This document shows, piece after piece, positions 1-64,000 of a stretch of 64,000 nt of DNA (position 1 is its first letter; the number at the start of each line of letters is the position of its first letter). A program made the translations under genes and the position numbers. Location of the stretch: positions 124,001 through 188,000 of the forward strand of contig NC_083371.1 in NCBI RefSeq assembly GCF_029542785.1. The letters run 5' to 3'. Source of the DNA: Malassezia japonica. Taxonomy: Eukaryota > Basidiomycota > Malasseziomycetes > Malasseziales > Malasseziaceae. The notes under the pieces were generated by a model. That model did not search any database. It was not told where the DNA came from and was given only the letters and a program-made list of their open reading frames with translations.

Positions 1-193
1 GGACCTGCGCGGTGGCCGCGAGCGACGGAGCACTATCGTCGAGCGCATCACCCGCACGCTTCGTCTTCTTCTTCTTCTTCTTCGAGGCGTTCGTGGGGAG
101 ATGGGGTATCGCGACACTCTCCGCATCCGGCGGCGACATTGGCCGCTCCTCCATGGCCCCTGCCGCGGCGTCCGTCGCGCGCGGCTTGGCCAT
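1..193 (-). CDS. Lysine-rich N-terminus of an unidentified protein, cut by the window edge
   Basis: A minus-strand reading frame opens with ATG at 191-193 and stays open to base 1, giving about 64 residues. It begins MAKPRATDAAAG, runs through an acidic and proline-containing stretch, and then has a KKKKKKTKR basic patch around residues 38-46. That organisation (short acidic head, poly-lysine block, more to follow) is seen in methionine aminopeptidase 2 and in some nucleolar proteins, but no catalytic part lies inside the window, so no function is assigned. It is divergent from the CUE-domain gene at 358, with about 165 bp between the two start codons. Confidence 0.55.
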   Translation of the reverse strand, partial: MAKPRATDAAAGAMEERPMSPPDAESVAIPHLPTNASKKKKKKTKRAGDALDDSAPSLAATAQV

Positions 194-357
194 ATTTTCG
201 TGAGCTCTCGCGCAGTGCTGTGCGGCGCTCAATCAATACACGCTCTCTCGCAGATCGGCGAAAGCGGCTCAGCGCGTAGCAAAGAAGGAAAAGGCACCCC
301 GCCACCTTTAGCGGCGGCGGCCGCACTAGGATCGGCCGAGCCGATCACGACCTCCAC

Positions 358-1890
358 ATGACCGCCATCGCGCCTTTCGCCGGCGGCTGGGCGGCGCTCG
401 CACGAAAAGGGGGGGGTGACGTTGCGCGCGAGGTGCTGGGAGGGGGGCTGAAGGAGGACATCCAGGCGGCTCTGCCGCATGTCGCGCTTGCTGCGCTCGA
501 CGACGAGGGTGGGGGGGGCGGCGCGGCGCTCGTGGCCCTGCTTCGCACCTTGCAGGGCCACGACGCGTCGCTCGTGCGCATGGCGTGCGGCGCAAGCGGC
601 GCATTTTATCTATCGATCTTACAAGAATGCTGCACACCGGAAGCGGCACTCCTCGTGGCCGCGGCGGCAACCGACGCGGAGAAAAAAGAGTGGCTGCCGC
701 TCGCCACGGCCGGCGTCCAGCACGCCACGGCCGACTTTTTTGCCGTGCCGTGGCGCGAGGGCGTCCGGCGCGTCGTCCGTGCGGTGCGCCTTGCACGGTG
801 CATCGCACGCACGCAGGACGCATCGCAGGCGGCGACCAAGGAGCTCGTCGCCCTCGCCACGGCGCTCGCTACGGTCTACCACGGCGTGCTGAGCGCCGCG
901 CGCGTGCCGCAGGACGAGGCGTCGTCGTCCGCTAGCCCGTGGCCGGTCGACTGGCTCGCAGCCAAGGTGGACGTCTTGTGCGCGGCCGACGCATGCGTCA
1001 CGGCCGCGCAGGATACCCAGCCCAGCGACGTGCTCGACGCACTGCGCACCGGCGCGCAGCACGTCCCGGACGCCGTGTCGCTCGTCGATAGTGCGCTGCT
1101 CGAGGACCTCGCGAGTGCGCAGCCCGAGTGCGCCGCGCTCCTGCCGCAGCGCACGCCGTTTCCGGGCCTCGCATGGGCGGCCGTCCAGGGCACCGCAAAG
1201 CGCCCAGCGGCGCCCGAGCCGGACGCGGCCGTAGTCGAGACGGTGCTCGCAGTGCTGCCCCACCTCGCTCGTGCCGACGTCGTGCGCCGCCTGCGCCGCC
1301 CACGCTACCACGGCATGGCGCCGGAAGCAGTCGTGGAGGCGTTCCTCGACGACCCCAGCGGGCTGGGCGACGTCGAGGCGGACGCCGCGCAGCCGCCGAG
1401 CGCGCCGGCACGCGACGAGGGCCTCTCGGACGAGGTGAAGGCGACGATCCTCGCACGCGCCGCGGCCGAGGACGAGGAGGACACGACGGCAGACGGCGCG
1501 CCGCGCGATATGGGTGTCGAGCACGCGCTCCTGCGTGCCTACGCGGCGTACGGACCGTCGCTCTTTGCGCGCGACAAGACGGCACGCCAGCGGCCGGAGC
1601 GCACGCATCTGCGCACGTCGCTCGAGGCGCTCGGCCCGGCGTGGGCCGACGACCAGATCGAGGCGTGGGCATCGATGCTCGAGCGGAATCCCCACAAGGA
1701 CCAGCTGCTGATGCGCGCTACAAGCGTTCTTACGCCGAACGTCAATGCGCCGGGCGGCGGAGGCTATGGGCCGGACAAGCTGCGTGGCGGCCGCATTCCG
1801 GGGCAGAGCCGTGGCGCGCGTGGCGCGCGCGGCGGGCGCGGCGGGCGTGGTGGGGGCCGTGGCCGAGGACGTGGCCGTGGGCAGCCGTAG
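358..1890 (+). CDS. CUE3: CUE-domain protein, CUE3/ASCC2-like (ribosome quality-control trigger complex)
   Basis: Single-exon gene of 510 codons. A CUE-like segment lies near residues 290-333 (VLPHL, then an L-rich helix, then AVVEAFLDD). It is followed by an acidic linker and, near residues 388-450, a conserved block containing LLRAYAAYGPSLFARD and a W-W-ML-ERNPHKD segment. That block matches the C-terminal region of yeast Cue3 and ASCC2, where a helix that recognises 'DEQIEGW' type sequence precedes the tail. The last 40 residues are an RG/RGG-rich tail suited to RNA or ribosome contact. The family binds ubiquitin on stalled ribosomes together with a helicase (Slh1/ASCC3) to split colliding ribosomes. 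N-terminal similarity is weak, so the family call rests on the CUE and C-terminal block. Confidence 0.72.
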   Translation: MTAIAPFAGGWAALARKGGGDVAREVLGGGLKEDIQAALPHVALAALDDEGGGGGAALVALLRTLQGHDASLVRMACGASGAFYLSILQECCTPEAALLVAAAATDAEKKEWLPLATAGVQHATADFFAVPWREGVRRVVRAVRLARCIARTQDASQAATKELVALATALATVYHGVLSAARVPQDEASSSASPWPVDWLAAKVDVLCAADACVTAAQDTQPSDVLDALRTGAQHVPDAVSLVDSALLEDLASAQPECAALLPQRTPFPGLAWAAVQGTAKRPAAPEPDAAVVETVLAVLPHLARADVVRRLRRPRYHGMAPEAVVEAFLDDPSGLGDVEADAAQPPSAPARDEGLSDEVKATILARAAAEDEEDTTADGAPRDMGVEHALLRAYAAYGPSLFARDKTARQRPERTHLRTSLEALGPAWADDQIEAWASMLERNPHKDQLLMRATSVLTPNVNAPGGGGYGPDKLRGGRIPGQSRGARGARGGRGGRGGGRGRGRGRGQP

Positions 1891-1967
1891 AGGGTCTGGT
1901 AGACCAGCCGTGCGCTGACGCAAAACGATGGAAGCCGACGCTGCCATCAAACCTCAAGTTTGCCTGT

Positions 1968-2046
1968 GCTGGATGTCATTGCTGGATCCAATCACGGCAT
2001 GTGATCACTGTGTGACACCACGCATGCCATCGCTGGATCCAATCAC
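1968..2046. repeat. Short direct repeat in a convergent intergenic region
   Basis: The 15-base word GCTGGATCCAATCAC occurs at 1981-1995 and again at 2032-2046, 51 bp apart. A shorter imperfect copy (GCTGGAT) starts at 1968. The repeat lies in the 238-bp spacer between the convergent CUE3-like and REI1 genes. It may be a remnant of local tandem duplication; nothing suggests a mobile element. Confidence 0.7.
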
Positions 2047-2128
2047 TACTTCCAATGCAGCCCCATCCTTTGTTTTTTTTTGCATCTTCCACCATAGTGT
2101 CTATGCTACATCCCTCAGGGTATCCTAT

Positions 2129-2549
2129 CTATTGCAGCAGAGGGTCGCGGAAGTGCTTTTGGTTGTTGTGCCGGAAACCGACCTTGGTCTTGAACTGCTC
2201 ACGGCGCTTCATGTCGCGGAACTCACGCAGGTGGCGCGTCGCCTCCTTCGCCTCGCCGCGGTTGCGCGCGACGACTTCCTGGCCGTGGCGGTTTCCGACC
2301 ACCAAGTCGCCCGGCACGATACGGTCCGTGCCCGCGAGGCGGTGTGCAAGCGCGCGGCCGTTCGAGGCCGTCGCGCTCTGCGACTGTGCCGCCGGCGTCT
2401 GCCAGAACGACTGGCGGTAGTAGCGCTGGAGCGAACGGTGGCCGAGGCGCGCGCCGGACGGGAGGACCAGCTCGAGCTCCGAGTCGCCGTACCGGATCGC
2501 ATTCTCCGGCACGTCCTCCTCGTCGCTGTCTCCGTCATCCCACACCGCC

Positions 2550-2582
<33 letters not shown>

Positions 2583-3439
2583 CCGTCCTCGTCAACATCC
2601 TCCCAGCCATCCGCAGCCTCTTGCTTCTGCTGGTAGTCCGGATAACTGCTGCGGAAATCGTAAAAGTCGGCGTACTCGAGCTGCTGCTCCTGCGAGTCGT
2701 ACGCGACCTTGCAGTGCGACTTGTCCGTCATGTGCTTTTGCACGGCGCCCAGCTCGTGGAAGGTCTTGGAGCACCACAGGCATGTGTTGCCCACCGCCAC
2801 CTTGTCGGCGAGGTAGCGCAGGAAGCCGTCGAGGTCGACGAGGTACTTGCGCTCCGGCACAAAGAAGCCGTGCGCACCCTGCATGTGCTCCACCGACGCA
2901 TCGAGCGACGTTTGGGGCTGCGAGCAGAACATGCACTCCGCCGCGGGATCGATGCGGCGGGCGCGTGCGAGCTTCTTTTCGATGATGCGCTCCATGCGCG
3001 CCTCTTCATCGAGACCCTCGAGGTCCTCCTCGTCTTCTTCGAGCGCCTCGCGCAAGTCCGACACATCCATGGTCTGTGCCTTGGACGTGCTCGGCTGCTT
3101 CGGTCCCCTGCGTTCGTTCTCCTTGTGGCGTTTGGACTGCAGGTGATCGCGGTACGCGTTCTGCGACGCAAACGACTTGCTGCACACCGCACACCGCCCC
3201 GTCGCCTCGGGCTCCTTGGCAACGTTCTCGAGCGCGGTGCGGCGCTCCTGCACCTTTTCGTTAAAGACGGTGGCCGAGACCGGCGCGAGATTCGCCACAC
3301 GGCGCTTCATATTATAGCGGTGCAAATCCGAGCGAAAATGCTCGCGCTGATCCGCCGGGCTATAGAATGCAACACTGCATGTCACACAGGTAAAGACGTG
3401 CTCGTCTCCCTGCATCGTGCCGCCCACGCCCCCACTCAT
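2129..3439 (-). CDS. REI1: REI1-like zinc-finger factor of cytoplasmic pre-60S maturation
   Basis: Single exon, 436 residues from the ATG at 3437-3439. The start is chosen because the first C2H2 finger (FTCVTCSVAF...HFRSDLHRYN) follows about 13 residues later and the next block, MKRRVANLAPVSATVFNEKV, is the Rei1/ZNF622 hallmark. Further C2H2 units follow (CAVCSKSF..., CMFCSQPQ..., CLWCSKTF...HMTDKSHC), then a long Asp/Glu run and a conserved C-terminal part with NRHGQEVVARNRGEA and FRDPLLQ at the end. The family acts in the cytoplasm on late pre-60S particles, where it helps recycle Arx1/Alb1 and probes the exit tunnel. It is divergent from the ubiquitin-eL40 gene at 3606; the shared promoter holds two CACGTG boxes (3482-3487, 3500-3505). 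Confidence 0.93.
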
Positions 3440-3587
3440 GGTCGTAGCGTCGTGTGCGCCACATTTTTGGCCACATGGCGCCACGTGTGATGAGGGGTGC
3501 ACGTGATTTTGTAAAACTGCAATTCGGGGCGTGACGTGGGCGGGGGGGGCAGTCGCCCCTCTCTTCTAGCGCCGTACACAGGAGTGA

Positions 3588-4025
<438 letters not shown>

Positions 4026-4236
4026 TGGTCTTCTCACAAAAAGCGGGCCGGCAGCTTGCTGCCGACGCTCGGCTTGTCCGAGCTGCCCGGCTGTGCGCTA
4101 CACTGGCTAGCGGGTGTACATGCCCCACGGCCCATGTCAGCATGTAATGCGATAGACATGCGCGAGCCCCGTGGCGCGTGCTGTTGAAATTATCCTTCAC
4201 CCCAATTGGTTATCGTACAGGCGTTTCTATAGCACA

Positions 4237-6140
4237 CTAGCGCTTCCAGTTCTCGCGCTCGGCATCCGCGTCGAGGTGCGCTTGCTCCAGCGCCTCTTGA
4301 CTGGGGACCGACACGGGTGACGGCTCGACCCAGCTCAGCTGGACCTCGCCGACGTCGGGAATGGCGGGGCCGTTGCGGAAGACCTGCTCGCCACTCGCCC
4401 GCGTCTTGTAGTTAGCCACCAGCTGGCCCTGGTCGTGGTCGAGGGACTGGAGCTCGCCAAAGCGCTCGAGGTACGCCTTGAGCTTCGACGCGTCATAGTC
4501 CGACGGCAGCTGCGAGATGCCGACACGCGTCGTGCGGTTGTCGAGGGTGAGCGAGCGGTTAAACGCGCCGCCCCGGCCACGGAACGACGGCGCACCACGC
4601 CCGCGGCCACGGCCACGGAAACCGCGCGCGTTGCCGGACGCGTCGAGACCCAGCGAGGCGGCCTCTTGGCGCAGCGACGCGAGCTTCGCTTGGAGCTCCT
4701 CGGTGGTGGCTTTTTGCGTGTCGCTGGGCGCGTCGGTTTCCATCGCCTGCGTCGGCTGCATGTCCTTCTTCAGCATCTCGGTCGCAGACTTGATCTCGGT
4801 CGAGAGCTTCTCCAGCATGGCCATAATGCTCTTGCGTCCTTGCGGCGTGAGGTCCTTGTTTTCGAGCTTCTCCAGCAGGGATTTTTGCTCGGAGAGCTGC
4901 ATGTTGAGTAGCGTCTGTTTTTTCTTGCGCAACTCGAGCAGCTTGCGCTTCTCGATGTCGATAGGTGTCGGCGCGGGCTTGGGAGCGTCGGCATTGCGCA
5001 GCTCCGGCGCAATGTACACGTTCGAGCCCTTGTCCGTCATGTAGTTCGGCTTCGAGGGCAGCGGCTTCATCGGGCGCTCCGGCTCCAGGCGCTGGAAGTA
5101 CACCTTGACGAAACGGTTGCCAAAGATCACGTCGGGGTTCTTGTGCGCCGCGTCGGCCTCGTCGGGCGTCGCATAGCTTACCATCGCCTTGGAATTCGGC
5201 GTGTCGACGTCAATGTTGGTAATCGTGCCGAACCGCTTAAAGTAGTCGTTCACATGCGCCAGATCCAGGTGCTCCGAGGGTATATTTTCAATCACCAGCG
5301 TGTCTTGGCTGCGCACAGGCGCCGGGCCGTGTCCCATAAAGCCCGCACGGCCGCCGCGGCCACGGCCACGGCCACGCAGGCCACGACCGCTGCCGCGCAT
5401 CGGCGGCATCGGCGGCATCATGGGAGGCATCGGCATGCCTTCCGGCAGCTGGCCAGACGCGACCATCTGCTGCATCTGGTCCATGGCCATCTGCATTTGC
5501 TCCGGCGTCCACGGGACATCGGGCGGCGGAAGCGCGCCGCCCATCGGGAAGCCAGGAGGAACAGGGCCTACAATGCTGTCGTCCGAGTGGTGGAACTTGC
5601 AGTTGCTGCCCCGCGAGCAGTAGCCCATCGCTGCGTTAGGAAAACAACGTACTGTGGTAGTCACGGCACCAGCCTTTCGGAACCGCCTGGCGCGGGTTCT
5701 TGCGCGCGCGCGCCTGCGGTGCGTCGCTCATCGGCATGCCCTCGGGGTTCTCGGGCATCTCTTCCGCAATGTTCTCGTTGGCGGCTTGGTCGCCGAACGC
5801 GTACGCCTGGCGCTTGGCCGGCAGTTCCGCGTCCTCAAACTCTGCGTCTTCGTCCTCGGCATCGCGCTTGCGTGTCTCGCGGTATGCGCCCGACTTGAGC
5901 GTTTGGTATGCCTTGTTGACGAACTCCTCTGTCGCACCCTCCAAGAAGTCGACGAGCTGCTCATTCATCATCGACAGCAGCTCCGTCTCGCTGGTATCGT
6001 ATTTGAACAGGGCGAGCACATAGTCGGCGAGCACATCGGGATCGGCGTCACACCTGTGTTAGCTATGCGACATACAATGGCTCGAGCTCAGTAATGAGCC
6101 ACTGCTTGACGGCCTCCGTGTCCTCTTGCGGAAACAGCAT
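4237..6140 (-). CDS. RBM26/RBM27 (Rmn1)-like RNA-binding protein with PWI-like, CCCH and two RRM domains
   Basis: Exons 6076..6140, 5653..6053 and 4237..5630 join through two 22-nt introns to 619 residues. The N-terminal ~90 residues form the PWI-like fold seen in RBM26/27 (KQWLITELEPLCDADPDVLA). Splicing out 5631-5652 restores a perfect C-x8-C-x5-C-x3-H zinc finger (CRDYHTMGYCSRGSNCKFHH) that is broken in the unspliced sequence. A methionine/proline-rich segment and a glycine/arginine patch follow, then an RRM near residues 260-335 (TLVIENIPSEHL), a charged coiled-coil stretch, a second RG patch, and a degenerate RRM near 525-595. Family members act in nuclear RNA surveillance with MTREC/PAXT-type exosome adaptors. 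The protein is expected to be nuclear. Confidence 0.88.
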
Positions 6141-6228
6141 GTCGGCTCACGGTTGCTTGTGCGTCGGCGGCGGCGACGCATTGCTTTTTGTCAGCATGAC
6201 CAATCGATCTCCACATACTAAAATATAA

Positions 6229-6234
6229 CACGTG
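6229..6234. promoter_or_regulatory. CACGTG box between the RBM26-like gene and RPL20
   Basis: Palindromic CACGTG in the 239-bp divergent spacer upstream of ribosomal eL20. The same hexamer recurs in many other short promoters of this window. It is the classical core for bHLH factors such as Cbf1; binding is inference. Confidence 0.4.
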
Positions 6235-6321
6235 ATGTGTTATAGTTTTGGTTCGGCCGACGGGCCTTGCGTTTTGTGCGTCGTTCGCACCGCTGCGTTC
6301 CTTCGTCAAGCACACTCTAGG

Positions 6322-6375
6322 GTGAGTGAGAGCGGCGTGGACACGTCGTGTGTGAACAGAATACTAACCTGTCAG
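6322..6375 (+). other. Probable 5'-UTR intron of the eL20 gene
   Basis: GTGAGT at 6322 and ACTAACCTGTCAG ending at 6375, four bases before the ATG of the eL20 gene, form a plausible 54-nt leader intron. Ribosomal-protein genes of fungi often carry such an intron. No reading frame tests it, so it is less certain than the coding introns. Confidence 0.55.
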
Positions 6376-6379
6376 AACC

Positions 6380-6970
6380 ATGGTCCGCCTCTCGGAGTAC
6401 ATGGTTATCGGTCGGCGTCTGCCTACGGAGAAGGAGGAGACTCCTGCTCTGTACCGCATGCGCATCTTCGCTGCCAACGAGACCGTCGCCAAGTCGCGTT
6501 TCTGGTACTTTGCGCGTCAGCTGCGTAAGATGAAGAAGGCCACTGGTGAGATTGTTACCGTGAACAAGGTATGTATGATGCGTGCGACTCGTCTAACCAA
6601 AGATTGAGGAGAAGAAGCCCATGAAGGTCAAGAACTTCGCCATCTGGCTCCGTTACAACTCGCGCTCGGGTACCCACAACATGTACAAGGAGTACCGTGG
6701 CCTGAGCCGCGCCGAGGCCGTCGAGTCCATGTACCAGGACATGGCTGCCCGCCACCGTGCCCGCTTTGGCAGCATCCACGTACGTACTCTTGGGGGAGAC
6801 TTGGGACTAACCGTCAGATCCTCAAGGTTGCTGAGATTGAGAAGACCGAGGACATCCGCCGTCCTTACATCAAGCAGCTCACCGCCAAGAACCTGCGCTT
6901 CCCTCTGCCCCACCGCCGCTCTCGCGCTGCGGGCATCTACGCTGGCAAGCGCCCTTCGACGTTCTACTAA
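6380..6970 (+). CDS. RPL20: 60S ribosomal protein eL20 (L18a/L20)
   Basis: Exons 6380..6568, 6603..6779 and 6818..6970 give 172 residues, the usual family length. The sequence is unmistakable: [19 protein letters not shown] at the start, [17 protein letters not shown], then [43 protein letters not shown] and the KRPSTFY C-terminus. The two coding introns are 34 and 38 nt, longer than the window's typical 22 nt. The gene is read away from the RBM26-like gene, with a CACGTG box between them and a likely leader intron. Confidence 0.97.
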
Positions 6971-7357
6971 ACGTTGGTCGTTATGTCTGCTACGATGTCT
7001 TCTGGCATCACACATCGGACGCCCGGCTGTGTGAATGGAGCTGGGAACTGACATGTACCTAGCGTCTGGTGACAAAAACAGCAATGCACTTGCTTGTACC
7101 CTGAACTGCATAGTGGATGGCAAGTGGATAGCGAGCACGGTCAGGAGTGATTTGTCACCTGCCAGTCTCGGTCAGATGGGGTGTGCGCTGGGCCAGAGAC
7201 CTGGAGCTGATTCGACCAGCCACTGGGACTCGGCCAGCGGCAATTTTCAGGACTTGCCCCTTTCGCTCGCCCGCCCAAGCGTGGCCCAGGTCGCTCTGAC
7301 GGGCTCACGTGTTCTGTAGGCCTCGCCGCCGCCTTGGTCTTGTTAATCACGTGGTGT
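6971..7357. other. Gene-free spacer between convergent genes
   Basis: 387 bp between the stops of eL20 and VPS35, unusually long for a convergent pair in this window. I see no conserved reading frame and no convincing tRNA. Two CACG(T) words (near 7306 and 7343) are the only recurring motifs noticed. Confidence 0.6.
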
Positions 7358-10324
7358 CTATGTCCGCATCCTGGTCAGTGCGCTACCAATCTCGATGCTG
7401 CTCCAGTCCGGGCCGATATAGGGCTCGTCCGAGTCGCTTGCGATCTGCTGCAATGCAGCCTGTTTCTTTTCTTGGATGTATTGCAGTTGTCCCTTGAAGT
7501 GCTGCTGGATCGCATCCGGCGAGGTAGGCGCGTCGAAAAAGTCGTGCCCCCAGCTCGCGGCCTTTTGCTCCGTAGACAGCGTCTGAAGGCCCTTGGCAAT
7601 CAGGTCCACCAGTGAGTTGATGTACTTGGCCGTGACCGCCTCGACGCCCTGCTCAAAGTAGTACAGGTACTTGCTGAGCGCATGGCAGAAGATTTCCACC
7701 GTCGTGTGCTCGTTGATGCATCCATTCGCGATCCGCAGCGTCTTTTGGAGGCATTCCAGGACACGGCGGCCGTCGCGTACCAGCGGGTACTTGTGCTTGA
7801 GACCGACGTCCTTTGCGCCGTCCACCTGCCACCAGAGGTGGCTGGCCATCATCACAGCGGCGGCTTGGTGGGGCCGCTTGAGGAGCTTGGCGGAGTAGAG
7901 CGCCGCTTTGGTGATCAGGGTGTCGTAATTGTCCGGTCCAAAGATGCGTGCTTTGTACAAGGTGCTGATGATCAGCCCAATGGCCTGGAGCTGCGAGCGC
8001 GAATCGGAGATCGACTCCTCGTAGATGGTAAACGACTGCACGTAGAATTCGTACGCAAGCTCCTCGAAGCCATTGTCGTCGGCGACCTCGGCGATCAGCA
8101 AAAAGAGGCGCAGGCTCAGCTCCGACGACTCGACCTGGTTGTACAGCGTCGAGATGAGCTGGTGGACAAAGTAAAAGAGCGTCGTCATGTGCGCTTCGTA
8201 CTCCTTGTCGCGGTTCTGCCACAGGCGGTAGCGACGCGCGAGCTTGATTGCCGACGTAATCAGCGGAGGGAACGTGAAGCGGATGCATTCGTTGCCCTTG
8301 GCAAGATGCTGGCGCGCAATGTGCAAGAGGCTCAGCTGGACCTCGGGGTCGTTGGCACGGAAAAGGTGCACGAGCCGCGCGAGGGTGCCTTGCTTCTCGG
8401 CGATTTCCTCCATGTGACTCGCGATCGCCGGCGAGTAGTAGCCCTGCTGCGCCTGCGCAAATGCCTGGGCGGGCCGCAGACCGGCCTGGGCCGAGGCCTG
8501 CTGCGCGGTGCTCGCGAGTCCCTGGCTCGAGATGTCCGGCTGGTCCTCGATCAGCGTCGAGAGGAGCGTGAGGATACCGTCGGCCTCTTCTGGCGTGCTC
8601 ACGACCGTGTCGCGACGCAGCATGGAGCGCACAATCGCCTGTGCAATCGCACGCTGTGTAAGAAGAGGCTGCTGTGCCCACAGAGCGTGAAAGTTGGGCA
8701 GCGCCAATAGCGTCAGGGCGCTCGCGTACGAGTTCACCGGCGCGAGGAGCAGCGCGTGGAAGTTTGCGTTGCTTGCGACGTAGCTTGCATCGGTCGCTTC
8801 CGCGGCCTCGGTGAACTTGTCGTTGGCAAAGCCAAAGACCTGGTCGACGTACTCCAAGCGGTCGGGGTAGCACGACAGCGACAGGTCGAGCAAGGCGAGC
8901 AGGAGTGCCGATGTGTCGTTCACCGACAGGTCCGGGCGCGCACGCATAAGGAGGACGATCTGCTCCCAGAACACCTCAAACAGGCGCACGTCCTCTGGAA
9001 TGCCGCGGAACTTGCGCACGATCCGTTCGGGCTGCTTGCCCTTGTCGACCTTGGGCGTATCGTCGGCCGGGGCTTGGGGCTCCGGCGCCGCATCCTCGAC
9101 CTTGTCTGCGGCGGGCTCCTTGGGCTCCTTGGGAGGCTCCTGGTCGGCCTTTTTCGCCTTGCTCCAGATGTTGGGCCGCGGCGCGTCGTTCCAGATCGAG
9201 CCTTCGGTGTTGTCCGCAGCCGGCACTGCCTCGCTGAGCTCCTCGGCAAAGAGGCTCCACTTGTCCTTGAGGCGGCTCTGCTCGTCGGTGATCTCGTCCC
9301 AGATGGCGGCGGTGGCGATCGGCTTTGCGGCGCGCATTGCGCCCATCTTTTCGGCAAGGCGCGCCGTGGCCTCTTCCTCCTGGCGGCGCGTCTCTTCTGG
9401 GCTCTCGTTCTCGGCCTCGCGCGCAGCGTACGCCGCGAGACGCGAGATGAGCGCAATGACGATCTGCTTGACGCTGACCTTGGGGTGCAGACGCGCGCAG
9501 GCCGAGAGGATCAGCGAGAGTGTGTGCAGGTGAAAGTCGTCGGGGAACACCTGGATAATGACCTCCATGAGGTACTCCTGGGCGATGACGTCCTTGCAGT
9601 TGATCACCTGCTCGAGCACCTTGGGCAGGATCGTCTCTTGGTAGACCTCGAGCGTGACGCCCTCGAGCTGCGAGAGGCGCACGAGGTTGGTGCCGACGAG
9701 GATGCGGAGCTCCTTGCGCTCGTTTTCCCGCTTCTCGCGGTCGCGCGAGTGGCCGAGGTGCTGCTGGCGCACCCAGAGCTTGTTCATCTCGATAAAGTTG
9801 GTCAGCACAAAGCTGATGCTGTCCGAGAGCTCGCCGACCGGCCCCGGGTCCGTGCCGATGGGCAGGTGGTCGCGGGTCGCGCCCGAGAGGTAGTGGCGCA
9901 GAAAGAGGCCGCGCGTGGGATGCTGCACGCCCCTGCTCATTTCCATCATGTCCTTCATGATTTCCTTGATCGGCGCGTCTGGCACTGACATGTACACGCT
10001 CCCCACCGTCACCATGAGGTAGAGGCGCGGCACAATGTTGCCGCAGTACTGCACGAGCTCGTACAGATCCGCGAGGTGGTGCTTGCCAGCGGTGTGCGCG
10101 TCGTACAAATAAATAGAAAGATGGCGCAGCGCGTCAAACACCGCCATGTACAGCTCGTAGTAGTGCTTCGGCGTGAGCGACGAGGAGCGCAGCTCGCCGA
10201 GCATCGTCGACGCGCACTTGAGCGCGTCCATTACGCGGTCCGCATCGAGAAACCGCTTGAGCTGCACGCGCTGAACCTTGACGACATTCAGCGACTCGGT
10301 GAGGGTTTTAGTGGATTCGTCCAT
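7358..10324 (-). CDS. VPS35: Retromer core subunit VPS35
   Basis: Single exon of 988 residues from the only usable ATG (10322-10324). The family signature near the N-terminus is clear: LKCASTMLGELRSSSLTPKHYYELYM, LADLYELVQYCGNIVPRLYLM with the PRLYLM motif that contacts VPS26, and TRGLFLRHYLS. The C-terminal alpha-solenoid that binds VPS29 is complete (LITKAALYSAKLLKRPHQAAAV). A low-complexity acidic/Pro-Ala insert sits near residues 435-500. Retromer returns receptors from endosomes to the Golgi. The minus-strand frame stays open upstream to 10654 but has no ATG, so that stretch is treated as leader or promoter. It is divergent from NEO1 with 358 bp between start codons. Confidence 0.95.
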   Translation of the reverse strand: MDESTKTLTESLNVVKVQRVQLKRFLDADRVMDALKCASTMLGELRSSSLTPKHYYELYMAVFDALRHLSIYLYDAHTAGKHHLADLYELVQYCGNIVPRLYLMVTVGSVYMSVPDAPIKEIMKDMMEMSRGVQHPTRGLFLRHYLSGATRDHLPIGTDPGPVGELSDSISFVLTNFIEMNKLWVRQQHLGHSRDREKRENERKELRILVGTNLVRLSQLEGVTLEVYQETILPKVLEQVINCKDVIAQEYLMEVIIQVFPDDFHLHTLSLILSACARLHPKVSVKQIVIALISRLAAYAAREAENESPEETRRQEEEATARLAEKMGAMRAAKPIATAAIWDEITDEQSRLKDKWSLFAEELSEAVPAADNTEGSIWNDAPRPNIWSKAKKADQEPPKEPKEPAADKVEDAAPEPQAPADDTPKVDKGKQPERIVRKFRGIPEDVRLFEVFWEQIVLLMRARPDLSVNDTSALLLALLDLSLSCYPDRLEYVDQVFGFANDKFTEAAEATDASYVASNANFHALLLAPVNSYASALTLLALPNFHALWAQQPLLTQRAIAQAIVRSMLRRDTVVSTPEEADGILTLLSTLIEDQPDISSQGLASTAQQASAQAGLRPAQAFAQAQQGYYSPAIASHMEEIAEKQGTLARLVHLFRANDPEVQLSLLHIARQHLAKGNECIRFTFPPLITSAIKLARRYRLWQNRDKEYEAHMTTLFYFVHQLISTLYNQVESSELSLRLFLLIAEVADDNGFEELAYEFYVQSFTIYEESISDSRSQLQAIGLIISTLYKARIFGPDNYDTLITKAALYSAKLLKRPHQAAAVMMASHLWWQVDGAKDVGLKHKYPLVRDGRRVLECLQKTLRIANGCINEHTTVEIFCHALSKYLYYFEQGVEAVTAKYINSLVDLIAKGLQTLSTEQKAASWGHDFFDAPTSPDAIQQHFKGQLQYIQEKKQAALQQIASDSDEPYIGPDWSSIEIGSALTRMRT

Positions 10325-10682
10325 CGCAGTCGGGGATGTCAGGAGCGAGTTGTGGGGTCCTGCGTGCACAGCACGCAGCTCGGATTCGTGTAGTCCGGTA
10401 AAGACAGGGTCCTCTGCGCTCGTATCAGGGCTGGAGGAGGCGATGTACTGAGGTCGCCGGCCGCGGTAGGTGCCAATGTCCGAGTCGTCCGAATCAGGAT
10501 ACACTTCAACAGGTTCGGGGCGCTCGATGAGTCGCGAAGTCGAGGCACGAGAACTATCTACCCCAGACGGAGCACCGTATACGGCTACTCCCTGAATTGT
10601 CGACGGAGCGCCGCAGCTATCCAGCGGTGGGTCGGCAACGATCTTTCCCCGCACTCCCTCGGCCGAGTTCGCCTCCGCCGTG
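10325..10682. promoter_or_regulatory. Divergent promoter region of VPS35 and NEO1
   Basis: 358 bp separate the two start codons, the longest divergent spacer in the window. The minus-strand frame leading into VPS35 is open for about 110 codons but begins without ATG and is serine/proline-rich, so it could be a 5' leader or, less likely, an unrecognised upstream exon. No TATA-like element stands out. Confidence 0.5.
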
Positions 10683-13600
10683 ATGCTGTCCGGGCCGCCG
10701 AGCTTCCGGGCGCGCTCGCCGAAAGGCGCGCTGCGTATCGAAGACGAGGAGCAGGATGCATTTCTTGGCGATCACGACGCGGACTCGTACGAGCAGGCGA
10801 AGCGCGCGAGTGTGCCGTGGCGCCCGTGGGCGTGGCTGAGCCGCTGGCGGACGCCGCGTGCGGCGACGAGCAACCGCAGCGTACCTTTTGACGAAGGCGA
10901 GAGCGGGCGCGGCCGCTATCCGCCGAACATTGTGTGCAACCAAAAGTACAATATGGTGACCTTTCTGCCGCTTGTGCTGTATGAGCAGTTCAAGTTCTTC
11001 TTCAATCTCTACTTTTTGCTCGTGGCGCTCTCCCAGTTTATTCCCGCGCTCAAGATTGGGTTCCTGGCGACGTACATTGCGCCGCTCTCTTTCGTGCTGT
11101 GCGTGACGATCGGCAAGGAGGCGTTCGACGACTATGAGCGCCACAAGCGCGACGTCGAGTCAAACAGCATGCCCTATACCGTGTTGATGGACTCGCTGGC
11201 GCGCTCGCCGGTGCGCACGCAGCACGAGACGCACATTACTGGGCGCACGCTCGTCGCACAGGTGCCGTCGAGCAAGCTGCGCGTCGGCGACTTGGTTCTG
11301 TTGCACAAGAACCAGCGCGTGCCGGCCGATATGGTGCTGCTCAAGACGTACGCCGCGGACGCTTCGGACGAAACGGCCAACGAGCCGACGCAGTTCCTCA
11401 TCGACGATCCCCACGGCGACGACGTGCGCACCGAGGGCGTCGAAGAGTCCGACGAAGGCGGAACGTGCTTCATTCGCACGGATCAGCTCGACGGCGAGAC
11501 AGACTGGAAGCTGCGCATCGCCGTGCCCAACACGCAGAGCATGTCCGAAGACGAGCTTACGCACCTCGGCGGCCGTGCCGTGGTCGTCGCGGGGCCCCCG
11601 TCCAAGGACCTGCACTCGTTCGTCGGCACGCTCACCATCCACCCGGCGGAGGACACGCCGCTGGGAGGCGACTGGCCGGGCGCGGATGTACAGCTCGCGC
11701 AGCAGCCGCAGGTCGCGCCGCTCACCACAGACAATGTCCTGTGGGCCAACACAGTGCTGGCGGCCGGCCGCGCGATCGGATTCGTGGTGTATACCGGCCG
11801 CGAGACACGCTCGGTGATGAACACGAGCCATCCCCAGACCAAGGTTGGCCTGCTCGACCTCGAGATCAACCGCCTGTCCAAGATTCTGTGTATCGTGACG
11901 CTCTCGCTCTCGATCACGCTCGTGGCGCTGAACGGCTTCCGCGGCAAGTGGTGGGTATACATCTTCCGCTTCCTTATCCTCTTTTCGTCGATTATTCCCA
12001 TCTCGCTGCGTGTCAATCTCGACATGGGCAAGACGGTGTACGCGCGCCAGATCCAGGGGGACAAGGACATTCCAGACACGATCGTGCGCACGAGCACGCT
12101 GCCGGAAGAGCTGGGGCGTGTCGAGTACCTGCTCAGCGACAAGACGGGCACGCTCACGCAGAACGAGATGGAGGTCAAGCGCCTGCACATGGGCACGATG
12201 AGCTACGGATGGGATAGTATGGACGAGATCCGCACACAGCTCGCTGTCGCTCTCGGCCAGCACGAAGCGCCGCCCAAGGCGCGCGGCGGCCGCGCGTGGC
12301 GCGATATGAGCGCGCGGGTCTACGACGTGGTGATTGCACTCGCACTCTGCCACAATGTAACGCCGGTCGTTGACGAGGATGGGAGTGTGACCTACCAGGC
12401 GAGCAGCCCGGATGAGGTGGCGATCGTCAACTGGACCGAGTCGGTGGGCCTCAAGCTCGTCGCCCGCGACCAGCACTCGATCCAGCTCCTCTCGCCAGAC
12501 CACGGCACGCTTGCATTTGATATCCTGGAAATCTTTCCGTTCACGTCCGAGCGCAAGCGCATGGGCATTGTCGTGCGCGACCGCAACTCGGGCGAAGTGA
12601 CGTTTTACCTCAAGGGTGCCGACGTCGTAATGAGCCGCATCGTCACACAGAATGACTGGCTCGAAGAGGAGTGCGGCAACATGGCACGCGAGGGTCTGCG
12701 CACCCTCGTCGTGGCGCGCCTGCGCCTAAGCAAGGAGAGCTGGCGTCTGTTTGAGCGTGCGTTCGGCCAGGCGCGCGTCCGTGTCGACCACCGCGACGAG
12801 GCGATGGCTGCCGTCGTGGCCGAGCACCTCGAGCAGAACATGGAGCTACTGGGATTGACGGGTGTCGAAGACAAGCTCCAGGAGGGCGTCAAGACCACAC
12901 TCGAGCTCCTGCGCAATGCCAATATCAAGATTTGGATGCTTACAGGTGACAAGATCGAGACGGCGACCTGCATTGCAATTTCGACCAAGCTCGTGGCTCG
13001 CAACCAGTACATCCACCAGGTCTCCAAGGTGTCGACGATGGCGGCGGCGCGCGATACCCTGGTCTTTTTGCAATCCAAGCTGGACTGCTGCTTGGTGATC
13101 GATGGCGACTCGCTCCAGTTTTTCTTTGATCACTTCAAGACGGAGTTTATCGAGCTTGCGACGCAGCTCTCGGTGGTCGTCGCCTGCCGCTGCTCGCCGA
13201 CGCAAAAGGCAGACGTCACTCGGCTCATCCGCGAATATACCAAGCGCCGCGTGTGCTGCATCGGCGACGGTGGCAACGACGTGTCAATGATCCAGGCCGC
13301 AAATATCGGCATCGGTATCGTGGGCAAGGAAGGTCGCCAGGCGTCGCTCGCGGCCGATTTCTCCGTGACCCAGTTTAGCTACTTGAGCAAGCTGCTCCTG
13401 TGGCACGGCCGCAACTCGTACCAGCGCAGCGCCAAGCTCGCACAGTTTGTCATCCACCGTGGCTTGATCATCTCCATCATCCAGGCCGTTTTCTCGTCCA
13501 TCTTCTTCTTTGCACCGATCGCATTGTACCAGGGCTGGCTAATGGTTGGCTATGCCACCGTGTATACCATGGCACCCGTCTTCTCTTTGGTGCTGGATCG

Positions 13601-14060
13601 CGACGTGAGCGAGCACACAGCCATGCTTTACCCGGAGCTGTACAAGGACCTAACCAAGGGCCGCAGCTTGAGTGGCAAGACTTTTACAACGTGGCTCATG
13701 ATCAGTGTGTACCAGGGCGGTGCCATCATGATTGCCAGTCTGATGCTCTTTGAGAACGAGTTCCTGAACATTGTCGGCATCTCCTTCACGGCGCTCGTCT
13801 TGAACGAGCTGATCATGGTCGCCTTGGAAATCACGACGTGGCACGTGTACATGGTCTTGTCCGAGATCGTGACGCTCGTTCTTTACTGCTTCAGCATGGT
13901 CCTTCTGCCAGAGTACTTTGACTTGGACTTTGTCCTGACCTACAACTTTGTGTGGAGAACCGCGATCATTGTGCTGGTCAGCAGCTTCCCGCTCTACCTG
14001 ATCAAGGCTGTGCGCGCACGACTCGCACCCCCGAGCTATAGTAAACTGGCAATGGTGTAA
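10683..14060 (+). CDS. NEO1: Class 2 P4-ATPase (phospholipid flippase) NEO1/ATP9-like
   Basis: Single exon, 1125 residues from the ATG at 10683-10685. P-type ATPase hallmarks: DGETDWKLR in the actuator region, the phosphorylated Asp at about residue 486 in DKTGTLTQNE, KGADVVM in the nucleotide-binding domain, MLTGDK and GDGGNDVSMIQ in the P domain. The N-terminal NPxx-like block (RYPPNIVCNQKYN...FLPLVLYEQFKFFFNLYFL) identifies a P4 flippase. The short loops and lack of a need for Cdc50 fit the Neo1/ATP9 class rather than Drs2/Dnf. Ten membrane segments are visible. It flips aminophospholipids at Golgi and endosomes and shares an endosomal theme with the adjacent VPS35. Confidence 0.94.
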   Translation: MLSGPPSFRARSPKGALRIEDEEQDAFLGDHDADSYEQAKRASVPWRPWAWLSRWRTPRAATSNRSVPFDEGESGRGRYPPNIVCNQKYNMVTFLPLVLYEQFKFFFNLYFLLVALSQFIPALKIGFLATYIAPLSFVLCVTIGKEAFDDYERHKRDVESNSMPYTVLMDSLARSPVRTQHETHITGRTLVAQVPSSKLRVGDLVLLHKNQRVPADMVLLKTYAADASDETANEPTQFLIDDPHGDDVRTEGVEESDEGGTCFIRTDQLDGETDWKLRIAVPNTQSMSEDELTHLGGRAVVVAGPPSKDLHSFVGTLTIHPAEDTPLGGDWPGADVQLAQQPQVAPLTTDNVLWANTVLAAGRAIGFVVYTGRETRSVMNTSHPQTKVGLLDLEINRLSKILCIVTLSLSITLVALNGFRGKWWVYIFRFLILFSSIIPISLRVNLDMGKTVYARQIQGDKDIPDTIVRTSTLPEELGRVEYLLSDKTGTLTQNEMEVKRLHMGTMSYGWDSMDEIRTQLAVALGQHEAPPKARGGRAWRDMSARVYDVVIALALCHNVTPVVDEDGSVTYQASSPDEVAIVNWTESVGLKLVARDQHSIQLLSPDHGTLAFDILEIFPFTSERKRMGIVVRDRNSGEVTFYLKGADVVMSRIVTQNDWLEEECGNMAREGLRTLVVARLRLSKESWRLFERAFGQARVRVDHRDEAMAAVVAEHLEQNMELLGLTGVEDKLQEGVKTTLELLRNANIKIWMLTGDKIETATCIAISTKLVARNQYIHQVSKVSTMAAARDTLVFLQSKLDCCLVIDGDSLQFFFDHFKTEFIELATQLSVVVACRCSPTQKADVTRLIREYTKRRVCCIGDGGNDVSMIQAANIGIGIVGKEGRQASLAADFSVTQFSYLSKLLLWHGRNSYQRSAKLAQFVIHRGLIISIIQAVFSSIFFFAPIALYQGWLMVGYATVYTMAPVFSLVLDRDVSEHTAMLYPELYKDLTKGRSLSGKTFTTWLMISVYQGGAIMIASLMLFENEFLNIVGISFTALVLNELIMVALEITTWHVYMVLSEIVTLVLYCFSMVLLPEYFDLDFVLTYNFVWRTAIIVLVSSFPLYLIKAVRARLAPPSYSKLAMV

Positions 14061-14085
14061 TAGAGGTGTACAATAATCGATTGCA

Positions 14086-15619
14086 TTATGGACGTGACGC
14101 GAGCAGCTCCTTGGCAACCCCTTCGCTAAAGGGGAAATCTTTGATGCGTTGCTGACCACGCTGCTTCTTGTTCAGATAGCGGTAGAGAAGGACCAAGCTG
14201 TCTTTGACAACAAGGTACAAGGCGCCTCCCATTGCGTTCCGGTACCAAACAGGGTCCAGATCATCATACACCGCACCCATATCGTCGACCCACAATGGCT
14301 CCGAGCCAGGCACCACCATGGGCATCTCCCCTTCGCGGTCTTTCGGCCAGAGAAGACTGATCCAGCTCTCACAGCCAGGTTGGGGAGAGATGCCGGGTGC
14401 AATGCCCAGAATCGAACGCAAAGTGTTGCTGTACTTGGAGGCAGCACCAAGTATGCCGCCCATGAAACTGGCAATGAAGGGGAAGCCAAGAGATTGAACA
14501 AGCAGTTTGGAGAGACTGTAGTAGGTCACATAGATAGTACCGGGCAGTTCCGTCTCGTCGAATACGCGGTACTCGAGCTCGTCAAGTGGCAAACCCTGCT
14601 CAGCTTCCCAGCCACCCTGATGGACCAGCGAGCCATCGTCCAATGTCTCATAGGTGTCTTCTTCGGTACGGTCGGGTACACCGTCCACCAACATTGCACC
14701 TTCGGTATCATTACCAACGATAACCATGCGCGTAGGGGGGGGCTGGGGCTCCCGGCGGCCCTCGTCCTGTGCAGGGCGGTTGCGCGTGCGACGGGGAGGG
14801 GAAGACAGCACATACCGATAGACTTGGCGCTTGACGGCAATGTATAGCACACGCAGCCACGGAAGCAGAAGGGTAGTCAGCACAGGGCTGGGTGGGTATG
14901 TACGAGGGAACACAGCCTGTGCCGAGTATCGGTAAAGCATGGCACGGCGCATCGGCAGCGGGGCAGACGTTACAGGCAGGGCCACCAACGTGGGCAACCA
15001 GGTGGAAAAGTTCGCCAGGATAGGGAGGCGACTTGCCACAAGCATGAAGGGGATGAGGGGGATGTCCACCCAGAAATGCCATGGCCACCGTCCCGCTAGG
15101 GCACGCCGTGCAGCATATTTACCCAAGAAGAGCCGCATGGCAAGGCATCCATAGGCCGTGGCTGAAACCCACACACCTGCTGCTCCAGCCGCAGTGGCTC
15201 CCAATGGAACAATAAATCGCACGAATTGGCTGCAGTGCTCCAGAACGGTCAAGGCCAAGGGCTTAGGTTGATCCAACTGGTACGGCATCCTGCATTGCGG
15301 ACACACAACGGCTGAGTCTGGCTTGTCCTTTCGGCATTGCCGGATCCACGAGAGAAGACACTAAAAAAGGTGTTAGTACTTGTAATAGATAGGAATGATA
15401 ACATACCTTCTCGTGAGCAACCAAGGAGCACTTGCAGGGATGCACAAAGCGAGAAGTGGACTCAGCAGAGCCGAGCTTTGAAGCACGGGATATATCTTCG
15501 GGAGACCGTATTTCCTCTTCGGAACAAACCCAACAATAAAGGTATGGTAGATCATTAACAGCGTAAGGTAATGGACTAGTATTCATCTCGCCACTAACAG
15601 GTGGCCCCTGCCCAGCCAT
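14086..15619 (-). CDS. Membrane RING-CH (MARCH-type) ubiquitin ligase
   Basis: Exons 15407..15619 and 14086..15360, joined across a 46-nt intron, give 495 residues. The intron splits the RING-CH finger: CWVCSEEE and HPCKCSLVAHEK lie in exon 1, and CLLSWIRQCRKDKP followed by CPQCRMPY in exon 2. Together they give the C4HC3 arrangement of membrane E3 ligases. Several hydrophobic segments follow (near residues 140-185, 205-235, 265-285 and the C-terminal third). A basic and proline-rich loop lies mid-protein. The architecture resembles MARCH5-like organellar ligases, but the organelle cannot be read from sequence. The gene starts about 70 bp from the edge of the AT-rich core, and its exon 1 is visibly less GC-rich than the rest of the window. 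Confidence 0.85.
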
Positions 15620-15689
15620 GAAGGGATCAGTCAACCCCCGCGTAGTTGCTTACGTGAGTTGCCCCACAAGACTCAAATGACGCGATCTA

Positions 15690-16190
15690 GATCAAAGGAT
15701 CTCATAAAACTTCATAGAAGGCCAATTTATCACAAATTAGACAGTTAATTATTAAATAATAATTCAGTCATATCCATCGATTAACAAAGTTGTCTGATCT
15801 AAAAATATATTTAAATATTGTTAATTATATTTAAATGTTACAAGAATGTAACTAATATTATAGCTTTGTAATACAATATAATAATGACTGTTTTAAATAC
15901 AGCGTTCTATTTCTCTTTAAAATATAGTAATTATTTTATTAAATAAATAATATATAATGATCCTTGATGTATGTGATATCATAAATGTAAAATATGAAGT
16001 GAATATATAAATGCATTAATGTTCTTAAATATACAAAATAAATATTCGTTTATCTTGGTTTTTATTTGTGATGTATTAGTTTTTGATTGAATTGGTTTGG
16101 AACGTATTAATAATAAATATTTAAACTATATATATTTGACTTGTATTTTTGTAAGGTTTTTTGGAACTCTAGTTTTTGAGTAATGCAGTG
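15690..16190. other. AT-rich gene-free core, candidate centromere
   Basis: Counting bases by eye on 60-base lines from 15721 to 16140 gives roughly 75-87% A+T per line, against about 40% in the flanking genes. The AT-rich block is about 500 bp, lies in a 715-bp gene-free interval, has no coding potential on either strand and no terminal repeats. The 9-mer ATATTTAAA occurs at 15807, 15827 and 16117; the first copy lies in the 12-bp palindrome ATATTTAAATAT. Malassezia centromeres are known as short AT-rich cores of this size class, flanked by active genes. A replication origin or a decayed element are the alternatives; nothing here shows CENP-A binding directly. Confidence 0.65.
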
Positions 16191-16334
16191 CACAAGGGGT
16201 TCGTGCGGCTGAGCAGTGGGCCAGCCACTTAGGACGGGGTTCGGCTGAGATGAGAAATGGGAAAAATCTGTCTTCGGAGTACATACGCGTAGCTAAGCAC
16301 TAGGAATCTCTTCACTACTACCAATTGCACAAAG

Positions 16335-17664
16335 ATGGGTACGTGTGAAGTTGAACCTATGTGGACCGATACTAACTGTAACAGCACCGAAGAAGCAGCA
16401 GAACAAGATGTCCCTAGTGGACTTCTTGGCCGACGAGAGTACGTATCCTAAAGGCTTGAGTGCCGACGCCTTGAGCAGTGTACTAACAGTGAAACAGATA
16501 CTGGCAGCTCGTGGGCCGACGAGATGGATGAGTTGCCCTCGGCTCGTATGTATCTATCGAGTGGATATGATTGCTGACCGTTCAGCCGCCCCCCGTGATT
16601 ATGGTTCGGACTTTGCCGCCGGTGGTGGCCTGGGTGCGCGCGGTGGCCGCTCGCGCTTTGACGACGGTCCGGGCTTTGCCCGCGCCGAGCCGCCCCTTCC
16701 TACGGAGCCTCCCTTCACTGCCTTTGTGGTGAACCTGTCGTTTGAGAGCACTGAAGCTGACGTTGAGCACTTCTTCGAGCCCCTGAAGCCTGTGAGCATT
16801 CGCCTTGTGTCTGGTCATGACGGTCGTCCCAAAGGTTACGGCTACGTCGAGTTTGAGACTCTTGACATCCTGAAGGAGGCGCTCACTTTCACGGGCAAGC
16901 CTATGGATAACCGCAATGTGCGTGTTAGCGTCGCCGAGCCCTCGTCGCGTTCGATGAAGGGTGCCATGGCCGATGAAGCTACGCAGTGGCGCCGTTCGAC
17001 TCCTCTTGCCGCGGACAACCGTGGCGGTCCCTTCGGCGGTGGCCCCCCCGGTGGCTCGTCGGGCTTTGATGAGATGGGCGTCGGCTCGGATGGCACGCGC
17101 AGCGGTTTCGGCGGCAAGTTTGTGCCTACTGCTGACCGTCCTCGTCGCGGCGGTATTGAACCGGCGGAACCCGGCCGTGGTGACACTGCGTCTGACTGGC
17201 GGACGGGCAAGCCGGTCTCTGGCAAGAGCTCTTCGCGCTTCGGCTTTGGTGGTGATTCCGAGCGCCGTGGTGGTGACCGTCCCGGCGCGGCGGACGAAGG
17301 CTTTGCCAACTGGCGCGCTGGTCGCCAGGCGTCTGCGGAAAGCGCTACTGGTGAGCGTCGCAAACTGGACCTGAAGCCCCGCAGCACGACGGCCAGCTCG
17401 ACGAGTGCTACCTCGCAGAGCTCGGCGCGCTCGAACCCCTTCGGCAGCGCCAAGCCTGTCGATGTTGGCCAGCGCGAGCGTGAGATTGACGAAAAGATCC
17501 GCGAGCAGGACCGCATCCGCCGCGAGGAACGCCTCAAGGAGGATGAGCGCAAAAAGAGCCGTGCGAGCAAGGCCCCCTCTGATGGCGCCTGGCTAGCCAA
17601 GGCCGAGAAGCCCGCCAAGACGGCCGAGGCCCCCGCCGAGGAGAACAAGGAAACGACTGCCTAA
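16335..17664 (+). CDS. TIF3: Translation initiation factor eIF4B (TIF3-like)
   Basis: Four exons (16335..16338, 16385..16438, 16498..16545, 16586..17664) give 394 residues. The first coding exon is only four bases, ATGG. Spliced, the protein starts MAPKKQQNKMSLVDFLADEN and continues with TGSSWADEMDELPSA, the conserved N-terminal eIF4B motif. One RRM follows near residues 72-150 (AFVVNLSFEST, GYGYVEFET). The C-terminal half holds the arginine/glycine/tryptophan repeats typical of the family (SDWRTGKP, ANWRAGRQ) and a highly charged tail. It stimulates eIF4A helicase and 40S loading. Introns are 46, 59 and 40 nt, among the longest in the window. The gene borders the AT-rich core on its right side. 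Confidence 0.9.
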
Positions 17665-17781
17665 TTTTGGAAAGCTACCTGAACTACGATCACTCTGTCT
17701 TACTCCTCTTGCTCACCGTTCGTAGGTTCTAGGACGCTAGATTGTATACTATCGATGCCTTTGATCAGCGAGTGTCATTAT

Positions 17782-17787
17782 CACGTG
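17782..17787. promoter_or_regulatory. CACGTG box upstream of MTD1
   Basis: CACGTG (in TTATCACGTGGGG) 60 bp before the MTD1 start codon. Cbf1-type factors regulate one-carbon and methionine genes in yeasts, which makes the position suggestive; actual use is inference. Confidence 0.4.
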
Positions 17788-17846
17788 GGGAAAATTTTGC
17801 TCGAGCGCAATGCACCAGCCAGGTCCTTTTCCCACCATAGTAGGCG

Positions 17847-19049
17847 ATGGCGACGCAACCCAAGCCCGAGTACCCCGGCAAGCTGCTGCAGGCCGTGGCG
17901 ATTGCCAAGCCCTTCCAGGAGAGCATTGAGGCGGAGATTGGCCAGCGCAAGGACAAGAATCTGTCTGTCCCCAAGCTCGTGGGTATCCTTGCCAAGCCGA
18001 GCCCCCCCTCGATCGCGTATGCGGAGTGGACGCGCAAGGCGTGCGAGGCGGTTGGCATCAACTTTGAGATCTGGAAGACGTGGGATGACGAGGAACTTGG
18101 CAAGGATGCCGAGTCTAAGCTCAGCACCCCCGAGAGCCTGCAGAACTTTGGTCTGGAGGCAGATGTCGAAGACCTGATTCTGGCGGCCAACCGCGACAAG
18201 AGCGTGGACGGCATCATGGTATACTACCCCATCTTTGGCGGTCGCCAGGACACTTACCTGCAGCAGATTGTGGACCCCCGCAAGGACGTCGAGGGCCTCA
18301 ACTTTTACTACTGCTGGAACTTGTACCACAACGTGCGGTGGATCCAGCCGTCGCAGCTCGGCAGTGCCCCGGGCACCACGAACGAGGCCGAGCTCCAGAA
18401 CCTTGACAGTAATGTGGCCGAGGACGGCGAGGTCCCCCCCGGCTTTGGCAAGAGTATCCTACCCTGCACTCCCCTCGCGGTGGTCAAGGCGCTGGAGGCG
18501 AGTGGAGTATACGACTTCAAGCTGCCCTACGGCGACCGTCTGTACGGCAAGACGATCACCGTGATCAACCGCTCCGAGGTGGTCGGTCGCCCCCTGGCGG
18601 CGCTGCTGGCCAACGACGGTGCGCGTGTCTTTTCCGTGGACATCGACTCGATTGTGGAGTTCAACAAGCGTGCGGACGACGATGTGCAGACGCCTACGCA
18701 GCTGCGCAAGTCGAAGAAGGTCGTTCAGGCCCACAAGGAGAATAGCGCGGCGCGTCTGCGCCCCGCGCACGTCGTGCGTGCGTGCAGCCACCCCGATGCG
18801 GAGAGCTGCGTGCGGGAATCCGACGTGGTGATCGGCGGTGTGCCCGCAGCGAGTTACAAGGTGCCTACCGAGTGGATCAAGGAGGGTGCGGTGTGCGTCA
18901 ACTTCAGCTCCGAGAAGAACTTTGAGACGAACGTGCGCAGCCGGGCAGCTGCCTACCTGCCTGCTATTGGCAAGATCACCGTCGCGATGCTCCAGCGCAA
19001 CCTGCTGCGCCTGGTGGATTACAAGGAGATTTCTCAGACCCGTGCATAG
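17847..19049 (+). CDS. MTD1: NAD-dependent methylenetetrahydrofolate dehydrogenase
   Basis: Single exon, 400 residues. The fold family is clear from VGILAKPSPPSIAYAEWTRKAC near the start, DGIMVYYPIFGGRQDTYLQQ in the middle, the proline-rich LPCTPLAVVKAL loop, and a Rossmann region GKTITVINRSEVVGRPLAALLA. The PIFGG segment and the lack of a formate-tetrahydrofolate ligase domain fit the monofunctional NAD-linked fungal enzyme rather than the trifunctional ADE3 type. It oxidises 5,10-methylene-THF to methenyl-THF in the cytosol for purine and methionine supply. It is about 80 residues longer than the yeast protein. Its stop lies five bases from the TAF6 stop on the other strand. Confidence 0.92.
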   Translation: MATQPKPEYPGKLLQAVAIAKPFQESIEAEIGQRKDKNLSVPKLVGILAKPSPPSIAYAEWTRKACEAVGINFEIWKTWDDEELGKDAESKLSTPESLQNFGLEADVEDLILAANRDKSVDGIMVYYPIFGGRQDTYLQQIVDPRKDVEGLNFYYCWNLYHNVRWIQPSQLGSAPGTTNEAELQNLDSNVAEDGEVPPGFGKSILPCTPLAVVKALEASGVYDFKLPYGDRLYGKTITVINRSEVVGRPLAALLANDGARVFSVDIDSIVEFNKRADDDVQTPTQLRKSKKVVQAHKENSAARLRPAHVVRACSHPDAESCVRESDVVIGGVPAASYKVPTEWIKEGAVCVNFSSEKNFETNVRSRAAAYLPAIGKITVAMLQRNLLRLVDYKEISQTRA

Positions 19050-19054
19050 ACTAC

Positions 19055-20722
19055 CTACTGTTCTTCAGCCAGTGGACGATATTGCGCCAAGGCGGTGAGC
19101 GCCGCGGCGTCCTCGTGGAGCACCTCGCGCGTCCAGTAGGGCCCGTACATGCCCTCGATCTGCTCGAGCGTCGCAGCGTCCGGGATGGCCGGAGCGCCGT
19201 CGCTTTCGGTGCCGAGCGCGCGCAGGCCGCCGCGCACCTGCTCGACGATGCATTTTGCGAGGAAGCCCGCACGCCCCTCGGACGCGACAAGCGTCTTGAG
19301 CCACGCGCCCATATCGCGCAGCGGAATGCGCTCCGCGTCGTGCTCCTCGCTGGACTCGAGCGGTGGCAGGACGCCGACATTGCCCAGGAGCGTCTTGAAG
19401 CTCGCCGGCCCGAGCTTGCGCAGTGCAATCAGCGCGCCGATCTTGGCGTCGAGCGAGCCCGAGGCCTCGGGCGTGGTCGCGGCTGTGCCGTCGTCGACGT
19501 GCGCAAAGAGCGCCTGGAGCAGCGTCGCGACGACGCGCGGCTTCAGCGTGGGGTAGCACTCGGCAAAGTGGTCGATAATGTAGGCCAGCAGAGTAGCAGC
19601 GTACAGGCGCAACGCCAGCGCTGCGCGCTCCAGATCCGCGTGCACCTCGTGCGTCAAGGTATAGACCGCAAGCAGGATCGACAGGACCGACGGCATGAGC
19701 TGGTGCAGGTACGGCTCGATAAAGATCGACGGGTTGATCAGCAGCGCGTGCAGCGTGTCGAGCATCGTGTGCAGCACATGCACGGTGCGCTCGCGCTCCT
19801 GTGCATCTGCCTCGGCCGGGCGTGAGCGCAGGACATGCGTCACGTTCGCGCCGACCCACTGGATCAGGTACGGCACGAGCTGGTGAATACCCGCGTCGCC
19901 ACGCAGGCTTGCCAGCGCCGCGTCGCGCACCGTGTTGCCGCTCGAGCCCTGCGAGTACTGCGAGAGCTGCGCGGCGGCGACGTCCGAAGGCGGCGCCTCG
20001 CCCTGGCTCGTCTCGGCGTCGGCTGGGGGACTGATGATCGACGAAGTGAGGCGCTCGTAGTACAGCTGCAGCTCGCGCGACAGAACGTGCTTCACGAGCG
20101 GCTTGACCGCCGTGCTTCCGAGCTCCGCCGCGGCCTCACCAGCGTCCGGCAGCGCGCCGTCGCCCGCGGCCGACTGCCGGGCGAGGAAAACAGGGTTTTC
20201 AGGGATCGGCGGCTGGATGCCCTCGATCGCGAGCCAGTGGGCGTGCCAGCCGACGCCGCGGCCGACGCCGACGCGTGGCCCGTTCTCGAGGATGCTATCA
20301 AAGTCCACCTCCTCGTCCTCGACCATGTACATCGGCACGCCCGACGCGGTCTGCACGGTACGGAACCAGGGCCCCTTGGCCTTGCCGCCCGTGTACGGCG
20401 GGAAGAAGCCGTACAGCGGTTCAATGTTCTTTTGGCGCAGCGCATTGTCAATGTCTGACGTCGTCATGCGCGAGCGCTTCGAGTGCTTCATGTACTTGGC
20501 CGCGCTCTGCGCAATGTCGCGGATGCGGTACTCGATGTCGGTCGCCAGCGCCGTGGCGATATTGTCGCGCAGGTTCGTGATGCCGAGCGACTCGGCGACA
20601 TCCTTAACAGAGTCTTTGGGGTACACGCTCGACGGGATGCTCGGGCCAAACACCGGGGTGCTCGCCCCGCCCGTAAACGAGCCGTTGGCGCTGCTTCGCT
20701 TCGCTCCACCCGAATTCGACAT
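19055..20722 (-). CDS. TAF6: Transcription initiation factor TFIID/SAGA subunit TAF6
   Basis: Single exon, 555 residues from the ATG at 20720-20722. That start is preferred because the histone fold follows at about residues 32-95 (YPKDSVKDVAESLGI, DNIATALATDIEYRIRDIAQSAAKYMKHSKR, TTSDIDNALRQKNIEPLYGF). The longer frame up to 20938 would run into the divergent lactonase gene. After the fold come EDEEVDFDSIL and PIPENP, then the HEAT-type TAF6 C-terminal domain (LVPYLIQWVGANVTH, LLINPSIFIEPYLHQLMPSVLSIL). It pairs with TAF9 in TFIID and SAGA. Confidence 0.94.
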   Translation of the reverse strand: MSNSGGAKRSSANGSFTGGASTPVFGPSIPSSVYPKDSVKDVAESLGITNLRDNIATALATDIEYRIRDIAQSAAKYMKHSKRSRMTTSDIDNALRQKNIEPLYGFFPPYTGGKAKGPWFRTVQTASGVPMYMVEDEEVDFDSILENGPRVGVGRGVGWHAHWLAIEGIQPPIPENPVFLARQSAAGDGALPDAGEAAAELGSTAVKPLVKHVLSRELQLYYERLTSSIISPPADAETSQGEAPPSDVAAAQLSQYSQGSSGNTVRDAALASLRGDAGIHQLVPYLIQWVGANVTHVLRSRPAEADAQERERTVHVLHTMLDTLHALLINPSIFIEPYLHQLMPSVLSILLAVYTLTHEVHADLERAALALRLYAATLLAYIIDHFAECYPTLKPRVVATLLQALFAHVDDGTAATTPEASGSLDAKIGALIALRKLGPASFKTLLGNVGVLPPLESSEEHDAERIPLRDMGAWLKTLVASEGRAGFLAKCIVEQVRGGLRALGTESDGAPAIPDAATLEQIEGMYGPYWTREVLHEDAAALTALAQYRPLAEEQ

Positions 20723-20748
20723 CGTCGAGAGACGGAAGAGACCTCCAC

Positions 20749-21785
20749 ATGTGGGGCCTCCAGACGGCGGCGTACCATGGGCGGATGTAGGTCGCGGCGC
20801 TGACGCAGTGCGGCGTATACGTTTTCGGAGCCGAGCGCCTTGAAGGAGGTGGCGAGAGCAGAGAGCCGGGCTCCGGCATGGCTCGAGGACATTACGCTCG
20901 ACGAGCGGTTCGTGCTGGCGGTCGACGAGGTGCCCCATGCGCAGCTCGCCGTGTACGACGCGCGCCTCGTGCGGCGAGGGACAGCGGCGCTTGGCGGCGA
21001 TGGCGCGGTGTCGATCGCGGCCGTGCGCACCAAAGACGGCGCGCAGGTCTACGTCGGTACGTCGACGCGCTCACGCAGCAAACTATGACTCGGGGTCCGT
21101 GTCGGTCGTGGACCTCTTGCCTGATGGCGCGCTTGGCGCGGCGCACGTTATCCGCTTCACGCGAAGCGGTACAGGGCCGGTGTCCGCGCGCCAAGACAAG
21201 TCGTACGCGCACCAGGTCATGCCCGCGCCGGACGGGCGCCACGTCTATGTGTGCGACCTCGGTGCGGACCGTATCCATATCCTCCGAGTCGGCGCGCATG
21301 CCGCCGATGCGAAGCATGTCGACTCGGTGGCGGTGCGCGATGGGAGCGGCCCTCGCCATATCGCATTCGACGGGGACATGGCGTACGTCGTGATGGAGCT
21401 CTCGCTCGAGGTCCAGGCGTACGTGCGAGACGCGTCGGGCATGCTTGTGCCCCAAGGCCTCCCGGTGGCAGCGTGCGCCGGCCCTGGCGCGCGGACGCTC
21501 GCCGAGATTGTCGTGGCCCCCCAGCGCGTCTATGTGAGCAGCCGCGGGGACCCTGTCGAGGACCACATCGGCGTCTTTTGCCGTGCACCCAGCGGTGCGC
21601 TCTCTCACCTGCAGTGGCATCCGAGCGGCGGGCGTGTTCCGCGGCACTTTTCCGCGAGCGCCGACGGCCGCTACCTTGCGGTGGCGAACCAAGGCAGCGA
21701 GACGCTTGCGATCCTCGACGCCGAGCGCCTGGCGGTCCTCGCGCAGCACCGCGTAGGTCCGATCAACTATGCAGGATTTCACTAG
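20749..21785 (+). CDS. Lactonase-fold seven-bladed propeller protein (6-phosphogluconolactonase-like)
   Basis: Exons 20749..20786, 20809..21056 and 21079..21785 give 330 residues. Both introns are 22 nt and both are demanded by frame: without the first there is an in-frame TGA and no ATG, and the second restores VYVANYDSGSVSVVDL, a classic propeller strand. Further blades include YAHQVMPAPDGRHVYVCDLGADRI, GPRHIAFDGDMAYVVMEL and PRHFSASADGRYLAVANQGSETL. The family includes muconate-cycloisomerase-like lactonases and the Pgl-type 6-phosphogluconolactonase; the substrate cannot be fixed from sequence. Start codons of this gene and TAF6 are only 26 bp apart, and its 3' end overlaps the syntaxin gene by 23 bp. 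Confidence 0.86.
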
Positions 21786-22702
21786 GATACACTATGCGAG
21801 GAGCTGCGTTAGCATCATTACGTACCGCCAGCAGCACGACTGCAATCACAAAGGCCACGATCACCATTAAGCACGCTGTGCGGCGTCCCGCGCGGCGTTG
21901 GTAGTTGTGTGCCTGGAGCAGTTCGCGATCTGCCCCGTGGGCATTCGTAGCAATGTTTCCGATATTGTACTCGATATTGTCAATCATCCCCCCCTGTTCC
22001 TGGACGATGTGGCTCAGGTCGCGGAAGATCTCGTTCAGTTCCTGGACGCCCGTCTCGATCTCGCGGATTTCGGCCTCGCGCTCGGCAATGAGCGCTTCTT
22101 GGAACTCGAGCTCGGCCTGCGAGATGCGCGGCACCTGCACCTCCTGCTGCAGTCCGCCCAGCGGCTCGGCGCTCTCGGCGGTGGACTCGTCCGCGGCGTC
22201 GGTCTGGGCCTTGACGTAGGCGAGCGCCTCCTTCTCCTTGCGGATGCCCGACTTTTGGATCGCCTGGAATGCCGCAAGCGCCTGCTGAAAGTCGCGCTGC
22301 TGCTTCGACTGCATCAGCACCGCCGGCGACGAGCGTGTCGAGCCAGGGCTGGAGCGCAGCGGGAAGGCCGACAAGGCCTTGACGTCGTCAGTCGCGTCCT
22401 TGACGATCGAGCGCGTCTGCTCGCTCAGGTCGTTGCTGCGTCAGTAGGGCAACGTACAATTGGCGGCGCAGGTCATCGTTCGACTGGTAGCCCGACTTGC
22501 GCAGGCGCGCATCGAGCTTCTGCAGCGTCGAGACGTTGGCATTGATGCGGAATACGTGGAGGCCGACCTGCTCCGTGAGCCGCATAAACTCGGTGCTCTC
22601 CGCGCGGCTGCTGGGCACATCGCGCTCGGCATTACGGCCCCGCGGCGCGAGCGGCGTCTGGTCCTCGCCACCCAGCCCCTGCTCCAAATCGCGAAAGGAC
22701 AT
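21763..22702 (-). CDS. Qa-SNARE, Pep12/syntaxin-7-like
   Basis: Exons 22458..22702 and 21763..22435 around one 22-nt intron give 305 residues. The N-terminal helices (LTEQVGLHVFRINANVSTL, then LRRQFNDLSEQTRSIV after splicing) form a Habc-type region. The SNARE motif near residues 195-250 contains EIRDL-like layers and the zero-layer glutamine in SHIVQEQGGMIDNIE, which makes it a Qa-SNARE. A single C-terminal membrane segment (TACLMVIVAFVIAVVLLAV) is followed by about 19 residues, a longer tail than usual for a tail-anchored syntaxin. Late-endosome or vacuole location is inferred from similarity to Pep12. The tail overlaps the convergent lactonase gene. Confidence 0.87.
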
Positions 22703-22744
22703 GGCCGAAAGAGCGCCGCTCCACACGCACGTGCTGATCTCCCC

Positions 22745-25115
22745 ATGACGACGCTGCTGCGCGCACGTCCACTCGCTCGTCTTGTATCTCCTTTGCGCAT
22801 AATGACCCGCACGAACTGGACGCCGAGCAAGGCGCCGTACCCCCCCGCACGCCGCTCGGATGCATCGACGACGTACGCCTCGGCGAAGCACGGAAAAGTG
22901 ACCGTGCCCGAGCCGTACGACTGGCTCGAGACGCCCCCGTCGCAGAGCGAGGAGACGGCTGCGTGGACCAAAGCGCAGGCCGCGTATACCGATGCGTTCC
23001 TCGCCGAGTGTGGCGATAAGGAGGCGTTCAAGAAGCGCCTCGAGCAGAACTGGGATTATGTGCGGACCTCGGCGCCGTCGCACAAGCGCGACGGCCGCTA
23101 CTACTACTCGTACAACGCGGGCCTTGCGCCGCAGAGCGTGATTTACCGTGCGACGCGCGAAGAGATTGATGCCGTGCACGGCACGTCGCAAAAGGAGCCG
23201 GTTGGCGAACTGTTCTTTGATACCAATGTCCTGTCCGACGACGGCACGGTCGCATTGTCGCTGACCGCCTTTTCGCACACGGGCAAGTACGTCACGTACG
23301 GCCTGTCGGTCAGCGGCTCGGACTGGATCAAGCTGTACGTGCGCCCGACTGATGCGCCGCTCGTCTCGAACGACGGCACCGAAGGCGGCGCGGGCCGCCT
23401 GGCCGACGTGATCGAGAACGTCAAGTTTTCCTCGGCCGTCTGGACGCACGACGACCAGGGCTTCTTCTACCAGCGCTACCCCGCCGTGTCGCACGAGGAC
23501 AAGGGCACGGAGACGGATGCGAACCAGGACGCCGAGTTGTATTACCACCGCCTCGGCACGCCGCAGTCGGACGACGTGCTGGTCATCGCCAGGGACGCAG
23601 CCACGCCGAGCTCGATGTGGCATCCCACCGTGACCGACGACGGAAAGTGGGTCCTCCTGGAGAACTCCAAGGACACGGATACGAAGCAGCGCTTCTACCT
23701 CGCGCCGCTCGAGGGCCAGACGATCGGCGCGTCGATGCGCTGGATTCCCATCTCGACCGAATTCAAGTACACGCTCGGCTACCTCGGCAACGACGGCAAC
23801 CGCTTCTACTTTATCACGAACAAGGATGCGCCGAACTACCGCGTGGTCGCCCTCGACGTCGATCCCGCGCAGGCGGTCGCGACGGAGCACGTCGCGGAGC
23901 TGACCGGGGCCAACGACGCGTTTGTCGACCTCGTCGCCGAGGACTCCAAGGCGATCGTGACCTCGGCCAAGATCGTCGACCAGAACAAGCTCCTGGTGCT
24001 TGTCTCGCGCGACGTCAAGGACGAGCTGTGGCTCCACGACCTCGAGGGCAAGCAGATCACGCGCCTCCTGCCCGACCTGGTCGGCACCGTCGGCCAGGTC
24101 GCGGGCCTGCGCGAGGACCGCGAGGTGTTTGTGCTGACTGTCTCCTTCTCGAACCCCGGCACGGTGCACCGCATCGCGTGGCAGGGCGAGCCGAGCAAGG
24201 TCGAGGGGCCGACGTCCGTCGAGGTGTACTCTGCGACGCACGTCGCCGGCATCCGCCCGGAGGAGTACACGAGCACCCAGATCTTTGTTCCGAGCAAGGA
24301 CGGCACCGAGATCCCCGTCTTTTTGACGTACCCCAAGTCGATGCCGCTCGACGGCTCTGCCCCGGCGCTGGTCTACTTTTACGGCGGCTTCAACATCCCG
24401 CTGAACCCCGTCTTTTCTCCGTCGATGATGACGTGGGTCGCGTCGTACGGCGGTATCCTCGCGTTTGTCAATGCGCGCGGCGGCGGCGAGTACGGCGACA
24501 AGTGGCACGAGGCGGGCATGCTCTTTAACAAGCAAAACGTATTCGACGACGTGATGGCCGCGACGCAGCACCTGCACGAGCACAAGTACGCCGCCAAGGG
24601 CAAGATCACCATCATGGGCGGCTCCAACGGCGGCCTGGGCGTTGCTGCCGTCGCAAACCAGTGCACCGACGCGAGCGGAATCGGCGCGGCGATCGCCGAC
24701 GTCGGCGTGCACGACATGCTCAAGTTCCCTCTGTGGACCATCGGCAAGGCGTGGGCGGCCGACTACGGCAACCCCCAAGAGGACGGCGCGGCGTTTGACT
24801 ACAACTATGCCTACTCGCCGCTGCACAATGTCACGCAAAAGGTCTATCCGACGATGATTTTGGCGTGTGCGGACCACGACGACCGTGTCGTGCCCGCCCA
24901 CTCGTTCAAGCTCGCAGCCGAGCTGCAGCACCAGCGCAAGGACAACCCCAACCCCCTGCTGCTCCGTGTCGAGCTGCAAGCCGGCCACGGCGCAGGAAAG
25001 AGCACGCAGAAGCGCATTGACGAGGCGAGCGAAAGTACGTCGTTATCCTAACCCAGAATTCGCGATTGTCGCACGGATGCTCGGCCTGTCGCTGGCCAAG
25101 GGCTCGGCGCTGTAG
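22745..25115 (+). CDS. Prolyl oligopeptidase (S9A) with possible organelle presequence
   Basis: Exons 22745..25034 and 25057..25115 around a 22-nt intron give 782 residues. The propeller domain is followed by an alpha/beta-hydrolase domain with Ser627 in GGSNGG, Asp712 in CADHDDRVVP and His748 in AGHGAGK, the full catalytic triad. Splicing supplies the last 19 residues, ending in the helix FAIVARMLGLSLAK. The N-terminus MTTLLRARPLARLVSPLRIM is basic and lacks acidic residues, like a mitochondrial presequence. A second ATG (residue 20) would give a protein of ordinary length, so two forms are possible. It cleaves short proline-containing peptides. The divergent syntaxin start is 42 bp away. 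Confidence 0.93.
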
Positions 25116-25121
25116 GGTATA

Positions 25122-25765
25122 TTACTGGAAGCCCCCGCGGCTGCACGCAGCGTAGAGATCGTCTGTGTGAGAAGCGCGACGTACCACCGAGGTAGTGCAC
25201 ATTGTCCACCGCATTGCCTTTGCCTTGCGTCTTGATCTCGTCGGTGCCGAGGAGCAGGACACCGACCGAGACCTCGTGCTGCTTGCCTTGCGAACGGATG
25301 GCGACCGGCGTGCCCTTTGCAAGGGGCTTTTCGCCGTTCGACGCATCCGGCAGGTGGCCGCCCGCCGACGTCAGGCCGGGCGACATGACATTCGCACCAG
25401 ACAGCAAAAACTTGATCGCGCCGCGGTCCACCTGGATCCAGGGCAGGAGCGCCGGGTCTGGGTCAGTAGCATGACGTACATTGGTGGAGGACATGGAGCG
25501 TCGGCAGGTAAGGGCCGTCATAGTGCTGGAAGAACACCGGCAGGCCCTTGGAGAGGACAATCTGCACATGCTCGCGCTTGAACTTGACGACAGTCATCGG
25601 CTCCTTCTTCGGCATGATCTGCTCGAGGAGCGCGCCGTCGTTCGCGCCGAGCGTGTCCTCGTACTGCTCGAGCAGCTTGGTCCGGATTCCGCGCTGCACT
25701 GACGACTTGAGCGACGTGGGCGTGCCCACATCCGTCTTCGGGTCCAGCTTCTTGAACAAGGACAT
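25122..25765 (-). CDS. TMA20: Translation machinery-associated PUA protein TMA20 (MCT-1)
   Basis: Exons 25480..25765, 25185..25457 and 25122..25162 with two 22-nt introns give 199 residues, close to the 181 of yeast and human proteins. N-terminal MSLFKKLDPKTDVGTPTSLK and KLLEQYEDTL lead to a PUA domain (YPALLPWIQVDRGAIKFLLSGANVM, then GLTSAGG). The first splice joins HVLHQ to YPALLPW exactly as in homologues. The protein works with Tma22/DENR in recycling 40S subunits and releasing deacylated tRNA. It ends six bases from the stop of the prolyl oligopeptidase gene. Confidence 0.94.
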
Positions 25766-25813
25766 GGTCGTACAAAGTCGGCCCGATGCGCACGTGGCAC
25801 TTCTTCGATCGTC

Positions 25814-27268
25814 ATGCTCCGTCTGGTGAGGAGCCCCGCCGTGGCGCGCGTCGGCGTGCGTGCGCTGCGTGCGCCGCTACCTGCACCGCTGCCTGCGAGG
25901 ACGCTGGCGACCAAGCCGCGGCAGGGCGTCGTGTCGTATGCGGCAAAGCTCATGTCGGACCCGGTCATTGAGGTGATTGCGCTCGCCTCGCGCATCGCGC
26001 GCATCCTCCTTGGATCGGCGCTCGCGGTGGGCACCGTGACGTTTGTCGCTTGGGAAGGCGCGCACCAGTACGTAGAGCACGTCGCAATGTGGCGCGATGG
26101 CAAGCCGGGGGCGGTCACCGAACACGACCCCTACGCGTGGCAGCTCGACGACGTGCTCCAGCACGTCGGGCACATGGAAGGCACCGACGCGCGCCTCGGC
26201 ATCTTTGGACGGCATATCGTGCGCAGCGCCTGGATCGCTGAGAACTGGGGCGGTGGCATCGCGCCCGCTGCCATCTTTGGCAAGGCGCCGCGGGGCTTGC
26301 GCACCACCGGCGTCCAGGACCTGTCGGCCCACCAGGGCCTGACGCTCGCCGAGCGCTTCCTCAACACTGCGCTGCTCGTCGCTGAGCAGCGCAAGGTCAC
26401 TGTGCAGGAGTTTGCGCATGACGCACAGCCGCTCGACACCACCGCCGTGTCGCTCGAGGCGTGGCTCGCGAATCTCCGCGCCAAGATCGGCACGCCCGCG
26501 ATGCTCGCCCAGGCGGGCCTCGCGTACGAGAAGCTCTACGACGCGTACGCGGCGCAGCCCAACGCGGGCGCGTACTGCGCCCTGCTCGCGACGCGCCTCG
26601 GTACGCTCCAAGGACGCCTGGGGCACACGCAGTACGCGCTCGAGTGGTTCGACCGTGCGCTGCACGGCAAGGGCAGCACGCTCGCACTCGTCGACGGCAC
26701 GCTCGGCGGCCGCCCGCCGCGCGAGACGCCGGCCGAGGTGCGCAATGCGCTCGGCGTGCTCCGTGCGCTCTCGCGCGTCTACGTGCAGGAGGCGAGCAGC
26801 AGCGCCTCGCCCCGCACCTCGCTGTACGACGCGCTGCGTGCGCAGGTCGCCGGCCTGCGCCTCGCCGAGGCCGAGCGCGAGCGCGGCGGTGCGGGCGTCG
26901 ATGCGGCGCTGCAGCACGCGTGGGCGCTCGAGGTGGAAGGCGAGCTCGCAGTGCACATTGCCGAGACGCTCTACGCGCTCGAGCGGCACCCCGCGCAAAA
27001 GACGTGGTGGAGATTCTGGGGCGCGTCCGACAAGCTCCTCGCGACGCGCCCGACCGGTGCGCCGAGCGTGCCGGCGGGGCGCTACGAGCCGAGCCGTGCG
27101 TGGCTTGCGTTTGCGGCCGAGCGCGCGGCCGCGGCCCTCGCGCAGCTCGCCGCCGAGACGCCGACCGAGAACAGCCAGCGCCATGCCGCGCAGCGTATCG
27201 GCAACGCCGCGACGCAGGTGGACGAAGAGGCCCAGCAGCTCTTGCATGCACTTTCCACGCGGACATAG
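25814..27268 (+). CDS. Probable mitochondrial inner-membrane protein, MGR3-like architecture
   Basis: Single exon, 484 residues. The first 35 residues are arginine-rich with no acidic residues and include RTLATKPR, a plausible matrix presequence. One membrane span follows near residues 58-80 (ARILLGSALAVGTVTFVAW). The rest is a soluble alpha-helical region with TPR-like spacing (GLTLAERFLNTALLVAEQRK, AGAYCALLATRLGTLQGRLGHTQYALEWFDRAL) and a conserved-looking KTWWRFWG near residue 395. One span plus helical repeats is the layout of Mgr3, the adaptor of the i-AAA protease, but I cannot claim orthology. Start codons of this gene and TMA20 are 48 bp apart with a CACGTG box between. Confidence 0.5.
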   Translation: MLRLVRSPAVARVGVRALRAPLPAPLPARTLATKPRQGVVSYAAKLMSDPVIEVIALASRIARILLGSALAVGTVTFVAWEGAHQYVEHVAMWRDGKPGAVTEHDPYAWQLDDVLQHVGHMEGTDARLGIFGRHIVRSAWIAENWGGGIAPAAIFGKAPRGLRTTGVQDLSAHQGLTLAERFLNTALLVAEQRKVTVQEFAHDAQPLDTTAVSLEAWLANLRAKIGTPAMLAQAGLAYEKLYDAYAAQPNAGAYCALLATRLGTLQGRLGHTQYALEWFDRALHGKGSTLALVDGTLGGRPPRETPAEVRNALGVLRALSRVYVQEASSSASPRTSLYDALRAQVAGLRLAEAERERGGAGVDAALQHAWALEVEGELAVHIAETLYALERHPAQKTWWRFWGASDKLLATRPTGAPSVPAGRYEPSRAWLAFAAERAAAALAQLAAETPTENSQRHAAQRIGNAATQVDEEAQQLLHALSTRT

Positions 27269-27273
27269 ACTAT

Positions 27274-28022
27274 TTACGCGCTGCCAGGGCCCAGGGCAAT
27301 GAGATTGTACTGCACCTGGTCGGGATCCGCTTGCATCTGGGTCAGTCGTGGCACATACATAGTAGGTCTGTACAAACTGCGCCGCAGCCGTCAAGAGATC
27401 CGCGGCGGTCGGCACGTCGACATCGCGCTCGATCGGTCCACGGCGGCGGCCATCGAGCTCGATCAGCTTGCCGCTCGGGCCACGCACAAAGGCGACAAAG
27501 TGCAGGTCGACCTGCGCGTGCGCCTCTGGCGCAGCCGTCTGTCCTTCGCCGGCGGTCTGTGCGTGCGCGTCGCGCAGCGCATCGCAGGTCTCCAGGAGCT
27601 GGGGGCGCTGCCCCTGCGGCGCATTGCGCGCGGCCTCGAGGAGCTGCGCGAGTGGCGTGCCGGCCTGCACAGCCGAGGCGGCCCGCGAATTGCTGATGGC
27701 GTGCAGCAGGCCGATGGTGCCGCATGCATTGCCGATCTGGGTCAGCTACGCAACGTACCGTCTGGGGGAGGTAAAGCAGCTCTTTTGCGTCCTTCGGCTC
27801 GGCGTACACCGCGTCCTCGGCCGTCTGGCGCGCATCGATGCCGAGCGTCAGGGGGAAGAGGAAGAGCACCGCGTCGACCGGCTGGGGAACCATCGCCAGC
27901 AGGTCAGCATCCAGGCCAAAGATATCGTGGAACGCATGCTTCTGCGTATCGAGTCCAAGCCTCGCACTCCATTCTGTAAAGAGCTCAGGGTTCGCTTCCA
28001 GCGGGACCCACGGCGAAGACAT
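27274..28022 (-). CDS. YUH1: Ubiquitin C-terminal hydrolase, YUH1/UCH-L3 type
   Basis: Exons 27759..28022, 27359..27736 and 27274..27336 with two 22-nt introns give 234 residues, the usual length. It begins MSSPWVPLEANPELFTEW. The first splice rebuilds the active-site segment LPQTIGNACGTIGLLHA with catalytic Cys and the oxyanion Gln before it. The catalytic His and Asp appear in DLHFVAFV and LIELDGR. The last splice gives the C-terminus YNLIALGPGSA. The enzyme trims small adducts from ubiquitin C-termini and may process Rub1/NEDD8. It is divergent from UNG, with about 55 bp between start codons. Confidence 0.95.
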
Positions 28023-28077
28023 GGTGCAATGCGCAGCGTCAGGGTCGAGCCACGTGGAGGGACGCGCGACGCGCTTA

Positions 28078-29300
28078 ATGCATCGGTGGACGCGCCTCGC
28101 TTCTACGAGTGTGCGTGGTGTGCCGAGCAGAATGGGTCCCGTGGCGAAACGTGCACGAACGCTCGATGCGCAGCAAGTTGCGCCGATTCGGGCAGAGGAT
28201 GACTTTGACGAGTTTGACGTGCCGGAGGAGGACCTGCTGCACGCCGTCGAGGACGCCGAAAAGGTCAGTGCGTCGCAGGAAGACAATGGGCAGAAAGAGC
28301 AGCCCAAGGCGGCGCCTAAGGCGGAGCCCAAGGCGGAGCCTGCGCAGCCTGCGCAGCCTGCCAAGCCGGTGCAGCCGGCCAAGCCTGTGCAGTCGTCGCT
28401 CACAGGACCGGCCAAGGCATCCGACGTGCCCACCTACACCCTTCCCTATGCGGGCACGCCCGACGACCCCCTCGCGCTCGAGCGCACGACCATGAACAAG
28501 GAGTGGTTCGATCGCCTGGAGCCTGCCATGCGCCAGGACTCGTTTGCAAAGCTGAAGCAGTTCCTCGACGGCGAGAAGCGCGCCGGGCGCACGATCTATC
28601 CCCCCCCTCACCTCATACACAGCTGGTCGCGTACGACGCCCTTGGAGCAGGTCAAGGTCGTGATCGTCGGCCAGGACCCCTACCACCAGCCCGGCCAGGC
28701 GTGCGGCCACTCGTTCTCCGTGCCGATGGGCATTGCCGTGCCCGCGAGTCTGCGCAATATCTACAAAGAGCTCAGCACCGAGTACCCCGACTTTACGCCC
28801 CCCAAGCACGGATGCCTCGAGGGATGGGCGAAGCAGGGCGTACTCCTGCTCAATGCTTGCTTGGTACGTTGCTTTACTGACACAGACGGTGAATGCAGGC
28901 AGCGCCGGCTCGCACCACAACCATGGCTGGGAGCCCTTTACGCGCGAGATCCTCAAGACCATCGGCAAGGCGACCGCCGGCGCGACTGCCGGCAGCGGCC
29001 CTCTGGAGGCCATGTTCAGCGGCCAAAAGCCCAAGCAGGGCGGGCCCCGCAAGGGTGTCGTGTTCCTTGCGTGGGGCCTGCCGGCCGCGCGCATGCTCGC
29101 CGATGCCGGCATCACCGAGGTACGTGCATCCACTCACGCAGAAAACGCCCAATGTGCTCCTCCTGCGTTCGCCGCATCCCTCGCCGCTGAGTGCGCACCG
29201 CGGCTTCCTCGGCAATGGCCACTTCCGCAAAGCGAACGAGTGGCTCGAGGACCCTTCGCGGTACGGCCCGGGAGGAGGCATCCGGTGGGGAGAGCTATAG
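28078..29300 (+). CDS. UNG1: Uracil-DNA glycosylase
   Basis: Exons 28078..28863, 28886..29119 and 29142..29300 (two 22-nt introns) give 392 residues. The water-activating loop [16 protein letters not shown] carries Asp200, and the leucine-loop motif is [11 protein letters not shown], created by the second splice. HNHGWEPFT follows the first splice. It removes uracil from DNA. Two in-frame ATGs matter: 28078 gives [18 protein letters not shown], a basic serine-containing presequence suited to mitochondria, while 28132 gives a form that starts [10 protein letters not shown] with a nuclear-type basic patch. A third in-frame ATG lies at 28021 on top of the divergent UCH start. An alanine/proline/lysine-rich spacer (residues ~75-120) separates the N-terminus from the enzyme. 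Confidence 0.95.
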
Positions 29301-29304
29301 ATAT

Positions 29305-30024
29305 TTATGAAGAGGACGTTTCGTTGCCAAGCGGCGGTGGCAGCATCGACACGTTGAGGTCGATCAGCTTGCCGTTCTCCAGGTTGTGGATCCAGCCGTG
29401 GATCGTCACACGGGGGTTGACCTTGCCGTTCAGCGGCGAGACCTTCTGGTTCCAGTTGTCCTGCACCACGGGGTGCTCCGAGATGTTCTGGATCTGTTTC
29501 CGGACACTGGCCTCGGCAAGGAGCGGCACGAGATGCTTCTGCATCGTATTCTCGTCCCACGTGTGACGCTCGTGCACCTTGACACGCAGGTAGCGAGCCA
29601 GGTCCGTGAGCGGCGTCAGGTGCCGGTTCAGTGCAGTGTTCGCCTTGGGCTCCGGATACTTTTCGTCCTGCTCGCTGATGACCTGCTTCACCGCCGCTTG
29701 GACACCACCGCACGAGGTGTGACCAACGACGATAATGTGCTCCACGCCCAGCGCCTGTACAGCAAACGTCAGCGCACTCACGGCACTGTCGTCGTGCAGG
29801 TGGAACTGGTTCGCGACGTTGCGCAGCACAAACAGCTCACCGGGACGGGCATTGCACACGACGCTCTCGGGGACACGCGAGTCACTGCACCCGATCCAAA
29901 AGACCTTGGGGTGCTGTCCCTCCTTGAGTGCGTTCGCAAGGTCGGGCTGGTGCACGGCAAAGTCCTGCGACCAAGAGGCGTTGCGGTCAAGGAGCGAGTC
30001 CGGCACCGCACGAGAAAACGGCAT
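29305..30024 (-). CDS. NCE103: Beta-carbonic anhydrase
   Basis: Single exon, 239 residues from the ATG at 30022-30024. Zinc ligands are in GCSDSRVPE (Cys plus the Asp/Arg dyad) and VVGHTSCGGV (His and Cys). ARPGELFVLRNVANQ and the C-terminal NPRVTIHGWIHNLENGKL complete the beta-class. It hydrates CO2 to bicarbonate, needed for carboxylation at ambient CO2 and often part of CO2 sensing in fungi. The frame upstream of the ATG stays open for 92 codons, is arginine-rich, but has no ATG, so a presequence from an unseen upstream exon is possible but unproven. Its stop is four bases from the UNG stop. Confidence 0.95.
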   Translation of the reverse strand: MPFSRAVPDSLLDRNASWSQDFAVHQPDLANALKEGQHPKVFWIGCSDSRVPESVVCNARPGELFVLRNVANQFHLHDDSAVSALTFAVQALGVEHIIVVGHTSCGGVQAAVKQVISEQDEKYPEPKANTALNRHLTPLTDLARYLRVKVHERHTWDENTMQKHLVPLLAEASVRKQIQNISEHPVVQDNWNQKVSPLNGKVNPRVTIHGWIHNLENGKLIDLNVSMLPPPLGNETSSS

Positions 30025-30682
30025 AGACCTGGGGGCAGTTATGGTGCAAAATGGGGCAGACGCCAGTCGGCGATAAGGGGTTGCAAGCGGAGTACGATGT
30101 GTCTCTTTAAGCACGCGTACAAACGTCCGAGTGCCCGTGCGAGAGGCTGTGCACAGTGAGAGTGGTATGCTGGAAACGTTCAATTGCGGGTGCTTTGGCA
30201 CCGCGAATGCTGCAGGTATAGCGCAAGAATCGGTCCGGCCAATTGCGTCGCGTTTAGTCCCGATTGCATAATGCGTCCGACAGCAGCGAGTGGATGTCAA
30301 ACCCAGTGGATCACGGAAGGAAGGACCGCAGACGGTTCACGCCAATACCGCGACGCACGTATGGCATAGCCAGGGGCTTGGATATAGTACTCATAGGCGT
30401 CCGCAGTCGAAGACCTGACGAGATAGGAAGGCATAGGCGCTTCAGGGTCACTGGCAAAAAATAAAAATCGCTCCGAGCTGCGTGGCACAGCACTGTACAC
30501 AGTGCTGTGCCCCAGCGACTATCGTATGCGTATAGCGCGTTCGATCTACCACATCTACCAATTAGAAGGGCTTGTCAGAGTCGGGAGTGTTGTCTGTGTA
30601 AGTTTGTCGGCAAACGTACCCTCGTAGAACCAGGCCTAAAAATCAAATGCAGCAGCGAAAGCCGAGCCAGCGCATTGCAGTG
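30025..30682. other. Gene-poor interval of 658 bp
   Basis: Between the start of carbonic anhydrase and the stop of the QCR10-like gene. I see no conserved coding frame. It contains a long perfect inverted repeat (30484-30511) followed on the minus strand by a T-rich run, which is the best hint of a non-coding RNA gene here. Confidence 0.55.
30484..30511 (-). repeat. Perfect 13-bp-stem hairpin followed by a T-run on the minus strand
   Basis: GGCACAGCACTG at 30484-30495 is the exact reverse complement of CAGTGCTGTGCC at 30500-30511, and the closing T-A adds a thirteenth pair around a two-base AC turn. Read on the minus strand, 15 bases later come five T, an A and six T (30468 down to 30456), as at the end of RNA polymerase III transcripts. 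No tRNA cloverleaf, U6 or 5S similarity was recognised. Confidence 0.6.
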
Positions 30683-31043
30683 TCAGTACACATCCTTCTT
30701 GCGCGCAGTACGCACCACAGGGGTCTTGTCGAGCACGTCAACCTGGAAGAGGGGCACACCACTAAGGGCAATGGTCACCGCAACGGCGCCAGTGAAGCCC
30801 CAGAAAGCGAGCGAGGGCACCCACCTGTGCTGTGTTAGCTTCTATTCATCGAGCGTGCGAGACACATACTTGAACGCGTACTGGGCATTGCTAAGGTCAG
30901 CGACAGAAAACGTACAGAGTGTTGCCGAGGTGAGGCTGGAACGCAGGCTTCAAGAAACCGGCGCTGGGGGTCGCACGGAACGACGCACGAGGCGACGTGC
31001 GGAAGGCCGCGCGGGCAGCAAGCGAGGCACGGAAAGCAGACAT
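30683..31043 (-). CDS. QCR10-like small subunit of respiratory complex III
   Basis: Exons 30916..31043, 30870..30890 and 30683..30824 give 96 residues. Introns are 25 and 45 nt, and the middle exon is only 21 nt. The N-terminus (MSAFRASLAARAAFRTSPRA) is a textbook mitochondrial presequence. The remainder, YAFKWVPSLAFWGFTGAVAV then SGVPLFQVDVLDKTPVV, follows the QCR10 pattern: one membrane span with a W-G pair, then a G-P-F-Q..L.K.P segment. The family stabilises the Rieske protein and cytochrome c1 in the bc1 complex. The short length makes the family call moderately sure; the gene structure itself is well supported by frame. Confidence 0.7.
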
Positions 31044-31183
31044 GGCGAGTCGATGTACAAGCGGAGGAGCCGTCACGGTCGGCCTCGTTCCTTCGGCCGA
31101 GTGACCCGGAGAGGACCGGCGGGACGTGCTTATGCAAGCAGAAGAAGCTACCGCGCACGGGCGCTATGGAGGAGTGGGCGTGC

Positions 31184-32376
31184 TTACGCCTCGAGGTCCT
31201 GCTTCAGGACGAAGCGGTAGCGAATGTCACCCTTGGACACGCGCTCAATGGCCTTGGAGCAGTCCTTCATGTCCACGAGCTCGATCCAGGGCTCGATCTT
31301 CTTCTCGGCAGCGAGCTTGAGCATGCTCAACGCCTCGGTCTTGTTGCCGATGTGCGACGAGCCGAGCATGGCCGAGCGCATGGCGAGGTCCTGGACCTTG
31401 AGCTTGATCTCGTCCTCGGGCATACCGACGCAGATCAGGCGGCCCTCCACCTTGAGCGCGGCGACCATGCCGGGCAGGTCGACGGCCGACGAGGAGGCGG
31501 TGTTGATGATCAGGTCAAAGGGCTTGTTCAGGTACTTCTTCGACCACTCGGGATCCTCCTTGGTCGAGACGAACTCGCTCGCACCCATCTTCAGTGCGTC
31601 CTCCTTCTTGTTCGCCGAGTGCGAGATGGCGACGACCTCGGCACCCATGGCCTTGGCGAACATCACACCAAAGTGGCCGAGACCACCGATACCCACGATA
31701 CCGACGCGCATGCCGGGGCCGACCTTGTTGCGGTACAGCGGCGAGTAGAGCGTCAGACCAGCGCACAGCATGGGCGCGGCGTGCTCCGACTTGATGCCGT
31801 CCGGAAGGGGGAAGACAAACTGCTCGGGGGCACGGATGTTGGTCGAGTAACCACCCTGAGCGATGCTGCCGTCCGGCCAGATCGAGTTGTAGGTGTCGAC
31901 CATGTGGCCCTTGCCGTCACCAATGCAGTCTGGTGTTAGCGTGTGTCGTGCGACAGTACGTACAGTTCTCGTTGTCGTGCGTGCAGGGGTGGCAGTGCAT
32001 GCACGAGCCGACCTGCGCACCGACACCGACGCGGTCACCGACCTTGACGTCCTTGACGTTCTTGCCGACCTCTGTCGTGTGAGACGAAGAAATACGTACT
32101 GGTCACCTTGCCGACAATCTCGTGGCCGGGAATGACAGCGGGCACCTTGAGAGGGCCCCTGGCGTTAGCAGGCACAAAGGCAAAAATACATACCAGCCAC
32201 CCGAGACCGTGTGCAGGTCCGAGCCGCAGATACCACAGTGGGTAATGGCGACATCGATGTCGTCGTCGGCCGGCGCCTGCCATTAGCTTGATCATGTAAC
32301 GTACCTTCAGGTCGAAGTCAATGACCTTGAAGTCGGTCCAGTTCTTGGTGTCGTGAATAGCGTATCCCTTGGGCAT
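31184..32376 (-). CDS. Zinc-dependent medium-chain alcohol dehydrogenase, ADH6/ADH7 (cinnamyl alcohol) type
   Basis: Five exons (32305..32376, 32194..32276, 32100..32158, 31964..32071, 31184..31929) give 355 residues. Introns are 28, 35, 28 and 34 nt, all longer than the window's 22-nt class. The catalytic zinc site is HCGICGSDLHT and PGHEIVGKV; the structural zinc site is made of cysteines around CMHCHPCTHDNENYC, completed by splicing. The cofactor loop GIVGIGGLGHFGVMFAKAMG is followed by the ISHSANK segment typical of NADPH-using members. These enzymes reduce a broad range of aldehydes. Codon choice is strongly C/G-ending, as in highly expressed genes. Confidence 0.92.
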
Positions 32377-32529
32377 GATCTACGTTTGGGTGAAGAAGGA
32401 AGTGTCGGGCGACAGGTTCTATATGTAGGGGTCCGCCCGCACGCTCCACATGGCCCGCGCCACGTAGGGAAAGCGCACATGCGCACGGTGATGCTTTAGT
32501 CATCCGAACCAAACGCAGGGTTTGTGACG

Positions 32530-33250
32530 TCATGCCTTCGTAGTCACGCGCCGGCGGCGTCCATAGACCCTCGCGGCGCGCTGCGTAAAGGCCTCGATCA
32601 TATTCGCCGATAGTTTCTGGAACATTTGCCGGGTGAGCGCGGCATACAGCTGGTTCGCGAACGAAAAGTCCAGGGAGAACTTGACGCGCGTCTGCGGCGT
32701 GGTGCCGGCCGCAGGCAGCGCCTGGAAGCGCCAAGTGGTGCTGAGCGAGTTAAATAGAGCCGAGGGCTTGGCGCGTGCCTGCGTTAGTAGATCGACGTAC
32801 CGTTACATATTCACCGGGGCGCATGCTCACCTCGCTCACGTAGCTCTCCTGTACAGCAGAGAAACCGATCGCGAGCTCCGCATCCACGACCGACGTCGGG
32901 CGCTCTTTTTGGGTGCGCACGTCCGGCCGGCGCGTCGGGCCGAGGACGCGCGACGAGACGCAGTAGGGCACAAACTGGGAGTAGGAGTTGACATCAGCGA
33001 CGATCTCGTACAGCTCCTCTGCCGAGTACGGAAGGACGATCGTCTCTTCGTAGCTGTCGCCTTTTTGCCCACCGCCCAGAATCCCGTTGAGGTTCAAAAA
33101 GGTGCGTGGGGCGCCCGCAGCGAGCGCACGAGGGCTCCGCCGTACGACCTCGCGCAGTGCATGGGCTCCGTTGCTGGCGCGCAGCAGCGCCGGGCGGCTC
33201 GCCCGGGCAGTTGGCAGCTGGGCCACACGCAGCGCAGGCAGACCCCGCAT
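32530..33250 (-). CDS. COQ10: Coenzyme Q-binding START-domain protein COQ10
   Basis: Exons 32801..33250 and 32530..32778 around a 22-nt intron give 232 residues. The first ~45 residues are arginine/alanine-rich and lack acidic residues, a mitochondrial presequence. The START-like domain follows: ETIVLPYSAEELYEIVADVNSYSQFVPYC near residues 65-95, then VVDAELAIGFSAVQESYVSEV and, after splicing, FNSLSTTWRFQALP and VKFSLDFSFANQLYAAL. It binds ubiquinone in the inner membrane and supports its delivery to respiratory complexes. Unspliced, the protein would stop 13 codons into the intron frame. Confidence 0.93.
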
Positions 33251-33376
33251 CAGGTGGAAGCGAATCCTTCCGACGCGTCGCGGGGTACTTTTGCAAATTT
33301 ATATCCGGCCCAAGGCCAATTCGCGAAAATGGGAAATTTTTGGATTAACAGGCATCGTGCATAGGCGCTGGGGAGC

Positions 33377-34325
33377 ATGCCGCTGGATACCGACCGATAC
33401 CTCACCAAACAAGGATGGCAGGGGCACGGCAAGCCGCTGGACGGAGAGCAAGGCCGCGGACTTAAGAAGCCGCTCATTATCCCCCAGAAGCGCAACCTCG
33501 GTGGAATTGGCCAGAATCGCGACCGCGCCGTGGAGTGGTGGGACGATGTGTTTGCCGTACGTATCTATGCTAACATAGGCCGGTGCCAAAGCGCTTGCAA
33601 TCGGGCCTAGCAAGAAGCAAGAAACCGAGGAGCCCGTACCTCGCCGCTCACTGAGCACCGTCGCCAAGATGGAGCATGCGCGGCGGATGCTCATGCGTGG
33701 ATTCGTGCGCGGCGAGATTGTTGGTGATGAATCGCTCCTCAAAGAGCAGCACAAGAGCGCATATAATGGACAGAGCGCTACAAAGGCTACGGATGCCGTG
33801 CTAACCAAGGCGGGACTGTCAGGAGGAGGGAAGAAAGTCGAGAAGGAGGACGTGAAGGAGAAGAAAGGGGAGAAAGAGAGAAAGGAGAAGAAGGAGAAGA
33901 AGGAGAAGAAGGAGAAGAAGAAGGAGAAGGAAATAAAGGAAAAGAAGGAAAAGGAGGAGACGAAGGAAAAGGAGGAGAAGAAGGAAAAGAGCGAGAAGAA
34001 GGAGAAGAAGGAAAAGAAGGAGAAGAAGGAGAAGAAGGAGAAGAAGAAGGAGAAGAAGGAAAAGGAGGAGAAAAAAGAGAAAAAGGACAAGAGGGAAAAA
34101 GGCGACAACCAAGAAAAGAGCGACAAGCAGGCAAAGAGCGACACGAAGGACAAAAAGAAAAAGTCCGAGTCCAAGCCGGCCAAGTCTGAAAAGAAAAAGT
34201 CCTCTTCCTCCCAAACCGAACACACCCCCGCAGAGACTACCCTGCTCACGAAGCGCAAGTCCGCGCCCATGTCGAGTGATGCCCCCCTCTCGACCGATAC
34301 CCCCAAGCGGAAGCGCACCGCGTAG
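33377..34325 (+). CDS. TMA23: TMA23/GPATCH4-like nucleolar G-patch protein with long KKE repeats
   Basis: Exons 33377..33556 and 33579..34325 around a 22-nt intron ending in TAG give 308 residues. The N-terminus YLTKQGWQGHGKPLDGEQ, GLKKPLIIPQKRNLGGIG and WWDDVFA match the Tma23 family, where a short glycine-rich G-patch-like head precedes the conserved W-W-x-x-x-F motif. The C-terminal half is almost only Lys and Glu (KKEKKEK units, residues ~155-255). It ends with a Ser/Thr-rich basic tail, KRKRTA, usable as a nuclear signal. Family members act in small-subunit ribosome assembly. The coding strand of the repeats is nearly pure purine. Confidence 0.82.
33855..34087 (+). repeat. Homopurine low-complexity tract within TMA23
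   Basis: GAGAAGAAGGA-type repeats coding Lys/Glu. Uninterrupted purine runs extend over 33855-33933 (79 nt) and 33993-34087 (95 nt), with shorter runs between them broken by single pyrimidines. Slippage during replication is the likely origin, so length polymorphism between strains is expected. Confidence 0.85.
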
Positions 34326-34372
34326 CGCCGTAGCACACACCTCCACTTGGAATCTCCTGTTCCTTGGCTTGG

Positions 34373-35303
34373 ATGGGCGTCGCATGTCCTCGTACGGAGG
34401 ACTGCGTGCATCCCCTGCTCTCCAAGGACGCGCGTGAAGACATGGCGCCCAAGTCGGCTGACATGGAAGAGTCCACGACGCTCCTGCCCTCGGCATTTTC
34501 GCGCGTCTCGGCGGTGCTCACGTCGCAATGTGCGTGGGTGCAGACGCTGGCCAACCAAGCGCTGCAGCGCCTGGCCGTCAAGGCACTGTCGATGGGCCCC
34601 CTCCCCCGGCATATTGCCTTTATTATGGATGGAAACCGGCGCTGGTCGCGGGCGAATGGCGTGCGTGTGCCGGACGGGCACAAGATGGGTTTCGAGGCGC
34701 TGCGGCGCGTCCTCGAGCTATGCATGGCGCTTGAAGGGATCTATATGGTAACTGTCTATGCTTTTGCGATAGACAACTTTAAGCGCGACCGGGAGGAAGT
34801 GAGTGCGCTGATGGAGCTCGCCAAGACGCGGCTGCTGGAGCTCTATGACCATGGGTACGTTGCCTGACTTATGCAGCGAGGTTGTCTCTCGATACAAGGT
34901 GCGCGTGCGCATCGTCGGCCGGCGGCACCTCCTCCCCGGTGATGTCCAGGAAGCAGTGAACCGGCTTGAAGAGGCGACGAAGCACAATTCCGGCGCCATT
35001 CTCAACATCTGTATGCCCTATTCTGCCCAGGACGAGATCTGCACCGCGGTCAACACCTGCGTATCGCAGCAAGGAACCGTGACGCAAGAGAGCCTGGACG
35101 CTGCGCTGCTCGTGCCGACCGCCGTGCCGGTCGACCTGATGGTCCGCACGTCGAAAGTGAACCGCCTGAGCGACTTCCTCCTGTGGCAGTGCAACGAGCA
35201 GACACAGCTGCACTTTGTCGAGCAGTACTGGCCGCTGTTTGGCGCGCGCGAGCTGATCCCTATCCTATTACAATACCAACGCGAAAAGCTACTGGGAATC
35301 TAA
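34373..35303 (+). CDS. RER2: cis-Prenyltransferase (dehydrodolichyl diphosphate synthase, RER2/SRT1-like)
   Basis: Exons 34373..34854 and 34877..35303 around a 22-nt intron give 302 residues. The catalytic P-loop is [19 protein letters not shown] with Asp and Arg, followed by [47 protein letters not shown], and [19 protein letters not shown] near the C-terminus. The splice yields [18 protein letters not shown] in line with homologues. It makes the long polyprenyl chain used for dolichol in N-glycosylation. A later ATG (34442) could also serve. It ends without the RxG C-terminal motif that pairs with a Nus1-type partner in the higher enzyme, though it is close to the fungal homodimeric form. 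Confidence 0.92.
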
Positions 35304-35503
35304 TGTCGGAAGCACAATGACCGGCCCTCCTCGCAGAGCTCGGGCCAGTAAAGTGAAGGCAGTCCGTTGCTTTTGGCCATGCATGAAGGTCTTACGCTGT
35401 GGGATAGCAGCGCAATACCGATGAATAGGCCCACTGACACTGACGCACACGTCGCTCAATCGTAGGGGTGCATTCGTGCTGTACAAGATACGGTTATACT
35501 GTG

Positions 35504-36889
35504 TTAGTGCTCGGCGAGCAGGTTGCATTCCTCCTGCACGCTGACATTGTCGGGATGGCGCAGGCGGTCGACGACCACCTCGCGGAACGCGGCGAGCGTG
35601 CAGATCTCTGGGCGGCCGGGATAGTGCTTGCCCGGCGCGCTGCATCCCGGGACGACGAGCGGCTCGTCGCCGTAGCGGCACCGCACATAGGCGCCGTCGC
35701 CGCTCTCCTTCTCGAGCAGCTCCATGCTCAGCGCCGAGCCAAACGACGGCCACTTGCCGTTGAAGCATTCGAGGGTATGCAGGATTCCGACGAGCGTCGC
35801 GTCGTGGCCAAGGTATACACGCAGGCGGCTCGGATCGCGCTCGCCGAGGCGAATGCGGTGCGCAAAGCTGCCGTACAGCGACGCGAAAAAGTCGCCCGTC
35901 GCCAGGCGGCGGTACTGCAGCGCCTCTTGCTCGTTCTGGTTCGCAAAGCCCGCGAACCACTCGTGCACCACGGCCTCTTCCATGAGCCCCATGGCCTTTT
36001 CGTCGAGGAACGGCGCCGGGGCATCGATGCCGTGGGCCGCCGCGGCGCGCGCCGTGTCTACGAGGCCGCTCAGGCGCGGCTGGCCGTCGACGCGCGGTCC
36101 CTTTCCGTTGTTGTGCGGCGCGATGCTCTCGTCGAGCTGCGCGAGCTTGGGGTTGTACACGACCGCGGCCTCTTTTGCAAACGTGCGCATGAGCTGCGCG
36201 AGGCGGCCGCAGGTGCGGGGGTTGGGGAGCATATTTTCTTCGGTAATGTTGCGTATAAATACATGGGGCACAAGCGTTCCAGGCTGCCCCAGAAACGGGT
36301 CCATCAAACCGGTAATCACCTGGTCGAGGCTCTGCGCGGTGCGGCGCATATCGGTACTGCGGAAGTAGACCATCGCCTCGTCGCTCGCCGCGAGGCGCTC
36401 TGGCAAAAAGTGCAGCTTGTCGACGTACAGGCGCCGCATCGCGCGGCCGAGCTGGAGCATCGACATGCGCCCCAGGTCCGTCAGCTCACCCAGGAGGCAG
36501 TCGCCCGGCGCACCCGGCGCAGGCTCTGTCCCTGGGCACGCCACTTCGATCCTGCGCTGGATCATGGCCCTGGACGGCACGCCGTCTTTTTCGCCCTCGG
36601 CGAGGCGCAGCACCGCCTTGTCAAACTCGTGCGAGGTATGGCAAAAGTTCCAGCGCAGCGGGATCGGCGGCGTGGCCGTCTGCATCCGCGTACGCACCGG
36701 CGCGCGCTCGCCGTGCCGCAGGACAAAAATCACTTGCCGCAGCGCGACATCGGACGGAAGCGGCGTCCAGCCCAGCGTGTCCGACGCGCGCCCCCGCCCG
36801 TGCGGCAGCGTATCGCGCCCGAGGCGGCTCACGCCCGAGCCCCGCGGCGCGGCATCCGCCATGGCAGCAGCATCTTCCCCCAGGCTCAT
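35504..36889 (-). CDS. Histidine acid phosphatase (branch 2; ACP6-like)
   Basis: Single exon, 461 residues. The phosphorylated His lies in the motif FVLRHGERAPVRTR near residue 58; the second catalytic pair is GHDATLVGIL near residue 375, a His-Asp motif. Between them YFRSTDMRRTAQSLDQVI supplies the second arginine pocket. The N-terminus has no clear signal peptide, unlike secreted PHO5-type enzymes. That and the length bring it closer to the intracellular or mitochondrial lysophosphatidate phosphatase (ACP6) branch, a tentative choice. It lies tandem to, and 33 bp downstream of, the Vps3844-like gene. Confidence 0.84.
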   Translation of the reverse strand: MSLGEDAAAMADAAPRGSGVSRLGRDTLPHGRGRASDTLGWTPLPSDVALRQVIFVLRHGERAPVRTRMQTATPPIPLRWNFCHTSHEFDKAVLRLAEGEKDGVPSRAMIQRRIEVACPGTEPAPGAPGDCLLGELTDLGRMSMLQLGRAMRRLYVDKLHFLPERLAASDEAMVYFRSTDMRRTAQSLDQVITGLMDPFLGQPGTLVPHVFIRNITEENMLPNPRTCGRLAQLMRTFAKEAAVVYNPKLAQLDESIAPHNNGKGPRVDGQPRLSGLVDTARAAAAHGIDAPAPFLDEKAMGLMEEAVVHEWFAGFANQNEQEALQYRRLATGDFFASLYGSFAHRIRLGERDPSRLRVYLGHDATLVGILHTLECFNGKWPSFGSALSMELLEKESGDGAYVRCRYGDEPLVVPGCSAPGKHYPGRPEICTLAAFREVVVDRLRHPDNVSVQEECNLLAEH

Positions 36890-36922
36890 CCAAGCGTGAA
36901 GAAACCGGAAAAGCTGACTAAT

Positions 36923-38078
36923 CTACGAGGGCGGCGCAATGCTCGCGAGCGTCCCCGGCAGCGCCCGGCTGCCTTCGTTGTAGAGGAGGGCGACGGTGGC
37001 GACCACCGACACGAACAGCACAGCGACGGTGCTGCCGATGAGGAGCGTGAGCGACGATACGTCCTGCTTCTCGCATGCGGCGCCAGTCTGCGTTAGATAG
37101 AAGACGTACCCAGTACAAGGTGCGCTGTGCGCTCTTGGTCGGCGTGCAGGCGCACCGCCAGCACTTTTTCCCGCCCTTGCTCGTCTCGATGGGCGAGCCG
37201 TGTCCGGAGCACTTGACGGTCGCCCGCTCAAGCGACTCCTTGGACAGGTGGCACGCACCCGCGTCGGGCAGCGAGCCGTTGAGCGGCGCAACGACGCCGC
37301 CGAGCCGCGTCGTGGACGCGGCAAACGGCGCGAGGAGCGCCTCGCGCGTCTCGAGTCCGCGGCGCGCGTGGCCCTGCGATGCGGCGTGCACGAGCGCGAG
37401 CGGCGCGGCGCCCGCAAGCGCGCGCTGCGTCAGGCGCTCCATCACCGCCTGCAGCTGCGCCTTGGCCTCCTGGAAGACGTGCGACTTGGCGCCGTACTCG
37501 CTGCGGACATCCGCGAGGGCCGAGAGGCGCAGCTGGTACACCGCATCGAGGTTGATCGGCACGTTGGCGTCCGCGAGGCGGCGCAGCGCGCCGAGCTCGG
37601 CGTGGAAGCGTGTGAGGGCGTCGCCCGCGTGGTGCGCGGCGTCCTTGACGCCGTTCGTCACTGTCGCGTACAGCTCCGCGAGTGCGTCGTAGTTCGTGCC
37701 AGAGGCGCCGTGCGGCACGACGTGCGTCGCACGCAGCGACTCGCCAAACAGCGCCTCCTCGTCCTCGAGGCCGTGGAACGTGACCATGATACCGCCCTTG
37801 GCCGGGGAATCAAACAGGCTCGACGCGTCGTACAGCGCGCCGTCCTCGGGCAGGTGGTGCCACACCTCGGGCTGGGTGCGCTCCGCGCACGGCAGCGGGA
37901 GCGACTGCGCCTCCACGCCGAGGTGCTGCGACAGGACAATGTTGAGGTCCGGCAGGCTAATCTCTACAGGGTTCGCCGTAGGCACGATGCCCGTGTTGAG
38001 GTACAGCGTCGCCCGCGCAAGCGCCACAGCAGGCGCGACAAGCGCCCCGAGCGCATACGCCAGCCACGGCGTCGACAT
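36923..38078 (-). CDS. Vps3844-like secretory/vacuolar membrane protein (DUF3844 family)
   Basis: Exons 37110..38078 and 36923..37087 around a 22-nt intron give 377 residues. A signal peptide (MSTPWLAYALGALVAPAVALA) starts the protein; a longer start at 38102 is possible. A large lumenal part follows. The C-terminal module is diagnostic: CSGHGSPI, GGKKCWRCAC, then after splicing WTGAACEKQDVS, a membrane span (LLIGSTVAVLFVSVVATVALLY) and the tail YNEGSRALPG. The conserved cysteines form an EGF-like cap before the membrane. In yeasts related proteins work in the ER or vacuolar system; the exact role is not settled. Its start is 61 bp from the divergent carrier gene. Confidence 0.8.
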
Positions 38079-38139
38079 GGTACAGAGCGTACCCACCTCC
38101 ATCGACCCGCTTCGGCCGAACTCCACACCACGCTCCTAC

Positions 38140-39155
38140 ATGGAGCAGGACCGGGGGCGTGCGGGGCGCCTGAGCCGCGCGACGAAGGATGTGCTCTTTG
38201 GGTCGGTCGCAGGGATGATGAGCAAGGTGCTCGAGCACCCGTTTGATCTGATCAAGGTGCGTCTGCAGACGCAGCCGATGCATCCCAAGCCGCACTACGC
38301 CGGAGCGTATGACTGCTTTCGGCAGACGCTGCAGCACGAAGGCGTCCGGGGCCTCTTTCGCGGCGTCTCGATGCCGCTCGTGGGCGCGACGATGGAGAAT
38401 GCTGCGCTCTTTCTCACCTATAACCAGATCCAAGAGGGGCTCCGCAAGGCGCTCGGCGCGCCGCGCGATCAGCCGGCGCCGCTCTCGCAGCTGGCGATCG
38501 CCGCGGCGGGCGCAGGCGCCGTCGCAGGCTTTGTCCTGACGCCAGTCGAGCTGATCAAGTGCAAAATGCAGGTGCAGATGATGGCCGCGCGCCACGCATC
38601 GCACGCCGATGCGCCGATATCGGCGCCATCGCTCATTGCACGGACCGTGCGCGAGAGCGGCCTCCGTGGCCTCTGGCTCGGCTTCTCCGGCACGCTCCTG
38701 CGCGAGACGGGCGGCGGCGTGGCATGGTTCCTTGCGTTTGAGCTGTCTACACGCGAGCTACTGCGCCTGCACACGACGCGCCTGCACACGCAGGCGACCA
38801 AGGCGGATCTGAGCAGCCTCGAGCTGGCGCTGTGCGGCGCGCTCGCGGGGATCTGCTACAACGTGAGCCTGTTCCCCGCCGACTGTGTCAAGTCGACGAT
38901 GCAGACGGAGCGCGAGCTGCGCGCACAGACCCACGCGCACCTTCCTCCTACGGGCTTCTTTGCGACGCTCGCCAAAATCTACGAGACGCGCGGCCTGCGT
39001 GGTTTGTACGCCGGGGTAGGGATTACCTGCCTACGGAGCGCACCGAGTAGTGGTACGTCCTATTACTAACGCAGCATTGGTCTTGTACGTCACGCCCCTA
39101 ACCCAGCCTTGTGTACAACAAACTCGAGCAAGCGGCCGAGCGCTACGGCCTGTAG
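38140..39155 (+). CDS. ORT1: Mitochondrial carrier, ornithine/basic amino acid type (ORT1-like)
   Basis: Exons 38140..39052, 39075..39084 and 39107..39155 give 323 residues. The middle exon is 10 nt (CATTGGTCTT) between two 22-nt introns; removing both joins RSAPSSALVFLVYNKLEQ, the normal end of a carrier. Three tandem carrier repeats each show the P-x-D/E-x-x-K/R signature: HPFDLIKVRLQT, TPVELIKCKMQV and FPADCVKSTMQT. Spacing and the ETGGGVAWFLAFE segment fit the ornithine/arginine carriers of the inner membrane. The substrate is inferred by similarity. Confidence 0.88.
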
Positions 39156-39285
39156 ATAGAGCCGCTGTACGCAAATGCAATTTTACGTGTGACGTAGGCG
39201 TCACGCGATGCGCTGTCAGCGACCACGGACTTACCGGCCTTCTGCCCGTCATTCGCGCACGCGCCGTCGCCACGTGTCCGATCGG

Positions 39286-39290
39286 CCAAT
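39286..39290 (+). promoter_or_regulatory. CCAAT box upstream of the isocitrate dehydrogenase gene
   Basis: CCAAT in ATCGGCCAATCC, 42 bp before the start codon, with a CACGTG 10 bp further upstream (39271-39276). CCAAT is the target of the HAP complex, which controls respiratory and TCA-linked genes in fungi. Use here is inference. Confidence 0.45.
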
Positions 39291-39331
39291 CCTACAAAGA
39301 CGTCCGCGGCCAAAAAATAGGTTCTTTTACG

Positions 39332-40763
39332 ATGCCCCTTTGGCCCAGTGCACCGGTCATCACTGGCGTTCGCAACTCGATCCGTAACCCTTTCCGTACC
39401 GCTCGCACTTCCTTCTTCGCACTTCCCAAGCACGCGGAATTTTCTACCAGCATGTCCGCTTGTACGTACCCCGTCTGACCGTGCGCAGCCCAAAAGATTA
39501 AGGTTGCCAACCCCGTTGTCGAGCTCGACGGCGATGAGATGACGCGTATTATCTGGAAGAAGATCCGCGACGATGTACGTCGAGAAGCTAATGCAGCTCA
39601 TCCTCCCCTTCCTCGACGTGGACCTGAAGTACTATGACCTGAGCATCGAGAACCGTGACCAGACCGACGACAAGGTCACGGTCGAGGCCGCAGAGGCCAT
39701 CCAGAAGTACAAGGTCGGTGTCAAGTGCGCCACCATCACCCCCGACGAGGCGCGCGTGGAGGAGTTCAAGCTCAAGAAGATGTGGCTCTCGCCCAACGGC
39801 ACCATCCGCAACATCCTCGGCGGCACCGTTTTCCGCGAGCCCATCGTCCTTAACAAGATCCCCCGCCCGGTCCCTGGCTGGACTAAGCCCATCTGCATTG
39901 GCCGCCACGCGTTCGGCGACCAGTACCGCTGCCAGAACTTTGTGGTGCCCGACGCGGGCAAGCTCACGATCACCTTTACGCCCGAGAACGGCGGCGAGAA
40001 GATCGAGCACCACGTGTACGACTACCCCAAGGACGGCGGTGTGGCGATGGCCATGTACAACACCACCGAGTCGATCACCGGATTTGCGCACGCCTGCTTC
40101 AAGGTCGCGATCGAGAAGCAGATGCCCCTGTACCTCTCGACCAAGAACACGATCCTGAAGGCGTACGACGGCAAGTTCAAGGACATTTTCCAGGACCTCT
40201 ACGACAACAAATACAAGCCCGAGTTTGAGAAGCTCAAGATCTGGTACGAGCACCGCCTGATCGACGACATGGTCGCCCAGGCCATCAAGGGCGACGGTGG
40301 CTTCGTGTGGGCGTGCAAGAACTACGACGGTGACGTCGAGTCCGACATTGTCGCCCAGGGCTACGGCTCGCTGGGCATGATGACCTCGGAGCTGATCACC
40401 CCCGCCGGCGACCTCATCGAGAGCGAGGCTGCGCACGGCACCGTCACGCGCCACTACCGCGAGCACCAGAAGGGCAACGAGACGAGCACCAACTCTGTTG
40501 CCTCGATCTACGCCTGGACCCGTGGCCTGATCTTCCGCGGGAAGCTCGACGGCAACCAGGACCTGGTCGACTTTGCCCGCGCGCTCGAGGAGGCCTGCAC
40601 CGAGTCCATCGATAAGGATGGCGTGATGACCAAGGACCTCGCCTACTCGATCCACGGCAAGAACATGAAGCGCGAGCACTACGTGACCACGTTCGAGTTC
40701 CTGGACCACGTCAAGCAGCTCCTCCGGAACAAGCTCCACACCCAGGGCAAGACGCACCTCTAA
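39332..40763 (+). CDS. IDP1: NADP-dependent isocitrate dehydrogenase
   Basis: Exons 39332..39461, 39489..39574 and 39597..40763 (introns 27 and 22 nt) give 460 residues. The N-terminal ~42 residues are basic and hydroxylated ([18 protein letters not shown]), a mitochondrial presequence. A second in-frame ATG at 39452 would give [20 protein letters not shown], a cytosolic or peroxisomal-length form. Conserved segments: [31 protein letters not shown] across splice two, [17 protein letters not shown] (substrate Ser/Asn/Arg), [12 protein letters not shown] and [14 protein letters not shown]. It makes NADPH and 2-oxoglutarate. The exon 2/3 joint restores the family sequence exactly. Confidence 0.95.
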
Positions 40764-40794
40764 GTAGAAACCTTGGACATTCCCCTTTTCTAGA

Positions 40795-43700
40795 TTACAT
40801 TGCAGCAAGTACCGCCGCACCCAGCGTGGCACCGGCCACAAACAGGGGATAGATCGCAGCATTGGCCCGCACGCCCGACGCCTCTTTCGGCGGCGAGACC
40901 GTGCCGTTGGATCCGGTAGTGTTCCCGGCGTAGTAGTCGCGGCGCGCGGCGGCCAGCAGCGCAAGGAACGCCAGACTCTCGGTCGAGGTCGCACCGGGGC
41001 TGTTGGTGTTCAGCTCGTTCACCGTGAGGATATCGTTGGTGTACGAGCCGTAGGGGTCCAGCGAGTTTTGCAGCGTTCCGTACGCCGTCTCGGCGTGCGA
41101 AATCAAGCCGCGCTTGCTGGGGTCCATGCTCCCGAGCCGGAAGACGGAGTAGGCCAGGAGCGCCGAGCCAGAGCCGTCCAAAAACGTCCGCGTGTCGTTC
41201 ACGACATTGTGCAAGAGACCGCTCGCGTCGACCGAGTTGTACGCCGCACTCAGCAGCTCGTCGATCCACGCCTTGATGTTGTCGGTCTCGCTCGAGAAGG
41301 AGGAGGCAAAGGTGCTCTGCTCGAGCGCGGCGAGCACACGCAGCATCCCGGCGGCCGCCCACGCATTGCCGGTGAGCCACGCACGCTGGTCGATCCAGCG
41401 GGGCTGCGCCACGTTGGTGTAGTTCAGAATGTGACCCCACAGCCCTTTGCCGGTGCCGCTGGGGAGGGCGAGCGCATTGTGCAGCAGCTCGACTTGCGTG
41501 TACGCGTACTGGAGCAGCTCGCGGTTGTTGGTCATCAGGCCGTACTGCGCAAAAAAGGGAGGGCCCATGTACACCGTGTCCGACCAGAGCTGCACCTGGT
41601 TCGCGACCGCACGCTGGCTCAGCGCCCCGTTCGAGCTCTTGGACACATTGCGCTGGAGATAGTCGAGCTGGCGCTTCGCCGCACCGCCCCAGTACCCGTT
41701 CGTGTCGGGGGCATTGTTGGTAAAGCCCTCGACGATCCACGCGCCGATCAGCACGCCTTCGCCACAGCTCGCCGAGTCCTGCGACGCGCCTTGGCCACTC
41801 ACCTCGTCGCCGGTCACGACCGAGGCAAGGCGGCCGCTCGCGTCCTGCGACGCAATGCTGTGAAAGGCCAGCGAGAGGAGCTGCGCAGGAATCTTGACGC
41901 CGAGCGTGTCCCGGGCGGGGTACAGCTTGCCGGCCTCGCCCTTCTTAAAGACGGACCATTCGGGGTAGTACGTCTCGAGGATCGCCGACTGCGTCACGCC
42001 CTGCTCCCACGACGCACGTTGCGAGGTGAGCAGGCTGTTGAGCGCCAAGTTGATCATCGTGTTGTTCTCCGAGGCCGTAGGCGTCGCGCGGCGCATGAGA
42101 CCTTGCTGCACGGCCTCGCGCGAGTGCGCCGACACACCCGGCAGTGCACATAGCGCGACCATCGCAAGGGCGAGCGGCGCGGTGGCGCGGCTCCCACCAA
42201 TCTTGCGCGCAGGCGCAGGCGCAGGCGCGGGCGCGGGCTCGGCCGGCTCCTTGAGCGTAGGCAGCTTCCCGCCGCTCGAGTCGAGCGTAATGTCAGGCGC
42301 GACACCCGCCTTGGGCGCGCCCGCGCCGCCGATCAGCACCATGGTACCGTTTGTGCGCATAAGCGCCACGTCGCCGGTCGCAAACCAATCCGAGAGCGTC
42401 GTATCCGACGCGAGGTCCGGCGCACGCACATGCGCCAGCGCATAGCCACGCACGTACACCTCGCCCACCGGGTCGTCGCGTGTCGCGACCTCGTCAAACT
42501 TGATGCGCTCAATGGCCTCGGCACGCGCCTTGACTGCCGGCGTGTTGGCCACGAGCTTCAGCTCCATCGACACAGACGGCGGCCCGACGTGTGGCGGAAG
42601 GCGGCGTGCCGACTCAAAGTCGACGAGCTGCGGCGCAAACGCCTGCAGGTCGTACATGTTCGACGCCGCGACAGGCGCAGTAACGACCGCAGCGTCGCCG
42701 CGTGCGTTCAGGTACGAAGGGAGGTAGGTGTGCATCGTCGGCACAGCCAGGTACAGGCGCATCTGGTCCAACATGCCCTGGTCAAACTGGCAGCCATTGC
42801 TCAAAAGAAAGACACTGCGCACCGTATCGACGCCGATCGCACGGCGCAGCGGGGCACAGAGAATACGGTCCATAATCGCATCGCGGGGCACGCGGCCGCT
42901 GCGCAGCGCGTACATGTTCAGGCGGCGCATCGGCCAGATGAACACCGAGCCGGTCGACGGGAGCCACAGCGCCTGCTCCACGCACTCGGCGCCCTTTTTG
43001 GTGAGGTAAAGGAGCGTCGGCTTGAGGATCTTGACAAGGTCCAGCAGCTCGGACGGCGCTTCGCTCGCAAAGCCGGCGCCCGTGTAGAGCGCAGTGAGGA
43101 CCAGCGCAACGTATGCCGGCGCAGGCAGCTCGCCCGCGTAGAATGCGTCCGTGAGGATCGTGTCCTTCTTGCCTGGGATCTTTTCCGGGGGGTACTCGCT
43201 CAGCCACGCCGTCACGCCGGACGTGAGCGAGGTGTGCGTCGCACGGGTCCACTGCCTCGAGCCGTCGTCGTAGAACAGTGCAAAGGTCTTGGCGCCCGCC
43301 TCGTCGAGCTCCGCGCTGCGCAGCTGACTGCGGTCGCACGGCGCGGGCGTGTGGTCTGCCGAGTGGCCGAGCACGTCGTCGAACTCGACGACGCGCGTGC
43401 CTTTTGGCGCCTTTGCGAGCTGCTCGCTGTCGCGCACGACGCTGAGCACGGCGCGCGCGAGGGCCGGGGGCAGCGGCGCGGAAGCATCCACGCACACCAC
43501 CGCCGTCTTGTCGAGCTCGACGCCGGCCGGGAGCGAGGAAAGTTGCGCGCCGTCCGGGACGTAGAGCGTCGTCCACGGGAGGTCGGCGACCGTGGCAGAG
43601 AGCAGCGCAATGATCGAGCGCGCGCTCGAGAAGCGGCCGTACACGACGAGCGTCTGCAGGGAGCCTTGCAAAAGAGTGTGGATGCCGTGGCCGAACGCGG

Positions 43701-44043
43701 CGGCCTGCTGGCGGAGCTCGGTATTGGTGAGCGACATGTCGAGGATTCGGCGCGAATGCTCGCTCTCCTCGCCCGTGACGCCGAGGCGCAGCAGAGAGGG
43801 CACATCCGGCGCCGAGCGCTGGGGACGCATGGCCAGGTCAAAGCCCAGCGGCGCATTCACGTTGCGGTAGGTCGCCGATTCGCCCGGAGAACGCGTCTGG
43901 GACGCATCCGCCTGGCGCGCGAGGATCAGGGGGTGCAACAGCGGCTGGTCGTACTGCTGTAAGTACTTGACCAGCCCCAGCACCACAAGCAGGGCTACGA
44001 GAAGCGCGACACTCAGTCTGTCCACCTCGAACACGGCGCTCAT
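40795..44043 (-). CDS. Composite frame: degenerate AMP-ligase-like membrane protein joined to a GPI-type six-hairpin glycosidase
   Basis: One open frame of 1082 residues from the ATG at 44041-44043. Residues ~10-28 are a membrane span (LSVALLVALLVVLGLVKYL). Residues ~60-570 resemble a long-chain acyl-CoA ligase, with the TSLTSGVTAWLSEYP helix after the P-loop and DWFATGDVALMRTNGTMVLIG near the end, but the P-loop itself reads FYDDGSRQWTRATH instead of TSGTTGxPK. A Pro-Ala linker follows (near 605-615). From residue 628 a signal-like hydrophobic stretch (MVALCALPGVSAHS) introduces a GH105/YteR-like domain: WSDTVYMGPPFFAQYG, GNAWAAAGMLRVLAAL. The C-terminus is hydrophobic (LFVAGATLGAAVLAAM), as for GPI attachment. 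It could be a true fusion, or two genes with the second starting at 42162 and no stop between them. Confidence 0.7.
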   Translation of the reverse strand: MSAVFEVDRLSVALLVALLVVLGLVKYLQQYDQPLLHPLILARQADASQTRSPGESATYRNVNAPLGFDLAMRPQRSAPDVPSLLRLGVTGEESEHSRRILDMSLTNTELRQQAAAFGHGIHTLLQGSLQTLVVYGRFSSARSIIALLSATVADLPWTTLYVPDGAQLSSLPAGVELDKTAVVCVDASAPLPPALARAVLSVVRDSEQLAKAPKGTRVVEFDDVLGHSADHTPAPCDRSQLRSAELDEAGAKTFALFYDDGSRQWTRATHTSLTSGVTAWLSEYPPEKIPGKKDTILTDAFYAGELPAPAYVALVLTALYTGAGFASEAPSELLDLVKILKPTLLYLTKKGAECVEQALWLPSTGSVFIWPMRRLNMYALRSGRVPRDAIMDRILCAPLRRAIGVDTVRSVFLLSNGCQFDQGMLDQMRLYLAVPTMHTYLPSYLNARGDAAVVTAPVAASNMYDLQAFAPQLVDFESARRLPPHVGPPSVSMELKLVANTPAVKARAEAIERIKFDEVATRDDPVGEVYVRGYALAHVRAPDLASDTTLSDWFATGDVALMRTNGTMVLIGGAGAPKAGVAPDITLDSSGGKLPTLKEPAEPAPAPAPAPARKIGGSRATAPLALAMVALCALPGVSAHSREAVQQGLMRRATPTASENNTMINLALNSLLTSQRASWEQGVTQSAILETYYPEWSVFKKGEAGKLYPARDTLGVKIPAQLLSLAFHSIASQDASGRLASVVTGDEVSGQGASQDSASCGEGVLIGAWIVEGFTNNAPDTNGYWGGAAKRQLDYLQRNVSKSSNGALSQRAVANQVQLWSDTVYMGPPFFAQYGLMTNNRELLQYAYTQVELLHNALALPSGTGKGLWGHILNYTNVAQPRWIDQRAWLTGNAWAAAGMLRVLAALEQSTFASSFSSETDNIKAWIDELLSAAYNSVDASGLLHNVVNDTRTFLDGSGSALLAYSVFRLGSMDPSKRGLISHAETAYGTLQNSLDPYGSYTNDILTVNELNTNSPGATSTESLAFLALLAAARRDYYAGNTTGSNGTVSPPKEASGVRANAAIYPLFVAGATLGAAVLAAM

Positions 44044-44136
44044 GCTGGTCAAGGGAAGCCACGCCAGGGCCCGGCGAGTTTGAAGCCCCTTGCTGAAAAT
44101 CGGGCTACACTGCGGGGCTGCATTAAAGATCGGGGC

Positions 44137-45575
44137 ATGCAGCTGCCGGAGGCCATGGCGCGGCCAGAGGAGGAGCGCGCGGTGCTCAAGGCGCTCCGCC
44201 GCGAGCACAAGGACGTATGGAGCAGGCTCTGGAGCATCGAATATGTAGGTAGCGGCTCTAACGCAGGATGCGCGGTTCGTCGCGGAGGTGTGCGACGCGT
44301 ACTACCCCCTTGCGCTCGTGGGTACGTCGCGTGTCTGACCCAGCGAACATGCGGTGCGGCGCGTGGTACACGCCCCCGGAGCGTGTGCAGGCCACGTCGT
44401 ACTTCAAGTCCACCGATGGGCACATGCACCAGTGGGACTTTTCGCTGAAGCGCACGAATCTGCACCTCGTCGAGACGATCCAGGGCGGGGCGCATGCGCT
44501 CACCGGGTGCCTCGTCGTCGACTCGACGCGCCGGGGCAAGCGCTTCCCGGACGCACTGTCTAAGACGGTGCCGATCTGGTGCGCGGTCCTGAATCACGCG
44601 TCGCACAGGCGCCACGGCACGCCGACGGACGTGCCGCTGCACGTCGCGTCCTACGCCGTGTCAGACAGCGAGCGCGCCCAGATCGAGGCGCGCATCGGCG
44701 CGTGGGTCGACGCGTTCCTCGCGTCGGACTGGGACGTGCCGTGCCTCACAAAGCCGCTGCAGCCGCTGTTTGTCCACCCGGGCGACCGCGCGGCGTTTCC
44801 CCCGCAACCAGAAGACGCGCACCACATTGTGCTGGTCAGCGCGTCGGCCGTCGACACGGCACCGAGCGGCCCGGGCGGCGCACACTACGTCCAGGGCGCG
44901 GGCGACGACCACGAGAGCTGGGCGCACGGCCTGACGCCGGATATCTTTTGGCGCCACCGCGCGGCACTGCTTGCGCCCGACCTGGACCGCGGTGCACGCG
45001 AGGCGCGCATCCAGGAACTGGTCGCTGCGCGCGCCGCCGAGACCCAAGGGCACCTCCCGTGGATGGCCGAGCACGAGGGCGATCTCGCGCGCATCGGCGC
45101 GACGCGCCTCGTGGTCGCTGCGCGCCCCGCCGCCTACGACTTTCAAAAGGAGCTGGGCGCCTATGCGCTGGTCGTGCACTGCACCCCGCTGCCGTCCGAC
45201 GACGCCGTCCTGCGCCTCGGCGTCCCCGAAGGAAAACGTGGCCTGGGCGAATTCACAAAAGCACTTCCGCGCGCCGTCGACGCGATTACCCATGCGCTTG
45301 CGCACGATACCCGCGATGTACTGCTCGCGTGCACCGACGGATGCCACGCAAGCGGCGCGCTTGCGGTCGCGGTCCTTGCCGCGAGCTACTCCGAGGACCG
45401 CGTGTTCCTCGCTTCGCCCGACGCACGCACCGCGCACCGCACGCACCTCTCGAAAGACGCCACGAAGCGGCGGCTGCAGTGGGTCGTCAGTGCCTCGCCA
45501 CGCATCTCGCCGAGCCGCGCGTATCTGCAGCGCGTCAACGCGTATCTTATTGGGCCACACCGTCAATGGACATAG
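44137..45575 (+). CDS. RIT1: Initiator tRNA phosphoribosyl-transferase RIT1
   Basis: Exons 44137..44244, 44267..44321 and 44344..45575 with two 22-nt introns give 464 residues. Splicing generates SIEYDARFVAEVCDAYYPLALVANMRCGAWY, matching the N-terminal family block. TSYFKSTDGHMHQWDFSLKRTNLHL and GCLVVDSTRRGKRFPDALSKTVPIWCAVLN follow, both typical of Rit1. The C-terminal part holds a cysteine-based P-loop-like element (VLLACTDGCHASGALAVAVLA). The enzyme adds a 2'-O-ribosyl phosphate to A64 of initiator tRNA, keeping it out of elongation. It is divergent from the composite ligase/glycosidase gene (93 bp between starts). Confidence 0.93.
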
Positions 45576-45587
45576 TACACTATGGGT

Positions 45588-47453
45588 CTACAGCTGGATC
45601 ACCTGCTGGAGCATCATGGGAAAGTTGGGCGTGCCAAAGCCCGTCACCGGGTCCCAGCCCTCGGCAGCCTCGAAGCCGTGCATGTGGCCGCACCCCTTGG
45701 CCGAGCCGATGTGCACATCGGTAAAGGCCGAGGTGTTGCCCATGCGCTTGTAGATGAGGGGGTTCAAAAAGCCGAGCGTCGCCTTGTTCTGCGCGATGCG
45801 CGCATCGTTCAGCAGCGACACGACCGATGCAAAGAGGGGTGTAGAGGCGCTCGTACCCGAAATCAGCTGGAGCTTGCCATTGACCGAGATCACAAAGCGC
45901 GAGCCTTGGGCCGACACGTCGGGATACGCACGGCCCTCGGGGTTAAACATGCCGTGGTCCTTGTTGCCCTGCGTCGTGCTCAAGTAGTGCGGCACGCTCG
46001 TGTTCTGGTACGAAGGGCGGGGGAAGTAGTTGGAAAAGCCGCCGCCGGACACGATAAAGGAAAACTTTTTCGTCGTCACCTTTTCCGGTCCAAAGTCCTT
46101 GGTCGCACCGACGACCGTCACGTACGGGCACGTCGCAGGGAACGACGGCAAGAAGGTCTTTTCCTTGCGGCCGTCGTTCGTCACACACTGCGACTCCTCG
46201 CTGCCGCCGACACCCTGGTCGCCCGACGAGTCAAAGACGCTCACGCCGCGGAGACCGAGCGCGGCAATGAGCGTACACACGCGGCGCGCGTACGCCGGCG
46301 GCACCGTCTGCTCGTCGTCGCCGTACGAGATCGAGAGGACGTCGGGCAGCTCGTGGTCCGGCAGACGCAGCAGGTACTCGAGCAGCTCGGCATAGGGCTC
46401 GTTCGTGTCCGTCGGCGTAAACTTGTCCTTCTTGAACGGCGGCTTGCCCCCGACCGAGTAGAACGAGGTGCGGATGGGGTAGGTCATGCCGACGACAGTC
46501 TGCACGTCGAGCGCGGCCTCTCCCGTCGATGCGGCAAGGCTCTGGTTGTTGTGCTCGCCGTTGATCGTGACATAGTCAAAGGTCGCGTTGCCGCGCAGCG
46601 CGTCGGGGCGCTGCACCTTGAGGAAGTTGTTCAAATCCTGGTAGTTGGCCTTCTCGCCGAGGAAGCCGGCAATGCCAATGTGTGTCTTTTTCGGCGCGCG
46701 GGGCTTGTAGCCCTTGGTGCCGTACAGCTCACGGAGGCAGAGCGAGGTGACCTGTGACGAGTTGCACGCCGACGGCACGCCGGGCTGCGGCTTGCCGGAC
46801 GCGTGGACATTTACGCGGCTGATGCGCGCGGCGCGCGTCAGTGGCTCGAGATCCACCGCCTCGTCAATGACCTTGTTCGGCGAGCGCAGCGAGCGCAGCG
46901 TAGAAAAGTACGTCGTGCCGCCCACGTATTCCACATGGTCCGCGACGCTGCGGGGCAGGCTGTACTCGGTCGTGCGCACGACGCGCTCGCCGGTGCTGTG
47001 GTGCTCAAATACGGAAAAGTCGGCGTTGAGCATACGGCGCGCCTTGTGCACCGGCACGTGGATGCTGACCGAGTCGCCTTGGTGGGCGTGGTCGACGTGG
47101 ATCGACGATACCTTGTGGCTGTCCAGCCACGCATTCACGGCCTTGGACGAGTTCGAGGAGGGCTTGAGCAGCTGCAGGACCTGTTCGCGCGACAGGTGGT
47201 CGAGGTAGTTGGGGCTGTCCGGGTCGCTGGTCAGGTCGAGCATGCGCTCGATGCTGTTCGGCTCCGCCTGCTTCAGCGCAATGCGCAAAGGAATGACTTC
47301 GCTGTCGTTGGCGACCGCGTAGCGCGTCCAGCCACGGGGCGCAATGATGCGCTCCTTGACGACATCGGGGAGCAGGGCGGGCGTGGCGCTGGCCGGCAGC
47401 GCAATGGCCAGCAGCGCGACGAGCAGCAGCGCAGTCCAACACGGGGGCGCCAT
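45588..47453 (-). CDS. Secreted sedolisin (S53) serine-carboxyl peptidase, tripeptidyl-peptidase type
   Basis: Single exon, 621 residues. Signal peptide at the N-terminus (WTALLLVALLAIALPASATP). A pro-domain with activation fold runs to about residue 215. The catalytic domain has the Glu and Asp pair in TGEAALDVQ, the oxyanion Asp in DSSGDQGVGG and the nucleophile in SGTSASTPLFASVVSLLN. A calcium-site pattern lies at the end (SAFTDVHIGSAKGCG...GWDPVTGFGTPNF). Such enzymes act at acid pH and release tripeptides or degrade proteins outside the cell, a natural role for a skin or surface yeast. The stop lies 12 bases from that of RIT1. Confidence 0.92.
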   Translation of the reverse strand: MAPPCWTALLLVALLAIALPASATPALLPDVVKERIIAPRGWTRYAVANDSEVIPLRIALKQAEPNSIERMLDLTSDPDSPNYLDHLSREQVLQLLKPSSNSSKAVNAWLDSHKVSSIHVDHAHQGDSVSIHVPVHKARRMLNADFSVFEHHSTGERVVRTTEYSLPRSVADHVEYVGGTTYFSTLRSLRSPNKVIDEAVDLEPLTRAARISRVNVHASGKPQPGVPSACNSSQVTSLCLRELYGTKGYKPRAPKKTHIGIAGFLGEKANYQDLNNFLKVQRPDALRGNATFDYVTINGEHNNQSLAASTGEAALDVQTVVGMTYPIRTSFYSVGGKPPFKKDKFTPTDTNEPYAELLEYLLRLPDHELPDVLSISYGDDEQTVPPAYARRVCTLIAALGLRGVSVFDSSGDQGVGGSEESQCVTNDGRKEKTFLPSFPATCPYVTVVGATKDFGPEKVTTKKFSFIVSGGGFSNYFPRPSYQNTSVPHYLSTTQGNKDHGMFNPEGRAYPDVSAQGSRFVISVNGKLQLISGTSASTPLFASVVSLLNDARIAQNKATLGFLNPLIYKRMGNTSAFTDVHIGSAKGCGHMHGFEAAEGWDPVTGFGTPNFPMMLQQVIQL

Positions 47454-47688
47454 AAGGAATGTAAGGGTTAGAGGGGAGCAAGGGGATCAGGGGGGGATGG
47501 TGGCGTGGATACAGTGCAGCGGTCCGTGTCCCATCTCGTTCTATAGGCCTGCAGCGGCGGCCTGACTGCGTCAAGTCTTCCTCACGCTCTACGCGTGCGT
47601 GCGCACAGACGCAGGTGCATCGGCCAACTTCTACGGGGCGAAAATGAGCAATGACTAAACAATGGTCAGCCTCGCGTAAAGCCGAAGC

Positions 47689-48268
47689 ATGCCTCGAGCG
47701 TGGCGCCCGGGACATTTTCTTACCAACATGACCTGGGAAGTCCGTTTTAGCAACTCGCGCCAGCTGCCCTACTTCTACAACCCCGACACGCAGGTGTCGA
47801 TGTGGGAGCTGCCCGATGGCATGACGGAGGAGCAGGCTCGCCGGCTCCCGGGCGGCCAGCTGCTCGGCGAGGCGCAGCCCGACCAGCCGCTCCCGGCACA
47901 GGAGCAGGTGCGCGCGAGCCACCTGCTGGTCAAGCACAAGGACAGCCGCCGTCCCAGCAGCTGGAAGGAGGCCAACATCACGCGCACCAAGGAGGAGGCC
48001 GCGGACATTCTCAGGCAGCACCAGGCGGCGCTCGGCCCGAACCCCACGCCCGAGCAGTTTAGCCAGCTCGCGTCGCAGCACTCGTACGTACCAAGAAACT
48101 CACCCCAGCGACTGCTCGTCTGCGCGCTCGGGCGGCGACCTCGGTCCCTTTGGCCGCGGCCAGATGCAGGCACCGTTTGAGAAGGCGGCGTTTGCGCTCC
48201 CCATTGGTGGTCTCAGCGACATTGTCGAGACCGACAGCGGCCTGCACCTCATCCAGCGCACCGGTTAA
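47689..48268 (+). CDS. ESS1: Peptidyl-prolyl isomerase ESS1/PIN1
   Basis: Exons 47689..48083 and 48109..48268 around a 25-nt intron give 184 residues. A WW domain at residues ~15-50 ([28 protein letters not shown]) is followed by a parvulin domain with [19 protein letters not shown], the phosphate-binding basic cluster, then the catalytic-site segments [21 protein letters not shown] and the C-terminal GLHLIQRTG. The splice joins HS to DCSS as in homologues. It isomerises pSer/pThr-Pro bonds, including those of the RNA polymerase II tail. A second ATG at 47728 begins just before the WW domain and is an alternative start. Confidence 0.94.
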
Positions 48269-48478
48269 GTAGTAGTCAAGGATCTCTCGCTTGCGTTCGT
48301 CTGTGCCCTCCGCCACTTGCTCCGTGCACTGTCCCGTTGTCCGTGCACACTCCACGCAGAGTCACGTGATGTGCGCATGCCTATGCACTTCCGCGCGCGT
48401 TGCCACTGGCGCAGCCGGCCCGCTAGATTTTCACTCCACCGGCGCAGCGCAGGTTCGCGTTCGCCCCCGCCCTGGACC

Positions 48479-49966
48479 ATGTCGAAAGCGTATGCGGTCC
48501 CTGGACCGACGCTTCGTCATGAAACGAATGCGACCGTGACTACTGGCTCGAGTGCCGTGAGCTTTGTGCCTACAGACCAGGTGCAGACCGCGGTGAGCAA
48601 CTATGGCGACTACATTGTGATTGATACTCTGGTCCCTCCCAGCCGCTACCTGCCTCCCACGCTGTCCGTGGCCAAGCTTGCGGGCCAGATCCAGACGGAC
48701 CTGGTGAGTGAGCTGAACCGCCTCGGGCTCGGCATGGGCTCGCGCGTCGCGTCCATCGCGCATCCCCGCAGCAAGGAAGTCGAGGCAGAGCAGTTTGTGC
48801 GCACCCCGTCCGGCGACCTGATCGACCCCGCGCTGAGCTCGACGGGCCACCCCGGCGACTCGCGCCGCGCGCGCCTCGGCGTGCGCTCGCTGCGCGGCGA
48901 GCCGCTCCTGACCTACTTCCCGCCGCCCGCCGCGGCCGAGCCGACGTCGGTCGGCGGCCAAGTGACGACGTGCCCGTGCGTGTGCTGCCGGTCGCACTGC
49001 GTCGGCGCGGATCCCCAGACGAAGCGTCTGCCGATCCTCACGCGCTCACTCGCGGCCGACGAGGCGGGCAACGCGCTGGTCTCCGCGCCGAGCGCCAAGG
49101 AGCTCGCGCCGAGCACGTCGGAGCACACTGCGCTCGGCGCGCCCTTCTCCGAGGCCTCGGCGCCGCGCTCGATCGTGCGCCTGGTCGACGGCAAGCGCGA
49201 GGTGCGCAGCGTCGCGCCGCACAAGTCGCTTGGCGACCTGCGTACGACGGCCGCGATGCAGCAGCCTGTGCCGGCACTGCACGCGTCGCGCCGCCACCTC
49301 ACGCCCCCCTCGCGCAAGGTCGAGACGTGGGACGAGGAGCCGCGGCCGGCGGCGCGCATTACCGTGCGCCCGTCGGGTGCCCTGGGCACGGCGCAGATCC
49401 CCGTGAGCCCCGCGCCGCCGACGCGTGCCGAAAAGGGCATGAGCGTCTTTGCGCCGCTGCAGCTGTCGCAGGACCTCGAGTCGCAGCTTGTGCTTGACGA
49501 GAGCTACACGCAGAACCATATTTCGCCGCCGCGGGGCGTGCACACGACGCCGCCGCTGTCGAGCCCGTCGTCATACGCCTCGTCGCGGTACTACCGCGAG
49601 ACGGACTCGTCGCCCGGCAGTGCGTACTCGGTGGACCCCAGCTCGACGCCGATTGCGGCGCGGTACAGCCGCTCGACGTCGAACCTCCGCCAAAAGGCGG
49701 CCAAGGACCGCGAGCTTCCTCCCCTGCCCCCGATGCCGACGACGATCCCCGCGCCGATCCAGCCGATCCAGCCGACGTGGGCGCAGCGGTCACAGCCTGC
49801 GCAGACGCCCGTCAAGGCGCCGGCGCACTCGACGCCGCCCGTGCAGTACGAGGCGACGATGGGCAACTTTGGATACGAGCCCTCGGGCACGTCGCAGGGC
49901 ACGCGTGTGCGTGTCATTGCCGGCAACTCGCCCCTGAACCGGAATGTGGTGCGCGAACGTGCATAG
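48479..49966 (+). CDS. Unidentified, largely disordered protein with a cysteine cluster
   Basis: Single exon, 495 residues from the ATG at 48479 (upstream in-frame ATGs exist but sit in a sequence with poor protein character). Residues ~20-140 look ordered (SNYGDYIVIDTLVPPSRYLPPTLSV, LVSELNRLGLGMGSRVA). Near residue 165 a compact cysteine set, CPCVCCRSHC, could bind metal. The remaining two thirds are Ser/Pro/Ala-rich, with many S-P sites and a proline motif (RELPPLPPMP) suitable for SH3 domains. I do not recognise a family. A CACGTG box lies at 48363-48368 in the spacer after ESS1. Regular GC-rich codon use argues it is a native gene. Confidence 0.7.
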   Translation: MSKAYAVPGPTLRHETNATVTTGSSAVSFVPTDQVQTAVSNYGDYIVIDTLVPPSRYLPPTLSVAKLAGQIQTDLVSELNRLGLGMGSRVASIAHPRSKEVEAEQFVRTPSGDLIDPALSSTGHPGDSRRARLGVRSLRGEPLLTYFPPPAAAEPTSVGGQVTTCPCVCCRSHCVGADPQTKRLPILTRSLAADEAGNALVSAPSAKELAPSTSEHTALGAPFSEASAPRSIVRLVDGKREVRSVAPHKSLGDLRTTAAMQQPVPALHASRRHLTPPSRKVETWDEEPRPAARITVRPSGALGTAQIPVSPAPPTRAEKGMSVFAPLQLSQDLESQLVLDESYTQNHISPPRGVHTTPPLSSPSSYASSRYYRETDSSPGSAYSVDPSSTPIAARYSRSTSNLRQKAAKDRELPPLPPMPTTIPAPIQPIQPTWAQRSQPAQTPVKAPAHSTPPVQYEATMGNFGYEPSGTSQGTRVRVIAGNSPLNRNVVRERA

Positions 49967-50051
49967 TATAGTAGATAGATACCTAATTTGTGTGCCAGGA
50001 ACAGGCCATGGCGGGAGCGGTGACTTTTGTGTCACGTCGCACTACGTTCAT

Positions 50052-51728
50052 CTACTTGTACACGCTCTGGTACGTCTTGCCCTTGTTGGGGCGCGGCAGC
50101 AGGTTGCCGTGCGACTCGACGCCCTCGATGCGGTGCGTCGCGTTGAGGTTCTTGGTCACGGTGATCTGGAACACGCTCGAGCCGCCCTCGCGGGCGATGA
50201 TGATCGAGCTCGAGAGGAAAAAGAGCCAGATGCGCCACATCTTTTCGCCGTACTTGGCCTTGACCTTGGCCTCGTTCTTGATCCAGTTCTTGAGCCAGCG
50301 GTCGATCGTCGCAGAGTAGTGCACGCCCGCAACGTCGCACGAGCGCACCTCGAAGCCCGCATTCTCCAGCTTGTTGATCACCCAGTTCAGCGGGCACGAG
50401 GCGTCCGCGCCGGGGAAGATGTACTTGTTCATAAACAGGCCCCAGATCAGGTCCCAGTACTGCCACCTGGGGCGCAGGCCCGCGACCTGGAACACAAACA
50501 CACCGTCGTCGTCCAGCAGATTGTACACATTGTCGAGGAACTTGGAGTAGTGGCGGATGCCGACGTGCTCGGCCATCTCGAGCGAGACGATCTTGTTGTA
50601 GTGGCCCTCCTTGACCGGGATGTCGCGGTAGTCGAGGCACAGCACACGCGCCTGGTCGCTCGACAGGCCGTTGGCAGCGATGCGCTCGTTGCCAAACTCG
50701 GCCTGGTGGCGCGCGAGGGTCACCGCGGTGACGTCCGCACCGTAGTTCTTCGCGGCAAACGCGGCGAGCGTGCCCCAGCCGCAGCCAATGTCGAGCACGC
50801 GGTCGCCCTTCTTCAGGTCGAGCTTCGAGCAGACGAGCTCCAGCTTGTTGTCCTGCAGCTGCTCGAGCGACTCCTCCTTGTGGATGTCGGAGATGATGCC
50901 CGAGGTGTAGATCATCTGGGGGCCGAGGAACCACTCGTGGAAGTCGTTGCCCCTGTCGTAGTTGTCGCGGATCTGCTCCTCGTCCTGGCGCGAGGAGTGC
51001 AGCAGCACATCGGGAAGCATGCTGAACAGCACGTACTTGAACAGGTTCGGCGTAAAGTGCATCGCCGCCCAGTCCCAGCGGTACTCGAGCACCTCCCAGA
51101 GGTCGCCCTTGACGTCAATCTTTTGGTCAAAGTACGCCTCGTAAAAGATCTCCATGGGGATCTTGCGGTGGCCCGAGTACTGCTTGCGCAGCACAGGGTC
51201 CTTAATGTCCAGGTAGTACTCGATCGGGCGGTTCGGCAGCTCGACCTTTTCGTTGACGCGGGGGCCGTACATGCTCATCAGCGTCCAGTACAGGATGGCA
51301 AACGGCACACCAAGCAGCGCAACAAGGAACAGGTACGAGGTCCAGCCGAACCACCTGGCCTTCACAAAGGGAATCAGGCGCAGGAGCACCGCAGGGCCGA
51401 AGAAAATGAGCAGCGCAAGCTGCACGTTGCTAAACGTGCCGTTGCCTTCACAGGGCAGCAGCGCGTTGCGGATCGCAGGGTAGTTCGTCAGGCGCACCTT
51501 GCCACCAGGCGCGTACTTCACTCCGTCCGCACGGGTCGGGGGGGGGGCGGCGCCCGCGGGGAGCGTGCTCGCCGCAGGCGTGTTCGCGACCGGCGCATCG
51601 GGGGCAGGCGTGCTCGCAGCAACGGCACTGGCCGAGGGCGCAGCAGTACTTTGGCCAAAGGCCTGCGCACCAAGGTTCATCGCAGCCGCGGCGCTCGGCG
51701 CGTCACTCGCATCCACTTTCGCGTCCAT
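50052..51728 (-). CDS. MTS1: Sphingolipid C9-methyltransferase
   Basis: Single exon, 558 residues. An alanine/proline-rich head is followed by two membrane segments (residues ~105-160: LALLIFFGPAVLLRLIPF, SYLFLVALLGVPFAILYW). The cyclopropane-synthase-like catalytic domain follows, with the SAM motif VLDIGCGWGTLAAFAA, DNYDRGNDFHEWFLGP ahead of it, and SLEMAEHVGIRHY plus FVFQVAGLRPRWQYWDL downstream. This layout (TM pair plus CFA-type domain) is specific for the fungal enzyme that methylates C9 of the sphingoid base in glucosylceramide. It acts in the ER or Golgi. It is divergent from the HExxH gene (48 bp between starts). Confidence 0.94.
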   Translation of the reverse strand: MDAKVDASDAPSAAAAMNLGAQAFGQSTAAPSASAVAASTPAPDAPVANTPAASTLPAGAAPPPTRADGVKYAPGGKVRLTNYPAIRNALLPCEGNGTFSNVQLALLIFFGPAVLLRLIPFVKARWFGWTSYLFLVALLGVPFAILYWTLMSMYGPRVNEKVELPNRPIEYYLDIKDPVLRKQYSGHRKIPMEIFYEAYFDQKIDVKGDLWEVLEYRWDWAAMHFTPNLFKYVLFSMLPDVLLHSSRQDEEQIRDNYDRGNDFHEWFLGPQMIYTSGIISDIHKEESLEQLQDNKLELVCSKLDLKKGDRVLDIGCGWGTLAAFAAKNYGADVTAVTLARHQAEFGNERIAANGLSSDQARVLCLDYRDIPVKEGHYNKIVSLEMAEHVGIRHYSKFLDNVYNLLDDDGVFVFQVAGLRPRWQYWDLIWGLFMNKYIFPGADASCPLNWVINKLENAGFEVRSCDVAGVHYSATIDRWLKNWIKNEAKVKAKYGEKMWRIWLFFLSSSIIIAREGGSSVFQITVTKNLNATHRIEGVESHGNLLPRPNKGKTYQSVYK

Positions 51729-51776
51729 CGTGTGAGAAGAGCCGGGCCGGGCGCCCCGCCGGCCGAGCCTCCACGG

Positions 51777-52583
51777 ATGCCGCCGTTTGCAGGCGCGGTG
51801 CACGGGCCGGTGCTGACCCTGGTGTTTGGCTCGGCGGCGAGGCAGCATGCGGCGCTCGCGCGCGCCGAGTGCTTCTACGAGTCGGAAAAGCATGCGAATA
51901 CCTACCTGAACCTCGAGGAGGCGCGCGACGCACGCATCTGCAAAGGGTACGAGGCGTTTAATCTGCCCACGAGCGCCATCGACGCGTGGCTCGCGGCGAT
52001 GCACGCCGCCGAAGGCGCGCAGGACGTCGAAGAGGGGCCGTGGTACCAGGGGCTGTGCACGCCCGAGGAGCAGGAGGTGCTCGCGTACCTCGACACGCTT
52101 GCGCCACGGCCGACGTACCTCGTCGCGGCGCTCGTGCAGAGCGCCGAGGTGGCCCTTGCGCACGAGCGCCTGCATGCGCTCTACCATCTCTCGGCGCCAT
52201 ACCGCACGCTGCTGGACACGCTGTGGAACGACCTCTCCCGACCGGTGCGCGCCGCGATCGAGTACGACCTCAAGATGCGGGGGTACAAGGAGAGCGTGTG
52301 GCCCGACGAGCTCGGCGCATACCTCGGCGTGCGTGTCACGCCAGCGACCAAGCGCGGCGATCCGAGCCTCGAGTTTGGAAACAAGTGTGCGGACGAGTGC
52401 CGTGACGTGCGCCGCGTGCTCCTCGCCAAGACGCCGGCATTTTGGCGCGAGGACGCTGGCGTGGACGAGGCGGCGCTCGAGCTCTCGCCTGCGTTTCTCG
52501 ACGCGGCGCGCGCGGCGCTCGTGGTCAAGGCGCCTGCAGCGCCCAAACCGGCCAAAGGACAGCGCAAGCCGCGAAAAAAGTAG
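51777..52583 (+). CDS. Unidentified protein with a HExxH motif, possible zinc metallopeptidase
   Basis: Single exon, 268 residues. The segment VALAHERLHALYHL places His129, Glu130 and His133 in HExxH order. Glu178 in WPDELGAYLGV, 45 residues further, is a candidate third ligand in a gluzincin-like layout. Between them lies YRTLLDTLWNDLSRPVRAAIEYDLKMRGYKESV, suggesting a helical scaffold. The N-terminal part (FYESEKHANTYLNLEEAR) looks conserved but I know no named family for it. The tail is Ala/Pro/Lys-rich. No signal peptide is visible, so it would be cytosolic. Its stop codon touches that of the convergent NVJ2-like gene with no base between. Confidence 0.65.
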   Translation: MPPFAGAVHGPVLTLVFGSAARQHAALARAECFYESEKHANTYLNLEEARDARICKGYEAFNLPTSAIDAWLAAMHAAEGAQDVEEGPWYQGLCTPEEQEVLAYLDTLAPRPTYLVAALVQSAEVALAHERLHALYHLSAPYRTLLDTLWNDLSRPVRAAIEYDLKMRGYKESVWPDELGAYLGVRVTPATKRGDPSLEFGNKCADECRDVRRVLLAKTPAFWREDAGVDEAALELSPAFLDAARAALVVKAPAAPKPAKGQRKPRKK

Positions 52584-55325
52584 CTACTCGGTAGGGATTA
52601 CGGGCGTGGCTGGCAGCGACGGCAGCTTGTCTTGGTGCACGATGCCGAGCGCGTCGCTCGCCGGCGGCTCCTCGCGCTCAGCACTATGCACCGGCTCGCC
52701 ATCCAACGGGAGCGTAGACGACGGGGACGGCGCAGGCGCCTCGAGCACCGCGTCCTGCAGCGCGGGGTTGTCGAGCACCGGTGTCGCGCCTGCCTCCTTG
52801 TGCGCCGGCGACGGCGACGCGGGCAGGTCTATCGGCGGCTGCGGCACCGGGCGCTCTGGGCGTGCCTCTCCTTCGGCGAGCATGCCGGTGGGCGACCCAA
52901 ACTCGCTGCGCATCGTGCGCCCGTCGACGCGCTTGCTGCTCCAGTTGCTCCAGCCGCGTTTCAGTGCGTCTTTGGCGTCGCGCGCAATCACCTGGCGCCC
53001 GTCGCGGTCCATCGAGTCCTGCAGGGTGCGTGCCAAGGTCGTCATGCGCGAGCGCCGCTGCGGCGCAGTGGGGATGTCGCCAAACTCGTCGCTGGTCGCA
53101 AAGCGCCGCGGTGGGGGCGCGATCGTCTCTTGGCGGGGCACAATCGTGTCCTGCCGCGGCGGCGGGGGCGGGGGCGGGGGCGTCTCTTGATGCTCCGGCA
53201 CCTCGGGCGGCACGCGCACGTCCGGGCGGATCGGCACCACCGGCACAATCTCGGGGGGCTCGGGGACCTCGTCGCTGCTCGCAAGCGACTTGATCGAGTT
53301 GGACGCAGACACCGAGCTCTCGCTCGGCGGCACGGACGACGGCCCCGCCTCGGCGAATGCGTCGCTCGTGGGCTCTGCCGCGTCGGGGACCGACAGGCGC
53401 CGCTCGAGCTCCTCGTCTGGGAGCGTGTCCGAGTTGCTGCGCACCATCGGGGGCGTGTCGAGCGTCGCGCTGCGCCCGGTAAGCCACGCACGGTACCGCG
53501 ACCGTTTCTTGCCCGGCTGCGCCTGCGCGGCGGCGCTCGCAAGCGACGCGGCGCTGTGGTTGGACAGGAGCGTGCTGAGCCCCTTGGCGGCCGACGTCGA
53601 GGCGGGATCGGAGCGCGTGCTCACCGGCGACTCTTCCTCGAGCCCAGAGAGGGAGGAGAGCGTGCTGAATGTCGACGCCGGGGAGATGGGCATCGGCACC
53701 GGGTCCACCTTGAGCTCCGGGGCAGCGTCGGGCGGCGCGCTGTGCTTTGCGCCCGCCTCTTGCCAGATACCGCCGCGGCGCGCCTCGTTTTGCGTGCTAA
53801 AGAACGGCACGCTGTTCATGTGCGGCACGACGAGGTTCTCTGCGACGCTATCCCGCACCTTGCTTTCCAGCATGCCGGTGATGAGCGACCAGCGCACCTT
53901 GCGTGCCGACACCACCGGCTCGATCGCAATGTCGAGCTTGGGCATGGTCGTGAAGCCGTACCAGATGCGGTTGCTCGGCGGCGGCTTGATCTGGAGCAGG
54001 AGATTGCCTTCGAGCGAGCGCAGCACCACTGCGAGCACGACCGACACCTTGTACGGCTTGAAGCGCTGACCGAGCGGAATCGTAAGCGTCGCGGAGCAGA
54101 TGATGCGCATGTTGCCGGTGTAGTGCATGGCCATCTCCATGCTTGCCTCGCCTTCGGGCGTGAGCTTTTTGAGGATCGGGCGCCCAAACGTCGGCGCGGC
54201 CGTGCCCAGGTCCACGCTCGTGATTTTTACGTCGCTGAGCAGCCGCGGGAACCGCATGCGCTCGATACGGCGGTTGAGTCGCGCAAGCACGCCCGCCTCG
54301 GCCGCGCGTGTGTGCGCCACGGCGAGAAAGACGCGGCCGAGCATCGCATTGAGCCAGCGCAGCGCCATCTGGTCCGGGATGTCGTCGAGGGTGTTGATAA
54401 GCGTCTTCATGTCCGGCGTGCTGAACAGGTCGCCGACCGCCTCGCGCGACGTCTTGATGCCGCTGGCATGCGTCGCGTTTAGCAGGGCAAAGTACCAGTC
54501 CTCGAGCTGCGACGCGCGCGGCGTCATCAGGTACCAGTGCTCGCCGCGGCGCGCGCCGGGCGCAGAGATGTGCAGCGCGTTGCGCTTGGTAAAGAGCGTG
54601 CCCTCGGGTGCCACTGGCTTGCTCGACGCCGCGCGCGCGTCGCCCTCGACGTCGCCCACGTCGCGGTCCCAGATGCTGATGCGCTTGTTCGTGAGGCACA
54701 CCTTGGCGACGCACTCGGTGCCGGGCCGCGTCACATCTTCCGCATTGTACAGGTAGAGCATCGGGGGCCTGAGGATCGCAAAGTACACGCCGTACTCGTC
54801 GTCGGTGCGTCCCGCGTCGCCGCCGGGCATCGGCTCCTCGGCGGCGTCCGTGAGGGAATCGGAGCTCGCGGCGCCGCGCAGGCCACGGTACACGTACGAG
54901 ATGTAGCTGCGCTGCGCTTTCGGCGCCTCGGTCTCTGGCGCCTCCTCGTCGTCCTGGTCGACGGCCGTGGTATTCCGGCGCGACGGCGCAAGGCGTGTGC
55001 CGTCTTTCGCGAAGCACACGTCGCTCTTGCGCGGCAGCGTCTTCCACGAGTTCTTTACAATGAGCCATGTTGAGAGGTCCGCTTGCCCTCCGTGGCTCGC
55101 GCCCGGCTCTTTGCGCTCCGCCTCGCGTGCCTGGTGCTGCAGCAAGAGACTCTTTGCATCGCTGCGCTCCTCGTCGGTGAGTGCGGGCTCGTTTAGCGGC
55201 GAGCTGTGACTTTCCTCCAGAGGTGCCTCGGCGGGCAGGTCATAGATGTACAAGCACAAGAGGCACAGCGGCAGGAATGTCACGCCGCCGACCAGGTACA
55301 GGAACACGTCCCGCAGCCAGCCCAT
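52584..55325 (-). CDS. NVJ2: NVJ2/TEX2-like SMP-domain lipid transfer protein
   Basis: Single exon, 913 residues from the ATG at 55323-55325 (an ATG six codons earlier is possible). One N-terminal membrane anchor (VFLYLVGGVTFLPLCLLCLYIY). A PH-like region follows near residues 170-310 (YGVYFAILRPPMLYLYNAEDV, HWYLMTPRASQLEDWYFALLNA). The SMP domain spans ~335-540 (MALRWLNAMLGRVFLAVAHT, SVDLGTAAPTFGRPI, LLLQIKPPPSNRIWYGFTTMPKLDIAIEPVVSARKV). The C-terminal 370 residues are Ser/Pro-rich and disordered with a polyproline run. SMP proteins carry ceramide and other lipids at ER contact sites with vacuole and Golgi. It pairs head to head with GTR1. Confidence 0.9.
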   Translation of the reverse strand: MGWLRDVFLYLVGGVTFLPLCLLCLYIYDLPAEAPLEESHSSPLNEPALTDEERSDAKSLLLQHQAREAERKEPGASHGGQADLSTWLIVKNSWKTLPRKSDVCFAKDGTRLAPSRRNTTAVDQDDEEAPETEAPKAQRSYISYVYRGLRGAASSDSLTDAAEEPMPGGDAGRTDDEYGVYFAILRPPMLYLYNAEDVTRPGTECVAKVCLTNKRISIWDRDVGDVEGDARAASSKPVAPEGTLFTKRNALHISAPGARRGEHWYLMTPRASQLEDWYFALLNATHASGIKTSREAVGDLFSTPDMKTLINTLDDIPDQMALRWLNAMLGRVFLAVAHTRAAEAGVLARLNRRIERMRFPRLLSDVKITSVDLGTAAPTFGRPILKKLTPEGEASMEMAMHYTGNMRIICSATLTIPLGQRFKPYKVSVVLAVVLRSLEGNLLLQIKPPPSNRIWYGFTTMPKLDIAIEPVVSARKVRWSLITGMLESKVRDSVAENLVVPHMNSVPFFSTQNEARRGGIWQEAGAKHSAPPDAAPELKVDPVPMPISPASTFSTLSSLSGLEEESPVSTRSDPASTSAAKGLSTLLSNHSAASLASAAAQAQPGKKRSRYRAWLTGRSATLDTPPMVRSNSDTLPDEELERRLSVPDAAEPTSDAFAEAGPSSVPPSESSVSASNSIKSLASSDEVPEPPEIVPVVPIRPDVRVPPEVPEHQETPPPPPPPPRQDTIVPRQETIAPPPRRFATSDEFGDIPTAPQRRSRMTTLARTLQDSMDRDGRQVIARDAKDALKRGWSNWSSKRVDGRTMRSEFGSPTGMLAEGEARPERPVPQPPIDLPASPSPAHKEAGATPVLDNPALQDAVLEAPAPSPSSTLPLDGEPVHSAEREEPPASDALGIVHQDKLPSLPATPVIPTE

Positions 55326-55374
55326 CGTGGCGAGGCGGTCCATGCGGGGCCATATTTCCCCGACTGTCGCCACG

Positions 55375-56533
55375 ATGAAGCGCAAGATCCTGTTGATGGG
55401 CAAGTCGGGCTCCGGCAAGACGTCGATGCGCTCGTTCATCTTCTCGTCGTACCGGCCGGAAGATACGAAGCGCCTCGGCAGCACAATCGAGGTCGAGCAC
55501 TCCCATGTGCGTTTTCCCGGCTCCCTCGTCCTGAATCTCTGGGACTGCGGAGGGCAAAAATCGTACATGGAGAGCTACATGGACACGCAGCGCACGCAGG
55601 TCTTTAGCGCAGTCGGCGTGCTGATCTACGTCGTGGACCTCGTCAACACGGACGACGAGGGCGGCGACACCCACGAGTGGGAGGCCGATCTCCGCTACTT
55701 CCGCGACTGCTTATCAGCGCTGCAGAGCAACTCGCCGGGCGCCGAGGTGTTTTGCCTGCTGCACAAGATGGACCTGATTGAGCCGTCGAGGCGGCGCGAC
55801 ATCTACCGGAGCCGGGTGGCGGACCTGCGCCGCAAGACACGCGAAGTCCTCGCCGCACACGCCTCGTCGCCGAACGCGTCCGACCATGTGCGCCTGCACT
55901 GCTTTGCGACGAGCATCTGGGACGCGACACTGTACAGGGTGCGTTTTTTTCTCACTGACACAGGCATGGTCAAGCATCATCCATACACTCGTGCCCGACG
56001 TCGAGCGCCTCGAAGCCCACCTCGCCTTGCTCTCACACACCTGCTCGGCGTCGGAGGTGGTGCTCTTTGAAAAAGCGACGTTCCTCGTGATGTCCTACTA
56101 CAGCCAGATGAATGCGGAAACAACGACCCCGCGCTCGCTCCTCGCCTCGGACCGCGTGACGCTCGACGCAGGCCAAGATACCGACGACGTCCTGCTCGAA
56201 GGCCTCTCCACCTCGATGCTCCCAGACACCGCGCGCCACACACCAGACGCGCTCTCGGGCGACCGCTTCGAGCGGATCAGCGAGCTGGTGAAGCACTTTA
56301 AAATCTCGTGCCTCGAGTCGCACCACCAGATCCAGGCGCTCGAGCTCCGGACACCGACGTTTGCAGCCTACCTCGACGTGCTCACCTCGAGCACGTACAT
56401 CCTCGTCATCACGACCGACCCTGCGATCCGTACGTTCCCCCCCCCTTCTCACCCAGAAATCAGCGCCGTGAAGCGCAACGTCGAGCTCAGCCGCGCCCAC
56501 TTTGAGCAGCTCCAGGCGAGCCACGCGGGCTGA
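55375..56533 (+). CDS. GTR1: Rag-family GTPase GTR1
   Basis: Exons 55375..55938, 55964..56429 and 56457..56533 (introns 25 and 27 nt) give 368 residues. G1 is LMGKSGSGKTSMRSFIF; the switch and G3 region is LVLNLWDCGGQKSYMESY; G4 is the HKMD motif. The C-terminal roadblock domain follows (FEKATFLVMSYYS, FKISCLESHHQIQALELR). Splice one uses GTGCGT and joins LYR to AWSSIIHTLVP. Splice two joins DPAI to QISAVKRNVELSRAHFEQL, matching the family; since it is 27 nt, retention would leave the frame open with nine changed or added residues. Gtr1 activates TORC1 at the vacuole in response to amino acids. Confidence 0.93.
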
Positions 56534-56587
56534 GTCCGTGCGCGTATACCCATAGCAGGTAGGCCGTCACGTGCTTTCAACGACGAC

Positions 56588-57298
56588 ATGGCCTGGCTGG
56601 GACCGGGGATGGTACGGCGTATGGCGCTGCCCGCGTACGCGTGGCCTGCGCCCGGACTGCGCCCGAGCAACATGCGTAGCATTGCGAAGCCGATGGCGCT
56701 GCAGGCGCGGGGCGTGCACTTTGATACCAATGCGTTTGTCCAGCGCCTCGAGAACGCGGGCATCAAGCGCGAGCAGGCCGACGTGCTCGTCACCGCGCTG
56801 ATCGATGTTATCAATGAGAGTATCGAGAACTTTGCGCGGGGCCTCGTGCGCCGCGATGAGGCCGACCGCCAGACCTATGCCCAAAAAGTCGACTTTACCA
56901 AGCTCAAGTCCGAGATCCAGCTGCTGGAGCGGAGCGACTTTGTGTTGATGAAGTCGGAGAACGAGCGGCTGATGGCCGATGTCGAGAAGCTCAAGCAGCG
57001 CCTGCGCGAGGAGATTACGAGGACGACGGCAGGCGTGCGCCTCGACTTGAACCTCGAAAAGGGTACGTTTCGCTGCTTACCCAGGCCGCATCCGCGACGA
57101 GTCGTCGGTGCACGCGCTCAAGATCAAGGAGGTCGATACACGCATCGAGTCCGAGATCGCGGGGGTGCGTACGAGCATCCAGAGCGCCAAGTTCAATGTG
57201 CTTCAGGTACGTCGACCGACCGACTCACACAGTACCTTGTCGGTGTCGCTACCGGTGCGGGTGCGCTGCTCCTTGCGTACTTGCGTATGTTCCGTTGA
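56588..57298 (+). CDS. Mitochondrial coiled-coil protein, CCDC90/FMP32 (DUF1640) family
   Basis: Exons 56588..57062, 57085..57206 and 57233..57298 (introns 22 and 26 nt) give 220 residues. A basic N-terminus (RRMALPAYAWPAPGLRPSNMRSIAKP) suggests import into mitochondria. The family block follows (FDTNAFVQRLENAGIKREQADVL, VDFTKLKSEIQLLERSDF, RLMADVEKLKQRLREEI) and a coiled coil leads to a C-terminal membrane segment made by the last splice (YLVGVATGAGALLLAYLRMF). Relatives in animals are MCUR1 and CCDC90B; yeast Fmp32 is linked to cytochrome oxidase assembly. A CACGTG box lies at 56568-56573, 14 bp before the ATG. Confidence 0.88.
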   Translation: MAWLGPGMVRRMALPAYAWPAPGLRPSNMRSIAKPMALQARGVHFDTNAFVQRLENAGIKREQADVLVTALIDVINESIENFARGLVRRDEADRQTYAQKVDFTKLKSEIQLLERSDFVLMKSENERLMADVEKLKQRLREEITRTTAGVRLDLNLEKGTFRCLPRPHPRRVVGARAQDQGGRYTHRVRDRGGAYEHPERQVQCASGTSTDRLTQYLVGVATGAGALLLAYLRMFR

Positions 57299-57596
57299 TA
57301 GTCGACAATGTATATGTATTGGTCCGGCCCATGTGACAAGGCGCGCGTGCCGCGCGCCGCGCACAGGCACGCCGAGGCACACGGCGCGGTGGCGGAATGC
57401 GAATAATGAACTCGCACGGCCCGATCGAGTCCAGGGCAGCCGCGCTGCGCCGCGCGTCCTGCTCTAGCTGTGTGTCGCTGTGCGATGCACGCCTAGCCGC
57501 CCACGCCACGCCCTGTCCTACGCACCGATCCCACACGCGGTCTGCCGTCCCTCCCGTCAGCGCCCTTGCACTGCCCGATCGATCACCCACTCCACC

Positions 57597-58382
57597 ATGC
57601 TTCTCTCCCCCGGCGCGACACAAATCACGTCGCACAAGCAGTACATTACCGATGGCATGGACGCCTCCGAGCTCGAGTCTGCGCCGATGGCGATGTTCTC
57701 CAAGTGGTTCCGCCAGGCGACCGACGCCGGCGTGCCCGAGCCGGAGGCCATGACGCTGACGACCGTCTCGCTCCCCAACGCCTCGGCGCCTGCGTCGGAG
57801 AACCCGGCGGTAGACAAGGGCGGCTGGAAGGTGGATGCGCCGCGGCCGAGCGCGCGCATGGTCCTGCTGAAGCGCGCCGACGACAACGGCTTCCAGTTCT
57901 TTACCAACTACGAGTCCCGCAAAGGCAACGAGCTCGAGGCCAACCCCTGGTGCTCGCTCACGTTCTACTGGCCGAAGCTCTGCCGCTCGGTGCGCGTCTG
58001 CGGCCGTGCCGAGCGCCTCTCGCGCGAAGAGTCGCAGGCGTACTACGACTCGCGGCCGATCGGCAGCAAGATTGGCGCATGGGCCAGTCCCCAGAGCCGC
58101 GCGCTCGCCTCGCGCGAGGAGCTCACGCAGCGCGTCGAGCAGTGCGAGAAGCGCTTCGACGTCCCGGCCGCCGCGGCGATCGCGGATGCCAAGGTGCCGA
58201 TCGACAAAGACCTGCCGCTGCCGCCGCATTGGGGCGGCTTCCGCGTGGTGCCCGACGAGGTCGAGTTCTGGACGGGCCGTGCGAGCCGTCTGCACGACCG
58301 CTTCCGCTACGCGCGCGATCCCCACTCTACGGCACCGCTGAACGATGCAAGCTCCTGGACTATTGAGCGCCTTGCGCCGTAA
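57597..58382 (+). CDS. PDX3: Pyridoxamine-phosphate oxidase
   Basis: Single exon, 261 residues. FMN-binding and catalytic segments include PSARMVLLKRADDNGFQFFTNYESRKGNELEANP, then LTFYWPKLCRSVRVCGRAERL, SRPIGSKIGAWASPQS and the C-terminal WGGFRVVPDEVEFWTGRASRLHDR, all signature PNPOx elements. It oxidises pyridoxamine and pyridoxine phosphates to pyridoxal phosphate. The frame is open upstream to 57480 with an ATG there; the 39 added residues are basic and could be an alternative extension, but the 57597 start has a good CACC context. The 298-bp upstream spacer shows no other gene. The stop codon abuts that of the IZH gene directly. Confidence 0.93.
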   Translation: MLLSPGATQITSHKQYITDGMDASELESAPMAMFSKWFRQATDAGVPEPEAMTLTTVSLPNASAPASENPAVDKGGWKVDAPRPSARMVLLKRADDNGFQFFTNYESRKGNELEANPWCSLTFYWPKLCRSVRVCGRAERLSREESQAYYDSRPIGSKIGAWASPQSRALASREELTQRVEQCEKRFDVPAAAAIADAKVPIDKDLPLPPHWGGFRVVPDEVEFWTGRASRLHDRFRYARDPHSTAPLNDASSWTIERLAP

Positions 58383-59575
58383 CTATGGCCAGTTGGTCAG
58401 TGCGCGGCACACGGCCTCGCGACCAACGTCGCCGGTCGTCGTCTCCACCGCGTGCCAGAAGATGTAGCTGTGGCGCAGTGCGGCGAGGTGCAGCATCGCC
58501 GCGATCAGCACGCACGTGTGGAAGAGCTGGTGCGAGGCGCCGATGTAGTCAAACGTCCCGGGCGCAAAGCGCTCGGGAATGTGCGCCACGTACAGCAGCG
58601 TGCCAAAGATGTACATCGCGCCACTCCATACCACATACTTGTAGCCAAGGGTCGAAAAGACAAACTCACTGCGCCCACTGAGGTACACGCCGTGGAGGAT
58701 CGGCGCAACGCCGCTCAGGCCCAGCGCGACAAAGACTCCGGCACGCACTGGGCGGAACTTGGGCGTGGCGTACTTGGGCTGGACGACGGTGTACATCGCG
58801 AGCATGCCCCACAGCAGGATCATGGAGAGGTAGAAGTGGTGCACGTTGGGATGGCAATAGAGGCCGTAGCGCAGCGCAGGGATGTTGCTCCCGACAATTA
58901 GCACGACAATGCCCACATAGTCCAGGCGGTTGATGCTCTTGGCGACCGGCTGCGAGTGGCACGCGAGCGTGTGGAACGTCGCACTGCACGTCAGGCAGAT
59001 GATCGCCGACACCAAAAAGATCGTCAGCACGACCTGGTCCGCGGCATCGGGCGGGATCATTGTCTGGCTCTGCCGCATGACGAGGTCTTCGGAAACCGTC
59101 GACGGGAGGACGTTGGTGTGGACGGGGAACGTGAGAAGCGAGTAGGGTGCCCAGGGTCCATGAGGCAGCAGGCCGCTCAGATCGACCAGCTGCAGCACAA
59201 GGAGGAACACGGCAATCACCGCGCCGATCATGTGCGTGTGAATGTTGACTGCGTCAGCCACGCGGCGTACCGGTCTCGTTGTGCCAGTAGTCCCACACAC
59301 TCCTCCAGCACTGGTAGTACGTATCGTGGCGGTACGTCGGCTCCGTGTCAGGCGCCGCGGCAGGCGCAGCGGACGCCGCGGCGGTCGTGCGCCGGCGCAG
59401 GCCCGAGTCTTTTTCCGGCACAGGCGGCGCTTTTTCGGGCACGCGCGGTGGTGCGTCGCCAGGGCGACGGTATCCGCGCCTCAGATACGCATTGTCCTGC
59501 GCTACATTAGCACAACTACGCACCCCACACAGGCAGCTCTTCAAACTCGACCAAGTACGGGTTCCCGATGGTCAT
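58383..59575 (-). CDS. IZH1: IZH/adiponectin-receptor-like seven-TM protein (PAQR family)
   Basis: Exons 59524..59575, 59271..59501 and 58383..59248 with two 22-nt introns give 382 residues. The first intron has GTGCGT and TAG ends; its removal joins ELPVW to AQDNAYLRRGYRRP, the family entry motif. The second joins NET to VNIHTHMIGAV, the hallmark NxxNxxTH segment before TM1. Zinc ligands appear in SATFHTLACHS and in GASHQLFHTCVLIAAMLH near the end, and seven membrane segments can be counted. Yeast Izh proteins affect zinc and sterol balance and probably act as ceramidases. The start is 35 bp from the divergent gene at 59611. Confidence 0.94.
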
Positions 59576-59610
59576 GGCGCTTCGGCCACCTCCACTTGCA
59601 CGTGGCAACG

Positions 59611-60261
59611 ATGCGGGTCTGGCCGTGGCTCGTCGGTGCGGCGCTGCTCGCGGTAGCGGCGGACGCGCGGGCACCCGACGTGCGCGATGTGCGTGACGAG
59701 CTTGCGCGGCACAAGCATCTGCTACAGAAAGAGGCGCAGCGGCCGTGGCGGCCGGCGGATGTGCAGCTCCCCCCGCCGCCGACGGCGACGGCGACGGCGA
59801 CGCCTACCACCACGCCGGGCCTCATTCCCCGTTTCATCGGGGGAGCGGTCGTGTACGGCGCGCAGGCCGTTGGCTACACCATCGGCACGGTGCAGGCCGT
59901 GTCGGGGCTCGTGTACGCGCTCCTCGCCTCGCTCGTCTTCAATCTTGTATATATCCTGAGCGCGACGCTCTATCCCCCCTGGGCCGTGTCGCGGAATGCG
60001 GCCTCGGTCGTGTCCGTGTACCTGTACGAGCTCGGGGCGCCGGTGCGCTATGTCGCACACGCCTTCTACCTGCTGTTTGTGCGCTGGCCGATGCACGCGC
60101 TCTCGTCCGTGATGCATATCGTCTACCAGGCCTATGTGATCCTCGGCGTGGCCATAATCCTCGGCGCGCTGCTTGGCGCCTTTGTCGGCGTGCTGCTCTG
60201 TTTGGAGAACCGCTTGTACGTAGCGCGGCTTCCCCGCGAACGCCCTCCACCGCGTCCATAA
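59611..60261 (+). CDS. Unidentified small membrane protein with signal peptide
   Basis: Single exon, 216 residues. MRVWPWLVGAALLAVAADA looks like a cleavable signal. A short charged and Pro/Thr-Ala-rich segment (residues 25-70) follows. Then come three or four hydrophobic stretches: FIGGAVVYGAQAVGYTIGTV, LVYALLASLVFNLVYILSATLY, a tyrosine-rich amphipathic helix VYLYELGAPVRYVAHAFYLLF, and VILGVAIILGALLGAFVGVLL. The last bears a GxxxG-type pattern. It ends in a basic, proline-rich tail. I do not recognise the family. Its stop lies 19 bp before RFC4 on the same strand. Confidence 0.65.
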   Translation: MRVWPWLVGAALLAVAADARAPDVRDVRDELARHKHLLQKEAQRPWRPADVQLPPPPTATATATPTTTPGLIPRFIGGAVVYGAQAVGYTIGTVQAVSGLVYALLASLVFNLVYILSATLYPPWAVSRNAASVVSVYLYELGAPVRYVAHAFYLLFVRWPMHALSSVMHIVYQAYVILGVAIILGALLGAFVGVLLCLENRLYVARLPRERPPPRP

Positions 60262-60272
60262 TTCCCCACCAG

Positions 60273-60278
60273 ACGCGT
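60273..60278. promoter_or_regulatory. MCB-like ACGCGT immediately upstream of RFC4
   Basis: ACGCGT ends two bases before the RFC4 ATG. The MluI cell-cycle box is the target of MBF-type factors on S-phase genes, and RFC4 is such a gene. Its position inside the presumed leader weakens the case, and the word is common in GC-rich DNA. Confidence 0.3.
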
Positions 60279-60280
60279 CC

Positions 60281-61301
60281 ATGGCGAGCAGTGCAGGGAA
60301 AGGGTACCAGCTGCCGTGGGTGGAAAAGTACCGCCCTCGGCGGCTCGAGGACGTGGTAGGCAATGCGCAGACGGTCGACCGCCTGCGTGTGATTGAAGAG
60401 AATGGCAACTGTCCGCATCTCCTGGTCTCGGTACGTGACGCTTCTGACGCAGGGCCTGCCCGGTATCGGCAAGACGACGAGCGTGCACTGCCTGGCGCAC
60501 GCGCTGCTGGGCGACGCGTACAAAGAGGCGGTACTGGAGCTGAACGCGTCCGACGACCGTGGCATCGACGTGGTGCGCAACAAAATCAAGGTCTTTGCAC
60601 AGAAAAAAGTGTCGCTGCCGCCCGGCAAGCACAAGATCATTATTCTCGACGAGACGGACAGCATGACGCCTGGCGCGCAGCAGGCTCTGCGGCGCACGAT
60701 GGAGATCTATGCGAATACGACGCGCTTTTGCTTTGCGTGCAACCAGTCGAACAAGATTATCGAGCCGATCCAGAGTCGCTGCGCGATTCTGCGCTTTGGG
60801 CGCGTCGCCGACGACGAGCTCCTGCGGCGCCTCGTGCAGATCTGCGACGCGGAAAAGGTCGAGTACGCAGACGAGGGCCTCGCGGCGATCGTCTTTACGG
60901 CCGAAGGCGACATGCGCCAGGCGGTCAACAACCTGCAGTCGACGTGGACCGGCCAGGGCTTTGTGAGCGCGGACAATGTGTTCAAGGTGTGTGACCAGCC
61001 GCACCCCCTCGTCATCCGCGAGATGCTCACGGCGTGCAACAAAGGCGACGTCGACGCGGCGCTCGACAAGCTCGACGAGGTATGGACGCTCGGCTACTCC
61101 TCCCTGGACATTGTCACGACGCTCTTTCGCGTGGTCAAGACGATGGACACGCTCCCCGAGCCGGTCAAACTCGAGTACATTCGCGAGATTGGCTTCACGC
61201 ACATGAAGACGCTCGAGGGCGTCGGCACCCTGCTGCAGCTGAGTGGGCTCGTGGCGCGCCTCGCGCAGCAGGCCATGAACCCCAAGTTGTTTGTCGTATG
61301 A
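60281..61301 (+). CDS. RFC4: Replication factor C small subunit RFC4 (human RFC2 type)
   Basis: Exons 60281..60430 and 60453..61301 around a 22-nt intron give 332 residues. The N-terminal [18 protein letters not shown] is followed by a Walker A created by the splice, [20 protein letters not shown] (the Ile form as in yeast Rfc4). Also present: [18 protein letters not shown], Walker [12 protein letters not shown], the SRC sensor motif in [13 protein letters not shown], and [14 protein letters not shown]. It belongs to the clamp loader that places PCNA on DNA and takes part in alternative checkpoint loaders. The C-terminal collar helices are complete. Confidence 0.95.
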
Positions 61302-61321
61302 ATCATGCATTACATAGATGA

Positions 61322-64000
61322 CTATGAGAGTTGCGCCCGACTGTACGCGCCCCGCGCGTCATCGACCTGGCCTGCCGCCGACGGTGCGCGCCCGCCGAGA
61401 CCTGCACGAAGCTCAGCATTATCCTGACGCAGCTTCAAGTGCTCGTCCTTGAGGCGGCGGAGCATGTTTTCGGTGTTCCGGACAAACTGCACCGCGGTGA
61501 GGTAGTCGTTCTCGAGCTGTGCGGTGCGCTCCTGGTGCGACGCGTTCGCCTCCTCGAGGCGCATCTCGGCGTCCTCGGCACGGTGCCGCAGCGCCTCGAG
61601 CTCCGCCCGCGCGCTCGACGCATCGTGTTTCCGCGCCTCGCTGCGCGTCTGCTCGAGCTGCAGGCTGAGGCGCTCGAGCTGGTCGTGCGCCTGCTGCAGC
61701 TCGGCGGCGGCCTGCTCCGCAGCGTCCTGCTGCTGCTGCAGCTCGCGCTGGAGCTGCGCGGTCTGGCGATCGTGCAAGAACTCGGGGCGCCGCAGCGTCT
61801 CGTCGTCAGGGATCTCGACGTGGTTCTCGGCGAGGAGGCGCCGCAGCGCGAGGTTCTTCACCTGCGCCTCCTCCAGCTCGCGTGCGTGCATTTCGCCGCT
61901 GGTGCGCGCGGTTTGCGTCTGGTCCTTGACCTGCGCGAGCTCGTGGAGTGCCTGTGCGAGCTGCTTGCGCTGCGCAGTAACTTCGCCAAAGAGCTTGTTG
62001 TTGGTGCGCTGGAGCTGGTTGCTGCGCTCCGTCGCCTGCTGGAGGGAGGTGGCCATGGCGTTGACCGCCGCACGCGACTCTTCGTGCAGCTGCCGCATCG
62101 CCTGCGCCTCGTCCTGCAAGGCCTGCACATGCTCGAGGTGCTGCTGCGAAACGTCGCGCGTGTCGACCGACGTGTCGCGCTGCGTGCCTTGCGCCTGCTG
62201 CAGCGCAATCAGCTGCGCAAGGCCGCCGGTCGCCGCGTCGCGGTGCGTCTGCGCCTCGCGCTGCAGGTTGCTCACGATCGACTCGAGCTCGGCGACGACC
62301 GTCGCCTGCTGCTCGAGCTGGTTGTTCTTCATGGCAAGCTCCGCAACGCGCGCCTGCAGATCGGTGCGCAGCTGCATCACCGTCTGGCCCTGCGCCTCGA
62401 CCTGGCGCAGGTGCTCGGCACGCTGCCGCTCGTACTCGGCATTGCGCGCGTGGGCGGCCTGCAGCGCCTCTTGGAACTGCGCAAGAGTCGCCTTGGAGGT
62501 GTCTGCCGAGCGGCTCTTGGACGAGACACTCTGCTCGAGCGTGTCGCGCTCCGCCTGGAACTGCGCCAGGGAGGACGAGAGCGAGGAGATCTGCGCAGTG
62601 TGGTCGCGCAGCAGCGACTCGGTGACGTACGAGTGCTTCTGCAGCGCACTGTACTCGTCGTAGACCTTGATGTGCGCTTCTTCGGCAGCCACCGCACGCT
62701 TCGTCGTCTCGCCCAGGCGGTCCTCGACGAGGGCGCGGAGACGCGCCTCGAGCTTCGCCTGGTCGGCGAGAATGCCGACCTTGCGCTCGAGCTCTGAGTT
62801 CTCTTTGGTGGCGGTCGTCAGCAGCTTTTCAAGCTGCTGCACACGCTGCCGCTCAATATGCACGCGCTCGTCGACATTCGTCGACTCGTTCGCGACGAGC
62901 TTTGCACGGTAGTACGCAGCCTCTTGGAGCGCCGCGACGCGCGCACGTTCTTGCGTCGCGACACGCGCCTCTTCGCCTTTGATCTGCTCGCCGAGGTCGG
63001 CACGCAGCGACGAGACCTGGCTCTTGAGCGTGAGCAGCGACTTGACCATCGCCTCGCGCTCCGAGCCCTCGGCACCCGTGTCGAGCTGCTCGACAGCGAG
63101 CGCGTCGGCACTGTGGGGGAGCACAAAGCCCTGCTTCACGGCGAGCGCCAGCATCGACGAAAGCCACACCTCGCGGCTCGGCGCAGCATCGCTCGCATCG
63201 AGCACAGCGCCACGCTCGCCGACTTCTGACGGGAGCGTCGGCATGCTCGGCGCAGAGCTCAGGCCGGACGTCGGGGGGGGCTGTGGCGGCGGCACGCTCG
63301 GCGGCATCGTGGGGGGGAGCGCCGCAGGCGCACCAAGTATCGGCGCCTCGTCTTGTGCACGGTTCAGGTAGATGGCCGACTGCAGCGGCGGCGCGGCGAG
63401 CGCCACCGACTCGTCGCTCGGCGGCTGACGCGACATTTCCGGCGCACTTTGGAGGAATTCCGGCGCGGCGGCCGGCGGTGCGGCCGGCGACGCGGCCTGG
63501 CCCGCGCTCGGCACCGTGGTCGGAACGGTGGGCGGGACGATGGGTGTCGGTGCGGGCTGCGCGGCCGTGTACGGCGACGGCGCGGGCGGCGCGGCGGCGG
63601 CGTACGTCGAGCTCGTGTCGAGCGCACGCTCCTCCTCGGCAGGCGCAGGCGCCGACGCAGGCGCAGGCGCAGGCGCAGGTACCGGAGCCGGAGCCGGTGC
63701 GTCCTGTGCGCTCGACTTGGAGATGCTGCCGCCCGAGCGTTCTGTCTTGGCCGGGTACTTGATCTTGGTCGTGTCCAAGACGTGCAGGCTCGTCGGGTCG
63801 TCCTGTGCCGACCCTGTGAAAGACTCGCCGCCAATCACCAGGATGCGATTCTGCGCCGTGACCATCGTGTGTCCCGAGCGCCCAAACGGCGCCGGCCCCA
63901 TGTGCGCAAACATGAACCAGCGGTGGCTCGTGATCTTGAACGAGGCGAGGTCGCCGAGGTCGTTGCCGTCGACGCCGCGGCCGCCAAAGATGTACATGAT
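61322..64000 (-). CDS. Kelch-repeat/coiled-coil cell polarity protein (TEA1/KEL1-like), N-terminus outside the window
   Basis: The frame enters from the right edge and runs 892 codons to a stop at 61322-61324. Inside the window it starts with the end of a kelch propeller (MYIFGGRGVDGNDLGDLASF, GRSGHTMVTAQNRILVIGG), so earlier blades lie beyond 64000. A Pro/Ala-rich linker of about 200 residues follows, with Ala-Pro dipeptide repeats. The last ~590 residues are a nearly unbroken coiled coil rich in Gln, Glu, Ala and Leu (LRADLGEQIKGEEARVATQE, LEQTRSEARKHDASSARAEL). Kelch head plus long coiled coil is the Tea1/Kel1 design: cortical landmarks that ride microtubule ends or guide formins. Confidence 0.85.
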   Translation of the reverse strand: MMYIFGGRGVDGNDLGDLASFKITSHRWFMFAHMGPAPFGRSGHTMVTAQNRILVIGGESFTGSAQDDPTSLHVLDTTKIKYPAKTERSGGSISKSSAQDAPAPAPVPAPAPAPASAPAPAEEERALDTSSTYAAAAPPAPSPYTAAQPAPTPIVPPTVPTTVPSAGQAASPAAPPAAAPEFLQSAPEMSRQPPSDESVALAAPPLQSAIYLNRAQDEAPILGAPAALPPTMPPSVPPPQPPPTSGLSSAPSMPTLPSEVGERGAVLDASDAAPSREVWLSSMLALAVKQGFVLPHSADALAVEQLDTGAEGSEREAMVKSLLTLKSQVSSLRADLGEQIKGEEARVATQERARVAALQEAAYYRAKLVANESTNVDERVHIERQRVQQLEKLLTTATKENSELERKVGILADQAKLEARLRALVEDRLGETTKRAVAAEEAHIKVYDEYSALQKHSYVTESLLRDHTAQISSLSSSLAQFQAERDTLEQSVSSKSRSADTSKATLAQFQEALQAAHARNAEYERQRAEHLRQVEAQGQTVMQLRTDLQARVAELAMKNNQLEQQATVVAELESIVSNLQREAQTHRDAATGGLAQLIALQQAQGTQRDTSVDTRDVSQQHLEHVQALQDEAQAMRQLHEESRAAVNAMATSLQQATERSNQLQRTNNKLFGEVTAQRKQLAQALHELAQVKDQTQTARTSGEMHARELEEAQVKNLALRRLLAENHVEIPDDETLRRPEFLHDRQTAQLQRELQQQQDAAEQAAAELQQAHDQLERLSLQLEQTRSEARKHDASSARAELEALRHRAEDAEMRLEEANASHQERTAQLENDYLTAVQFVRNTENMLRRLKDEHLKLRQDNAELRAGLGGRAPSAAGQVDDARGAYSRAQLS

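Follow-up and report, generated by a model that had tools for sequence, protein, structure and literature searches.

The window (the whole 64,000-nt stretch of Malassezia japonica DNA analysed) carries protein-coding genes, among them those for a CCCH/RRM protein, uracil-DNA glycosylase, NADP isocitrate dehydrogenase and replication factor C subunit 4, which are interrupted by 26 segments of exactly 22 nt with the signals of introns (Table 1). Twenty-five had been listed in the initial annotation, and each of the 25 coordinates corresponds to a 22-nt GT...AG segment on a single strand; the 26th, at 21804–21825 (−), had been overlooked. The donor GTRNGT is present in 24 of the 25 listed introns, the exception being GTACGC at 59249, and all 25 contain CTNAY at intron positions 14–18 and an NYAG 3′ end. 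When the window was searched for GTRNGT..CTNAYNYAG pairs, 25 were obtained at a spacing of 22 and 0 at 15–21, with 0.05 pairs at 22 expected by chance per 64 kb (mean of 40 third-order Markov simulations). Judged by signals and spacing, the 22-nt segments in the window are confirmed as real.

Table 1. Short introns of the window, with the support for each junction (amino acid numbering)
Position	Strand	Length (nt)	Gene and remarks	Support
5631..5652	−	22	CCCH/RRM protein; CCCH finger restored	Pfam zf-CCCH 151–171 covers junction 156/157
6054..6075	−	22	CCCH/RRM gene	Pfam PWI 10–76 covers junction 22/23
20787..20808	+	22	Lactonase-like	Residue 13 within Pfam Lactonase 10–308
21057..21078	+	22	Lactonase-like	Residue 96 within Pfam Lactonase 10–308
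21804..21825	−	22	Syntaxin, near C-terminus	Motif, joined frame; beyond Pfam stretches
22436..22457	−	22	Syntaxin	Residue 82 within Pfam Syntaxin_2 42–175
25035..25056	+	22	Putative prolyl-oligopeptidase-like (named by reading the sequence)	Motif, joined frame
25163..25184	−	22	PUA-domain	Motif, joined frame; residue 187, just past PUA 101–185
25458..25479	−	22	PUA-domain	Residue 96, extreme end of Pfam Pre-PUA 9–97
27337..27358	−	22	UCH	Motif, joined frame; about residue 214, beyond Pfam stretch 5–212
27737..27758	−	22	UCH; QTIGNACG restored	Residue 88 within Pfam Peptidase_C12 5–212
28864..28885	+	22	Uracil-DNA glycosylase	Gapless PDB alignment over junction 255/256
29120..29141	+	22	Uracil-DNA glycosylase	Junction 333/334 in PDB-matched 310–370; alignment gaps nearby
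32779..32800	−	22	Polyketide_cyc (START-like) domain	Residue 150 within Pfam Polyketide_cyc 73–215
33557..33578	+	22	Lysine-rich protein	Motif, joined frame only; no Pfam match
34855..34876	+	22	cis-Prenyltransferase	Residue 138 within Pfam Prenyltransf 61–274
37088..37109	−	22	Vps3844-like	Residue 331 within Pfam Vps3844_C 284–379
39053..39074	+	22	Mitochondrial carrier; followed by 10-nt micro-exon	Motif, joined frame; outside the one Pfam stretch listed
39085..39106	+	22	Mitochondrial carrier; after 10-nt micro-exon 39075–39084	Motif, joined frame
39575..39596	+	22	NADP isocitrate dehydrogenase	PDB alignment across junction
44245..44266	+	22	Rit1	Residue 36 within Pfam Rit1_C 20–267
44322..44343	+	22	Rit1	Residue 55 within Pfam Rit1_C 20–267
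55939..55963	+	25	Rag GTPase; architecture as 22-nt introns	Motif; Pfam Gtr1_RagA 4–242 of spliced protein covers junction by reading
56430..56456	+	27	Rag GTPase; architecture as 22-nt introns	Motif, joined frame
57063..57084	+	22	CCDC90-like	Residue 152 within Pfam CCDC90-like 38–212
57207..57232	+	26	CCDC90-like; architecture as 22-nt introns	Motif; inside Pfam CCDC90-like 38–212 by reading
59249..59270	−	22	HlyIII-related; GTACGC donor; NETVNIHTH restored	Residue 95 within Pfam HlyIII 89–349
59502..59523	−	22	HlyIII-related; residue 18	Motif, joined frame; outside Pfam stretch
60431..60452	+	22	Replication factor C subunit 4; Walker A restored	PDB alignment across junction

It had been claimed that splicing restores a conserved motif each time. 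A homologous domain, matched in PDB or Pfam, does run across 18 of the 26 junctions, whereas the other 8 (starting at 21804, 25035, 25163, 27337, 33557, 39053, 39085 and 59502) are backed by joined frames and intron motifs only. At the 5631 site, proteins of relatives carry intron-like inserts at the same position. The earlier total of 43 window introns was not reproduced: our gene model gives 39, of which 21 are 22 nt long, but it misses five of the 26 (33557, 39053, 39085, 39575 and 44245), and the reality of several of the longer introns it calls is in doubt.

The length spectrum was determined on a genome sample of 264 kb, made up of the window and 20 stretches of 10 kb sampled from this genome. 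Donor-branch-acceptor pairs numbered 72 at a spacing of 22, followed by 6, 1, 4, 5 and 2 at 23 to 27, and none was present at 15–21 in the 264 kb; the statement that 22 nt is the dominant size thus holds, as it is by far the commonest and has a sharp lower edge. A mere floor would not have to produce a 22:23 ratio as steep as 12:1 with a flat tail behind it, which makes an optimum possible. In a gene model with learned splice-site weights, 55 of 118 predicted introns, about half, have a length of exactly 22 nt, as do 31/96 when only GT..AG and a flat length prior were used (lengths 10–200, no motif beyond GT..AG), the next commonest length occurring four times; the coding model had been seeded with seven window genes already spliced at their 22-nt introns. 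In the first round of the decoy control, 22 of 85 GT..AG introns were 22 nt long, against 0, 0, 1, 2 and 4 for five decoy dinucleotide pairs (71–80 introns per pair), which gave small peaks at other lengths (maximum 8, at 19 nt, for GT..GA). For 20 of the 72 motif-defined 22-nt segments the gene model gave no exact call; 10 of them lie within a longer predicted intron and the other 10 do not. Extrapolation to the whole genome gives 1,700–2,300 introns of exactly 22 nt.

A gene on sampled stretch L004 contains three consecutive 22-nt introns, which are split by exons of 3 and 7 nt encoding the Rieske CPWH motif and together make up 66 nt, leaving the frame unchanged. The spliced product matches Pfam Rieske with 31.9 bits (cut-off 20.3), and no match to this profile was obtained with the introns retained. 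CPWH aligns without gaps in 9 of 11 relatives, which had been hand-picked for the alignment.

The layout of the 22-nt introns is GTACGT-N7-CTNAY-NCAG, that is a 6-nt donor, a 7-nt linker, a 5-nt branch site at positions 14–18 and the 3′ end, with the branch A 16 nt from the donor G and 5 nt before the last base. Pairs of GTACGT and a CTNAC branch A were counted 54 times at 16 nt, 0 times at 13–15 and twice at 12, and two control motif pairs gave 3 and 0 at 16 nt. Among GTRNGT-N7-CTNAY stretches, branch A lies 5 nt before the 3′ end in 72 of 79. The initial annotation had proposed a hard limit of 22 nt with no shorter intron. This is partly right: the segments have canonical spliceosomal anatomy, the lower edge is sharp, and none of the listed window introns is shorter; elsewhere in the genome, however, a Chk1 intron is, from its sequence, likely best read as 21 nt with a branch-to-3′-end distance of 4 nt, and because of it the sharper edge is the 16-nt donor-to-branch distance rather than total length. 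For the genus, 22 nt is probably not a fixed limit either, because an annotated M. furfur protein has, at homologous sites of introns, two inserts of 7 residues which back-translate to sequences resembling 21-nt introns. Altogether, eight inserts in relatives' proteins were tested for their fit to introns, and at the few comparable sites the inferred intron sizes were 21–30 nt. In protein searches the hits belong to Malassezia, with affinity to M. obtusa, M. furfur and M. yamatoensis in one of them; among the 120 hits listed per search, no named species exceeds 75% identity, and the hits at 99% in two of the searches are metagenome proteins.

Several shorter candidates were rejected. An apparent 20-nt intron at L010:4300-4319 ends CTAACAG|CAG and, taken as 23 nt, stays in frame and obeys the spacing rule; at L012:5918 the 13-nt intron of the model covers only the first part of a 22-nt motif intron; and the 19-nt and the other 20-nt model intron, being without a branch motif, were taken as model errors. 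An 18-nt pair at 36476–36493 (+), with a GTCCGT donor, appears only when the donor is widened to allow GTCNGT and is not called by the gene model.

A U2 snRNA carrying GUGUAGUAUCU was found, with whose GUAGUA box the branch-site motif CTNAY is able to pair, along with a U6 snRNA with ACAGAGA, a U5 snRNA, a U1-70K domain and genes for both Slu7 and Prp18. The best match to a U2AF65-like protein scored 224 bits, under the curated cut-off of 310, and counts as weak support, because sub-threshold matches to this profile also occur in 2 of 14 control genomes. Neither two Rfam models nor 5′-end patterns revealed a U1 snRNA; of the patterns, which allowed for a U1 base compensating for the GTACGT donor, ACTTACCTGGCA gave no match and ATACKTACCTGG gave three, all ATACGTACCTGG. 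On the opposite strand, the first of these forms the donor of a 22-nt motif intron and the third resembles the donor of a longer intron, while the second gives no clear reading; for the three loci, an Rfam search at permissive settings listed no U1. U12-type (minor) introns have ATATCC or GTATCC donors and the branch site TCCTTAAC; the donor GTACGT and the branch site CTNAY seen here do not place the introns in that class.

Very probably, these are ordinary U2-type (major) spliceosomal introns of the Malassezia nuclear genome that have shrunk close to the smallest geometry the spliceosome accepts. Signals, spacing, joined frames, restored protein motifs and the spliceosomal RNA and protein matches are all seen directly in the sequence. 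The A of CTNAY (position 17) would serve as branch point, and each 22-nt segment would be efficiently removed, presumably after recognition by intron definition. The 7-nt linker may be about the shortest that allows the U6/5′ splice site and U2/branch helices to meet. There would be no space for a polypyrimidine tract downstream of the branch point, and U2AF65 would therefore not be needed in its usual place. Deletion pressure may then have piled the introns up at the limit.

Less probable, yet the strongest competitor, is an optimum instead of a floor, in which splicing is most effective at exactly 16 + 5 nt and introns are held there by selection, with no deletion against a wall. The 12-fold fall from 22 to 23 nt and the flat tail would suit it, as would the narrow mode at 5 nt of the branch-to-3′-end distance (65 of 85 model introns of 20–60 nt with a branch motif) and a weak CGC preference at linker positions 7–9 (C 30/72, G 38/72, C 43/72); but a floor with deletion bias likewise yields a pile-up at the boundary, and the model also calls a fair number of introns of 23–38 nt that carry these signals. 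Doubtful to a similar degree is a lineage-specific ruler, with 16 + 5 nt here and 15 + 5 in M. furfur, tuned by spliceosomal proteins or by changes in U1/U6 and not set by a universal steric limit; under such a ruler, the back-to-back 22-nt introns flanking a 3-nt exon would mean that intron recognition needs at most a few exon bases. Introner-like insertions of a fixed size, arriving in a burst, would account for the uniform length and the weakly shared CGC, but the linker is otherwise diverse, and the other-sized inserts at the few comparable sites in relatives suggest that those sites are old and their size drifted or converged, which makes such a burst very improbable. Indels from sequencing or assembly, or else programmed frameshifts, come to mind since broken frames revealed most of the segments; they are hardly credible given the exact 22 nt with donor, branch and acceptor signals far above chance, the frame-neutral triple intron restoring CPWH and the matching positions of intron-like inserts in proteins of relatives.

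The reading as shrunken U2-type introns can be set beside other systems. Nucleomorph introns of Bigelowiella natans, 18 nt long and of narrow size range, are likewise very short and lie in a compact genome, but this is a relict endosymbiont nucleus, whereas M. japonica has them in a yeast nuclear genome with a clear branch-site motif. The 18-nt size is cited in PMC12316389, in which the short (type B) introns of Trichomonas vaginalis are similarly tiny (shortest 23 nt) and have the branch site fused with the 3′ splice site; that genome, however, has 63 active introns, compared with the extrapolated 1,700–2,300 in M. japonica. According to PMC9505925, Stentor coeruleus introns also have one dominant size (15–16 nt), with branch A at position 10 of 15, again 5 nt before the last base; donor-to-branch distance is 9 nt there versus 16 here, no strong branch consensus is given, and Slu7 and Prp18, both present in M. 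japonica, are listed as not found. Human short introns (class below about 100 nt), for which PMC8363638 describes SPF45 in place of U2AF, share a truncated polypyrimidine tract, but the model intron there measures 56 nt.

A 22-nt mode had been called exceptional for a fungal nucleus, its novelty for the lineage being left open. The literature already credits Malassezia with "very short introns" (PMC7426719), and papers on the genus (PMC9241646, PMC6473144, PMC7426719) give, for M. restricta, which likewise has a compact genome and tiny introns, a median of 30 nt (PMC9241646) and a mean of 37.2; the figures in the accessible parts of these papers are averages and medians and include no size spike, unlike the 22-nt mode and fixed 16 + 5 layout here. 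No report of a 22-nt spike in Malassezia was found in those parts of the openly licensed PMC literature that were available.

Introns of 22 nt are among the shortest known, and the small genome of the skin yeast M. japonica suits asking what sets the lower size limit. Minimal length and the limiting internal distance are difficult to work out from isolated cases; in M. japonica, a single nuclear genome seems to supply the extrapolated number of same-size introns with all signals readable. Together with relatives whose inferred sizes lie one or a few nt apart and the 3-nt exon, this would make the minimal donor-to-branch distance testable base by base. For annotation, an overlooked 22-nt intron shifts the frame, while one of 21 or 24 nt ends up translated, and errors from missed introns seem to be present in annotated proteins from several Malassezia species.

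All 25 segments that the initial annotation had reported as introns of exactly 22 nt were confirmed at that length, with GT at the start and AG at the end on a single strand, and with CTNAY at positions 14–18. The donor GTRNGT was present in 24 of them, the exception being 59249 (GTACGC), and a 26th, overlooked 22-nt intron was added on the minus strand (see table). Pairs of GTRNGT and CTNAYNYAG were counted on both strands of the window, giving 25 at 22 nt and none at 15–21 nt, at a chance level of 0.05 pairs at 22 nt (mean of 40 third-order Markov simulations). With a wider donor definition one extra pair of 18 nt (GTCCGT) was obtained, where the gene model described below called no intron. 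Longer predicted introns of 33–38 nt were also seen in the window, in apparent ubiquitin-fusion and ribosomal protein genes (identity read from the sequence).

The window (contig 2, 124001–188000) belongs to a genome of 8.43 Mb in nine contigs, which was sampled by the window and 20 stretches of 10 kb spread over all nine contigs, 264 kb altogether, with positions fixed before their content was known. Holding the distance from branch motif to 3′ end fixed at 5 nt, motif pairs numbered 72 at 22 nt, 6 at 23, 1 at 24, 4 at 25, 5 at 26, 2 at 27, 1 at 28 and 1 at 29 nt, with none at 15–21 nt; since this count ignores the reading frame, it has no bias against lengths divisible by three. Extrapolation to the whole genome gave approximately 1,660 introns of 22 nt (95% Poisson interval 1,240–2,180) when based on the 52 motif 22-mers that the gene model called as well, and 2,300 (1,800–2,900) when based on all 72. 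Judged from the sequence, the 22-nt intron class holds and reaches the sampled genome as a whole.

A six-frame gene model free of motifs was run in parallel, in which any GT..AG of 10–200 nt could be an intron and all lengths were equally likely. The first coding model was seeded with seven genes of the window; in six of these the introns spliced out were 22 nt long, in the seventh 25 and 27 nt. In round one 22 of 85 introns were 22 nt long, in round two 31 of 96, with every other length at 4 or fewer. For the decoy control in round one, five other dinucleotide pairs were used, giving 0–4 introns at 22 nt among 71–80 each; the highest count that a decoy reached at any length was 8 (19 nt, GT..GA), and in one decoy 22 nt was tied as the commonest length with a count of 4. 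In a third setting with learned weights (donor 6 nt, acceptor 5 nt, lengths up to 250), about half of the introns (55 of 118) were 22 nt and four were shorter (13, 19, 20 and 20 nt). The 13-nt call was rejected as the first part of a 22-nt motif intron, two others were discounted for want of a branch motif, and the remaining one for an equally possible 23-nt reading. The gene model is weak at detecting frame-neutral lengths, and part of its long introns are doubtful, with shorter ones engulfed in several cases. One predicted 235-nt intron was repeated five times at a regular spacing of 1,189 bases, so that the stretch concerned looks like a tandem gene array.

Of the 26 junctions in the window, 18 were covered by matched domains (solved structures and Pfam). 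After splicing, RFC4, uracil-DNA glycosylase and NADP isocitrate dehydrogenase matched solved structures across their four junctions, with alignment gaps close to the second glycosylase junction. The other eight junctions (21804, 25035, 25163, 27337, 33557, 39053, 39085 and 59502) were supported by joined frames and motifs; in the Pfam search with 14 proteins, one (the 33557 gene) had no match. A further case was a Rieske/DUF455 gene on contig C1, where three predicted 22-nt introns follow one another with exons of just 3 and 7 nt between them. The spliced product reads VVVCPWHQYDF, which contains the Rieske CPWH motif, and the protein scored 31.9 bits with Pfam Rieske (cut-off 20.3) vs no match with the introns retained. 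CPWH was aligned without gaps in 9 of 11 relatives hand-picked from among the 120 matches listed; in the remaining two the aligned residues were W-WH (M. furfur P0242) or a read-through, WYVCLLTQP (M. nana P0252). A twelfth relative, M. psittaci P0264, is devoid of the entire Rieske part and was left out of the alignment.

The 22-nt consensus was GTACGT-N7-CTNAY-NCAG. Counted from the first donor G of GTACGT to the A of CTNAC, the predicted branch point, 54 pairs were found at 16 nt, none at 13–15, 2 at 12 and 3–5 each at 17–20 nt; two control motif pairs gave 3 and 0 at 16 nt. A branch motif was present in 85 of 89 model introns of 20–60 nt, with a donor-to-branch distance of 16 nt in 58 and none below. 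The distance from branch A to last base was 5 nt in 65 of these 85 and 6 nt in 11, the rest lying at 3 to 9 nt with a single case at 20. The first AG ended 5 nt past the branch A in 72 of 79 GTRNGT-N7-CTNAY stretches. In many model introns of 23–38 nt the branch motif stayed near the 3′ end and the first part was longer. Linker positions 7–9 had a weak C-G-C preference (30, 38 and 43 of 72), for which a pairing partner was not evident.

The initial annotation had proposed 22 nt as a hard limit of this spliceosome. A sharp edge is indeed seen, yet it is one of the predicted donor-to-branch distance, at 16 nt in the M. japonica genome, and may be a wall or an optimum. For total length there is probably no absolute edge at 22 nt: a Chk1-like gene (stretch L015 with L041) holds a frame-neutral 21-nt segment, GTACGTCGCGCTGCTCACCAG, inside the kinase domain. 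With it removed, the top PDB match, Chk1, scored 202.1 instead of 190.3 bits and a 7-residue gap disappeared. With a donor-to-branch distance of 16 nt and 4 nt from branch to 3′ end, this segment is likely an intron shorter than 22 nt.

Malassezia introns are already described as very short (PMC7426719). In M. restricta, for which the RNA-seq-based annotation used a final minimum intron of 15 nt (PMC6473144), they have a median length of 30 nt and average 37.2 nt (PMC9241646); for M. globosa a mean of 76–79 nt was given (PMC4634964). A 2025 paper names a 23-nt Trichomonas intron as one of the shortest known (PMC12316389). No report of a 22-nt spike or of the 16 + 5 layout in Malassezia was found in the accessible parts of the openly licensed PMC literature.

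U2, U5 and U6 RNAs were present, U2 with the usual branch-pairing box and U6 with ACAGAGA, and matches to U1-70K, Slu7 and Prp18 lay above their cut-offs. No U1 snRNA was found genome-wide by two Rfam models or by the usual 5′ end, the U1-70K domain being there nonetheless. As only 5 nt lie between the predicted branch A and the last G, a polypyrimidine tract cannot fit after the branch point. A U2AF65-like gene scored 224 bits, under the cut-off of 310, with a profile that was weakly positive in 2 of 14 control genomes; in human short introns with a truncated tract, U2AF is described as replaced by SPF45 (PMC8363638). In the 15-nt introns of Stentor the branch A lies mostly at position 10 (PMC9505925), and therefore likewise 5 nt from the intron end, a distance common to both organisms. 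In contrast, the donor-to-branch distance is 16 nt in M. japonica and 9 nt in Stentor, and the step-2 factors Slu7 and Prp18, listed for Stentor as not found (PMC9505925), are retained in M. japonica.

Eight inserts at M. japonica intron sites were picked by eye from relatives' annotated proteins and back-translated against GTRNGT..CTNAY..YAG, with 4–7 nt from branch to 3′ end and a length exactly equal to the insert. Six of the eight fitted an intron pattern of their own length (see table); the P0252 read-through fitted none of these but did fit the 22-nt pattern, and for a second P0002 insert no pattern fitted. As background, 10 other places in 17 relatives' proteins (9,416 residues) fitted one of 16 length-and-layout patterns, and 3 other places the 22-nt pattern. 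The two P0242 inserts were identical in site and phase to M. japonica introns of 26 and 22 nt, and of four layouts only 15 nt from donor to branch with 5 nt to the 3′ end fitted. Annotated proteins of M. furfur (P0242, P0006), M. yamatoensis (P0004) and M. nana (P0015, P0252) appear to contain translated tiny introns, and close relatives seem, from protein evidence, to sit at slightly different intron sizes.

Predicted introns, fitting inserts and neighbouring features
Feature	Sequence	Position	Strand	Length	Basis
Additional 22-nt intron	window	21804–21825	minus	22 nt
Wider-donor pair (GTCCGT)	window	36476–36493		18 nt	motif pair
Longer predicted introns	window	3821–3853, 6569–6602, 6780–6817		33–38 nt
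TAF6	window	19055–20722	minus
Syntaxin	window	21792–22702	minus
Three consecutive introns (Rieske)	L004 (C1:400001–410000)	3232–3211, 3207–3186, 3178–3157	minus	22 nt each	Pfam Rieske, spliced vs retained
Repeated predicted intron	L020 (C8:250001–260000)	4535–9525		235 nt	gene model
Fitting inserts	M. furfur P0242			21 nt + 21 nt	protein back-translation
Fitting insert	M. furfur P0006			24 nt	protein back-translation
Fitting insert	M. obtusa-like P0002			24 nt	protein back-translation
Fitting insert	M. yamatoensis P0004			27 nt	protein back-translation
Fitting insert	M. nana P0015			30 nt	protein back-translation

Among the matches listed, the best named ones for the CCCH protein were from M. 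obtusa (66%) and from M. yamatoensis, M. brasiliensis and M. furfur (62%). At the intron site of this protein no insert was present in P0005, P0007, P0008, P0009 and P0010, and in P0003 (M. obtusa) the CCCH finger is apparently absent altogether. The best named match for TAF6, again among the matches listed, was from M. psittaci (75%). P0128 of Malassezia sp. CBS 17886 (891 residues) combines TAF6 and syntaxin domains in one annotated protein, which is likely an annotation fusion, because TAF6 and a syntaxin are neighbouring genes in the window.
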